Assembly: GCA_950295325.1 (NCBI GenBank)
Contig: OX485807.1
Span: 45,040,440-45,104,439 of the forward strand
Reading direction: 5' to 3'
Length of the DNA stretch: 64,000 nt
DNA from: Polytrichum commune
Taxonomy: Eukaryota > Streptophyta > Polytrichopsida > Polytrichales > Polytrichaceae
Part shown: piece by piece, positions 1 to 64,000 of the stretch
How the letters are laid out: each line of letters starts with the position of its first letter
Position numbering within the stretch: position 1 is the stretch's first letter
Made by a program: the position numbers and the translations under genes
Notes under the pieces: generated by a model
Seen by the model: the letters and a program-made list of their open reading frames with translations, nothing else
Told to the model about the DNA's origin: nothing
Database searches by the model: none

Positions 1-858
1 TTGTGACTATAGTGTCTACTCTCGAAAGGGGGAAGTAGTTCCTTATCTCTATTCCTATGTCCTGTGGACATAGGTCTAGGGGTGGAACGAACAGACACTT
101 CATTCACGTCGGTCCCTTCCTAGGGATCGAAGTTTCTTCTCTTCTCTCCAAGGAGCCTCAAGTTGTCCTTTTAATTGGACCACCAAGTTTATATTAGCCT
201 CTATCTCACGGAGGCTGTCGCACTTTGCCAAATCTACAAAATTAACTAGGTTGAAACCATCCTAATGTACTTTCAATCCCATTAGCCTTTTCAGCTTCTC
301 ATAGTTTTAAATCAATTTCATTTCATTTCATATTTAATTGTTTGAATTATTCCAAGCTATCTGACATGCCTCAAATTTCACCTCTAAGTAGATTACGTTG
401 GTAAATGGATTTATTGTTAGCATGGAACCGGGCCATCGAGTTGAATAATGTTATGGAAGTGAACAAATTTCCTCGATAATGTTTTATGGTTTAATTTATC
501 ATTTTTTGTTTAGGTATGAATTTTTTTAGTATTATGCCAAAGTTTGCTATAATAGATTACAAAAGGTTTCATTTTAGAACTGAACAACTCTTATCATAGA
601 ATCAAATATTTTTTACTTGTTAGCTCAAAATTGATCTTTACACATTCATCATGTCTCTTGGAACCCAACACCTAATGAGCTAATTACACACTAATTTGCA
701 TATGAATACCCTCACCAAGTGTCGTATATCTGACATCCTAGCCAACCAATCATAGCAAAGGAATGGGAAGGAATTTTCTTGTCCTTGAAACCATGGTTAT
801 TTAGAGAAATTGTTTTCTTGATTTTAGGTACGTGCCACTCTCATGACATAAATGCTCC
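1..858. other. AT-rich intergenic sequence, nothing recognised
   Basis: No open frame of protein-like composition, RNA gene or inverted terminal repeat was seen. The only notable point is at the right edge, where AATGCTCC (851-858) serves as the left target duplication of the neighbouring non-autonomous element. Confidence 0.5.
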
Positions 859-1424
859 CCCTTGGTAAGCAAATCCCATGTTATACGCAAGGGGCATTGG
901 CATTAGAACGGCTTAAAGGATGGCTTTTGTAAAACTTATATCAAATTATACAAAAATAAAAGGACCAAAAAGTTGGGAGAAGACGAAATTAAAGAAAATG
1001 AGATGTAGAAAAAATTGGGTTGCATTTTTAAAAAATTAATATTAAAAACCCCATAATATATATAAATAATTACCTACGCAAAATTTTAAAAGATCCATAC
1101 AAGTAGTTACCTCCTATTAAAATTAAAAGGCATTAGAATTTTTTTCTTTATAATTAGATTTTTTAAAAATTAAAAATCCCAAAAAGTTGGGTAGTTTGGC
1201 CTACGCTACATGTATTAGAAAACCTTACATAATTAGGTTTTTAATGCAATTATATGTTTCAAGGAATATTCATTTCTTATATATAATTACATTTCTGGAT
1301 TCCTTGTTAGAAGGGCTATGAGAGTTTCCTACATTAAAACAAATCATATCACTTGAGATGGGACTAAAATGCATTAAAAGTGATTATAATCATGGCCATA
1401 TAATATGGGAGTTGCATACCCGAG
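859..1424. mobile_element. Non-autonomous hAT-like element, copy 1
   Basis: This 566-bp AT-rich element has imperfect inverted ends: the left end begins CCCTTGGTAAGCAAATCCCA and the reverse complement of the right end begins CTCGGGTATGCAACTCCCAT. It is flanked by an 8-bp near-duplication, AATGCTCC (851-858) and AGTGCTCC (1425-1432), which is the target length typical of hAT elements. No coding frame lies inside. A second, better preserved copy in the opposite orientation is at 14094-14685. The shared interior includes the stretches near 880-920 and 1208-1420. The ends do not match the classic CAGGG hAT terminus, so the superfamily rests mainly on the 8-bp duplication. Confidence 0.7.
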
Positions 1425-1432
1425 AGTGCTCC

Positions 1433-3822
1433 TTAATTTCCTTCATGGAGATGGGCTCCACCTATCTCCGACACCTTCCCTCCCTCATTAGTTCTCTACA
1501 TTGGGAATTTTTGGAACCCTAGGACCCTACTTTTTGAAAAACAATTTCCCTAGATCTCGATGAAAGGACATCCCCTCGGAAATAGGACATGTTTCCTTCC
1601 TTCCCTTTGGAAAGTGGGCTTCTTCAGGTGACATGTCCAACACGAAGTGTTAACCTCCTAAAGTGGGTCCATGAGTGCTCATTTATTGTCTAGTTTTTTT
1701 TTTTTTTTTTTTTTTGCTGCTTTTGTTTCCGTTTTAGTTTTGTTGATACTAGATAAGTGAGGCATGTGATGGTGATTTGATGTATGCATTTCAAGAGTTT
1801 TAAAACCTCGTTTGTGAGTATTTTGAGCGTTGTAATCTTGGATTGAGTGTTCAGGGATGGCTCCCCTAACACATGCAGTGATGGTGATGAGAGGGATGAC
1901 TTGCCATCCTAGGATTTCGTTAAGTGTTTGTATGAGTAAGTTGTACTTAGCAAATATTTTTCTATACGCGGTGGTGGGGAATCTATTGTGACAATATGTG
2001 AATTCCATGTATTGTATAATATTTGGGGGAGTTGGTGTCAGGGGAGGTTGGTTATTTATGGGGGCACCTAGTACACATAGAATGTCTAACCTAAGTCTAG
2101 CCAAGCATGTACATGAGGAGGTGGTGCCTGTACATTGGAATAAATTTTGGAGTAGGCGGTAGCAATATCATAGTCATTTGTTTCTCTCAAGCCTTAAAGG
2201 CCAATGGATTTTTCTTGAAAGTGAGACGAGTTCAAATGAATAACTTTCGATGCTCAAATGTTGTTCACACACAAAATTATTAATTCTGACTCATGAACAC
2301 ATTTTAGATCACGTCCACATTTAGACAACATATTAAATTGTTGAAATCTAAAACTAGCATCTTGACACATAAATTCAAGTATAAGATTTTGATTGTAAAT
2401 GTTCATAAACATTTAAAAATGAAGATATTAGAAAAATCAAATTTTGCCTCAACGAGTCAACGCTCAAAACTAACATATTTATAACATGATTTGAAGGATT
2501 GGAAAATAATAATTATGTGTAGAACTAGTGGCCAAAAATATGAGATATTGAATAGAATTAACTTTGTTGTATTTCACATATTTTATTGTACTTGAACCAT
2601 ATATTTAAATTATTTATCTAATCAGAGAATCACACAATAAAGATGATTTTCTTTCTAATGGGTTTGCTTTCTTAATAAATGACTTAAAATGAAGACAAAG
2701 ACAACAACGCTTCATTTTCTTCACTTAAAAGCCCCTTTCAGTGTTTCAAGTTAATGTACACAATAGTTCATTGTGTCTCAAACACCCAGGGGTCATTTAG
2801 TCCATTTAAAAAACGACGTGCGGCATAATATAGGGAGGATTAAATCTGTTTGACATAATATTACAAAAGACTTTCAAATAATTAAGGGTCCATTAAAAGT
2901 AGCCAATCTCATTATAAGTTAGATAGATAGGTATAAAATATGGGCCATTCATTTTTTGTAAACTCTTTATAGCTATAGGGGTTGAAAATAAGGATCTTAG
3001 GATGTGTGTTTAGTAGAATCAATTTTGTATGTATGCCTCACAAGGGATGGATGAAAAATGACTTATCGTTTACCCAAAAATGAATAAAATTGTAACCCTA
3101 ACCCTAACTCTTTTCCCAACACCTCTCGGTGGCTCCTCTCCCTTCTTTTGGTGGCCTCTCATTTTTCATTTTTCTTCGGCGACTTCTCTACTTTGACATC
3201 TTCATCTCCAACATGTATGTTAATTTCCACCACCCATTCTTCATGGCACACATTTTATTCAATGCTGGAGTCTTTGTGATTTGCATGTTGCCCTTGCCAT
3301 ATTTGCCAAACTGTTCAGTTTTCTTTATTTTACGTTTTATTTGCAAGATCATTGTGACGTTGCCTTCAATTCAACTTCCATCTTTGATTGTTCCAAGCTC
3401 TCTCTTATTGTGCAATGGGAAACAATTTGGGGTACTAAGGCAGGCAGTTGACCTCCTTGCCCAAACGAAGGAATCAGGGAGGAGATATCCTAACAATCCC
3501 CACATTGAAGTAATGTTGCAATATTTTAGAAAACATGTAGGCCGAAACAAATTTAAATATGATCACACATATAGGAAATGGATTTATATAGATTACAATA
3601 TATTCACTGTAATCATGAGCTACAATTACACAAATGAAGTGCACACTCTACATAGGAATGATTCAAAGCAACTGTCCAAGTTTGTGACAAAATGAACTAT
3701 ACATGGTACTTGACCAAGCTTGGTGTGTTTCACACTATATTGGTAATGGTAAATATGGAGGTAGATGTACTGTGCGAAGTTCTCATGTGTTTGTTCAAAG
3801 TTTCCATGTGTACACTATCTAT
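1433..3822. other. AT-rich intergenic sequence with an uncertain ORF
   Basis: This stretch is mostly low-complexity AT-rich DNA, with a T-run near 1697-1718 and a short CCCTAA-like stretch near 3090. A 188-codon frame at 3129-3695 (+) is hydrophobic in its first half and charged in its second (around residues 100-160). No family was recognised and the frame may be fortuitous. Nothing else could be supported. Confidence 0.35.
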
Positions 3823-4739
3823 TTAGAGCATCTCCGCCACCATCTCCAAAATGAGAGCATATGGGGTATTTGTGAGAACATACACCCCTGAGTTGTGTAC
3901 ATGGAAACCTCTGCTTTGCACAATCCTCAATTCCTTGATCAATTCCTTCACGTAGGATTTCCAGTTGGATATGATGTCTTCATCATCATTCTTGATAATT
4001 GATTTGTTTCTTGGAGGAAGGACTTGTATTTCCTTTCCTATCTTACGTAGCATTTTCTTTGTCCAAATTTTGTTTTGAAATGGAGACTCACGTGCACGTT
4101 GTTCAAGAAAATTTGTCAAAAACTCAACACAATCACCAACATTGATGGAGCGTGGGAGGGTGATAGCTTCTCCCTCGAGCCTTGGCAAATTCCTTCGTGA
4201 ACCTGCCACTCATCAAGCCATGCGGGATGTCATCAAAATTTTGATTCAACAAGGATAATAAATTGTAACTTAGTCTGACTTGTACAATTAAAGGTAGATG
4301 GTGAACAATGCTCACATTTCAAGTAGGATGAAGATGCCTAACTAAAATGCCATACTGTTTAGAACACCAAAGCAAAATTTTGCATCCAATATACTTTACA
4401 TGATGTGCCCATGACCAACCCACTCATCATGAAACATGTGCAGTGATATTTAGTGAATCTTCTTTGCTTTGTGCATTAGTCAAATACACTAAACGCATGG
4501 GGAAAGCCTCACTTACGGGAAGAACTTGCTACACAAATTTGGTGTCCCTCCTCCACCATGGGGGGCACAACTTCATGGCCTCCACCGACTTGTTCAACCA
4601 CTTCCACTTCCTCTTCCATGATTGCTTGGAACACCTCCATTTGTTCAATATCCCATGCATAGCCAAGTTCCATGACTTCATCAAAGCTCAAGAAGTTCTC
4701 CATGATTGGTCTTGATCGAGTAATAAACTGAACAAGCAT
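3823..4739 (-). pseudogene. Conserved protein-like exons in repeat copy A, function unknown
   Basis: Two antisense blocks read as protein and are conserved at the amino-acid level with copy B. The first (4739-4509) contains MENFLSFDEVMEL followed by a Glu/Val-rich acidic stretch and an HQICVASSS ending. The second (4209-3823) begins MAGSRRN and contains LRKIGKEIQVLPPRNKSII, then a Lys/Glu-rich helix-like segment and GVYVLTNTPYALILEMV. The sequence between them could be an intron. The start of the first block and any upstream exons are not resolved. No known domain was recognised. Conservation of both blocks between divergent copies suggests descent from a real gene, but copy A may no longer be functional. 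Confidence 0.4.
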
Positions 4740-7203
4740 GACAATATCATGAGGAGATAACTTCGGGTGAAATAGATGGAAGATGAGTACCTTTCAATTC
4801 ATGCACTTTGCCCGGCAGAATCGAATCTATTTCCATGCCACATCCACTTTATCATGGCTTTTGAGCAACCATTGTGTGACAAGTGTGAAATGTGGCTTTG
4901 CCACTCGAGAAAATTTATCTTGTACCGAAATTGATAAGGTTTTGGGTAACAAAATCAATTTTCAAGGAATTGACACCTTGCACACCTTGAATACCCTCAC
5001 TGATTACGAATGCACAAAGTTATGAAGAACACAAAACAAACTCACACTCAACATGCACATGTGAGTGGAAGATTCAGGCACTGATAAATGTTACTCTGGA
5101 ATTTTGAGCTAATAATACACAAATTTTCAAGCCAATCATCAAGCTCGACAAATCGTTTCAACTGGCACATCCCTGCAATCATTTTACATCCCTCAAACAC
5201 TGTACTAATTATCCCAATGAGTGAGGGTGGGCTAATAAGTGCGTGTGGGAAATTAGTGACGGTGGTACTAAATTTTTTCATGCTATGAAATTAGTGCCAC
5301 CAGAAAATTTAGGAGGCATTGTTCATAGCGGCATTATTCACAATATTCATACTATTCATACCCGCGTGAGTTTTTTCCCATAAAGGTAAGATGGTGGAGG
5401 CCTTTGTCAAATGCTAAATATAAAAATAAAACTCAACCACAAGGTTGAGTAATGTTATGCTGACAAGCATGTGTAAATTGCATGTATTATTTTTTCATCA
5501 CTCTACAAACACCATAGAACACACACCCTTTTTAAAAAAATTGTACGGTAATTGAGCTTGTATTCATGTATTTAGTATCACTCAATAAAGAAATCGGCTG
5601 TCACTAATTTTTAGAGTTGACAGATTAGTGCATGTTTCCGGAATTGGTGATAGCTGCACTAGTTGGGATAATCACTGTAGTAGGAAACATGGTTCTTGAA
5701 TGCACATCCATTTTGAAAGGGGGGGGGGGGGTCATTAGAACATAATATGATTACGTTACAATGATGAGCAGAAGCTGGGGGATGACAGAGATTATAATTA
5801 GTGAAACCGTAGTCCGCAATTATGAATAATTTAATTAAATAAACACTATTCCAACTTCCAAGCCAACAGAACAGAGGATCCTGAATCTTGAGAGCCCCTC
5901 TCTTCTTGGACACTGTTTGTGAGTTCATTACCTGAAGAGAAGGCAAACGAGGACAAGAAACCTCTCGTTCTCTTGTTTGATGATTCTACAACCGAATGGC
6001 GTGCGACCTACTTTAAACCACGCAGCTAGGACAACACCAGACCACAAAAAAGGAAATGAACAATGAAGATAGGTCCAGAGGAGTGCACCAAGATTCGGTA
6101 TTCTGCAAATCCTGCTACATACAAGGCCGACGAATTCGTTCGGCGGTAGCTGCTGGACTCAAACTAACCACTTAACTAACAACTACGTAATCGTGAGCAA
6201 ATGTCTAGTGCCCACAAGTATATTAGAGCCCACCAGAAATCGGTGGGAGCTCAGGTGACCCCTGCTAGCACCGGTCCTTCTAAAACCATAAACCCATTCG
6301 CCACCTTTCAAGAATCCTTGTAAGTTAAACTTACAGACCCATTCATCCTGAGTATACTCTGCTGAATTACAGAAGTGACTATGACGGACACAGGAAAGCA
6401 ACGATCACTTTCTACCTCCACACTCCTGAGATGAATCATGTGCGTCTAGTGGAGGGACCCGCCTTGTTGGCTGAGAGAGGTGACTGTCACAGTGTCCGAA
6501 GGAAATAAAAATTTGAAGAACCTCTGTATTCGAGTTCACCGTCAAGCACACCGCCTTGATTGGGAATTATCGTCATTATGTAGCACCAAAAACATCCGCA
6601 AACAATAGTCTGCGTCCTTGTGATATTCCATTAATGCAGAACTTTGTGCTGGAAAAACGTCAATGTTCGAAGCCAAGAAAAGAGAGAACCCTCGAATTTG
6701 AGAGTTCGCTCTCTCCTCGCCAGACACTCGTTGTAAGTTCATTCCCTGAAGACGACACTGCAAACGGATACAAGGAACCGCTCGCTCTCTTGTTTGACTA
6801 TTCTTCACCCTGGTCTTCCTAAAGGAAAACTGAAACAAAACACCAGAAACAAAACACAATTGAGCAAGGAAGATAATCTGAAAGGATCGCACCTGGAATC
6901 AAAGTGGTACTAATGCGGCTAAGGAACGACTAACGAACTCGTTCGATGGTGGCTGGAGATGCTATTCCAGGTCACCGTCTGCTTGATCCCTCGAGCTTCC
7001 GTTTGTGCTTCCTCCAGTGTAACCACTGACTCCTCCAACTTGCTCAGCGTAGCAGGCAATGAGACTTGCGAGAGTAGAGGATGCAACCTTCGCTTCAATC
7101 TAATGGTGCATCACACACGAATTCGCTACTTCATCATCAGAAATACTCAGTGTCGCTTCCTCGTTCAGTTCTGTGGAGAATATGGCCAAGTAAGGCGATT
7201 CTA
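3823..7203 (+). repeat. Dispersed ~5-kb repeat family, copy A (internally deleted)
   Basis: Copy A matches copy B (11740-16810, opposite strand) and copy C (56910-60660, same strand) over most of its length. By eye, 3823-4740 matches the reverse complement of about 15935-16810. The stretch 4690-5750 matches 56910-57905, and 5755-7203 matches 59078-60655. Relative to C, copy A lacks the segment equivalent to about 57910-59075; the junction is at a long G-run (5709-5721). The right edge, a GATTCTAGATT motif, is shared with C. No terminal repeat or target duplication could be fixed, so the element class is unknown. The antisense strand holds conserved protein-like blocks. Confidence 0.7.
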
Positions 7204-7218
7204 GATTGAAGTGGTATT

Positions 7219-7817
7219 GCTGAGGGCCACTTGACACACAAGGCTGAAGGCCCTTTTCCATGGCAATGTAAGAGCTCTCATTGGTCAAAAAGGCGGAGAC
7301 CGTCCAAGTTCACTTCACACTAAGAGGTGAAGGCCTAAAGGCCCAAAGAAAAGTTCGTGGATGAAAAGTCTACATGGAGTCCTACATGGCTAGTTGTGGA
7401 TAAGGGTGCATGGTCTACCGGAATTTGCGTCAGACCCACCTCCAAGAGGTGGGCTTGACGCAAATTCTGGGAGACCATGACTTTTTTAATATTTTTTCCA
7501 GCAAGACAAATTTCAGGACAGACTGCATGGCAGATTCCAAGACAGATTCCAAGACAGACAAACACCACCAAGTAGTTATCTAAAATTAATAAACTTGGAG
7601 ATATATTATATTAAACCAAATCCCCCCCTCTTTTTCCGCCAACAAAATATGCAATGGTCCCGCAACATGGTTCATTCTCACTTCACACTATGCTTGAGGG
7701 CCAAAGACTACATAAAATGGCTTTCCCAACACCCATGGTACGGCCTTTGGATGAGAGTCAAGGGTCCTCACCATTACAAGGTCACGGCTCTTGGCTCATG
7801 TGTGAAGTGGCCCTCAG
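7219..7817. mobile_element. Short terminal-inverted-repeat element
   Basis: The left end GCTGAGGGCCACTTGACACA and the reverse complement of the right end, GCTGAGGGCCACTTCACACA, form a 20-bp inverted repeat with one mismatch. They enclose 599 bp with internal palindromic segments, such as the near-inverted pair around GGTCTACCGGAATTTGCGTC and its partner near 7440-7480. No target duplication was found and no transposase is encoded. Related sequence (agtccaagttcactt...tgaaggcct) recurs at 9370-9410, so it belongs to a local non-autonomous family. Confidence 0.5.
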
Positions 7818-9309
7818 CCTCAAATCAGCTCCCGTCAGTACCCGTCAGCATATCATGAGTATCAAAATTGCAGCATGTCTGTAGCAGCATATTAGTGTGG
7901 AATATATATATTTTTTTGCTGGCTTGTAATTTTATAAATATCCGATAAAAATGGAAGCTTCGTAGGAAGTGCGAAAACTGGTACAAAGCGCGAAAACTGG
8001 AAGATAATGGACACCATGGACACCGTCAATTGAATTTGGCTTCCACACTTTCTTGACTGCCAGATGTTTCTATGCGTTGCCACAGATCTACTATCGGAGG
8101 GAAACTGCTGCAGCAATAAATTTATTGTTTCGTAGATAAACACATTCCCGGCCACCACCCCATTTCCATTAGGACAACCTATTTATGTGCAACCCATTAT
8201 CAATCTTTCATTAATGATGACATGATTGAAATCCAACTTAGCCAAATATTCGTGGTTAAGAAATAACCATGTTGACATTGCAAGCATATTCAGGTGCCAC
8301 AATTAGTGATCACATGAATCAAGCATTCTCAATTCTGTAATTGATTTGTGCTCGGAAACAAGGGTAGATTATATCATGTGTATAGGTCGAATTCAACTAG
8401 AAACTTTAAAGAAATTTGGTTAGTAGGGAAAGAATTATGAAAAAACTATGAATTGCTTCTTATTTCTATTTCCCTACATGGAGATTTTTTCCTTTCATCA
8501 TACCTAAATTGTAGATATGGTTGGAATACGGTAGGATTGAATGGTAAAGGACTCTCAAGGGTCTTGAGATTGCCCTTGTTTTGAAGAAGTTTGATAAATT
8601 TGGTGTGGTAAAGGCTTATTGCCATTTAATTTGGTAGTAATTTAGTGGTTACTTGGAAAGTTAGACCCAAAGTGGGTATTATTTTTTGATACCCCAAGGG
8701 CCCCTAGGGGGTTTTCCCGTGGCGGTTGTTATGGTCACCTCTTGCAATTTCTACCAAATCTTTTTAAAAAAAACTTGCAGATAAGCTAAGTTGCTTAACC
8801 AGTTGGGAATGGGTCGGCTATCTTACTTAGGTCCACTTTAAACTATAATACCTTGAAGGCCTTCCCTGGGGGCGCACCTTTAATAACACGTATGAGTATG
8901 CGAAATTGCACAATAGGGTATTAAAAAAACTTCTTATGATCTTACCAATGTTTTCAAACAATAATTGCATTAGCTTCTAAAATACATATATATAGTAGAC
9001 TAGATGCTTATGAGTTACATATGGGGAATGAGAAAATCTTTGACGATTTTATGATGAATGCTAGGGTTTTGCATTTTACATGTGATAGGGTTGATTATTA
9101 TTCAGAAGCATATTTGTATACTTGCATTGCTGACTATATATTTATGTGATTTTTTAAATGTTTACATATTGTCACTTGTATTTTTGTCATTGAAATTGTA
9201 TATGTATTGCTTGATTTTACAATTGCTTGAAATTGTACATGTATTGCTTGATTTAGAGTATATTGGGAGCACACATAATTCTTGGATTTTAATGAAAGGT
9301 GCATCCCCC
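7818..9309. other. AT-rich intergenic sequence, nothing recognised
   Basis: Short frames on both strands show no recognisable domain and no conservation with the other repeats in the window. A GC-rich patch near 8690-8720 (CCCCAAGGGCCCCTAGGGGG) can fold on itself but has no clear role. Confidence 0.4.
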
Positions 9310-11062
9310 GGGGGGTTACTTGACTTGTTATAAACAAATTACGTGATTGGCTGAGAAGCCAGAGACAGTCCAAGTTCACTTTATACTAAACCTTGAAGGC
9401 CTAAGGGACTCAAGAAATTGAATCGATGAAAGCTCGACATGGTGCCCTACATGGCAACAAGTGGATAATTTGCTAGGATATTGCTTTAGGCTCATCAAAA
9501 GGAGGTGGGTCTAGTGTAAAACTTGGAATTGTGGCAATCAATCAAATTGCCATTGGTTATTTTAAATATTCATTGTCATGGTGAGAACCTTAGATTGAAC
9601 ATATGTTGTGGTCCCTCGCTAAGCTTACACTTTCACCTTACACTAAGCTCGAGGGACCACCAATTGCAAAATTTGCATTCCTGTTTCTGACGGCACAATG
9701 TTTGGATGATTTCTAAGGGGCCTTAAGGTAGACAAACTCATTATCTGATAACTTAAGCAACTTCTCATAAGTGTGGTACATGTGTGATAATGGAGTGATT
9801 TTTTATAGGCTTGGAAATTGATATCACAACGTTGAACAGAGAAAATCACTATTTGTTTCTAGGTTTTGACATAACAATTAATTTCTAAAGGCAAAATTAT
9901 CTCCCAACCCATATCATAGCACAGGTTGACCTATTTTGGTAATTCGTGAACGAAAACTTGAGTGCCCTTTTCAAGGAACCCAAATCCGTGCCCTTTGAAC
10001 TTACTTTTTCCACCACTCCAAAGTCCTCAACGACTATAACTCGTCTCTCATCAAGTCACTACCTATTTCCAACATTCCATATTAAAAAATGACTACTACA
10101 TATCTGAAACTGCTACATGACTTTAGAGAACTCTATGTATTAACATTGGGGTGGTTATTGGAAATGGGTTTATCTACCATACAAGATATTCATGGTCATG
10201 CTTCTTGATCTATGTCAAGAGCTCCTCTTTAATCACAAGTCTTGCCATGTTCACAAGATTGAGTCTCTGCAATCCGACTGTAGTACTTGTGGTTGTTTGT
10301 GATACTGTGGCGAGCTCCCAGTAGATATCCACTCCCAATAATGTGGGCCTGAAAGACAATGAATGAGGAGAACTGACCGCTAGTCACAGATGAACCGGTT
10401 GAAGTTCAAGATTTCAGGAAAATAACTGTTCATTCTAGAGGAATCTGTGGACTGTACCTCGAATTATTCCAGAAGCACCGAAACATCACAACATGTGACC
10501 AGTTGGACTTGGAAACACTAGGCTTTTGACGAATTATGCCCAAAAATCTCCCCAGACATTGCTAAGAGATTTTTCTTTTGTCAAGGCCACTTCGCTACAC
10601 AATAGACCAAGAGTTGTGACCATGAACTTCCAAATGCCCTTGAAATCAATTCAAAGGTTGTCATGTGGGAAAGAGAAATCCAATTGTGCATATTGATGGG
10701 TCCTCAAGCTTAGTGTAAAGTAAAAGTGGACCATATTGAGGGACCATAACATATTTTATGGGCATCCAAAATAATATGTAATCCGGGACCTCATGATGAC
10801 AATATAATAGTTTTTGGAACCAATGGCAATCAATTGTTTGCCACGGCCTCTAGTTTTGTGTTGGACCCAACTCTTTTTATGGGCCTAAGGTAATATCTTG
10901 TAGACCATGTAGGACGCCATGCACATTTAACATGCATTCAAATTTCTTGGCCTTCAGGGCTAGTGCAAAGTGCCCTTGGATCATCTCTGACTGCTCGGTC
11001 AATCACATAATTTGTATATCACACGTCAAGGGCCCTCCAGTTCTAGTGTAAAGTGGGCCCCC
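9310..11062. mobile_element. Probable composite non-autonomous TIR element
   Basis: The left edge GGGGGGTTACTTGAC and the reverse complement of the right edge, GGGGGCCCACTTTACAC, resemble each other and the ends of the 7219-7817 element. Motifs of the form CTTAGTGTAAAGT or TTACACTAAG recur inside at 9620-9655, 10710-10730 and 11048-11055. A strong hairpin at about 9610-9661 (arms tggtccctcg...cgagggacca) suggests two abutted element ends. No coding region and no clean target duplication were found, so the outer limits are tentative. Confidence 0.35.
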
Positions 11063-11700
11063 AACCTGTCTATTGAAAAAGGAAGAATTGTATTATAATC
11101 AATGCAAGCATGGTGTACCGGATCAAAAAAGTGCTCGAGTGTAATAAAACTTTTTTTTGGGCTATTAATAAGAACTTTAATGCCCTAAGCTTTTCAAGGA
11201 ACCCAAATCCGTGCCCTTTGAACTTCTTCCACCACTCCAAAGTCCTCAACGACTATAACTCCTCTCTCACTTGGTCACTACCTATTTCCAACGTTCCATA
11301 TTAGAAAATGACTACTACATATCTGAAATTGCTACATGTGTGGAACTGCTAAATGACTACTTCACACCTTTAGGGGACTCTATATATTAAAATTGGGGTG
11401 GTTATTGGAAAAGGATTTATCTACCATACAATAACTTCATGGTCATACCTCTTGCTCTATGTCAAGAGGGCCTCCTTAATCAAGTCTTGCCATGTTCACA
11501 AGATTGAGTCTCTGCAATCCGAGTGTAGTACTTGTGGTTGTTTGGGATACGGTGGCAAGCTCCCAGTAGATATACGCTCCACAGAAATGTTGTGTGGGCT
11601 TGAGCGACAATGAACGAGGAGAACCGATCGCTAGTCGCAGATGAACCGGTTGAAGTTAAAGATTTCAGGAACACAACTCTTCATTTAGAGGAATCCGTGG
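9945..11700 (+). repeat. Direct duplication of a ~550-bp segment
   Basis: The segment starting ttttcaaggaacccaaatcc near 9970 recurs near 11190. Both copies run on through fccaccactccaaagtcctc-like sequence (ccaccactccaaagtcctca), the CTATTTCCAAC block and a gattgagtctctgcaatccg block, to about 10450 and 11690. They differ by scattered substitutions and small gaps. A third, more diverged tail (agatgaaacagttgag...) is at about 61866-62020. The duplication flanks 10600-11180, which carries ends of the TIR family described above. No protein is evident. Confidence 0.6.
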
Positions 11701-13226
11701 ACTAGCCGTGGTAAGTGTAATACTCTCGCAAGTCTCCTTGCCTGATACGCTCAGCAAATTGGAAGAGTCAGAGCACACTTTGAAGAAAGCATAAACGGAA
11801 GCTCCAGGGATCAACCAGATGTTAAGCTGGGATAGCATCTCCAGTCACCATCGAACGAGTTCGTTAGTCGTTCTGTAGCCGCGTTAGTACAACTCCGATT
11901 CCAGGTGCGGTCCTTTCAAACTATCTTCCTTGCTCAATGGTGTGTTGTTTCTGGTGTTGCACGCCTTTTGCTTCCAGTGTTGTCTTGATGTGTTTCGGTA
12001 TTTTGTTTTTGGTGTTTTCTTCTAGCTGTGTGTTACGAATTATGTCGACCAGGGTGAAGAATAAGCAATCGAGAGAGCGAGCGGTTTCTTGTATCCAATT
12101 TCAGTGTCGTCTTCAGGGAATGAACTTACAACTATTGTCTGGCAAGGAGTGTTTGAGCCAACTCTCAAAGTCAAGGATCCTCTATTTTCTTGGCTTAGCA
12201 CTTTCACGTTTTTCCAACACAAAGTTGTGCATTAATAGAATATCACGAGGATGCAGGCGATTGTTTGCGGATTTTTTTGGTGCTACATAATGACGTTGCT
12301 TCCCAATCAAGGCGGTGCGCTTGACTGGAAGGAACTCCAAATAGAGGTTCTTCAAATTTTTATTTCTTACAGACACTCTCAAGTGCTACCTCCCCGCCAA
12401 CGACGCGGATCCCCTCACTAGATGCACATGATTCATCTCAGGAGTGTCGCGGTAGAGATCGAAAGTGATCGCTGCTTTCCTGTGTCCGTCATAGTCACTT
12501 CTGTAATTGAACAGAGTATACTCAGGATGAATGGGTCTGTAAGTGTGACTTACAAGGATTCTTGAAAGGTGGCGAATGGGTTTATGATTTTAGAAGGACC
12601 GGTGCTTGCAGGGGTCACCTGAGCTCCCACCGATTTCCTTCGCATTCCGGTGCCTCGTGCATCGTAAAACTATATTCTTATTCACTGTACCAATTCTTAC
12701 ATACTTGTGGGCACTGGACATTTGCTCTGGATTAGGTGGTTGTAAGGTAAGTGGTTAGTTTGAGTCCAGCAGCTACCACCGAACCAATTCGTAGGCCTTG
12801 TATGTAGCAGGATTTGCAGAATACCGAATCTAGGTGCAATCCTCTCAACCTATCTTCATTGTTCATTTCCTTTTCTGTGGCTTGATGTTGTCCCAGTTGC
12901 GTGGTCAAAAGTAGGTTGCATGCCATTCGGTTGTAGAATTATCAAACAAGAGAGCGAGCGGTTTCTTGTCGTCGTTTGCCTTCTCTTCAGGTAATGAACT
13001 TACAAACAGTGTCCAAGAACAGAGGGGACACTCAAGATTCAGGATCCTCTGTTTTGTTGGGTTAGAAGTTGGAATAGTGTTTAGTATAATAAAATATTCA
13101 GACGAACTATGCTTTCACTAATTTTAAATTCTATCATCCCCCAGCTTCTCCTCATCATTGTAACGGATTCATATTCATTGATATCCAACGGGTTCGTGTC
13201 AACATATTTGTGTTTGTCACTTACTC

Positions 13227-13469
13227 TTGCGCTTGTCAGTGTTGCGTTTGGAATCGAGTAGTTTAGCGCTGTCTCAAAAATCGAGTATCGAAAATTTCTC
13301 CTCCCACCCTGTCAGGGCTGCTTACGCGGCGTTTCCTCGCTTGGTTACTAATGCACCTCGAACTGAGAACCACTCGCTTTCAGAAATGTTTAGTGGGTCC
13401 AGAGATTCCAGCTTTGTGTCTGGGAGCGGCTGGAGTGGACGAGGAATCATGAACCCATTGCCTTGCTAG
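13227..13469 (+). other. Conserved open frame within repeat copy B
   Basis: This 80-codon frame contains LRLESSSLALSQKSSIENF and then HPVRAAYAAFPRLVTNAP. Almost the same peptide is encoded by copy C (59009-58779, minus strand), differing at few positions up to the DSRDSS stretch. That could reflect coding constraint or simply recent duplication, since the nucleotide identity is also high. No family was recognised and there is no good start context. Confidence 0.2.
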
Positions 13470-14093
13470 TCTTGAAATTATTAAGGTTGGGTGCAACATG
13501 AACTTTGTACAAACCTCGTCTCCCTTCACTCCCTTCTCCGAAGGGTGGTGCACGTGTAGAACATCACTAGAATGCAGGCCAATATTAGGCGAATCTTTTG
13601 TGTGCATAACATTACTCAGTTGATGAGTTGCTTTGACTTTAGAATTAATCTAAAGCACTGGGATTCGATTCTAGTACTCGGAGGCATTATTCTCGAATGT
13701 ACTCCGCAGCACATGAACACAACTCATCAATGGAGTAATGTTATGTAACATAGATTACCACGATTCCAAGTGAAGGTGTTGGTGCTTTGGAAGAGACTTG
13801 AAAACAAAGGTTCTTCAAATTTTACTCCCTTCCAGACACTCTTGCTAGATCTCAACCACCAAGGCGGGCTGCCCCACTCTAGAACGAATTGATTTATCTC
13901 GGGAGTGTGCAGTTCGAAATAGGTAATGTGTTCATGTTTCAAAATTGGCCTCCAAAGATTATTTACTAGTTTCAACACAATTTGAACACGATGAGAGTGT
14001 AGGGTCGGTTTTGAACACACGTTTAATCAACCTTCCAAAATTCATGGTCTAATCATATGGTGTTAGAAACTCCATGCTCAGTTGTGTTAAATT

Positions 14094-14685
14094 CCTGGGT
14101 ACGCAACTCCCGTATTATATGGTCCTGATTATAATCACTTATAATGCGTTTTAGTCCAATATTGAGTGATACAATTTGTTTTAATGTAGGAAACCCTTGT
14201 AGCCCTTCTAACAAGGAATCCAAAAATGTAATTATATATACGAAATGAATATATTTTGAAGCATATAATTGCATTAAAAACCTAATTATATGATTTTTTT
14301 TTAATACATGTACCATAGGTCAAACTACCCAATTTTTTGGATTTTTTAATAAAATTTTAACATTTTGAATGAATTATAATTTTAATGGGAGGCAACTATT
14401 CGTGGCTTATAATTTTAATGGGAGGCTTAATAAATATGCAACCCAATTTTTTTTTCATCTCATTTTATTTAATTTGGTCTTTACCCAACTGTTTTTTTAT
14501 CTCATTTTATTTAATTTGGTCTTCACCCAACTGTTTTTTCATCTCATTTTATTTAATTTGGTCTTCACCCAACTTTTTGATCATTTTAATTTGATATAAT
14601 TTGATATAATTTTTACAAAAGCCGTCCTCTAAGCCGTTTTAAGTACGATGCCCCCTGCGTATAATATGGGAGTTGCGTACCCGGG
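14094..14685 (-). mobile_element. Non-autonomous hAT-like element, copy 2
   Basis: This 592-bp element has 26-bp inverted ends beginning CCTGGGTACGCAACTCCC (left) and CCCGGGTACGCAACTCCC (right, reverse complement). Flanking 8-mers GTTAAATT (14086-14093) and GTTAAGTT (14686-14693) look like a target duplication with one change. Repeat copy C carries the corresponding uninterrupted site near 58225-58235, which supports insertion. Its interior matches copy 1 (859-1424) in reverse orientation. Near the right end are about three tandem units of 39-40 bp built on tttaatttggtcttcaccca (14450-14580). It encodes nothing. Confidence 0.8.
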
Positions 14686-15934
14686 GTTAAGTTGCTCTCT
14701 TGATTACAAACATGACTCAACAAAAAGTGATGTCATCTATTATAAGAATTATGCTCAAATGCTTAAAATACTTATTAATATCTAGGTGTAGTTTTATAAT
14801 GGGGGAGAGAAATTCAAGATTCATGTTCGATTTTGAACTGCTCCCACCAACATGGCAATGCTCCCTCTTGTATGGATAAGGTCTTGTATCTTTAATGCCC
14901 TTGAACATTGAGTCGGACCTTTGTTTTTGTAGCCCTACATTAGTAAGAACTACGGTGAAATCTATGAATTTCGTGGATTGGAGTGGACTCTTGTCCATCA
15001 TATTGTGTTCTAATGACCCCTCGTTTCAAAATGGATGTGCACTCATGAACCGTGTTTCCTACTCCATTGATTATCCCAACTAGTGCGGTTTTCACCAATT
15101 CCCGAAACATGCACTAAATGTCAAGTCTGAAAATTAGTGAAGGCCGAATTCTTTATTGAGTGGTACTTAATTAATAAATACATGCTCATTTACCTTATAA
15201 TTCAAGAAAATTAGTGTGTGCTCTAAGGTGTTTGTAGAGTGATGAAAAAATATTGCATGCAATTTACACATGCTTGTCAGCATAACATTACTCAACCTTG
15301 TGGTTGAGTTCTATTTCTATAGTTAGCATTTGACAAAGGTCTAAGTCCACCATCTTATCTTTATGGGAAGAAACCTAAATAAAGAGAAGAAACTCATGTT
15401 GGTATCAATAATATGAATATTGTGAATAGTGCCGCTATGAATGGTATTTTCAAGGCATAGTGCCAAGATGCACAATGCCTCCTAGATCTTCTGGTTGCGC
15501 TAATTTCATAGCGTAAAGAAGTTTAGTATAGCGTACCAGGATTGCAGGAATTCCAGTATAACATTTACCAGTGCCTGAATATTTCACTCACATGTGTGCA
15601 TGTTGAGTGTGAGTTTAACTTTGTGCATTTGTAACTCAGAGAGGGTATTCAAGGTAATCAAGGCGTCAATTCCTTGAAATTTGATTTCGTGACCCAAAAC
15701 CTTATCAATATTGGTACAAAATAAATTTTCATGAGTGGCAAAGCCACATTTCACACTTGTCACACAAAGGTTGGTCGAAGCAGTGATTAAGTGGATGTGG
15801 GATGGAAATAGATCTAAATTCGCAGGGCAAAGTGCATGAATTAAAAGGTACTCCTCTTCCATTTGTTTCACCTGAAGTTGTCTCCTGATGATATTGTCAT
15901 GCTTGTTCAGTTTACTGTTTGATCCAGACCAATC

Positions 15935-16800
15935 ATGGAGAACTTCTTGAGTTGTGATGAAGTCATGGAACTTGATAATGCATTCAAAATTGAACAAATG
16001 GAGGTGCTCCAAGAAATCAAGGAAGAGGAAGTGAAAGTGATTGAACAAGTCGGTGGAAGCCATGAAGTTGTGCCTATGATGGTGGAGGAGGAACATCAAA
16101 TTTGTGTAGCAAGCTCCTCCAGTAAGTGAGGCTTTCCCTATGCCTTTAGTTTATTTGATTAATGCAAGAAGCAAGAGGATCCACTAAATATCGTTGCACA
16201 TGTTTCAAAATTAATGGGTCGGGCATGGGCACATCATGTAAAGTCTATTGGATGCATGTTTTTCTTTGGTCTTCTTAAATGTGTGGCATTTTAGTTAGGC
16301 ATCGTTACCCTACTTGAAGTGTGAGCATTGTTCAAAATCTACCTTTAGGTGTACAAGTTAAACTAGATCATAGTATATTATCCTTGTTGAATTAAAATTT
16401 TGATGACATCCTGCATGGCTTGATGAGTGGCAGGTTCACAAAGGAATGTGCTAAGGCTCGAGGGAGAAGATATCACTAGCCAACGCACCATTGAGATTTT
16501 GACGAGTTTTCTTGAGCAATGTGCACATGAGTCTCCATGTCATGAAAAAACGGAGATGAAGGATATGCTACGTAAGATAGCGAAGAAAATAAAAGTCCTT
16601 CCTCCAAGAAACCAATCAATTATCAAGAATGATGATGAAAACATCATATCCAACTAGAAATCCTATATGAAAGAATTGATCAAGGAATTGAAGATCGTGC
16701 AGAGCAAAGGTTTCCATGCACGCAATTCAGGGGTGTATGTTCTCACAAATACCCCGTATGCTCTCATTTTGGAGATGGTGGCTGGAGATGCTCTAAATGT
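15935..16800 (+). pseudogene. Conserved protein-like exons in repeat copy B, function unknown
   Basis: Block 1 (15935-16129) starts MENFLSCDEVMELDNAF and ends HQICVASSSSK. Block 2 (16427 to about 16795) starts MAGSQRNVLRLEGEDITS and contains LRKIAKKIKVLPPRNQSII. The frame of block 2 meets a TAG at about 16655, then continues as a clear match to copy A (KSYMKELIKEL, GVYVLTNTPYALILEMVAGD), so it carries a nonsense codon. The pairing with copy A (4739-3823, minus strand) is good at protein level. The function is unknown. This copy is probably dead. Confidence 0.4.
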
Positions 16801-16810
16801 CCAAGATTGA

Positions 16811-16964
16811 AATGTAGTGGATTTACAAGAACCTTAGGTTAGGTCTTTACAGGATCAAAGTGTGGAGAGTTTTAGTCATGTGATTAGTTGCAAACGGTTC
16901 ATAGATACTACGTTTGTCTCTCTTTCAAACGACTCAACATAAAGCTGTCAGATAGTGTCTCCAA
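16811..16964. other. Flank of the CACTA insertion, with left target duplication
   Basis: This is unassigned sequence between repeat copy B and the CACTA element. It ends in CAA at 16962-16964, the 3-bp target duplication, which is repeated at 53223-53225. Confidence 0.6.
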
Positions 16965-16992
16965 CACTACTACAATACAGGGTCTGCGCCAC
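16965..16992 (+). repeat. CACTA left terminal inverted repeat
   Basis: It starts CACTACTACAATACAGGGTC and ends CTGCGCCAC. All 28 bases pair with the right terminus. Confidence 0.95.
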
Positions 16993-17640
16993 CAAGCGAT
17001 TGAGCCATTTTTTGTGCATTTTTCACCTGTTGCACCACAGTGGAACACATGCACCGCGAGGTTGTTGGTGACCAGTTGTATTGAACCACAAACATAGTGT
17101 GTGTTAATTTTGCGCACGTGTTTCTGTGTGTGAACATTGCGCACTCACGAACATGGATGTGTGCACGCATTTGAGCATCTTGTACATACAGAGGTCAATT
17201 ACACCTAAACGTATGTGACTGCATTTATATATGCAAATGTCCAAAATGCACAAACACTGTTAATGCACGATCGATGTCGTCTTTGCACACGTGTGCACAC
17301 GGCAGATGCGCACAAATTAAACATCAGCGTTGCATCACTGTTCCATTGCCTTCGCTAGCTACATATATTAAACCATGCATTGTGCACACCCTTTACTGCG
17401 TTCATTCCACCATACATGTATATATTGGTCAGACTGAACGCCGCCGTGTGCACATGGTGCTTCGAGCGTTTTGTCATCCACGGCCATTGTGCGCACTAGG
17501 TGAATGCCAACCACACATCAATACAACCACAACCACCATCATAACCATACACATTTACAGCATGTGTCTGCACACAATATGCACAAAGTGTCCTGACACC
17601 CTTTGCGAATAGGAAGAGACATGCACAGAAATAGCACTTA
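16993..17640. promoter_or_regulatory. CACTA left subterminal repeat region
   Basis: This region is dense in short motifs built on TGTGCAC, TGCGCA and TGCACA in both orientations (for example near 17107, 17161, 17285-17312, 17382, 17449, 17490 and 17570-17590). The same motif class recurs just inside the right terminus (52630-52900). In CACTA elements such subterminal repeats are the binding sites of the TNPA-type protein. That role is inferred here from position and repetition. Confidence 0.6.
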
Positions 17641-18529
17641 AAACTTCCTACTTAAATCCTTTCATATATATTTAACAATGGCAGAAAACACAATGTCATA
17701 TGCCCCTCAAAGTGTACATAGGCATATCGCATAATACACCATTCCGCAGAGCAAGAGTGTGATAAAAAACTTCATTGCATCCAGAGGCTGCGTTTACATT
17801 CAGAAACACTACATACGTATTGTGCTGACAATTCTCACACACTGCATTCGACTATTATACCCACACAACCAAAGACTTGCTGAAATCACACTTGGCAGTC
17901 CCAAATTCGATTCATAGTTTATAATATATAGTTCACTGTACACAACACGTCCGCTGGTGTGGCCCAACCTAATTATCCTCACCTCCCATGACACTCTGTT
18001 CATTCATGTCCCAATAAATTGGTCCCACCAGCGGGCGGTGTAGTGCAGCCCTTCCTCACCATGCTCGTTAAATTGGTGCACTACGAGTCTGCTATGCCCG
18101 TACCAGCCTATGTTTGCCCTGTCCCAAAATGTCAAAATGCATGCTGAATGCAGACTTCCTCTGCCAATCAACAATTTCGGGGCTTCTCAATCAAATAGTT
18201 CGACTCCCATTTTATCCACGTGTCCTTTGGTGCATGAGGCACTACGGCTTCGTCAAGCATGCTGAGGCCATGCCTATCCTCCTCGAACATAGTGGGCACC
18301 GATGGGAGAAAAACCTCTCTTACTTGTACCATCTGGTTTCCTGCTTCACATTGGTCGCTCAATTCCTTGTGTTTTATGGCTCTGGATTTCCCAAACACTC
18401 CTGCTCTTCCCGACCCCACAACCTTCCCAGGGTAATCTGGATGTAGCAACCAACATTGTGTGTTGAACCGCAATGGTGCCTGCACATGCACACAACACCA
18501 GCAATGTGGTCAACTGCGCTAATGACAAT
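17641..18529. other. CACTA non-coding segment
   Basis: No convincing coding frame was found. The overlapping frames on both strands at 18114-18491 lack any family resemblance. The region probably represents the 3' flank of the minus-strand gene next to it. Confidence 0.4.
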
Positions 18530-21057
18530 CTATGTTACACATTCCATGTATGCGTCCCCACAAAAAGAATTAATAAATAACAACGACCTTGCTATGGTCC
18601 ACCTTACCCCGTTCTTCCTGGGCCTCAATGTCTGTGGCACCTCTGCCGCTGCCACTCCTACGGCTCTGCCAGATTTGGGACTCTGAGGTCGTTCTGAATT
18701 TCTTGGGCGGCGTTGCCCTTGAGTCATGACTGCAACGGGGTCACTGCCATTGCCGCCATTCCGCCCCCCACTGTTGGTTGGTCTTCCATCATACCCTATT
18801 GTGCGTGCTGCATCACTGGCATCCAAACAACCACCTTGCTTTGCATTCCTCCTTCGAGCTATTTGTGTGATAGTATCTGAATCGTCATCCTCCTCCTCGG
18901 ACACGTTATGAATTGCAGTCAACGCGTTTCTGGGATTCTCCTCTCCAATTGAACCATTGTCTAGCCTCCTCCTTCCACCTTGGGCTTTGCATGTAGTCCT
19001 TCGCTTCCTCTCCTCCTGCCTTTCTTGCTGTTGCGGTCGACGGTTCTCATATTCCTCCATGAACTGCGTGTCATCATCCTCGCCTCCGGATTGGGAGTCC
19101 AGTACCACAACAACCTTCCCCTTCCCATTGTGACCTTTTTCTCTCCTCTTTTGTGTGCAGGGAATCATATATGGTGCCTCATCAGCGAGGTCCACCACAT
19201 GGTTCTCATTGCCTTCAGTTTCGTCATCCTCTCCCTCAGTCCCCTCGCCGATTCCATGACTTTACATGTGGGACAGCGACCTTGGCGTCATGTGCTCTGG
19301 TACTGGTCGTTGTGCTCGTGCAATCTCTGATATTGCACTCCGCTGGTTCTCGTGGAGAGGCGACAGTGGGGGCCCTCGTGACTGTTTCTTCCGGGGAGGC
19401 GTTGTACCTCCGGTCCCTCTTCTCTGTAGATGTTCCAAGATTTTCTTTATGTTCTCTCCTGCTCCTGCCAGGCCATTGTCCATGGATATTATTTTTGTCT
19501 CCAAGAAATTGACTTTCTCCGTCATCTGTTGTTGCCATTCATTTCCCAGGTTTTCTAAAGCCCTGCTCAACTGTTGTGGTTCGTGTTTCTTCTTCCCCTA
19601 CATTCATAAGTTCATTCACACTATGGTGACTCAGTAGTGCTGACATTACCACACAATAAAGCAACTATCCTTCATATTACCAAGTCTTCCTGAGGGGCAC
19701 ATTGCCTCATAATAAAGCCATTTCAATGCAGCACATATTGGACATATGATGCGCTCAAAATTAAAGATGCACATTCATGCATTCCTTCCCTAATGGGAAT
19801 ATCAGGTTTGTGCTCAACATGATCAACATATATGCCAAATTGAACACATATGCACACTTTCAATCAAAAAAATTCTACAAGTTCAATTAGGGTTTAGGGC
19901 ATACACCTTTGCATTTAGGGTGCTTCTCGGTGCACCTTCCGCATTGGTCCAAGCTTCCGATATCAGAGCATCCTTCCCCTGCATCCAGAACACCACAAAC
20001 TCATAGTTTGGTCAATTGCGTACAGAAGCTTTAAACAACGGGCATGTTCTGCGAGCGACCAGCCAGACGCATCTGTCAGGGTGCATGCAACATACGGCAT
20101 CGTCTGCCGCAACAACACATGTGGAATTCGGTCCGCATCATCTGGATTCGCATACCCCACTGTAATTTAGCTCTTCACCTCGTCATCATATATTGCGTTG
20201 CTCCGTTTCCGCCCTGTTTTGCTTGGAGTCTTTGATTTAGATCTACGCTCCTTGCCTTTGAGGCTCTCTTTCTCTGCAGCTGGTGTTTTCCAATACCGTA
20301 TCCATGTCCGCCACACATCCTCTGGGCAATCGTGTGGTCTACTTGAGGCCCCATATGTCATCCACCAGCTCTTCCATTTATTCCTAGTTTGCTTCAAGTG
20401 TTCCCTCAAGTATTTTTCTGTGTATCCCTCCCTAAGTGGGTATGGATAGAACTCAAATTGCTTTCAGGCTTCTGCATCCACAAACTGCAAGTTCTTCCGA
20501 GAATGACATGCGAATGATCTGGCGTTCAAATCCAAAATTGAATACGCCACATTTTTCACAGCCTCCTCGAATTTGGTTTTCAAGCCACTAATCTCCCCTA
20601 TTTTGTTTGTCTCACATCTAACCCTAATAGGCCGTGCTTCCTCCAAGCATTTGCGCACCTCTCTGCGATAGTCGTAAAGACGACGCCTACTCTTTTTTTT
20701 CCGTTCAGATAGCCTGAACCTCCTGGCGCTATCTGGCGATGTGGTACATGTTTGCGAGGGGCCAGCGTTGCTCCCTTGCTCGCCCCTAGAGTAACCTGTT
20801 GGGCCTATACTGCAATCTGCCTGCAGGGGATATTGGATTTTCGATTGCACATATATTGGTAGTTTCTGCAACGATGAAGGTGTTAGTGGATACTCGCTCA
20901 TTGTCGACCGGAATTCATTCTGTGCGCCCACGTTATATTGCACCCTTGCACACGTCGCCGTTGGTTGACCTCCCCATTGCATGGGTTGGAAAACTACGTG
21001 TGCTATTTGGTGTCCGCCCTGTTGCGGAGCCAACACGTACAGCTCGTTACTATACAT
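18530..21057 (-). pseudogene. CACTA TNP1/Transposase_24-like accessory gene (decayed)
   Basis: This gene would encode the second CACTA protein, a DNA-binding factor of the TNPA/TNP1 kind. From its 5' side, 21057-20464 gives a protein with a very basic patch (RRFRLSERKKKSRRRLYDYR) and a helical segment. An in-frame TGA at 20464-20466 follows, and the same frame then continues with KQFEFYPYPLREGYTEKYL and LREHLKQTRNKWKSWWMTYG, then CPEDVWRTWIRYWKT, which is the plant Transposase_24 pattern (W, W, and a Cys-Pro-x-x-Val-Trp core). The next block (about 20160-19940) is readable only with a frame change. The block 19570-19262 is coiled-coil-like, ends in an in-frame TAA, and the frame resumes in an acidic then basic, Arg-rich tail to 18530. 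At least two nonsense codons make it a pseudogene unless some are intronic. Confidence 0.65.
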
Positions 21058-21123
21058 CCCGGCGTCACAACAACCCACTATTTCTGCACTCACTCCTACG
21101 GATTCTGCACTCACTACTACCAA

Positions 21124-23830
21124 ATCTGCACTGACTCCTGCCGGTGCAGGATCAATTCCTCTTGTTGCACATACACCCTGCTATGAACGTCGACGTGGAC
21201 AACGACCACCGGGACTGAGACCCACTACAACCACATGTATCAGTTTCTGCCAATCATACTTTCCTCTCCGGAGAAGAGCCTCCAACAAGAGCCTGTGTCG
21301 ATCGCACTGACTGCACCCATTGCATTCCACTCAGCGCGGTGCATACCCCCTTGTCCAGTTTGAACAACATCCTCGAAGTCTACCCTGTTTCTATGTGACT
21401 GCGCAAAAGTTAGTGGTTGAGGTCGACACATGCGGATACCCGGCACATACCCTGTTACCCTATACCTACCCCTATACACGGGTACGTGTCTCTCTCAGGG
21501 CGGTCCTCGGAGAATGGGGTTGCAAATGCGCGCACCCACATCCTCGGACACAATCGACGCCTACTTTGCAGCCCAAAACTGCATGAGAGAAGAGTGGTAC
21601 TCATGACAGAAGAGTGGTGTCATGGGCGAAGTGACAACGTAATGGACGCAATTGTCGCTGAAATGATATACGGGGGAGATCCTCAATCCGCCATATTGCG
21701 GCCAATCAACCGCGAAACATGATGGCGTGGCCGAGCATAGTACAATTGTTGATGGGCGTCGATAGCAATTATCATAATTAGTGGCACTCAAGGGCGATTG
21801 AAGATGGTGGCTACTCTGAAATCATGACACACTCTCAGCAAAGGCAACAATGATGGGACTTACAGATTCAGTCAGTTGGGTTGCGAGTTGCCTCCTCGCT
21901 CCTCCAATTCCATTCCATGTCTTTGGTCGCTGGCTCAAGCTCCCTCCCGCAGCATTCGCCGTGCCTGCTTGTTTTCTTGCCCCGACTGCAGGAACCTCCC
22001 CCATCTGGCCACCACCTGTCATTTCAACTAATCGATGTGTTGATACTCACGTTCTCATTGTCATGTCGCCCATTGTCGCTCTTCATGCTTGCTGCACATT
22101 CCTACCTATAATGGGTGTCACTTCGTCGCCTCCCACTACACATTGAGGGGCGACCATTCATATGTTCGGAAACTTGTTGAGTTGCTTACAGTACACAGAG
22201 TGGGACACTCATATTTTATCGCCTCATCGTCGTAGCTAGCAATCGTCCCTATGTGCTAGAATCTATTTAGCTTTGCAGGTGGCTGGTTCACGGCTCCAAT
22301 GCCCTCGCCCATGTCACCACCGTGTGGCATTTAATTCGCCCATTTCACTGCGCCACTTTGCATCTGACATCCTCTGTCGACGCCGCCCCACATCATTACT
22401 GTGCTATGCTCGTGACACGTTGGATGAAGGACTTTACAAGTCTGCTCTAAGTAATTTGTTTCTCGAGTTCCTCTTGGTCGTGTTCGCATTTCCCTTCCTG
22501 TTTACAACATCCCCTGTGTGGCTCCATTCTCTATTAGCATTCTGAGTGTGTTTTCAAAATGTAGTGCGTAGGGAGTCGCAACACCGAACACTACGCAATA
22601 CTGTCTTAGGACACATTCTACGAGGATAGCTCCAGCGGCAACGCAACATAAGTATACCAGGCGTGGGACTAAACCCATCATACCAGTGTGACGTAAGTTT
22701 TCTTTATCGTAGTGTTTGCACCTTTACTACAGTTTCAGTCGTCACTTCCATGGATGTGTTCGCGACAATGCGCCACGATGCCCATGTAAGTGTCATGCCG
22801 AATCACAAGTATTGTGAGCGCCTCTCGAATTGTCTGTTCATCGCAAATATCTGGCCACTACTGGTAGCACCCAATCTTGCTATCAGTGACATCAACGGTC
22901 GGAGCATTGATTGTCTCCAACTTCTGTTCAAGTTGCGCACTTTGAGCACTGAGTGGAAATGGCTTGTAGAGACATCCGCAGAATGGGCTGCATTTCGAGT
23001 AGCAAAAATTGATAGCAGGGGCCTTGTTCTGCGGGGGACGTCGACGGGCTTCGCTCATCGACGTGCACTTGAAGTGTTCAACAATGTCTTCACATTGCTA
23101 ACCACACCTAGGAAAATGTCCGTCAGCATTGAATTTCCACATCATTCCCTCATAGCACCTTTCCCAGACATTTCCGATCGGTGCCTACTCATGTTGAAGT
23201 CCGCTTTGGAGTTCGAGGGAGATGGCACACGTGTTGGCGATGTCAGAGGTGATGCACAGTGGTACATACCACCCGAAGTGGGCGCCATCGTCTCCAAAGA
23301 CAGAATTCGCGGAGGTAATCAATTGCAGATGAAGCAGGCATCACATGACTATGGAATCTGAACTCCGCCATTCATGTAGTATTCTTCGCCTCAGTCCCAC
23401 GTCCCTGGTTGCAACGAGCCAATCTGGCGTTGGACCCACCACATGAATTTGTTGATGATGTATGAAGGTTTCCGACAGCGGGAACTCCACAATTTGTGGA
23501 TATCTAAAATAAAGCATGCAATTACATTGAGAGTTGACGTTGTGTTTTCAAAATGGCCGTCAGCTTGTGTGAAGACCGTTGTCCCTGCTGTGATTGAGTA
23601 TTCGCCTACTGTTAGAGGAAGAAGGAGGTAGAAGGCTTGAAAACAAATTGAGTCCATGTCACCATGAAGTTGCATACATGAGCGTGGGTGGTTAAGCACC
23701 GTTTCCAACGTCCGAGGAAATTCCATGGATGTCATCCTTGCTCCGTCGAAGGTTCACTGTAGAATTTTTTAACAATTTGGTTGTGGCTGTATCATGTGTC
23801 CAAAGAACAGGGTGCATAAAATAGCACGCA
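21124..23830. other. CACTA inter-genic segment
   Basis: This lies between the two divergently transcribed CACTA genes and probably holds their promoters and leader exons. Short tandem GTGAGTGCAGA-like units occur near 21085-21135. Frames such as 22663-23361 (+) are long but show no recognisable domain or composition, and I do not call them genes. Confidence 0.4.
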
Positions 23831-25217
23831 TTGATGGCTGAAACTCGGAATGGACAACGGCTGCCATTGAACCATCCACGCATGATTGTTGCACGCGACA
23901 GAAAATTGTGGAGACGGGACGAGGCTCGTGCCAATGCGACAGGTGCATCCCGCTACAATTGTCCTTGTCCGACATGTCCCGGGGCAAGACCACTGCTAAG
24001 GGACACCATTTTGGGACACGTGAGATTACTGGGCCGCCACCCTCTTCGGAGAGGCTGGACTATGGTAATGTTTGTTGTGCCTCTATCTTTTGACATTGCA
24101 TATCATGTGTTACAGTTGCCGACACAACTGCATCAAGATTGACATGAACATCACTGAGCCTAAGTGTCATTCATATTGGGTTTGCTGTAGGGTGACCCCT
24201 ACGACTCCTCTGATGAAGAGTGGGAGCATGAAATGGTGAGACTAAACCAGCATCCCCCTATATTCGAGGAGCACACTCTGGACGCAGGCGTGGACATGGT
24301 GAACCTCGTGGCAACCGGATTTGCTCATGCCGATGTCCAGGATGTAGTCGACGACGGTGGGCATGTCGTGGATGAGGCCGTGCAGGGTGCTAATGGAGGC
24401 CCAAGTGCAGGAGAGGACGTTGAGGTTATGGCAGGGGGGCGGGGTCCAATGAGGGGTACCTTCCTGAAGATGATACTGACGACATGGATGTTTGTGGTAG
24501 CCATACAGATGGGAGCTCGGTGGGAGACGACAGCGAGGAGTCCGTGGAAGAAGATGTGGGGGCCATGGCACCCGATACGGACGAGGATGAAGACGAACCT
24601 CAACAGCTGCCAGCAGGTGGGGCCGAGGAAGACATTCTTCAAAATGACTTTGCTTGCACACCACTGTATGGGGGATCCAGACTTTCCAGGCTCGGAGCCA
24701 CAATTTTGCTTCTGAACACATGTCGTGTTCATAGATGTTCAAACAGTTCATAGATGAGCTTCTACGACTACTGGCGAAGAGCGTACTTCCTTCGCCAAAT
24801 CATCTACCCACATCGGAGTATGAAGCAAGCAAGGAGATGAAAAGACTAGGTTTTGGGTACAATACAATTGATGCTTGTGTGCGGGGTTGTGCACTATTTT
24901 GGAAAAACAACAAGGACGCTGAGGAGTGCCCAAAGTGCCATGCACCTCGGTGGAAGCAGATGGGAGCATCTTGTGTCCCAAGGAAAGTTCTTCGACACTT
25001 CCCCATAATCCCACGACTACAACGAATGTTTGGTACAAAGGCGCAATCGAATTTGATGACATGGCACTCAAAAAACAAAAGCGTGGATGGGAAGATGAGG
25101 ATGGTGGCAGACAGCCCTCAGTGGAGGTTTGTGGACTCACAATGGCCTGAATTTGCTGCCGAGCCCCGGAACATTCGATTGGGGCTTGCAGCTGATGGGC
25201 TAAACCCCTTTGCAGAG
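23831..25217 (+). pseudogene. CACTA tnp2-type transposase, N-terminal part (split by the 24-kb element)
   Basis: Exon 1 (23831-24064) carries a transposase-associated-like motif CPCPTCPG, with later His and Gly positions typical of CACTA N-termini. It ends at a donor (gtaatg), and exon 2 resumes in phase at 24191 after ctgtag. An acidic linker follows. The frame changes near a G-rich run at about 24430 and again at about 24740, where gttcatagatg is duplicated. From 24735 it reads as classic tnp2: KRLGFGYNTIDACVRGCALF, then ECPKCHAPRWK, VPRKVLRHFPIIPRLQRMFG, MTWHSKN, and RNIRLGLAADGLNPFAE. At 25217 the nested element interrupts it; the protein resumes at 49379. Frameshifts plus insertion make the gene non-functional. 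Confidence 0.85.
25205..25217 (+). repeat. Left target duplication of the 24-kb element
   Basis: CCCCTTTGCAGAG here is repeated at 49366-49378. TTTGCAGAG (25209-25217) is the 9-bp version expected for a Mutator-like element; the extra CCCC may belong to the element end or to the target. Confidence 0.75.
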
Positions 25218-25265
25218 GGAAACTCAAGTATGTGAGCATAGAGCGGAGAGCGGAGATTGGAGAGC
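25218..25265 (+). repeat. Left inverted end of the 24-kb element
   Basis: It starts GGAAACTCAAGTATGTGAGC and continues with GAGCGGAGAGCGGAGATTGG-like repeats. It pairs imperfectly with 49310-49369. Confidence 0.75.
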
Positions 25266-26211
25266 GGAAAATTTAGATTTTGTTGGGTAATTTTAGGAGA
25301 AGCAGTGCCTATTTCCGTGGAATTAGAGATAGTTTGAATTCTATATTTGGAAAGGTACCCCCATTCCCGTGGACATAATAACCCAGAATTGTTTGAGAAA
25401 CCAACGGATCCTATAGGCGTGGAAGATTGCATTTATTATCAAACATCTTATAGTATATGTTTTCAAATGTATCATATTAAATTAAGGCCGACGTCACCAA
25501 ATTGAAATCAAAATACCATACACAAAATATTTTATTGGTTAACAAAATGTAGCCAACCTCAAGACTTACAAAAATGGGTAGTTAGTTAAAATAGCTATAT
25601 ACTCTAGTTTAGGGCCATCTACACCCTATCTGCCGGGCATGTCCAATATGGGTAAAATGATCCAAAGAACATGCCATAAAACTCCGTCGCACCATAACAG
25701 CCTTCCAATTCAGTCCTTAGCTTAGCCAAAGACCTCAAAGACAAATCCCCCAAGTCCAACCTTAGAATCCTCTTGGAAATTTTTGAGGTGACGTGCCGAC
25801 TCTTTGAGAACAACATGAAGTTCAATTTAAAAAGTTTGACGAGGTTATGTTCGCGTGCCAAACAAAACTTCCAATTGCTATATAGCAATTGGGATTGGAA
25901 GACGGCCAATGTGATTAGTGTGCACAACCATAAAATAAATCATCCACACTAATAGAAAGTATGGTCCCCCTATAACTAAGATCTCACACTAAGAGCCGAG
26001 AGCTAGATTGTTTTGTGACTAGAAGTTAAGAGATCCGAATGATGAAGAAAAAATAAAGAATGCAATGCGGATTGACATTATGAATATGAAATAATGGAGA
26101 GAAAGAATGAAATTTGCGCCGGATATCAAAAATAAAACCAACACACAACTTTTATTAAAGCCGGATAACAACAACAAACGGAGTTATAATCTCCAAAACC
26201 AAAATGATAAA
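25266..26211. other. Element left arm and 3' flank of the methyltransferase-like gene
   Basis: AT-rich DNA between the left inverted end and the stop codon at 26212. A 102-codon minus-strand frame (25927-25619) has no recognisable domain. Nothing else was seen. Confidence 0.4.
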
Positions 26212-26674
26212 CTAAGGGCTTGGAGAACATTCCCTATCACTCTCCTCACCCTCATTTGCTTCTAACAAGAAAAGATTTCGTGTCCCACGCGAGAAATGAC
26301 GAACGCGAGGAGGAGATGGGGACTCCGCCTTCGCAAAACAATCCGCCATTGCACTAGCATACGGGGGAAGCTCAAACGGCTTCAGAGGACTTGAAAACAT
26401 GTCTCGACGAATGACTGCGACCTCCGCTGGCTCTCTAAACACCCAAGCAAAATGATTAGAAACATGATGACACTAGAAAATGAGAATTTGAAATCAAGGC
26501 AAACATGGCAAAATATAAAAAGCAAACTTACGCACAAAGGAATCCGAATGCCCTCTTGGTCATCTTTTGAGGAGGATCAAAGATAGATGTAGACGGTGCG
26601 GTAACTGAGCGAGATATACGCGCAGGCTGGGGATCGCGCATGGGGAGTAGGAGTGAATTGAAAATGACGGGGTC

Positions 26675-27647
26675 TGTCGCAACCCTTGCTAAGCCCCCTT
26701 GACAATCTTGCCAATTTTCAATTCTAGCAAAGGTTACGAGCGCTAACCATTCGCATTCCGCCATGCTAATGGTTAGCTCCTCCTACCCCGGACCATATAG
26801 CTCATAGGAGGGAACCAACCCTCCTACTTTGCTTTCGGGACTCACCCCTTAATCGGTAGCCCATTCCTAGATGTGGACTTCCATCCATGGAAGTCCAATC
26901 CCATGTTGATCATCGCGTTGCCGGAGCAACACTACAACAACCCGAACCATACTAGGCAACTATGGCCTCACAATAGGCCAAAGCCCATGGAGGCCTTGCC
27001 GTTCGGCCTCGGGTGGGTGAGGCCACACCACCTCACCCGTATAAGCCTCTAGGACTCTACGCGGGGCCCCTACCCCACCGTCAACCAACCTCTTGTCTCT
27101 CTACCAAGAGTTGGGGCCAAGTGGACACTTTCCCTTAGCCGCTGGGCCTAGAAGCCCCCAGCAACTTCAGACCATCATAACTTCCTTGTATGATGTCTGA
27201 TCATAACACTTGACCACTCCATCTTCATCTACGCTTCACGTAGATGCCGATGCACTCCTCACTTGCCCCATTCGGGCAAGTGGTGAGGAAGTTATGCCTG
27301 TTTGAACCTTTGCAGTCCCGGGAATCACTCCCAGGCACTGCTGTACCAGGGCGCTGTCCCGGGACAGCGCCCCACTCAAATGGCCATAACTCCTAGCTCA
27401 CACCTCCGATTGAGGTGTTCTTGAGCTTTCTAGAATCACCACGCCATGAGCTACGCATAACTCATCGCCTTCCCCTTGTGCCTCCTAGTCTCCGTGGGTG
27501 GGAGGCGTTCCCAACGCCCGGGGCCGTCACCCACACTAGGATCACTTGGGCCCTCTCACCAACGGCGCCACAAGTCCCGGGTGTCACTCCGGGGTCCCCC
27601 TTGTGCCCATGGTGTTTCGGGCACTCCTCATGGAGAGGTGCGCGACA
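26675..27647 (-). repeat. LTR (3' LTR of the minus-strand element)
   Basis: 973 bp with TGTCGC...GCGACA termini. It contains a 24-bp perfect palindrome at 27349-27372 centred on TGTCCCGGGACA. Short frames here repeat in the other LTR and are not genes. Confidence 0.95.
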
Positions 27648-27661
27648 CTCACCCCCACCAA
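27648..27661 (-). promoter_or_regulatory. Polypurine tract
   Basis: Read on the minus strand, TTGGTGGGGGTGAG directly abuts the 3' LTR. This is the expected position and composition of the plus-strand primer. Confidence 0.6.
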
Positions 27662-28539
27662 ACGGAGTCGATGCCCTCATCGACTATACTCATAGTCGGC
27701 ACACCAATTCTCAAGTTGCCATCCTCTATGGTGCGGCATTGTGTTTACCTTAGGGCGCGACCCCCACAATGCATCTTCAAATTTGGCATAGTCCCAAAGG
27801 TGTCGTTCCTAGGTGGTCCGTTAGCGACCTTGGATCTCTCATCCAAGGACCTAACCTATACTAGACCCACCTACTTTGGGACTCACTTGGGTTGCCCCTC
27901 CTTTGGGGCCTCCCCCGTTAGGCTCCACTAGCCTAACGTGACACATCTAGGCGAGACCTCAACGCTTCCACTAAGTTGTCTCGGTTGCAACTCCGAGATG
28001 GCTTTCCATTGTTAAGCCACGCCTCGATCGCACGGGGGTGATGCCAAGTCCCGCCCGACTCGGTTCCCACTTTGCTCTTTCGAGACATGGGTTCATGACT
28101 CCCATGCGCCAACTTTCGTTCGCTCGCGGGTAGCACTTTTATGAGCACGCGCCATCACCTTGTCCCCGCCCGGACAAGCCCACAACTAAGAAGTTTCTTG
28201 GTTTTATCCAAGGCCCCTCCAAGCCATGGCCCCCAATTACTTGGCTTACCCAACTTAGTTTGGCATATCTATTCCCCCTCTTCCATTAACCAAGTACAAG
28301 TACAAGACTAGGACCTCATCTCATACTTTTCTCTTTGCACCACTAAAGTTTGGACTTTATTCCCTCAAGCCAAAGAACAAGTTAATGTTGTGGAGCAATT
28401 AGCCTCGAAGCTAAGTGTGCTACTAGCGTCTCTCCCCCACTAAAGGAGATTGATGTCCTCATCAATGCCTACGCTTCTTTTTATTGGAATGTCTAGCCTT
28501 AATTTCTTCAAAGTGCTTTACCAATTCCTTGCCGTTCAT

Positions 28540-28870
28540 CATGTCTCTTGCCGCTACCAAACGGCTTCTTTCTCATGGTATCCTCACCATTTCACCAAGT
28601 ACTCCTTTGTTCATTTTTTTTCTTTTTCACTTGGGCTTCCTACACTTGAGGATGCCCTCCTACCTCATGTTCCAAATGACATCCACAAGGTCGGGAGGTG
28701 GCCTAATCACTTGCTTGTAATTTGGCCACAAGGTGTCGTCCTTAAATGGCTTTAGGAATGAGACATGAAATGTTGGATGCACTTTGATCTCGGGCGGTAA
28801 TTCCAACTTATACATGTCCTTGAACACTTGTTCCACAATGGGAAATGAAGCTCCAATTTTGGACATGACC
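28540..28870 (-). pseudogene. Integrase C-terminal tail and chromodomain remnant
   Basis: The stretch 28866-28660 reads VHPTFHVSFLKPFKDD, the conserved segment downstream of the integrase core. Past a stop at about 28660, frames give fragments resembling a chromodomain (KCRKPK, NKGVLGEMVRIP) and a helical tail. They are interrupted by nonsense codons and frameshifts. A chromodomain in this position identifies the element as a chromovirus; the present copy cannot make it. Confidence 0.55.
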
Positions 28871-29097
28871 TTTGGAGTGAGGCCTTCCGGTTAAGTGAAG
28901 TTGTTCACATTCAACAACATCTTTTGGCCCACCTCATTCTCCACTTCGCGTCTTCCGGCATTGACTTGCACTTCGTAGCACATTCGGGCTTTCTCCACCA
29001 ACAACTTGGTCATCTCCAAGACTTGTTTACAGTCTTGGCCAAGTCCTCACCATCTTGGTTGAACTCTAGTGTTGAATGTGCCCCCTCGAGAGCTAGG

Positions 29098-29974
29098 TTA
29101 ATAGGTTGGAGTGCATCCACTCCATAAGCCACCACGAAAGACCACCCCTTGTGTCGCCAAGTGCGTGGCTACATTGCAATTACACTCCGCTCGACCCACA
29201 TAGTCCGCCCAATCTCCTTGGTCTGCCCCCACCAAGTTCCTCAAGTATTGCTTCAAGTCTCCATTCACACGCTTTGTTTTCCCATCCATTTGGGAATACA
29301 CGGCCGTGCTAAACCTTAGTTTCAATACAACCTCCTTAGAGAAATGCATTGAAAATGCACTTGTGAACTTTGGATCTTGATCCCACACAATCACTCTTGG
29401 CAACCCGTGGTGCCTCAACCATCCTTTGAGAAAAGGCTATGCGGTCTCCAACGCGGTGGCGGTTTCCACAATCGGCACCATGTGTGCCCACTTGGCAAAC
29501 CACTCTACCATCAACAAGATGGCATCATACCCATGTGACTCCGGCAAACTTGTGATCAAGTCCATGCACATACTATGCCATGGCGCCGACGGGATAGGCA
29601 AAGGTTGCAAGAAACCGCCTTGCTTTTGGTAAGAGGCTCGGTTCACTTGGCACTTTGATTCAAGCCTTCACAAAGTGGGCTATATCTTCCTTTATGCACC
29701 GCCAATGGTACCTCCATGACACCATTCTATGGCGGTTTTTTCTTTCTCCTCTAAGGCCGGCAATAGGACTATGAAATTCTTCTTTCAAAACCGATAGCCT
29801 CAACTTGCCTTGTGGCACATACACCCAACTTTGCTTGCACTTGAACAATCCGTCCACCAACTTAACCTCTTTGAGCACCTTACTCTTGCGAAGTTCACCT
29901 AAAAGCTTTTGTGCTTTTGGGGTAGTTAATTTACCCCTCCCGTATCTTGCATCACAAGTTTCCTTCGCCGGCAC
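29098..29974 (-). pseudogene. Integrase remnant (zinc-binding and catalytic core)
   Basis: Pieces in order are 29974-29660 (LFKCKQSWVYVPQGKLRLSV, the region before and into the H2C2 finger, then EDIAHFVKA), 29646-29437 (PLPIPSAPWHSMCMDLITSL and GYDAILLMVEWFAKWAHMVP, holding the first core Asp), and 29418-29098 (RVIVWDQDPKFTSAF with the second Asp, then MDGKTKRVNGDLKQYLRN). The usual Glu of the T-E-R-V-N motif is Lys here (TKRVN), so the catalytic triad is broken in addition to the frameshifts. Family assignment is firm; function is lost. Confidence 0.85.
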
Positions 29975-30269
29975 ACATTAGCCACAAGGTTTGGATGGTT
30001 CTCATTACTTGGAACTCATCCGGTCTACTTCGCGCACCCGGCACCACATTTCCACGGTCCGGTTTGTGGATCAAATCCACCTTCATAAGCGCCAAACTAT
30101 CATGCCACCGCAATGACTTGGCGCTTACTTGCGCTTAAATGTCAAAATTGTTTTGGGACACATTGTCCATGTAGACCTTTGCTTTGTGCGACCCCAAATA
30201 GTGTCGCCACATCTTCAAGCAATGCACTACGACAAAGAAGTTCTTTGTCATGAGTTGGTTGTCTTCTTT

Positions 30270-31326
30270 GACAACCATCGAGCTTCATGCTCCCATATGC
30301 AATGGCCATCCATCTTACATCAACAATCCGCCATTGGCAAAGTTAATCACCCCCGTATGCACCTCAAAAGGTTTGTCAAGCTCCGCGAATTTGAGCACGG
30401 GCGTCTAAGAACACTTGCTCTCAAGCTCCCTAAAGACTTGGTGGCAAGGCTCATCCCACTCTTGGGATAGCCATTTCTTCCACAAGTCGGATAAGGTCGG
30501 ATAACCATCAAGCTTAACGCTCTAATATGCAATGGCCATCCATCTTACATAAACCATCCGCCAATTGCAAAGTCACTCGCCACCCCGTATTCACCTCAAA
30601 AGGTTTGTCAAGCTCCGCGAACTTGAACACGGGTGGCAAAGACAACTTTGTATTAAGCTCCCCAAAGACTTTGGGGGCAAGGCTCATCCCACTCTTAAGA
30701 TAGCCATTTCTTTCACAAGTCGCACAAGGTTTGACAACCTTTAAGCTTAATGCTCCCATATGCAATGGGCATCCATCTTGGATCAACATCCGCCAATGGT
30801 AAAGTCACTCGCCCCCGTATGCATCTCAAAAGGTTTGTCAAATTTCGCAAACTTGAGCACGGGCGGCGAAGAGAGCTTGCTCTTAAGCTGCTCAAAGACT
30901 TGGTAACAAGGCTCATCCCACTCTTGGGATAACCATTTCTTGCACAAGCCGTACAAGGTTCGACAACCATGGAGCTTAATGCTCCCATAAGCAATGGTCA
31001 TCCATCTTGGACCAACATCTGCCGATGGTAAAGTCCTTCGCCTCCATGTGCATCTCAAAATGCTTGTGAAAGCTCGGGAACTTAACCACATCTTGTGAAG
31101 GAAACTTGCTCTTGAGCTCCCCAAAGGCTTGGTGACAAGGCTCATCCCACTCTTGGGATAGCCATTTTTCCAACAAGTTGACTAAGGTCCTAGCAACCTT
31201 AGAAACACCTCGAATGAAGTAGTGGTAGTAGTTGGCTAGGCCAACAAATGACCTTAGCCCTTCTCTTGAGTCAAGGGCCAATTCTCCTCTTGGATTGCCT
31301 TGACATTTGTCATGTTCATCCACCAA
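30270..31326 (-). pseudogene. RNase H/connection remnant with tandem duplications
   Basis: The first copy (31326-30976) reads GLRSFVGLANYYHYFIRGVS and then the W-x-x-x-C-x-x-A-F-x-x-L-K pattern of the region joining reverse transcriptase and RNase H in Ty3 elements. The downstream part is repeated: units of about 230 bp start near 30285, 30511, 30744 and 30973 (plus coordinates), each beginning with an agcttaatgctcccatatgc-like sequence and each containing a W-L-S-Q-E-W-D-E-P-C-like or derived segment in differing frames. No YxDD catalytic motif of reverse transcriptase was found upstream; instead a run of T (31378-31400) joins protease-side sequence to this block. Confidence 0.7.
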
Positions 31327-31347
31327 CTTCCTTTGTCACCACATACC

Positions 31348-31895
31348 TCAAGAAATCAATCTCTCGTTGAGCAAGTTTTTTTTTTTTTTTTTTTTTTTTC
31401 CACTCGTTGGCGGTAACATTTTGGACAACACATTGGTGAATACATCCTTGTACCTCACCAACATCCCACCAATGTGGTTTTGGGGAGGCCCATCTTTCCT
31501 AGCCTCCCCATGAGTTCCTTGGAGTTGCTCCAATTGAACCACGACCATTATTATTATGTTTTTCCGTTTATTCATTTGGTCCATTAAGACCAAATTCGAG
31601 TTGGTTGCTCCTACCATAGGAGTCCTTGTCAATTTGTAGTGCAATTCTTTGCCATCAAGACATCACAAATGCACCGCAAGCTCACCGGCTTGCACCTCAC
31701 ATCTATCATGTGAGTTCCAAAGAAGGTAGCCTTCACAATGACATGCATTTCATCTATTTCACATGGTGTGAAATTTTGACAAAAATCCAATGTCCCACAT
31801 TGAAAAGTTACATGCATCGCGGCCTCCTTTGTTTCATGCGGTTCGCTCTTTCCAAACCGCACCTTGGTGGGCTTGCCCGCTCTATCAATCGGCAA
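31348..31895 (-). pseudogene. Protease-like and pre-RT remnant
   Basis: The frame 31895-31629 contains VTFQCGTLDFCQNFTPCEID followed by a VIVKATFFG-like stretch, matching the plant Ty3 segment C-terminal to the protease. The frame 31644-31348 ends in LVRYKDVFTNVLSKMLPP, the leader just before reverse transcriptase, and then runs into a poly-Lys tract from the T/A run. The reverse transcriptase palm that should follow is absent. Confidence 0.6.
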
Positions 31896-32448
31896 GCCCC
31901 AACTCCCTTGCGAGTTTTGGGCTCACGAAGGAATGGTAGCCTCTTTATCAACCCATGAGACATTTGTCCCATTCATTTGAGCCTCAAAGTACAAAAGACT
32001 TGGCCTCGGCTTAAGGCTACTAGCCTTGGCCACAATGCCATCGTCTTACATTCAGTCCGCGGCATAAGTATTATTTGGCGTGGTACCTATCTCCCCTCAA
32101 CGTCCATTGTTGTAAGGCACCACCAAATTTCTTATTGGGGTCATCGGCCTTAGTGCTCGTTGCAATTTTGATGATCCCCGCCACAACCTCAATAAACTTT
32201 TGGAAATTTGAACTTGGTATTCACCACCCGCTTTTGAAACCCCACCAAAAACGATGTACTTCTTAGAAAACTCGTTCATCTAAGATGCACAATTCATTTG
32301 GGTGTGAAATTCGCGCATATACGCCTTAAGAGGCCCGCACGCCTCATTTCCACCAAATTCATTCCAACATCAATACCTTCCAAGCTTTTCGAATTGGAAT
32401 TTCAATCCAACATTAATGCCCTCCAAGGTTTTGGGTGCATTCGGTATT

Positions 32449-32670
32449 CTAGGCCCCAAATGTTTTTTTGAGGTGTGCGGGAGCCCTTTCAAAGGACTCC
32501 ACCAATTTCCTTACCAAATCCACCATCATGCCCACCATTGTCATTAGAACCAATGGTATGGTCAAATTCCCTTTACACATGATTTTTGTTCCAATTTGAG
32601 CCTCACAACCTTTTGGAAACCCCGGGCTAACCATGATAACCCTCACGTTTGATAGCCATGTCTCCCTCAA
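32449..32670 (-). other. Possible gag remnant
   Basis: This 73-codon frame lies just inside the primer-binding site, where gag is expected. It contains the segment SFERAPAHLKKTF. No gag motif (such as a CCHC knuckle) was identified. The assignment rests on position only. Confidence 0.25.
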
Positions 32671-32696
32671 AGTGCTAGCTCAAATATTGGAACCCT

Positions 32697-32708
32697 GCTC
32701 TGATACCA
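32697..32708 (-). promoter_or_regulatory. Primer-binding site, initiator tRNA-Met type
   Basis: TGGTATCAGAGC on the minus strand starts two bases inside the 5' LTR (32711-33683). It is the standard plant tRNA-iMet complement and fixes the transcription direction. Confidence 0.9.
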
Positions 32709-32710
32709 AG

Positions 32711-33683
32711 TGTCGCAACCCTTGCTAAGCCCCCTTGACAATCTTGCCAATTTTCAATTCTAGCAAAGGTTACGAGCGCTAACCATTCGCATTCCGCCAT
32801 GCTAATGGTTAGCTCCTCCTACCCCGGACCATATAGCTCATAGGAGGGAACCAACCCTCCTACTTTGCTTTCGGGACTCACCCCTTAATCGGTAGCCCAT
32901 TCCTAGATGTGGACTTCCATCCATGGAAGTCCAATCCCATGTTGATCATCGCGTTGCCGGAGCAACACTACAACAACCCGAACCATACTAGGCAACTATG
33001 GCCTCACAATAGGCCAAAGCCCATGGAGGCCTTGCCGTTCGGCCTCGGGTGGGTGAGGCCACACCACCTCACCCGTATAAGCCTCTAGGACTCTACGCGG
33101 GGCCCCTACCCCACCGTCAACCAACCTCTTGTCTCTCTACCAAGAGTTGGGGCCAAGTGGACACTTTCCCTTAGCCGCTGGGCCTAGAAGCCCCCAGCAA
33201 CTTCAGACCATCATAACTTCCTTGTATGATGTCTGATCATAACACTTGACCACTCCATCTTCATCTACGCTTCACGTAGATGCCGATGCACTCCTCACTT
33301 GCCCCATTCGGGCAAGTGGTGAGGAAGTTATGCCTGTTTGAACCTTTGCAGTCCCGGGAATCACTCCCAGGCACTGCTGTACCAGGGCGCTGTCCCGGGA
33401 CAGCGCCCCACTCAAATGGCCATAACTCCTAGCTCACACCTCCGATTGAGGTGTTCTTGAGCTTTCTAGAATCACCACGCCATGAGCTACGCATAACTCA
33501 TCGCCTTCCCCTTGTGCCTCCTAGTCTCCGTGGGTGGGAGGCGTTCCCAACGCCCGGGGCCGTCACCCACACTAGGATCACTTGGGCCCTCTCACCAACG
33601 GCGCCACAAGTCCCGGGTGTCACTCCGGGGTCCCCCTTGTGCCCATGGTGTTTCGGGCACTCCTCATGGAGAGGTGCGCGACA
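32711..33683 (-). repeat. LTR (5' LTR of the minus-strand element)
   Basis: 973 bp; no difference from the left LTR was noticed by eye. It ends ...GTGCGCGACA before the target duplication GGGTC at 33684-33688. Confidence 0.95.
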
Positions 33684-36600
33684 GGGTCACTCTCAAGGGC
33701 CACAATATGCCGCTCAAGGGAGCGACATGCTGTAATCGAACCACCTAAAGCAACGAGAGATAAAATGTTAGTATGGAAACTAGTCAAGGAAAAATAATAG
33801 AAAATTCAAAGTAAGGATGAAGTTGAAAAATAAGGCGTACCTACACCACACTGCCAGTCCATAATAACATCATTCTTGTCGGTGAGAGTAGCGAGAAGGA
33901 TGGAAAAAAAAATAGGATGCTTCTCATGGGCACCTCGCCAAGGTACCCCATCACTACGCATCGCCTGGCTCTTCTCATCGGTGAAGGTATTCAACCATCC
34001 ATCTCGTTGGAGGTTGTAACCATACTCTTGTATGGCCTCCTCCCGCACTCTAAGAACGGAGTTAACACGAACAAGAACTTTGATGCTGAACTTCCGAGTC
34101 TGCAACAATGAAAATGAAATTGAATTGAAATGAAATGGAATTGAAATGAAATGGAATTGGAATTGAAATGATAAGCAATACGGAAGGGGAAGAGAGGGAG
34201 ACTTGCTTACCACTCCAGAGGGAACAACGGGAGATTGGAGGTCCAAATCATTCATTCCAAACCAATCTTCCGCGACGTAGAAGTCATAAGTGTGTGCCCA
34301 ATCGAAAATACTCCTAGAAACACTGGCACTCGCACAATGGGCAAGAACAAGGACACCATGATCATAGAGGTTAGATTTCGCAAATGCAAAAATACACTCA
34401 TAGTATGATTCATGGAGCTTGTTCCAAGCAGGAACATCGGTGGAGATGTTCGGCACCGGCAAATTCTCGGGAATGTCGGCGAAGAGCAAATCGAGGCCCT
34501 TGTGAGTTGTAGTCGAGGTGTTCACACGGGAACGACCTGCCCCAACCTGCAATTGAAACTTCATGAGAAAATAAGAAGGAAAGAAATAAGCAAAGCAAAG
34601 GAAAAAAAATTGAAAATTGACGAAGGCAAGTATACAAACCTTGGCAATGAACTCTTGGATGCAGGTATATGCAGGGAGGGGACCTCCGGCAACCTCGGAA
34701 TCCAACATTAGTTGAACCATGTCCACATTTTCGATGAGGGAAAGCGTGTTAGGGGCATCCGAAGAGGTGGCACTGGTATCCAAGAGAGCGGCCTTCCTCT
34801 TGCGAGGCAAAGAGAGGAGAGAAGTGTCACTATGAGATGGAGTGGCAAGAGATTGTGGATGAAATGTAGATGGAGTAACAGAGGGGGCAAGAGAGGGAGC
34901 AACGGAGGGAACGATAGATGGACTGTGTGGGAGGGTGGGTGGCTCAACTGGGGTCTTAGAAGCAGACCGAGTGAGAACTTGGGAAGATGCTTGAGTGGCG
35001 GTTTTCTTTGCTCTGCCCTTTCTCCTTGGTGCCTTAGAAGGAGGAGGGGGAAGCTCAACGATGTCAGGCTCCTCCAAGGTAACAATGTTATCATCCGGAG
35101 CACTACCCACAAGGCTAGCAAACAAAGCCTTCTCTTCCTCGGGGACAAATCCTGCAGCACAATCCAAGTACCATCCACCACCTTGCAAGTGCAATTCGGA
35201 GAACTTGATTATTTGCGCGGTCGTGTACACGCAGAGGCTAGAAAAAATATTCACCCAGTCCGAGAGGTAGTCCGGCAAGGAAGATGAGGCCAATGCATTC
35301 TTCACAACCAATTCTCTCATGATATACCTACATGACAAAACAAGAATGTAAGAAAACCAAGAAAACGAGCAAAAAATGAAATTAAGGAGAGGTGCAAAGT
35401 GGAGGATAGATGTATTACCGATAGGCCACACGCTTGATAGCGAGAGCCCCCTCCTCGAACTCCAAGAGATTATCACCTTTGGCAAAGGCGATGTCAGGCT
35501 TATCGCTGAGGTAAGGTTTGAAGGCCTTGTCCCAAAGGACAATCCGCCAATGATCAACGTACTCACGAGGGCGCAAGATAGTTTCTGATGCGTCCCAATC
35601 AATGTCGACGGAGAGGCTCTCCTCTAAGGTCTCAATTTCAACCGCGACTTCCTTCTCCAACTGCAGAGAGGGAGATGATTAGATATGAGATAAATGGAAT
35701 AGAGGAAAATGAAAATGAAGAAGGCCGAGGAATGGATTTACCTGAGCCCAGAAGGACGCTTTGTGTAGCCAGTCGTCCAAAGCCCTCTCCCTCATAGGCT
35801 TGTCGACGGGGAACTTGTTATCTAACCTTTCACGAAGGGGGGCGTTCCACCAGTAAAGCCACTTAGCTTTGAACGAAGGTTCGACCGGGCATGTGACAAT
35901 TTTTTGCAATTTTTCAATTGTCATGTCCGTCGAAGAGAACTCAATAAAATGGCGGTCAATCTGTGCACAAAATAAAAATGATTTGAGTTCAAAAGAATAA
36001 TAGAGTTGAAGAGTAATTTGGATGAATTGCGTTTAAGAATGATTTGAGTTCAAAAGAGTACCTCATGAAAGAAATCCTCTCCATTGTCAGGGTGTGCAAC
36101 GGATATGTACTTCTCAAAAGAACGGGCCCGAATACTTTTGATTGTCCTCTCCTGGGCCTTGGTCATAACATTCCAAATCTTAGTGGCCGACCTCTCCGCA
36201 ACGGGTGTGGTCTCACGGTAATGCCTCACTGCAAGGTCTGCTTGAGCCGAAATGTCTCTCTGCAAGAAATGATCTTGTGAGTTCATATAATCGGCATAGA
36301 AATTGTCTATGTTGGAAGTTCTAAATGATTGAATGCACAAACTATACCTTGTAAAGAAACTTAACGAACACATCTGCGGTCAAGGTGTTCCAAGTTGGAC
36401 GACTCTTCTTTATCTTCTCGCATGCTTTGTAGTCAGATGGCGATATGAGATCCTTGAAGGTGGACAACTCTAACCTTCCAAAAGTGCGGATTCGAAGGAG
36501 CTTGGCCGGAATGTTTGCCTTGACATAATCATGCTTGGTTGACCTGAGAGAAAATATGTGATGAACATGAGGTGAAAAGAATGGAAAAAAATTGAAACAA

Positions 36601-36829
36601 AAATGAAAAATGAATGAAAAAAATGAGTGAGCTTACCAATTAATGTCGCTCATGGCATTGAGAAATATACCGGTGTATCCTCTAGGGTCAACAACAATGC
36701 AATCCACCGAGATATGCCAACTCTTGTCATCGGCGTGGTGGTTATTGATGTGTCTCCACCAAGCGGTGAGACGATGATTGCCTTCCCAGACGAAGAACAT
36801 CTTCCCGGCGAAATGTGCAAGATCCGGAT

Positions 36830-37802
36830 TGTCGCGCACCTCTCCATGAGGAGTGCCCGAAACACCATGGGCACAAGGGGGACCCCGGAGTGACACCCGG
36901 GACTTGTGGCGCCGTTGGTGAGAGGGCCCAAGTGATCCTAGTGTGGGTGAGGATCCCGGGCGTTGGGAACGCCTCCCACCCACGAAGACTAGGAGGCACA
37001 AGGGTAAGGCCATGAGTTATGCGTAGCTCATGGCGTGGTGATTCTAGAATGCTCAAGAACACCTCAATCGGAGGTGTGAGCTAGGAGTTATGGCCATTTG
37101 AGTGGCGCGCTGTCCCGGGACAGCGCCCTGCTACAACAGTGCCTGGGAGTGATTCCCGGGACTGCCAAGGTTCAAACAGGCATAACTTCCTGACCACTTG
37201 CCCGAATGGGGCAAGTGAGGAGTCCATCGGCATGTACGTGAAGCGTAGATGAAGATGGAGTGGTTGGTTGCTGGAATCAGACATCATACAAGGAAGTTAT
37301 GATGGTCTGAAGCTGCTGGGGGCTTCTAGGCCCAGCGGCTAAGGGAAAATGTCCACTTGGCCCCAACTCTTGGGAGAGAGACAAGAGGTTGGTTGACGGT
37401 GGGGTAGGGGCCCCGCGTAGAGTCCTAGAGGCTTATATGGGTGAGGTGGTGTGGCCTCACCCACCCGAGGCCGAACGGCACGGCCTCCATGGGCATTGGC
37501 CCATTGTGAGGCCATAGTTGCCTAGTATGGTTCGGGTTGTTGTAGTGTTGCTCCGGCAACGCGATGATCAACATAGGATTGGACTTCCATGCATGGAAGT
37601 CCACATCAAAGAAATGGGTTACCGATTAAGGGGTGAGTCCCGAAAGCAAAGTAGGAGGGTTGGTTCCCCTCCTTTGAATTAATGGTCCGGGGTAAGAGGA
37701 GCTAACCATTAGCATGGCGGTATGCGAAGGGTTAGCGCTCGTAACCTTTGCTAGAAAAGAAAATTGGCAAGATTGCTAAGGGGGCTAGCAAGGGTTGCGA
37801 CA
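36830..37802 (+). mobile_element. Solo LTR of the same chromovirus family, opposite orientation
   Basis: A single 973-bp LTR reads TGTCGCGCACC...GGGTTGCGACA and is flanked by the 5-bp duplication CGGAT (36825-36829 and 37803-37807). It differs from the intact element's LTRs at a number of positions. Removing it and one duplication joins ...KLKEDP to DLAHFAGK in frame, so it interrupts a coding exon. Solo LTRs arise by recombination between the two LTRs of a full element. Confidence 0.95.
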
Positions 37803-39294
37803 CGGATCCTCTTTGAGTTTGGCGTCAAATTTTGCGGAGGCCTCTTGCCAGAGAGGGCTCCAAGAGGCCATAATGCCAAGGGGAATGGGGAGGTCCACGG
37901 GAACGTCGTTGAAAGCAGACACGTAAAGAACCCGATCACCCTCTCGGTATCCCATTACAAATTCACATTCCAAGCGCTGCACCTCAACCTCACTTATAGG
38001 ACGGACGAGAGGGAGGGCTCTCAAGCGGCACAAAGGAATGAATAAGCGGGACTTACATGTTGGCTTAATCCGGAGGCGTTGGATAACACCAATGGAGTCC
38101 TCCTTTTGTGATTTCCGAAGCTCAAGCTCACACACCACGGGATCCGTGTCGGCAACTGCTTGAACGGCATCTTCGCTCATTGCGAGAGCCAAACAAAAAC
38201 ACAAATAGTAAAACCATGCTTAGAAAGCTAGAACTCAAAAAACTTGCTCAACAAATTACTCAACAACTATCCAACTCACCTCTACTTGTAATGGGCCCTG
38301 CGAATTTAGACTCTCAACCTGCACAGCTTCAACTTCAACCGCGGGGGCCGCAAGAACAACATCCTCTCCAGATTGGGGTTGCGATTGCGCAACCTGTGAA
38401 GAGTCCATATCCTAAGAACATGGAGAAAATGAGAATTTCACAAAGAAAAGTCAATAACTTCGTAACTATAAAGAAACAAATCCTCACAAAAATAATACAA
38501 GGCCGAGAGCAAACTACAAATGGTAATGGCCGAATGCTAAGTTAAGTGGTAAACTCTAGCACTAACCTACCTACGAATGAGAGGCCTCGGATCCGAGGCC
38601 TCTTTTCCTACCTCCTCCTCATGCACTACCCAAAAGAAAAAGGCCGAGAGAAATGTTATGTGAACATAGCAGTTTGACTTTTAAAGCCCATACATTGTCT
38701 CCAAAATGAGGCCTCGGATCCGAGGCCTCTTCACAAACCTCTTACTCATGTAGTATCCAAAACAAGAAGGCCGAGAGCAATCTTACACGAACATAACATT
38801 TTGATTTTTCTAGCATAAAATTCACACAAACATGAGGCCTCGGATCCGAGGCCTCTTCCCAAAACACATACTTATTCACTACCCAAAACAAAAAGGCCGA
38901 GAGCATTCGAAAATGAACATAAGATTTTCATTTTTCAAGCACATACCTTGACACAAAAATGAGGCCTCAGATCCGAGGCCTCTTTACAAAATACCTACTT
39001 ATGCACTACCCAAAACAATAGGGCCAAACGCATTTAAAAATGAGCATAACATTTTAAATTTTCATGCACATACCTTGACACAAAAATGAGGCTCGGATCC
39101 GAGGCCTCTTCCGAATGCCCCTCCTTATGAAATACATACTACAGAAAATGGCCGAGAGAATTCAAAAATGAACCTAACATTTTCATTTTTCAAGCACACA
39201 ACCTGACTAAAAAATGAGGCCTTGGATCCGAGGCCTCTTCCAAATGCCCCTCCTTGATGATTTTAAAACCTAACCAATTTACTTGTTACATGGC

Positions 39295-39314
39295 TCACGG
39301 GTGTTCACCCGTGA
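39295..39314. repeat. Hairpin repeat, copy 1
   Basis: TCACGGGTGTTCACCCGTGA: 8-bp arms with a GTTC loop. It is preceded by a ttacttgttacatgg segment shared with the copies at 39688 and 42260. Confidence 0.8.
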
Positions 39315-39687
39315 GGTTCACATTTGATGATATTCCAGGGGAGGTCACTCCATTGCCAAGTTGCATCACCAAAATGGGTCAAAATTTTCTCAATTTTTTT
39401 TGGAAGGTAGATATACATGATATCTATTACGGGGTAAAATATCACGACCAAATTTGATGATCATATTTTTCTAGAAAACATACCATTTCTACCTAGAATG
39501 ACGTAGAATTCAACTAAAACAATTACTAGGAAAAATGAAGATGACAAAAAATTTCAAAAAAATAACCAAAAGGTATAATCAATGGTTATGAATATAGAGG
39601 AAAAAAATCATAATTTTTAAAAATATTTGACATGGAGACATCTCCCCGTGATGATGCTAAATCCTACCCAAGTTACCTGTTACATGG

Positions 39688-39709
39688 CCCACGGGTGTTC
39701 ACCCGTGGG
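39688..39709. repeat. Hairpin repeat, copy 2
   Basis: It has the same CACGGGT-GTTC-ACCCGTG hairpin as copy 1, with arms extended to CCCACGGGT/ACCCGTGGG. Confidence 0.8.
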
Positions 39710-39964
39710 GCACACATTTGATCTTGTTAAAACCTAACTTTTCATGCACATACCTTGACACAAAAATGAGGCCTCGGATCCGAGGCCTCTTCCGAATGCC
39801 CCTCCTTATGAAATACATACTACAGAAAATGGCCGAGAGAATTCAAAAATGAACCTAACATTCTCATTTTTCAAGCACACAACCTGACTCAAAAATGAGG
39901 CCTCGGATCCGAGGCCTCTTCCCAAAGCTCCTACTTATGCACTTAACAAAATACAATCCCCCCC

Positions 39965-40170
39965 CCCCCGCAGCTTCAGACCTCCATATCTTCCACGTGT
40001 GGTCTCCGAATCTAACAATCAACCACTCCATCGTCGTCTACGTGAAATGTAGATGCCGATGGACACCTCACTTGCCCCATTTGGGCAACAATCAAGGAAG
40101 TTATGCCTGTTTAAACATTCGCAGTCCCGGGAGCCACTCCCAGGGGACTGCTGATCGAGGGCACTAAAAG
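39965..40170 (+). repeat. Diverged LTR fragment captured in the palindrome array, copy 1
   Basis: Motifs in order match the interior of the chromovirus LTR (about 27158-27350): cagcttcagacc, accactccatc, gtagatgccgatg, cacttgccccatt, ggaagttatgcctgttt, gcagtcccgggagccactcc. It is diverged, lacks LTR ends and has no target duplication. An almost identical copy is at 40568-40770. Confidence 0.75.
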
Positions 40171-40567
40171 GAGGCCTCGGATCCGAGGCCTCATTTTGAA
40201 ACTAGTGTACATACTCAAAAACAAGCAAAGTGCCTCATTCATACAAGCTATACGTTGAATCAAAAAACCTCAAGTGGCCTCGGCGGAGAGGTCTCGGATC
40301 CGAGGCCTCATTTTGAAACTAGTGTACATACTCAAAAACAAGCAAAGTGCCTCATTCATACAAGCTATACGTTGAATCAAAAAACCTCAAGTGGCCTCGG
40401 CTGAGAGGCCTCGGATCCGAGGGCTCACACACAAAGTAATTTACGTACTCCAAACCAACCATAGTGCCTCATCCGTACACATGTTTTGGAACACATAAAA
40501 GAGGCCTCGGATCCGAGGCCTCTTCTCCTAGCTCCTACATATGCACTTAACAAAACACATTTCCCCC

Positions 40568-40770
40568 CCCCCCGGCAGCTTCAGACCACCATATCTTCCA
40601 GGTGTTGTCACCGAATCTAACAATCAACCACTCTATCCTCATCTACGTGAAATGTAGATGCCGATGGAAACCTCACTTCCTCCATTTGGGCAAAATTCAA
40701 GGAAGTTATGCCTGTTTAAACATTCGCAGTCCCGGGAGCCACTCCCTGGGGATTGCTGATCGAGGGCACT
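40568..40770 (+). repeat. Diverged LTR fragment captured in the palindrome array, copy 2
   Basis: Near-duplicate of 39965-40170. It is followed by the same spacer (cgagggcactaaaaggaggc) and preceded by the same C-run, so it was amplified together with the surrounding palindrome units. Confidence 0.75.
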
Positions 40771-42259
40771 AAAAGGAGGCCTCGGATCCGAGTCCTCATT
40801 TTGAAACTAGTTTACATACTCAAAAACAAGCAAAGTGCCTCATTCATACAAGCTATACGTTGAATCAAAAAACATCAAGTGGCCTCGGCCAAGAGGCCTC
40901 GGATCCGAGGGCTCACACACAAAGTAATTTACGTACTCCAAACCAACCATAGTGCCTCATCCGTACACATGTTTTGGAACACATAAAAGAGGCCTCGGAT
41001 CGGAGGCCTCATTCACAAACTAGTTTACATACTCAAAACAAACCAAAGTGCCTCATCCGTACACTTGTTTTGGAACACATAAAAGAGGCCTCGGATCCGA
41101 GGCCTCATTCACAAACTAGTTTACATACTCAAAACAAACCAAAGTGCCTCATCCGTACACATGTTTTGGAACACATAAAAGAGGCCTCGGATCCGAGGCC
41201 TCATTCACAAACTAGTTTACATACTCAAAACAAACCAAAGTGCCTCATCCGTACACATGTTTTGGAACACATAAAAGAGGCCTCGGATCCGAGGCCTCAT
41301 TCACAAACTAGTTTACATACTCAAAACAAACCAAAGTGCCTCATCCGTACACATGTTTTGGAACACATAAAAGAGGCCTCGGATCCGAGGCCTCATTCAC
41401 AAACTAGTTTACATACTCAAAACAAACCAAAGTGCCTCTTCCGTACACTTGTTTTGGAACACATAAAAGAGGCCTCGGATCCGAGGCCTCATTCACAAAC
41501 TAGTTTACATACTCAAAACAAACCAAAGTGCCTCATCCGTACACATGTTTTGGAACACATAAAAGAGGCCTCGGATCCGAGGCCTCATTCACAAACTAGT
41601 TTACATACTCAAAACAAACCAAAGTGCCTCATCCGTACACATGTTTTGGAACACATAAAAGAGGCCTCGGATCCAAGGCCTCATTCACAAACTAGTTTAC
41701 ATACTCAAAACAAACCAAAGTGCCTCTTCCGTACACTTGTTTTGGAACACATAAAAGAGGCCTCGGATCCGAGGCCTCATTCACAAACTAGTTTACATAC
41801 TCAACCAACCAAAGTGCCTCATCCGTACACTTGTTTTGGAATACATAAAAGAGGCCTCGGATCCGAGGCCTCATTCACAAACTAGTTTACATACTCAACC
41901 AACCAAAGTGCCTCATCCGTACACTTGTTTTGGAACACATAAAAGAGGCCTCGGATCCAAGGCCTCATTCATAAACTAGTTTACATACTCAAAACAAACC
42001 AAAGTGCCTCTTCCGTACACTTGTTTTGGAACACATAAAAGAGGCCTCGGATCCGAGGCCTCATTCACAAACTAGTTTACATCCTCAAAAACAAGCAAAG
42101 TGCCTCATTCATACAACTTATACTTTGAATCAGAAAACCTCAAGTGGCCTCTGCCGAGAGGCCTCGGATCCGAGGCCTCACACACAAACTAGTTTACATA
42201 CTCAGAACCAACCAAAGTGCCGCATAAAGACATGCCTAACCAAGTTACTTGTTACATGG

Positions 42260-42281
42260 CCCACGGGCGTTCACCCGTGGG
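42260..42281. repeat. Hairpin repeat, copy 3
   Basis: CCCACGGGC-GTTC-ACCCGTGGG, with one arm mismatch, again after ttacttgttacatgg. Confidence 0.8.
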
Positions 42282-43230
42282 GCACAAGGCAGAGAGCAAG
42301 GAATCAAAAATGGAAGAAAGTTGACATTCCATTAGTTTGAGAAATCAAGAACCTCACCTCTCTCAAAACCCTACCTCTCACATACTCAAACTTATACAAA
42401 TATGAGGCCTCGGATCCGAGGCCTCTTCCCCTAGCTCTTTCTTATGCACTACACAAAACAAGACAAGGCCGAGAGCAATTGATGTGCACATAACATTTTG
42501 ATTTTTCAAGCACAAACCTACCCACAAATAAAAGACCTCGGATCCGAGGCCTCTTCCTATGGCTCCCACTTATGCACTACACAATAGAAGAAACGGCCGA
42601 GAGCAAGGCATCAAGAAAGCAAGAAAGTTGACATTCCATTAGGTTGAGAAATCAAGAACCTCGCCTCTCTCAAAACCCTACCTTTCACATACTCAAACTT
42701 ACACAAATATGAGGCCTCGGATCCGAGGCCTCTTCCCCTAGCTCGTTCTTGTGCACTACACAAAACGAGCCAAGGCCAAGAGCAATTGATGTGCACATAA
42801 CATTTTTATTTTTCAAGCACAAACCTACCCACAAATAAGAGGCCTCGGATCCGAGGCCTCTTCCTATGGCTCTCACTTATGCACTACACAATAGAAGAAA
42901 TGGCCGAGAGCAAGGAATCAAGAAAGCAAGAAAGTCGACATTCCATTTGTTTGAGAAATCAAGAACCTCGCCTCTCTCAAAACCCTACCTTTCACATACT
43001 CAAACTTACACAAATATGAGGCCTCGGATCCGAAGCCTCTTCCCCTAGCTCATTCTTGTGCACTACACAAAATGAGACAAGGCCGAGAGCAACATGATGT
43101 GCACATAACCTTTTGATTTTTCAAGCACAAACATACCTTTCCTGACATGTTCCTAAACCCAAATCAGGACAAGGCCGAAAGCAAGTCAAGCTGATATTCC
43201 AAATACTATGAGAAATCAAGGTGATAGAAA

Positions 43231-44229
43231 TTAAGCAAAAACGTTGGCGAACATAGCTTGGCCGAGATCCCGACACCTTACCAGAATTTGGAGTATGCCC
43301 TCCACTGAAGCCCCTATATTGGCGCCACTATCTTCCGAGGTCCCGTCCTCTGTCGGCGTTATTGGAGTGCTTCTCGAATCTCTGAGGTTTACTTGCGCCA
43401 TTCCTCTCCCGCGGCCACGCCCTCGCCTTGATGTTTGTTGTGTTCCGCCCGCCTTGCTTCGCTGAAATCTTGAAGCAGGGGTCACAACATCCACACTTAG
43501 GGTTTCTGCGCATGGGTCTCCTCCTTCAGCTCTTTCGCGGCCTCCCAACAAATTTGATTTCAGATCTTCCTTTGCCGCTTTCCTCTTGGACGCCTTCATT
43601 TTTTCTCTTGCTTGAATCGTTGGTTGTCCCGACATCGGTTCTCGCTCTTCTAACGCCTTCTCAATTTGTTGTGCTACCTCCTTGTTGTCTTCTTCGTAGA
43701 TATTTCCACTATCTCCACTCCCCCTTTCTTCCTATATTTAAGATAAAACAATGTTTATAACAATGATGACAAACCATAATATCTAAAAGAAAAGTTGTTT
43801 CACAGTTGAATATGTTCTACCATTTTTATTATGTGCTCAAACAACTGAATATATGGAGAACCCGAAGAATACGTACGACACTTGTAGAGTTTGTTTCTTC
43901 GCATGAGTCCTCTTGGATGCTGTCGTTTCCCAACTCCTCCACTTCTGCCATTGGTTGCGTTTTACTTCCGTCCGCCTCTTCTACAATCGGTGATAAATGA
44001 AAAGGCCGAATCCCACAGTCTAGCCTCCACGAAGGTTCCGCAGGTCCTTTATGCTTTGGCTCAAATCCTCAGGCGTCCCACGGCCCTCGATTGGCGCTTT
44101 CCTTGCCTGTGACTTTTGTGTCCTCACTGTCTTTCTCTTCTTATCAGTGTAATGTGTAGACGATCGCCTCCTCTTCTTTTTCTTAGATGGTTCCGTTGTC
44201 GGAGGTTGTGAATTGCCTATTTCCTTCAT
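43231..44229 (-). CDS. Basic, probably nuclear protein of the 24-kb element
   Basis: The start is ATG at 44229, followed by a strongly basic stretch (KKKKRRRSS and DKKRKTVRTQ) that looks like a nuclear localisation signal. A second open block (about 44040-43877) contains SPIVEEADGSKTQPMAEVEE and ends at a plausible donor (gtacgt). The third exon (43731-43231, acceptor atatag) gives an acidic start, then MKASKRKAAKEDL and a GRGRGRG segment resembling an AT-hook, and ends LGQAMFANVFA. The join between the first two blocks needs a frame change I could not resolve. No enzymatic domain was seen. The gene is divergent from the transposase, with the two starts about 320 bp apart, so they may share a promoter. 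A DNA-binding accessory role is inferred only. Confidence 0.5.
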
Positions 44230-44548
44230 GTGTTCAACCCTCCCGCAATTCAGACCTATTCGCTCTATTTCCTTTCCACAACCTCACCACATCAAACTCA
44301 CACATTGGAAAGAAAGTGAGCAATCGCATTCTTCTCAGTATATAATTGCAATACCTCCCGATGGGAGGCGCGCTTTACTATCTGACAACCATCTTTGTAA
44401 TTAGGGGTATCTTTTTTTAGGATGCCTGACAGTTTTGTCTCCTTCCTGATATTCATGCGTATTTGTTTATAACTTCATCATCATCACCATTCTCCTTCTC
44501 TATGCATCTTTGCATCTTTGTTCCTTCACGTTTGCTTTCTCTGCCTTC
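44230..44548. promoter_or_regulatory. Divergent promoter region
   Basis: This 319-bp gap separates the starts of the minus-strand basic-protein gene and the plus-strand transposase gene. No clear TATA box was fixed. The role is inferred from the gene arrangement. Confidence 0.35.
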
Positions 44549-47500
44549 ATGGCTTCCACCTCAATTCTTCCTCCCGTCTCTGAGATGGCCGAACTTCGTT
44601 CACATGGCATCGGGGTCCCTATTATATTCCCCATTGGTGCACAAGGTATTGTTGTTGTCTCGGAGCTTCATCTTAGCATTAGGTTCTCTTTGAAAGCTAG
44701 TACAATATGGGTAGAGCGTGAGATCTACCATCCTGATACTGGATTGCTCGTTCATACCTTCCATGAGACCTCCAAGGTAACTGACAATGGCAATGTAGTG
44801 TGGGAGCTTGGCGCGGGAAAGTATAGGGTTTGTGGCTGGCCAGATTCTCAGATGGGAGTGTCAACAGAAATCCTTCCTCCTCTTCGATCATCCACTGTTG
44901 CCTTTAGCACACCCCCGGTAATAAGCGTCAAGACCGAGCCTGGTGTAGACAACGTTATAGACTTGTCTGATTCTTCGAGTGAAGATGTACCAGTGCATAA
45001 GGCTGCTGTCCATGATTCCCCTCATTTGTTTCCCTTTGCATCCTACGTAACGCCTTCTCCATCTAGCTCTGTCCCTTCAACTAGTTCGGTCCCTACATCT
45101 AAACCTCCTCAAACTATTGTTCAATGTCTTCGTCGTCTTGGCTCTATGCCCGGTAGTAAGAACGTCCTCAAGAAAATAGATTACAATAAAATCAAAATCC
45201 AAGAAGTTAATCACCTTCCCCCTCGTTTCGATGGCACCCAGTTATTTGTCCTCCCTGCAGCAGAAGTCTCTTCATCTTAAACCAGGGCCAAGTCGTTGGA
45301 CGGCATGGACAAGCAATATGATGGCCATGTTTGGACTAAGACTCAAACCACCAACATTACAAATGACGTTGGCCTTGCATTTCGTTCCTCTACCTGTGTT
45401 GGCCATCTCCAATGCCAAAACCCGAGTTGTGATTACCTTCAACGCGCCCATCGTACCTCTAAGGTCAATGACACAGAATTTGAAGGTTTCACTAAAGATC
45501 CTTTCCCTCTCTCTGGCATTGTGCCATCCGGATCTACTCTTGTCTGCAGGATTTGTAAAGAGCCTCCCAAATGCATTGCACTATGCGAGGCCAAAATCTT
45601 CTACGTCCATGGGAAGGAGTCATCCCAAAGAGCCTACATTCATCTCAGTTCTCATCAACATCCAGTGAAGGTTGGAGACTGTAGAGACAGTTGGAAACGT
45701 ATCAATGCACTTCTTGAGGAGCACGTTGAACGTACGCCTGAAGCCACCCACAGCAAGATCGTCCTTGAAGCTAGCAAGAACATTGTTGGTGAGTTTCTCC
45801 TTTCTGGCGATAACGACACACACCGTCTCTTCTCTTTAAAAGAGCTTGAACCTGTTTTTGAGAGCTGTAGAGAGTTGAATTCCCCAAACCTTCGCTCTAA
45901 GGTTACCTCTTTCAAATATTTGCGGAGGTTTGGTGTTATGGATGGCATCGCGAAGCTCCGAGGCATTAGCAATTGGGCCTACATCCAACGGAACCAATTC
46001 CCAGGACAAGGTGACAATACAGACAAGGTGTTCGTCTTCAAGATGTCGGAGGTTGGTCCTGGAAGTGGAGTGGATTTGGTTCGTCGGATGCAACCGGGTG
46101 GGGACCTGGAGAACGCGTGGATGATGTCCGATCACGTGAAGCGGGTCAAAGGGTGGACCACCATGGCCGCTCATGTGTACGATGGGACTTATCAACGGGT
46201 CATGACCATTTCATGTTGTGATTTCCAATCGGAGAATAAGGATGCCCAAGTTCTCTTCTGGCAGAACCTCAACCACGTCATGGCCCGACACGGTATCCCA
46301 CATCCAAACTTTATAGGCTTCATGGCGGACAGTGCCCAAGCCAATTGGAACGTTGTTCGCATTGTGTATGGTTCAGGGGATCCCAAAGTTCCAATGGAGG
46401 GTCGTGAGCGCACTTGTTTTTTCCATTGGAAACAATCGCTCGAAAAACATACGAAATCGTATATAAAGCATGAGTTACAAGACCAACATAGACATCTTTG
46501 CCTTCAATATCGAAATGCGTCATCTATGGAAGAGGTTGAGACTACGTACCTAGCTATCAAGGCTTGGTGGGCGTCATCGAATTGTACAAGTGAGGACGGT
46601 CTCAAGCATCTTCAGCTCTGGCTTGCTTTTTGGCACTTCCGCTACCTTCAATGGGGTGGTTTCATGGAACTGGTACATCTCCTTTATAATTCATTATTGG
46701 TTTTTCTTGGATTCGATTTCCTCTCTCTGTACATTTATATTAATACTTGATTTCTCCAATCAGGAAAAGGTTTTAACCCAAGACCAATTGGCCGAGATGC
46801 CGTCGTGCAATCTTGCGGAGTCCGTCCACAACAAGTGGCTTCAAGCCTCCGGCAACAAGGGTGGAGATCTATACGTGGCTACGGTTGACGACTACATTCG
46901 CGCCTTCTTACAAGTTGTTGCATACTACCAGTTCCTTAAAGGTGGAATTGGCGGAGATGGTCCAAGCAAAGAAGAACTAAAGCTCAGGGGTGCTCAACGT
47001 CGAGCTCAGCGTACTGGCGACCCCACAGTGTTGCAGAATGTCTTGCTTGACATGTCCGGTGGGGAAGAATTTTGCACTCGCGATCCACACCTTGAGGGCG
47101 CCGAGGTGTTTGGATCGCAGAAGCGAAGACCAGACACTCCAATTGGTGATAATGGCGAGATCCACCGCCCCGATACCGTGAACTTCTCTCGCCCTCCCCC
47201 CGGTAAGCGTGTCACTCGATCTCAACCAGAAACACTACCCACTATCATTGAGGAGTCTTCCCCCTCTGTACAAGAGGTTCAAGTGCCTTCACCTGCAGGA
47301 CTTAGTTTCCAGCGTGTCACTGCCGTGCAAGAAACCAAAGTAGATGTCTCTCTTTGGCATATTGCCCGCATACCCTATACATCTGGGAAGTCTTGTTGGG
47401 CTAATCATGCGGGCACGAAGAAGAAGTGCACCGCAAGAATCGTCACTAATAATAAGAGCGTCCCTGCGCTGACCTACACCGGTATGTGGCATCATTACAA

Positions 47501-48221
47501 ACTCCAATCTATGAAGCGCACGGACTTTGTCTTTTGCCCAGACAACATTGAGCGTTGCGTGAAGGGCCCTCGTCGGAAATGGGTCATGCAGTTCTCTGCT
47601 GATGACCAGAAGCCTCCTATTCCCCCAATCTGGCCCGTGAAGATTGGTACCAACCTCACCCGCTCGGAGATCTTCGTCCTTGAGAACGCAGGTTTTCAAC
47701 TCCCACCAAAGGAGCGCATCACACCGACTCAACTCTTCACCAATTCTGCTCCCCCGCTGGATATGTCTGGAATCCGTGTTCCAGAAAACCCCGACATGAT
47801 CCCTCCGACAAAATTGTCCAAGCTTGTTCGGCGATCCAGCAGCGCACCTTCGGCAAAGCAGAGGCAGATGATGGCCTCTGCTGAAGCTGTGCATGGTACC
47901 GTTCTGAAGTTAACTATGATCCCTCAACCGGGATTTGGTTGCATTATCACACTGCAGTCCAAATCAGAACCCCAACCACCGATCTACCAAATGACAGTCA
48001 GTTCTCTTCCAGAGTGCAACTGCGCATACTTCTTGGATATGATTTCCAAGTTCAGCCGCAAACGAAATTCTTATCTGAATTGTAAGCATTTGTATTACAT
48101 TTTCATCAAGGTTTCTAATTTGGATGCGGAAGTGAATTTGTTCATTCACGCCTTGACATTTAGCTTCAACGAAGTCAAACTCTTCCTCGAAGGGGGTCTT
48201 TTGACAAAGTCTACTTCTTAG
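44549..48221 (+). CDS. DDE/SWIM transposase of the 24-kb element
   Basis: Exon 1 is 44549-46672 (donor gtacat). Exon 2 is 46764-48221, in phase after tttctccaatcag. About 1190 residues if read through one in-frame TAA at 45278-45280. After an N-terminal domain and an acidic Ser-rich linker comes a Cys-containing segment, then the RNase H-fold core: AAHVYDGTYQRVMTISCCDF (first Asp), NFIGFMADSAQANWNVVRIV (second Asp), and RTCFFHWKQSLEKH, the C-x-x-H region seen in Mutator-like transposases. The third acidic residue probably lies in the Trp-rich helical region near FWHFRYLQWGGFMEL. Exon 2 has SCNLAESVHNKWLQASG and a C-terminal SWIM finger, CNCAY...NCKHLYYIF. The SWIM finger and core suit MULE or KDZ transposases. 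Whether the TAA is a recent mutation or separates two ORFs (the next ATG is at 45296) is unclear. Confidence 0.8.
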
Positions 48222-48382
48222 GATTTATCTCAGCCTAGCAGTACTTTGGGCTATGATATATGTATCCATTTCTGGACCTCTTGTGAAGCAATAATTGATT
48301 GATATAATAAAGGTATAATCTCAATAATTATTTTTATTTGCTTCAAAATTTTGTATTACAATGCTTCCTATGTCTATCAACT

Positions 48383-48850
48383 CTATTTCCGTTTTGCATA
48401 CTTCTTAGATGATTGCGAGGGAGGTGGACCCGGTCGAAGCAAATCCATATAAGAAACTGTCTTATCTCTCTTTCGATCCTTTAGCGGAAGATGATGCGGC
48501 GTCATTCCTCTCATCCGTTCGCGAAATGAAAGAGACTTCAAAGATTTCCCTTCCACCTTCACCTCCTCCTCCGTTTCGTTCGATTTGTCTTCATCCAAAT
48601 CAGCATCCTTCTCCGGCACATCCTCCTGCCTGTTTTCTTTTTTTTCATATTTTTTTTGCTCCTCCCGTACCCTCCACCTCCATGCTTGTGTAGATTGCGA
48701 AAATGGAGTCAGCTCGTAATCATCACTACTTCGATTTCCAGCAGCAAACTGAAATTCCGGCGATGGATTAACCGGAATATGAGGATCTGCTAGACTTCTA
48801 ATTTCCTTATCCCATCCTAATCCAGCAAACATGTCTCTCTCATCTCCCAT
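48383..48850 (-). CDS. Small charged protein of the 24-kb element
   Basis: A 156-codon frame starts at MGDERDMFAGLGWDKEIRSL (an in-frame ATG also lies at 48892). The middle is highly charged, with runs of Glu/Lys (REEQKKYEKKENRQ, DEDKSNETEEEVKVEG) suggesting a disordered or coiled-coil segment, and the end is basic (SSKKYAKRK). It lies between the transposase stop and the right inverted end, convergent with the transposase. No family was recognised. Its consistent composition and its position inside the element suggest a real accessory gene. Confidence 0.5.
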   Translation of the reverse strand: MGDERDMFAGLGWDKEIRSLADPHIPVNPSPEFQFAAGNRSSDDYELTPFSQSTQAWRWRVREEQKKYEKKENRQEDVPEKDADLDEDKSNETEEEVKVEGKSLKSLSFRERMRGMTPHHLPLKDRKRDKTVSYMDLLRPGPPPSQSSKKYAKRK

Positions 48851-48892
48851 TGTGTGCAACTGTATATACAATGATGTTGGGTATGAGTCCAA

Positions 48893-49309
48893 TTTATAAT
48901 CTAATCGGCCACAAACGATAATTGCTAAAGTCTAAGCTATAGAATAGACTCACATATAAGACAAAGAGAAAAGTGATGAATAAAAACCAAGCAAGTTTAT
49001 TATTTTGATTCCTTTGTATTTTGATTGACTCATTCTTCAATTATACCAATCTCAAAAAATCCATTTTCATTGATTTTTTCTTGTAGTCATCCTTGGTTTT
49101 AATAATTCAACCACCTCACGGTTTCCAAACTTAATGAGACCATTTCAAATTCAAGGTTTTTATTTTATTTTATGACCTATACATCCCACGGAAATAGGTC
49201 CAATTTTTTTACTATTATTGTTAGATTTTGGAATATTCTTGGTATATTCTTGGCTATTTTGAAATATCCTAATTTTAATCTGACAAGTTTACTATTTTTA
49301 TTTCCTCTA
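48893..49309. other. Element right arm, non-coding
   Basis: AT-rich DNA between the small gene and the right inverted end. Nothing was recognised. Confidence 0.5.
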
Positions 49310-49369
49310 CGCTCTCTGCTCTCCAAATCTACGCTCTCCGCTCTACGCTCACATACAAGTGTCGTCCCC
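49310..49369 (-). repeat. Right inverted end of the 24-kb element
   Basis: Read inward from 49369 it goes GGGGACGACACTTGTATGTG and then AGCGTAGAGCGGAGAGCGTA. The 20-bp core TATGTGAGCGTAGAGCGGAG differs by one base from the left end. Confidence 0.75.
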
Positions 49370-49378
49370 TTTGCAGAG
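49366..49378 (+). repeat. Right target duplication of the 24-kb element
   Basis: CCCCTTTGCAGAG, identical to 25205-25217. The tnp2 frame resumes at 49379. Confidence 0.75.
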
Positions 49379-52201
49379 AAGAGGTCCAATTGGTCCACTT
49401 GGCCCATGTCACTCATAAACTTCAACTTGCCTCCGTGGCTTGCGACAAAGAAACATTTTATCATCCTTGCTTTAATCATACCTGGACCAGAATGCGTTAG
49501 TGCAGAGAACATTGACATATTTTTGGAACCCCTTGTTGACGAGCTTATGCTGCTATGGCAACATGGAGTACAGACACGGGATGCAGCCGCACATGATGGG
49601 GCAAGGATGTTCAACATGAAGGCCATGCTGGTCATGACAATCCATGACCTGGAGGCTTATTCCATAATCAATGGGTGCACAGTGAGAGGCAAACATGGTT
49701 GTCCAAGGTGTGGTCCAAACTGCATATTGCGGTATTCTTTCAGTTTGGCAAAAAACGTGTACAACGCCCAATACAGACGATGGCTTCCACCTGGGCACCC
49801 ATACAGACAAAATTACCGCGCATTTGATGGAACTGTGGAAGAGCGGCAGGCACCTACAAATGTGACAGCTGCACAAACCATGATATGGGCTGAGGAGCGG
49901 AGGACATGGCTTGCAGCAGGGGGGGCTCCAGCAAGAGAGGATCCAGCTCATCGAACTGAAGTGAAAAGACTGTCCATACTATTTCGACTCCCCTACTGGA
50001 AGGTAAGTTGGTTGTTGGGATTGTTTGTTTCTATTGACACTTTTGTATGGCAGAGTTTAATCGATATGTGCATGGATATCAAACTCAGGATTTACCATTG
50101 AGAGGGAGTATAGATGTCATGCATCTAGAGCGGAACCTATGCTCGAGCTTGTTGAAGTTGTTGCTTGGAATGAAGGACACGGCAGAGGTACGCAAAGACC
50201 TAGAGGAGGAAGGAATTAGACAGAATTTGTGGTTGAGGCGCAGCCGTGTGGGGCCAAACTTTGTGAAGCCACATGCACCATATACCTTCAATCCCCAGGA
50301 AAAAAGGGTGTTCATGCACACTCTTGCAAATGTAATAGCACCAACGGGCTACGCAGCATGCTTTGCAAAGCACGTCGGTCCGAGACGTCTTACAGGGTTG
50401 AAATCCCACGACTTCCATGTCATATTGCAACAAATACTGCCGGTGGTTGTGCGTAACCTCATGGCAGTGGGGCCACGTACTGCAATAATACGACTGGGGC
50501 GATGTTTTACCAAAATTTGCGCAAAGGTGATTGATGTGCGGGAGATGGACAGCTTGAGGCTGTACGTGGTGGAGACCATGTGCATTCTAGAGAGATGGTT
50601 TCCTCCATCATTTTTTGATATATCCGTGCACTTGGTCGTGCACCTTGTTGATGAATTGGAAGTGGTAGGCCCTGTGGCAACGCGGTGGTGCTACCCCGTC
50701 GAGCGTTTTATGTCGGTGTTGAAAGGGTATGTCAGGAATCGTTCAAAGCCGGAGGGGTCTATGGCAATGGGGTACACGTGGGATGCATCGCTTGGATTCA
50801 TTACCGAATATCTGGATCTCTACCCTCACACTCGCAGGCGGATGTGGGATGCAAACGAAGAGGAGATGGTGGCAGGGGAGGTGCTACAAGGCGCCGCCAC
50901 CACAAAGACGCTCACCGACGTCGAGCAGAGCGCCATACACGACTATGTGTTGCACAATTACGAAGCAACACAAGACCTTCTAAGGTAGAGATTGTGGCTT
51001 ACAAACATCGCCATGTTTGGGGTTGCTTATTTGTTTGGGTATCCATCAGCTTGTGAGCCTTGGGTCACTACGTGCAGGAGATGTGAATGGTCGTTTGGGT
51101 GTTGTAACCTGACACTCTTCCATGTGTATCGGCAATGGCAGGGTGCACCAGAATAGCATAGACGAATTGGAGAACAGCAGACGACATTACAGAGAACAGA
51201 TTCGTGGCGGGAGAAGAGGTCGAATGCCCCATTATGAGTACCCCCCACACCTGGCAACAAATGTGCCTGCATTCCCAGCATGGCTGCATGCATACGCGAG
51301 AAATGCTCTGGAAACATCGGCAGAAATTGATGAGGATTTGGTGAGGATCGCGTCGCCTCCATCAAGGCTTGCCCTACAATTCTCGCGTATGTGGGCATAT
51401 GGCAACCATTTCCGGACTGACAACGAGCAGCATTCCAGACAACACTCAACATATGACTCTGCAATTGCGACCATTTTCATAGAGCCGGTGAGGGGGGGTG
51501 GTGTGGGCGGTGCTGTGGCGGAGGCAACCTTGGAATATGTTGGGATATTGAAAGAAATTCTGGTGGTATCTTTCGGCGCATTGAAGGTCACTCTTATGAG
51601 AGCTTCGTGGATAAACATGGACAATGGCGACGGAGCTCCCCGTACGGTACGCGACGAATGTGGGTTTTTTTTGGTGAAGCACGACAGGAGACTACCGGCT
51701 ATGGAGGCACCATATGTGTTTCCATCGCAGGTATCCCAGGTGAGCAGTGTTCTTTTACCTTGGGTTGTCTGTGCGTACATGGCGTCGCTTGCGATGTGGG
51801 AGCTCCCCAATTGACGAACATGCTTAATTTTGCTTCACCCCGTCCATTACAGTGTCAAGAATCCTGGTCCAAAGACACGAAGAATATATTAGGAACGTCT
51901 GTTATATGTGCAGGTCTTCTTCATACCTGATAGCCATGACCGGGCATGGAATGTGGTCGTCCAAAAAGAGGCACGCTCGCATCGCGTAATTCAGGCATTG
52001 GATCCAGCAATATTGAACGGGATTGGTGCCTACAACCCAGTGGAAGCAGATTGTGTGAATGACGATGCAGATATTGCGGAAGGCGTGGACGAGACTGCTG
52101 GAGACTTGGTGGATGCAGCCGATGTGGCACGAGCGGAAATTCGATTAAACAGAGGAGAAATTGCAAGAGCACGTGCAATGGTTGGACGCAACATGAATTA
52201 G
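49379..52201 (+). pseudogene. CACTA tnp2-type transposase, C-terminal part (separated from its 5' half)
   Basis: Continues the gene broken at 25217. Exons: 49379-50002, 50056-50984, 51150-51739 and 51914-52201, each with GT-AG borders and in-phase joins. The first gives STWPMSLINFNLPPWLATKK, LIIPGPE, and VDELMLLWQHGVQTRDA, then the tnp2 catalytic region with NMKAMLVMTIHDLEAYSIIN and GKHGCPRCGP. The second holds SIDVMHLERNLCSSLL and a DUF4218-type segment with GLKSHDFHVILQQILPVVVR, FPPSFFDISVHLVVHLVDEL and VERFMSVLKGYVRNRSKPEG. The third has the DUF4216-type pattern YGNHFRT...YDSAIATIF, YVGILKEILVVSFG and RDECGFFLVKHDRR, and the last starts VFFIPDSHDRAWNVVVQKEA. No stops lie within these exons, in contrast to the damaged 5' half. 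Without its own promoter and N-terminus it is not expected to work. Confidence 0.9.
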
Positions 52202-53194
52202 TGGGCATATAGGACTATAGGACTATAGAGAAGATAGTTGGCAGTCATGACATTTTGTTGGGACAAAAACGGAAGATCGAATCCACGGCTATCGTTCTCC
52301 GATATTGTTGTTTCTAGGAAATGCAAGTGCATTGAACCTCCACAAGCACATAGTTGCATGTGTACGTTGTGGTTAGGGGTTTTTGTAGACTTTGAAGGTG
52401 CTAGTAGTGTACAGACTATACACCAATGAAGGAAGGACAAGGTTTAGTTGACTCAGTGTAGGCAGTTCCATGTGGTATGCAGCCTTGGACTGCCCCAGCC
52501 CAGTGTAGCCATATACTCGTGGTGGTGGTGGCCACAATGAACATCTACATGCCTATTGTAAGCACATGAAGAGGAGTCTTAGCCTCCCATAATATACATG
52601 ATATCAAAATTGGTTTTCTACAAGGAAAGTGTGCAGCCCAAGAAATTGTACACATTCACAGAGCACACTTGTCATGGCATTGGCAGAGAGGTTCGGAAGT
52701 GGGTTAGTTCCCATACATGAATGCAAAATGTAAAAATAACACAAGAGTTGAAGTTGGGGGCGAGAGTGTAGTTCATGGCACATTATGTACAGAGTACTTC
52801 CTGCGCATGCAGACACCAGAGCACGTGCGCATTCGGGAGTGCATGTTAATGTTGGATTCAGTACATGCATGTACACCATTCTTCAGTGCACGTTTTCCTC
52901 TTCAACGCAGAATTTTGCATTCGGAGAGAGGTAGCATCCCAACTACTGTTCATGCCTCATGAGGCATGCATTAGCGTGTATATATGTGTAATTGAATTGA
53001 AGGCAAAACAACGTTCACCGCATGACTACGCATGAAGTCCACGACCAACACAGTTCCCTCGCAGTCTTGCACATTTCACTTACAGTCCATGTGTGCACAT
53101 GGATATTCCCAATACCAAACACTGGGGATTGCAGAGATGCCATGTCTTCATCCACTGCGACACACTACCAGTGGAATGTGGACAAAAGTGTGCA
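52202..53194. promoter_or_regulatory. CACTA 3' flank and right subterminal repeat region
   Basis: This follows the transposase stop. TGTGCA/TGCAC/GCACAC-type motifs cluster from about 52630 to 53195 (for example agtgtgcagcc, tgtacacattc, gagcacactt, gtgcgcatt, gtgtgcacatgg), mirroring the left subterminal region. No other coding region is convincing. Confidence 0.5.
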
Positions 53195-53222
53195 GTGGCG
53201 CAGACCCTGTATTGTAGTAGTG
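53195..53222 (-). repeat. CACTA right terminal inverted repeat
   Basis: 28 bp matching the left terminus in inverted orientation, ending GTAGTAGTG; the target duplication CAA follows at 53223-53225. Confidence 0.95.
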
Positions 53223-53225
53223 CAA

Positions 53226-53892
53226 GTCCAACCAGCTGTACGTTGTTACCTTTTGGTTTTTTCTATATTAAATTGGGGCATATGTTGTGGTATACCAAAA
53301 CCATAATTTTTTTGATCATAGGCCTAGAAGTAGTAGCAAAGTGTTGTTTGAATTGGATTTCTTTATAATGCCCTCTATTGTTGTGTTAGGTATTCAAATA
53401 TAAATTATCAAGATGAGATCTTCAAAACTTATAATAAAAATTACTACTCAAAAGGTAATGACTAAAAATGGTTTTGGACATAGATTTCATGACCTCAAAT
53501 ATTTTGAAGTTCGCTTTCTTTTCATATTCCTTGAATTCATTATAAACTTGAGGGTGAGGTTACAATAATTCTAAACAACATCAATTAATGTAAATCTATC
53601 ATGTTACCCAAAAAAAAAATCAATATATCTACTTGCACACTAATTACATCGTCTTCTAAAATATGTAGACTTTTCTAAAAATTGTTTTGTCAACATAATA
53701 TGCTTACCTTTGTAGATCAATGTGTTTTTCAAATGTTTATGATATTGTCCTTCACAGATTCAATGTTTGTATATAGTTTTGAATCACTTTCACTTAAACC
53801 TATGCATGTTAATGGATTTGTGTACTTGATTATGCTTGCTCCCCATGGTGTGGGGGTTCTGGGTAAGGCATCCATGTGAGCACTAGGAAGTA
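53226..53892. other. AT-rich flank, nothing recognised
   Basis: Short frames only. The last two bases (TA) are the left target site of the Stowaway element. Confidence 0.45.
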
Positions 53893-54176
53893 CTCCCTCC
53901 GTCTCAGAATAATATCATGATTTGCTTAATTTGGTTGTTTTAAGGCCAGTTTGTCTCCACACTTTGTAACACGCTTTTAATGCTGACGCAACACTGTTTC
54001 TCTAATGTTTGTGATTTGTAACCTAGTTCAAGAAGCAGCAAGGAACTTACAAGGTCCTTTTTGTGCACGCCTTTGACTTGTCATTTATTGTGAAACAACC
54101 TTTTTAAGCAAATCAAGGTATTTTTTTGAGACAGATTTTTCAAGCAAATCACGATATTATTCTGAGACGGAGGGAG
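53893..54176. mobile_element. Stowaway-type (Tc1/mariner) MITE
   Basis: A 284-bp element with inverted ends starting CTCCCTCCGTCTCAGAATAA. The ends pair over about 35 bp with one mismatch and are flanked by TA on both sides (53891-53892, 54177-54178). CTCCCTCCGT ends plus TA duplication are the Stowaway signature. It has no coding capacity. Confidence 0.93.
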
Positions 54177-54178
54177 TA

Positions 54179-55101
54179 CTAGGTTTGAATCGTGGGTCAT
54201 GTGATCAAGCCCGTTATCGTAATATTGCTTAGGAGCCCGGATTTGTTCCATGGGACCCCCCGAACATGAATGAATTATTCAAAATTAACAGAGTGAGATG
54301 TTGGCATGTCCATTAGCCCATATTGGATTTGGGAGAAGGCCGGGGGTTGACTACCGCCATCTATCTACATTTTAATAATTCAATATTGGCATAGCCATGC
54401 CATGCTAAGCATTAGTAGGCCCTAGGTGATTGCCTGGCCGGGGTGAGTGTACAACTAGGTTGTTTTAAATGTGCCAGGGTGTACACCTAGATGGGCCCAA
54501 CTACACTACCTCTAATGATTGAAATTGATTTAAAAACTCGTTTAGCCAAAAGGCCAATGTGAGCCAACCTTGTTATCCTCCCACTCATGTGGGACCACTG
54601 CCTCCTAACCACATCTTGGAGCCAATGATTTCTATGACGCATGGATTGTTCCAATGTGTATTAGTTTCAGCATAGTTAATCAAACCTACCATAAGGAGCC
54701 GGATAGGTGGAAAACACACCATGCAACACACCGGGTGACTTCTTGAAAACCCACTTCAACTTGCAAGGCACCTACTACATCAAACCTCCTCCAAGTTTTT
54801 ATTCATTAGATACCACAATGCCATAAAATATCATTTGACATTAACTACAATATTTAGTATAGTCAAGATTCTATAAATGTTACAAGTCGGGAGTAGCAAA
54901 AAAATAACATATATAGAAATATAACAAGTAACACTTATAGAATTCATACCGATGATTAATAACATTTATAGAAATAACACTTAAAATTTTTGAAAACGAA
55001 GAACATAACGTTTTATAAAAATACAAATGATAATATATAATTCAACTAAACTAATTGAAAGAAATAATCTATATAGTAGTAACTTGACAGGATTCTTCCA
55101 A
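54179..55101. other. AT-rich intergenic sequence, nothing recognised
   Basis: No supported gene, repeat or RNA was found here. Confidence 0.45.
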
Positions 55102-55625
55102 CTAAACTAACTGAAAGAAAGAGTCTATAGTAGTATGGCAGGAAGCTTCCAAATGATGAGATGAAACTTCCTTTTGGAGTCCTTGAATGCTCATGATGTG
55201 TGATAGGGCATCATTTGGTCTTTGTTCAAAATATTTCTTCAGAGTCTCTAGAGAACGCGCAACAACATTCAATCCTACAACTTCTTCTACCACATCAACC
55301 ATAACCTCATCAACATCAATTTCTTGATGTTTTGAGGAATAAATATCCAAAAACTCCTCATCGGTAGGTTCATAGGGGTTGTTTAAATCAACTGCACCTC
55401 ATAATTGAGGTATTCATGAGCATTCATCACGTCACCCACCTCACTATCAGATGACAATAATGTCAATTGATGAAGTAGAGTAGCAACTTCATCAACCTTT
55501 ACCAAGTGCCTAGCTTCCTCTATCTCCCTCTTAATAGAGATCGAAAGAACACCCGTGTGCCTCCAACAATTTTGAATTGTCGATGTGGTAACTCCCACAC
55601 ACCATGCCCGCTCAACCATAACAAC
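55102..55625 (-). pseudogene. pogo/Tigger-like (DDE_1) transposase, C-terminal remnant
   Basis: On the minus strand 55619-55383 contains TSTIQNCWRHTGVLSISIKR and then a Leu-rich helical region ending SEVGDVMNAHEYLNYE. This matches the C-terminal part of DDE_1 (pogo/Jerky) transposases, where a valine-x-x-S/T-T-I-x-N-C-W-R-x-x-G motif follows the catalytic domain. A one-base shift near 55380 leads into NNPYEPTDEEFLDIYSSKHQ and then SLETLKKYFEQRPNDALSHI, a typical tail. The catalytic part is missing upstream, so this is a fragment. Its minus-strand tail may have been captured or left by deletion. Confidence 0.65.
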
Positions 55626-55959
55626 AACTTGATATATATCAAAACTGGCACACTTTGTGCATGAAAGTGCACAAAAAGGAAGGATCTCAAGGAGGAAAGA
55701 TCTCTAAATAAGAGAGAAAATTTGACTTGTTCGCAAAGAATATGAGATAAATGTGGTTACATGTTTAAAATGTATGCTCTCATATATTATAACCTTGATT
55801 TCTCAAAATTAACACTTATAAAGGTGCAATCAACAAAGAAGGGAGTAGAGCATGTTATAACATTTAACACATAACACTCACTAGTCTTACCAATTATATT
55901 CTTGTAGGTGAGTAAAATTTTCTTAACATAATATGAAACTATAACGCTTATAGGGGTAA

Positions 55960-56160
55960 CACCAAAAAGATTGGCAAACAGTTGCCTGCATCCTCGTGAT
56001 AATCTATTAATGCACAACTTTGTGTTGGGCGTGCAGTTTCTTTGGTCATGTGTAACCTTTGTGTTCACCTCAAATAGAATCAAAGTTAACAACGAATTGA
56101 AAACTTTCTCAAGGATTTTTTTGCCCCAACTAGTGCAAAACAACTTCCATCCCTATTATT
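55960..56160. repeat. Fragment of the ~5-kb repeat family
   Basis: The stretch 55974-56030 matches 59985-60035 (gcctgcatcctcgtgat, ctattaatgca). The following stretch 56060-56140 matches 60765-60840 (cacctcaaatagaatcaaag, ttttttgccc, tagtgcaaaac). The two matches are adjacent here but about 730 bp apart at copy C, so this copy has an internal deletion. Confidence 0.55.
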
Positions 56161-56909
56161 CTTTAGGTAACTAAGATGAGTATTGGAAGTGGCAAATATG
56201 AGTCCACATTTCGTCAAAACACTTGAGTCAGTCCCCACTTTTGATGACTTTACAGTTAACTCTAATGTGTTGATTTTTCCGTTTCATTTCAATTTTCCAT
56301 AGCACAAAAATTATGAATATCTTTTCTTTGTTTTTTTTTTTTGGCTCTTTATAGAGCATAACGTTGTGGGTAGAGAAGGGTAGAGATGGCAATGTATTGT
56401 AGAATGTCATAGTGCATTGTGTCTATTATAACACATATAATACACATTTTTGAAGAAGACATTTAAAAAAAAAACTATGCACAAAACCCTTGGACAGTGC
56501 CCTTAAATTTAACAATGCACTCCTTCACTCTAGACATTCTCCTTATATAGAAAATTTCATAAATCTATTGGTCTAGACAATCTAGACACTAACTAACATG
56601 CAATAAAATCAATTAAAAAAAATCATAGTTTGAATGTGATAAACCATCAATAATTCTTGAATTTAAGGTCATTTGTCCCCCATCTCGCTTAATTAAACAA
56701 AGAATATGAATAGTGTGTTACATACCAATTTGCAAATGGTAGTAGAACTCATGTGATATCATGTGTCTAATGCTCTCCTTCTCAATTGAAAAATTCATGA
56801 ATATTTACACCTATGTTCATCCTCTTAAAGATTAGAACACAATTATAAGTATCAATTTGCATCATTTTTGTCAGGTTATGTATAGAATTGGGAAAAAAAT
56901 TCAACACTA
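56161..56909. other. AT-rich intergenic sequence, nothing recognised
   Basis: Homopolymer runs and short frames only. Confidence 0.45.
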
Positions 56910-59900
56910 TGTTCTCCATGGTTGCTATGGATCGAGCAATAAACTAAACAAGCATGACTGTCACAATATATATAATCAGGAGAAAACTTCGAGTGAAACA
57001 GATAGAAGATGAGTACCTTTCAATTCATGCACTTTACCCAGAGGAATTGAATATATTTCCATGCCACATCCACTTTATCACTGGTTTCGACCAACCATTG
57101 TGTGACAAGTGTGAATTGTGGCTTTGCCACTTGAGAAAATTTATCTTGTACCGATTTGATAATTTTTTGGATTACAAAATCAATTTTCAAGGACTTGACA
57201 GTTTGCATGCCTTCAATACCCTCTCTAGTTCCAAATGCACAAAGTTATGAAGAACACAGAACAAACTCACACTCAACATGCACACATGTGAGTGGAAAAT
57301 TCAGGAACTGATAAATGTCACACTGGAATTTCGAGCACATAATACATGAATTTTCAACCCAATCACCAAGCTCAACAAGTTGTTTCAACTAGCACATTCC
57401 TGCCATCATTATACATCCCTCAAACACTTACATTGATTATCCCAATTAGTGAGGGTGAGCAAATTAGGGCATGTGGGAAATTAGTGACGGTGGTATTAAA
57501 CTTCTTTACACTATGAAATTAGTGTCACCAAAAGATTTAGGAGGCATTGTTCATAATATTCATACGATTCATACCGGCATAAGTTTCTTCTTATTATTTA
57601 GGTTTTTCCCCATAAAGGTAAGATGGTGGAGGCCTTTGTCAAACGCTAAATATAGAAATAGAACTCAAGGTTGAGTAATGTTATGCTCACAAGCATGTGT
57701 AAATTGCATGTAATAATTTTTCATCACTCTACAAACCCCTTAGAGGACACACTAATTTTCTTGAATTATACGGTAAATGAGCATGTATGCATGATTTTAG
57801 TATCACTCAACAAAGAATTCGGGATTTGGTGACAACCACACTAGTTGGGATAATTAGTGTAGTAGGAAACATGGTTCTTGAATGCACATCCATTTTGAAC
57901 CGGGGGGTCAGTAGAACACAGCATGATGAACAAGAACCCAGTCCAATCTACATAATTCATAGATTTCAGCACAATTCTTACTAATGTAGGGCTACAAAAA
58001 CGAATGTCTAACTCAATGTTCAAGGGGATTAAAGGTCTTGGACCTTGTCAATGCTAGAGGGAGCATGCCACGTTAACGGGAGCAATTCAATATGGAACAT
58101 GAATCTTGAATTTAATTCCTCGATTATAAAACTAGATATTAATAAGTATTTTAAGTAGTTGAGCATAATTCTTATAATAGATGACATCAGTTTTTGTCGA
58201 GTCATGTCTGTAATCAAGAGAGAAATTCAACACATCTTAGCATGGAGTTTTTAACACCATATGATTAGAGCATGAGTTTTGGAACATTGATTTAGGTGTG
58301 TTCAAAATTGACCCTACACTCATTGTGTTTAAATTTTGTTCAATTTAATAAATAATCTTTGGAGGTCAATTTTGAAAAATGATCACATTTACCTATTTTG
58401 AAGTGCACACTCAGATAAATCAATTTTGTCTAGAGCGGGGGGGCGCCTTGGTGGCAGACAACCAACAAGTATGTTCAAAACAAAGTAAAAATTGAAGAAC
58501 CTTGTTTACAAGTCCCTTCCTGAGCTGATGAGCTCTATTCATGTGCCCCTCAATAGATTCAAGAATAAAGACTCCAAATGCTAGAATCGAATCCGAGTGC
58601 TTTAAACTTAATATGAAGTAAAGGCAACTCATAAACTGAGTAATGTTATGCACACAAAAGATTCGCCAAACATTGGCCTGCATTCTAGTGATGTTCTAGA
58701 CGTGCACCACCCGTCGGAGAAGGCAGAGAAGGGAGATGAAGTTTGTACAAAGTTCATGTTGCACCCAACCTTAATAATTCAAGACTCGCAACGCATGGAT
58801 TCATGATTCCTCGTCCACCCAGACAAGCAGCTGGAATCTCTGGAGTCACTAAACATTTCTGAAAGCGAGTGGTTCTCAGTTCGAGGTGCATTAGTAACCA
58901 AGCGAGGAAACGCCGCGTAAGCAGCCCTGACAGGGTGGGAGGAGAAATTTTCGATACTCGAATTTTGAGACAGCACTAAAATACTCGATTCCAAACGCAA
59001 GACTGCCAAACGTAAGAGTGAGTGACAAACGCAAATACGTTGACACGAACCCCTTGGATGCCAATGAATATGAATACATTACAATGATGACGAGAAGCTG
59101 GGGGATGATAGAGATTATAATTCGTGAAACCGTAGTTCGTCTGAATATTTGTATTAAATAAAACACTATTCCAACTTCCAAGCCAAGAAAACAGAGGATC
59201 CTGAATCTTGAGAGCCCCTCTCTTCTTGGACACTGTCTGTGAGTTCATTACCTGAAGAGAAGGCAAACGAGGACAAGAAACCTATCGTTCTCTTGTTTGA
59301 TGATTCTACAACCAAATGGCGTGCGACCTACTTTTGACCACGCAGCTGGGACAACACCGCACCACAAAAAAGGAAATGAACAATGAAGATAGGTCGAGAG
59401 GAGTGCACCTAGATCCGGTATTCTGCAAATCCTGCTACATACAAGGTCGACGAATTGGTTCGGTGGTAGCTGCTGGACTCAAACTATCCACTTAACTAAC
59501 AACCGCCTAATCCAGAGCAAATGTTCAATGCCCACAAGAATGTAAGAATTGGTACGGTAAATAAGAATATAGTTTTACGATGCGCGAGGCATCGGAATGG
59601 GAAGGAAATCTGTGGGAGCTCACGTGAACCCCTGCTAGCACCGCTCCTTCTAAAACCATGAACCCATTCCCCACCTTTCAAGATTCCTTGTAAGTTACAC
59701 TTACAGACCCATTCATCCTGAGTAAACTCTGTTTAATTATAGAAGTGACTATGAAGGACACAGGAAAGCAGCGATCGCTTTCGATCTCTACCGCGACACT
59801 CCTGAGATGAATCATGTGCGTCTAGTGAGGGGATGTGCTTCGTTGGCGGAGAGGCAGCACTTGAGAGTGTCCGGAAGCAATAAAAGTTTGAAGAACCTCT

Positions 59901-60660
59901 GTTTTCGAGTTCCTTCCAGTCAAGCACACCGCCTTGATTGGGAAGCATCGTCATTATGTAGCACCAAAAAAATGGGCAAACAATCGCCTGCATCCTCGTG
60001 ATATTCTATTAATGCATAACGTTGTGCTGGACAAACGTAAGCGTGCCAAGCCAAGAAAATAGAGGATCCTCGAATTTGAGAGTTCGCTGAAACACTCCTT
60101 GCCAGACACTAGTTGTAAATTTATTCCCTGAAGACGACACTGAAAACGGATAAGTTACAAGAAACCGCTCGCTCTCTCGTTTGATTATTTTTCACCCTGG
60201 TCAACGTAATTCCTAACACACGGCTGAAAGAAAACACCAGAAAGAAAATACCGAAACAAATTAAGACAACACCGGAAGCAAAAGGCGTGCAACACAAACA
60301 ACACACCATTGAGCAAGGAAGATAGTTTGAAAGGATCGCACCTGGAATCGGAGTGGTACAAATGCGGCTACGGAACAACTAACGAACTCGTTCGATGGTG
60401 GCTGGAGATGCTTTCCCAGCTCACCGTCTGCTTGATCCCTCAAGCTTCTGTTTATGCTTCTTTCAAAGTGTGCACTGACTCCTCCAACTTGCTCAGCGTA
60501 TCAGGCAATGAGACTTGCGAGAGTAGAGGATGTAGGCAACCTTCGCTTCAATCTAATGATGCATCACACATGAATTTGCTACTTCATCATCAGAAATACT
60601 TAGTGTTGCTTCTTCGTTCAGTGCTGTGGAGAATTTGGCTGGTAATGCGATTCTAGATTC
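56910..60660 (+). repeat. Dispersed ~5-kb repeat family, copy C
   Basis: Collinear with copy B (11740-15900, inverted) and with copy A (4690-7203) apart from the segment missing in A. It lacks the 5' segment that holds the conserved protein-like exons in A and B. It retains the region where B carries the hAT-like element, in uninterrupted form, near 58225-58235. The right edge (gcgattctagatt) coincides with that of copy A. It has no identified terminal repeats, and the protein-like frame at 59009-58779 (minus) matches 13227-13469. Confidence 0.7.
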
Positions 60661-61515
60661 TGATTTTCTAGACTTTAGATTCTGGCTTCTAGATTCACGG
60701 CTTAGATGCATCGTCCGACTGTGAAACATGTATCTCTGTGCGGATCTTCTTGTGTTTCTTCACCTCAATACAATCAAAGTGAACAAAGAATCGAAAACAA
60801 ATTTAAAGATTTTTTGCCCAGGATAGTGCAAAACGAGTTATCCCTTTCATGACATACTTTCCAAATACTTAATCTTCACTTCCGAGGCATAATTTCACTC
60901 AATGTTTGTGAAGTTTTCATAGACAAGTTTTGAGGTTAAAATGAAATTCATTCATAGGATCTTGTAACATGGGAGACGAGTTGTTTCAAGGGGGGAAATG
61001 GAGCATAAATAACCCTGTAAATTAGTAGATGATAACAACTAAAGGAAGGGACGCACAAGAAAATGCCATATTTTATCCTTTCAAAAAGATCTTTGATTAA
61101 TCAAATTCTTGGGAAATGAACGGAATGCTTGTGTGTACCACTAGCTAGATGGGAACAACTCATAGTAGCAACTCTATTGGTTTGAAGGTATGAAGGTACA
61201 TACAAGAGACACGTAGAATTTAAGGAGGCATGTAAGATAGATGCAGAGGGAGGAAGGTAAATGAAGCCCAGTACGAACAACCAAAACTAGTAAACCCAAT
61301 TCCAAGTCCATCCTGGTAACCCTAGATTTAGTAGGTTTAGATTCATATATAAGCTAGTAGGTGGGAAGAATATTAAAGGTAAGGTATTAAAGAGGAGGTG
61401 AAGAGCAAATTTAAAGGAGGTTTGGCAAGAGCGACCTATCTACCAAGGGGTAGATGAAAGACTCATTAATTTAACAAAAAACTACATTTGGGTGCAAGCA
61501 TGGTAAAGTGGACCA
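60661..61515. other. AT-rich intergenic sequence, nothing recognised
   Basis: No coding or structural feature is supported, apart from the partial match of 60765-60840 to 56060-56140. Confidence 0.45.
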
Positions 61516-61875
61516 AAGCATTACACCATTTATGGTCACTTACTATTTAGAGTTACAAAGTGCTATAAATATCTATTGAAAATGTAACAAAGTCAATTTT
61601 GTTCTATAATGTCCAAACAACGGGAGAAACTAACCGCTATTTGGAGTAATGTTCTATTCAGTGTCACTTACTATTTGGAGTAAAGAAATGCTATATCATT
61701 TTGCTATTAATGTAATTTTGTTACCAAGTGAAGATGTTAATGTTGTATAATGTTCAAACAAACAATTTGACCTTCGCTAGCAAAAAATGCGATATCCAGT
61801 AAATAGTTATAGCATTGCATTATTCCAAATAGTAAGTGGGATTATTCCAAATAGTTATAGCATTGCATTATTCAG
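61516..61875. repeat. Small inverted-repeat cluster (MITE-like)
   Basis: The motif cacttactatttggagtaa occurs at about 61664-61683, with a variant at 61526-61545. Its reverse complement, ttccaaatagtaagtg, is at about 61823-61838, and tatagcattgcattatt is repeated at 61809 and 61856. The arrangement suggests one or more small fold-back elements. No target duplication could be fixed. Confidence 0.4.
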
Positions 61876-62251
61876 TGCAGTTACAGATGAAACAGTTGAG
61901 ATTGAGAAGTAACCATTTGAAGGTCAAGACTCCAGGAAAATTGCTGATTATTTTAGAAGAATCTATAGAATATGCCTCAAATCAATAAAGAAAAACCGAA
62001 ACCAGTTGTCAACATGTAACCCAGGCCATAAATTTGACACCCTAGCCAAATTTCCAGGGGACACCCTGTCCCAAATTTTAGGTGTCCCAAGGACACCCTG
62101 CTCCAATTTTTGGGTGTCCTCATAAATTTCTCTTAAAAAAAAATTTTTGTCAAAATAGGTACAATTTTGAAAAATATATAATATCATTTCAAAATCTCAA
62201 TTAAAAATCAAAAAAATCACTACATATCATAACTTGGAATGCAAATTAAAC

Positions 62252-62467
62252 CTACAAGCGGTGGCCTTTCATAGCACACCACTTTACCCATACTTGTTCA
62301 AAGTCAATGGCCTCTATGGGGATTTTTGCCATTGCAACTCTCATTTGTGCTTCCAAAGTCTCTAATACCAAACTACACCGTAAAGTAGATTTAATATGAT
62401 TTTGAGTAGAAAATCCTCTCTCACAAGAAGCTGTACTAGCAGGAATTACACGAACAGCTTGCCACAA
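62252..62467 (-). pseudogene. hAT transposase C-terminal (dimerisation) remnant
   Basis: The minus-strand frame reads VRVIPASTASCERGFSTQNH and then IKSTLRCSLVLETLEAQMRV, matching the hAT dimerisation motif (P-x-S-x-A-x-x-E-R-x-F-S, then I-K-x-x-x-R-x-x-L). The tail FEQVWVKWCAMKGHRL resembles the ZNF862/KIAA1586-like hAT branch. Nothing of the catalytic domain was found upstream within readable distance, so it is a truncated relic. It is unrelated by proximity to the two hAT-like non-autonomous elements on the left. Confidence 0.75.
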
Positions 62468-63486
62468 CTTTGAACACTATATTCGGTAATTGGAGACTTT
62501 TTGTTGATTATGAGACTATATAAGGATGCACATTTCAAAATTGGACCAGTAATGACGACTAAAAATCCCATATGTATAATGGTATGCTACTATTATTATA
62601 CATAAAGGCATGGAAGTGAACAAAAATGTGAGGCATACATGAAAATTGTTGCGTATGAAATGACAACTCGTTATGAATGGAAGGGAAGATGCGAAGAATG
62701 AATGGAAGTTGAATGAATTAATTGGGATTGAAATACAATAATAATGGAAATACCATCAATGTCTTGAGTAACTTGGAATAGCATAGAAAGTAAGCACTTA
62801 AATATGTTCTACACCTAAGCCCATTTAGGGAGTCCGTCCCACTAGTACGCTTCTAGTCACACTAGTCCGACCCACTATTTTTTTTTTTGCGGCTAAGTCC
62901 TTTTTTTTGGCGGCCTCCATGGCTCTAAAAATCTCAGACCCACGACTGTATCCTTAACACTATATTCGTTAAATTGAGACTTTCTCTAGTCTCAAATTAA
63001 TATATGGATCAAACAACATTCCGTGTTCCGAAACTATATTGCGAACAATCTCAAATATATTATATGTTCTAATATCCCAAATCTATTATGTGTGTACATA
63101 AGCACATATGGTAGAGCACTCAACATCAACTTCATCAACAAAAACACTTTGGGTAGAGCACTCCAAACTAGTTTCACCCAAGAAACATATAAAATGATTT
63201 CTATTATTAGCATGGTCAATAAAATATAGACATTGCAACATACAAAGTACATGCAATAAATGCATTTTTCTTCACTGGAAAATTTAGTCCCAAACTTAAT
63301 AAAAAAATGAACTTCACAACTGCATTGAAATATAGTAAATGGATATTCATCCAACCCCAAACAATATAGCATTCGCAAGCTCTACCCAAACTTTGCCCCA
63401 AGTTTGAGGAGCACACATATGAGTAATATATATTTGTCGAATTACATATTACACTATAATCATGCTAACACAATCCTACCAACTTC
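62468..63486. other. AT-rich intergenic sequence, nothing recognised
   Basis: Contains T-runs near 62878-62912. Frames at 63023-63416 are AT-driven and not convincing. Confidence 0.4.
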
Positions 63487-64000
63487 TCATTCAACGTGGG
63501 TTGCTTCTTCTGCGATCCGAGCAAGGTTGTCTTTTGCAAAAGTTATGTACTTTTGAGGGATGGACACTGATCCACTATGATTTTTCCGTGGTTTCCATGC
63601 TATGAATATGGAATCTGTATCTACCCAAGATGGACCGTGCTCAGAATCCACCTTCCACCGAAAGTGTTGGTTTGTATCCCAGCCTGTATAATGCCGAACA
63701 ACATCTTCATTCCGTGTTGTCGGTCGGTAGTACTCTACTTGTATTTGTCGAAAATGAGGGCTGGAAGTTACAAAATTTGGATTGGACAAAGCTCTTGCCA
63801 CCCACACTGGCTTTGCATATGTCTCATCTCCAGGACGCAAAATGAGCATATAACCTTCATGACAATCCACTGCAATGCGGAAAGATGGTGGCGGACGACT
63901 ACTAGCAGGCCCCACGTAATGGTCGTCCACATCAAACTCCTCTCGAACCTCTCCATTTCCCAAAAGACTAGCCTCCGAAGCTTGTACATTGACACGTGTT
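63487..64000 (-). CDS. Unidentified gene, 3' part, running off the window
   Basis: The frame is open from the right edge to the stop at 63487 (about 170 codons), so the start lies outside. It reads ASEASLLGNGEVREEFDVDD and then an SSRPPPSFRIAVDCHEGYML stretch. A tryptophan-rich globular part follows: KPVWVARALSNPN, HFRQIQVEYYRPT, VVRHYTGW, HFRWKVD, WVDTDSIFIAWKPRK. It ends in a helical tail with FAKDNLARIAEEATHVE. Alternating strand-like segments with W/Y positions recall small beta-barrel reader domains (chromo- or BAH-like), but I cannot assign a family. The balanced composition argues that it is a real protein, possibly part of another transposon. Confidence 0.55.
   Translation of the reverse strand, partial: TRVNVQASEASLLGNGEVREEFDVDDHYVGPASSRPPPSFRIAVDCHEGYMLILRPGDETYAKPVWVARALSNPNFVTSSPHFRQIQVEYYRPTTRNEDVVRHYTGWDTNQHFRWKVDSEHGPSWVDTDSIFIAWKPRKNHSGSVSIPQKYITFAKDNLARIAEEATHVE

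Follow-up and report, generated by a model that had tools for sequence, protein, structure and literature searches.

The window, the 64,000-nucleotide stretch of Polytrichum commune DNA analysed here as a whole, holds a single DNA transposon of 24.15 kb (positions 25217–49367) in which a cargo gene and a transposase gene diverge from either side of a palindrome array. We consider it somewhat better than an even chance (about 0.55) that the cargo is a sequence-specific DNA-binding protein, which would recognise the palindromes of its own lineage and control the expression or silencing of the element. The combination of a ParB-type protein, cis palindromes between divergent genes and the joint change of both suggests, by analogy, a system of self-recognition. 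More tentatively, and at slightly less than even odds, the element may be a transposon counterpart of ParB–parS, with a ParB-fold clamp, a catalytically altered second domain of methyltransferase descent, self-specific control of silencing, and protein and palindromes that change together.

The ends of the element were placed by comparison with two other complete copies, L039/40 (∼15.8 kb) and L045/46 (∼17.3 kb). All three are flanked by a 10-bp target-site duplication (CCTTTGCAGA in the window copy, ACAGGGCATG and GCAGTTTCTG in the other two), so that the flanking repeat of up to 13 bp which the window copy alone would permit is set aside. The inverted repeat common to both ends is imperfect. 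The flanking sequences are the two halves of a single Transposase_21 domain, with profile positions 1–44 on the left and 50–206 on the right, and the element is therefore a true insertion, in agreement with an earlier note on this DNA that read one unit bounded by inverted ends and a direct repeat. A search of the genome (408 Mb, 64 contigs) gave 117 matches to the left end GGGAAACTCAAGTATGTGAGC at ≤2 mismatches and none to its reversed control.

Table 1. Features of the transposon and its insertion site, in window coordinates
Feature	Position	Strand	Detail
Left target-site duplication CCTTTGCAGA	25207–25216	.	inside CACTA Transposase_21 gene
Left terminal inverted repeat	25217–25268	+	GGGAAACTCAAGTATGTGAGC, then AGAGCGG-like repeats
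Cargo exon 9 rest and last exon	26215–26669	-	26532–26669; last exon about 26215–26434
LTR retrotransposon in cargo exon 9	26675–33683	-	duplication GACCC
Cargo exon 1 remainder, exons 2–8, exon 9 start	33684–36824	-	GNHR end of ParB-like domain, helical region, linker, methyltransferase-like domain
Motif I-like DWQCGVGGS of cargo		-	split by intron 33745–33840
Motif IV-like ADIPEN of cargo	near 34475	-	
Solo LTR in cargo exon 1	36830–37802	+	duplication ATCCG
Cargo exon 1, first part	37803–38180	-	ParB-like domain up to solo LTR
Array of 22-bp palindrome GAGGCCTCGGATCCGAGGCCTC	38581–43040	.	96-, 117-, 127- and 307-bp repeats
Small charged protein	43234–43731	-	frame; upstream exon possible within 44023–44283
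Transposase	44549–48218	+	44549–45277, in-frame TAA at 45278, exons 45284–46672 and 46764–48218, intron between
Second small charged protein	48386–48856	-	
Right terminal inverted repeat	49315–49367	-	
Right target-site duplication CCTTTGCAGA	49368–49377	.	

The upstream part of the transposase is in the same frame as the rest and separated from it by one TAA; the corresponding first exon of L045/46 is open and lacks this stop. Among the matches listed, 28 of 92 transposase rows have a 766-codon frame free of stops inside the match. The predicted model, with a pTM of only 0.36, has an RNase H-like catalytic core with structural matches that include ISCth4, retroviral integrases and Hermes, supporting the DDE transposase read previously. 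Results on the proposed Mutator/KDZ affiliation are mixed. Members of the Mutator superfamily (MULE) have target-site duplications of 8–11 bp and terminal inverted repeats; the 10-bp duplications of the three complete copies agree with this, and the model resembles an IS256-type transposase to a modest degree. The profile tests do not: single-sequence Pfam scans matched no model to either the transposase or the cargo, Pfam tests gave no MULE match for the transposase, one of 26 transposase members matched Transposase_mut weakly (E 0.034), and kinship to MULE frames of the same genome was rejected at an hhalign probability of 0.4. In these respects the protein is unlike Mutator and IS256-type transposases. 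KDZ is not named among the families matched by the 26 members, which leaves that part of the affiliation without support. Both small charged proteins of the earlier description are present, and both are matched at 81–97% identity in L039/40 and L045/46; in L039/40 the match to one of them is spread over two frames.

The cargo gene lies on the minus strand, divergent to the transposase, and comprises about 10 exons with nine GT-AG introns. Its protein carries the motifs GNHR, DIPE, CGVGGS and ALESD, as first reported. The window copy is damaged, which had gone unremarked: two insertions, one a solo LTR and the other an LTR retrotransposon, each flanked by a 5-bp duplication, interrupt the cargo, and the transposase has its in-frame stop. 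In L039, L041, L043, L045 and L057 the two parts of exon 1 run on without a break; the cargo of L057 is interrupted at another place.

The N-terminal part of the predicted cargo structure adopts the fold of the ParB N-domain (ParB/sulfiredoxin-fold) in comparisons with the pdb_via and viral libraries. In the viral library, two of 201 Foldseek matches reach E ≤ 0.001, and many of the best 50 of the 201 are ParB-like by name. This bears out the ParB/Srx-like fold suggested earlier. An exon-based search found 666 homologues, of which 64 were used from 120 listed; the spliced cargo as a single query had matched one, P0001. Across the 64, the G, N, H, R and A of GNHRLTA are each at least 90% conserved. 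ParB CTP-dependent clamps have a GxxRxxA nucleotide motif, and we take GNHRLTA to be a motif of this type. A profile of the ParB exon found no ParB match among PDB sequences or in Pfam, so the kinship is drawn from structure comparison only; DndB (one of 64 members, at 0.16) and DUF6551 (one of 64, at 0.24) were taken as chance matches. With tblastn against phages, the exon matched two records, in both cases at a repressor gene. Bacterial ParB, Noc and KorB bind palindromic sites (parS, NBS and operators, respectively), and the cargo resembles them in fold, in its GxxRxxA-like motif and in the presence of inverted-repeat sites on the same element. It differs from them in its methyltransferase-like fusion and its intron-bearing gene.

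The palindrome array, which the earlier note does not describe, lies between the cargo and the transposase and contains 33 sites of GAGGCCTCGGATCCGAGGCCTC at ≤4 mismatches, 20 of them perfect. The palindrome contains both GATC and GGCC. It occurs across the genome in 1,903 exact copies. Among the first 50 distinct places listed, 49 fall in three clusters adjoining genes or ends of elements, and the remaining one is isolated. The DNA flanking the window element has no GAGGCCTCGGATCCGAGGCCTC palindrome over 25.2 kb to the left and 14.6 kb to the right. Four further elements of the same lineage (L1) have 21, 31, 109 and 119 sites, the two highest counts coming from incompletely fetched elements, and overall the number per element ranges from 16 to >100. 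The sites are 94–98% alike, compared with 47–84% for their 22-bp flanks.

Related lineages carry different dyads. In L054 (transposase 84% identical), a 139-bp unit holds the dyad GACCCTCTCGGTTCCGAGAGGGTC at 49 sites. A similar dyad, CCCTCTCGGAATCGAGAGG, occurs in L056/L059 (transposase 89%) at 12 sites, of which three lie away from the main array, and L054 also gives 40 matches to this form; the cargo pieces of L056/L059 are 52–75% identical in the N-terminal half, while those of the C-terminal half range from 56% to 86%. In L058/L060 (transposase 87%), where the cargo has fallen to 28–48% over the matched pieces, the dyad GGTGCCGGCAACGGCACC is unrelated and occurs at nine sites, eight in an array at ∼373 bp. 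L1 sites are absent from L054, L056/L059 and L058/L060, and the dyads of these are absent from the three L1 elements tested. As judged from this sequence comparison of transposase, cargo and dyads, covering four lineages and three dyad types, the cargo diverges more quickly than the transposase, and dyad differences accompany those in the cargo.

The arrays could instead have nothing to do with the cargo, and be sites bound by the transposase, minisatellites prone to form hairpins, or the product of drift in DNA liable to slippage. Site numbers from 16 to >100 per copy do vary in the manner of a minisatellite, and because the transposase lineages differ too, the dyads could follow the transposase. 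However, the dyad is far better kept than the rest of the repeat unit, the arrays are internal rather than at the element ends, and the dyad of L058/L060 is wholly different while the transposase, unlike the cargo, is still 87% identical. We regard this explanation as quite improbable.

The second recognisable part of the cargo, connected to the ParB-fold domain by a helical region and a linker, is methyltransferase-like. A single-sequence PDB search returned five matches, all to amino-methyltransferases and all weak (best E 0.05), whereas a six-row profile matched DpnA (E 5.6e-5) and CcrM (0.015), followed by two unrelated entries (0.3 and 0.78) and then by rotifer N4CMT (0.81–0.89). An hhalign comparison with five phage methylases gave a probability of 96.9% (E 1.3e-10, 57 columns); these five were picked from tblastn matches and do not form an independent sample. 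In the tblastn search itself, 22 of the best 25 rows (41 records matched, E 0.005–7) lie on methylase or methyltransferase genes and three on tail proteins. The previously suggested homology to beta-class amino-methyltransferases is thus supported by profile comparison, with motifs in the order IV...I and the significant part in the motif X-I-II region. The cargo shares this order with DpnA, CcrM, rotifer N4CMT and the phage methylases, as well as the motif I region and the spacing (residues 23–36 and 176–223 of DpnA against 19–32 and 177–224 of the cargo; the first piece alone scores below zero).

The catalytic motif IV of beta-class amino-methyltransferases is [DNS]PP[YFW], and here the cargo departs from them. 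The canonical motif is absent from all six aligned cargo rows, which have neither the double proline nor the aromatic residue and read ADIPEN (three rows), ADIPKN (one), ADVPEN (P0001) and AEYPDG (L058). Two further, degraded copies have ADILEN and AYIPEN, and RGxxEK stands where the phage enzymes have HPxxKP. These changes bear on the proposal of the earlier note that the cargo marks or protects its own DNA, as an N6-adenine or N4-cytosine methyltransferase with intact activity, which would bind the element, modify it and so protect it or change its chromatin. Such an activity has been proposed for algal relatives in the available text of PMC12477816, and would agree with the profile homology, with the GATC and GGCC in the palindrome and with a motif I region retained even in L058 (DLTAGTGAS). 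Because motif IV is non-canonical in six of six rows, we nevertheless consider self-marking by methylation doubtful and give it little credence. To judge from its sequence, the domain is most likely a DNA- or SAM-binding module rather than a standard amino-methylase. METTL14 is a non-catalytic methyltransferase partner, and by analogy the domain may act as one; an unusual activity is also possible.

Is the cargo a regular part of the family? From 203 cargo matches, 56 loci were taken among the matches listed, and 39 of these have a divergently oriented transposase no more than 60 kb away; for 26 of them the distance is 8–12 kb, where chance would give ∼1.5 neighbours in any orientation. A listed cargo lies within 60 kb of 34 of 41 transposases at ≥95% identity and of 8 of 51 more diverged ones, leaving 50 of 92 with none. 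We rejected the reading that many transposase copies lack the gene: all four left ends opened among the 50 do carry a cargo, in one case (L058) only as a distant relative, and the absences are therefore at least partly due to the limits of the search. In L054 the 10 kb preceding the transposase contain an array and no cargo; this region ends short of the left end. Within the copies examined, the transposon family carries the cargo as a regular component. Neither of the outcomes that the earlier note set against its own reading, a missing structural match or copies consistently devoid of the gene, was thus encountered.

Of 29 cargo loci (L010–L038), 18 are free of in-frame stops over the compared pieces, and 13 lack stops, frameshifts and gaps altogether; a splice site is altered in four or more of the latter. 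Mean dN/dS is 0.40 over 29 sequences (the window copy and 28 loci, L017 being left out for gaps), with 0.35 for the ParB, helical and linker parts and 0.68 for the methyltransferase part.

In the mechanism we propose, the cargo would recognise the palindromes of its own lineage and load onto the array that separates cargo and transposase, much as ParB loads at parS and KorB at operator sites. It would then spread or recruit factors on the element. The element would thereby be kept expressed, through anti-silencing of the kind that VANC provides for VANDALs, or its expression would be tuned. A KorB-like cargo might alternatively be an autoregulator, repressing transcription of transposase and cargo from the palindromes so as to limit copy number, with no anti-silencing role. 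We think this unlikely: 16 to >100 sites per element seem in excess of what a repressor needs. Anti-silencing or expression control through binding is favoured because the anatomy of the element fits self-recognition and VANC provides a precedent.

In the available text of PMC5735166, the targets of Arabidopsis VANC are tandem repeats outside coding sequence, which vary from one related VANDAL element to the next and evolve with the protein. The same pattern, of non-coding tandem repeats differing along with a transposon-encoded protein, is seen in our four lineages; the likeness seen is one of organisation, and the string "palindrom" has no match in that text. ParB–methyltransferase accessory proteins have already been reported for algal transposons (PMC12477816, as far as its available text goes), including a giant 21.5-kb DNA transposon in which a gene opposite the transposase encodes a 1,104-aa ParB-like and amino-methyltransferase protein. 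The window element shares this arrangement. The transposase of the algal element is Sola-1 and its methyltransferase is predicted to produce 4mC or 6mA, whereas the window element has another DDE transposase and a non-canonical motif IV; lineage-specific palindrome arrays, a feature of the window family, are not mentioned for the algal system in that text. Among the open-licence PMC papers listed, titles and abstract beginnings mention no such arrays together with a ParB–methyltransferase. While such transposon proteins are already known, the arrays, their change between lineages and the altered motif IV appear to be new.

How transposons escape silencing at minimal harm is an open question, for which VANC is the known example. 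If our reading is true, a second and apparently unrelated type of protein would follow the same logic of own recognition sites that change with it, which would suggest convergent evolution of self-specific control, and a ParB-type clamp would be placed in a eukaryotic nucleus. The finding also questions the assumption that transposon ParB–methyltransferase proteins work through DNA methylation. Thanks to the dyads the reading can be tested directly, as each lineage supplies a protein with its own candidate site and the other lineages serve as controls.

The 24.15-kb transposon is inserted in a CACTA element, since Transposase_21 sequence flanks it on either side (window 24735-25235 and 49394-50988). 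At the locus holding a complete copy of about 15.8 kb (L039/L040), a second family element begins approximately 1.3 kb past that copy's right end, at 19227-19974. In the same genome, contig G000 C4:47464041-47577203 carries two cargo/transposase pairs about 110 kb apart, and the identical scores and opposite orientation of the pairs make this arrangement look like an inverted duplication.

Within the window array, a second dyad class is present in three places, in a separate repeat of its own.

Location of the second dyad class
Feature	Window positions	Context
CCCACGGGTGTTCACCCGTGGG and variants	39252-39328, 39646-39722, 42218-42294	within array

Dyads also lie outside the main arrays. In the diverged elements L056 and L058, single copies of the dyad of their own lineage are present beyond the main array, inside the cargo gene stretch (L056, C3:55832788-55833331; L058, G000 C5:10838147). 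A lone perfect copy of the window's array palindrome, at G000 C1:13839475, is separate from the element genes among the cargo and transposase matches listed.

The cargo gene itself varies within the family. The cargo copies at L050, L055 and L056 lack the intron by which methyltransferase motif I is interrupted in the window's lineage; intron loss or gain has therefore occurred within the transposon family. Compared with the window, the L055 and L056 cargo genes look mosaic, with N-terminal pieces at 52-75% identity and C-terminal pieces at up to 87%, and this difference between the two ends suggests that sequence was exchanged between lineages.
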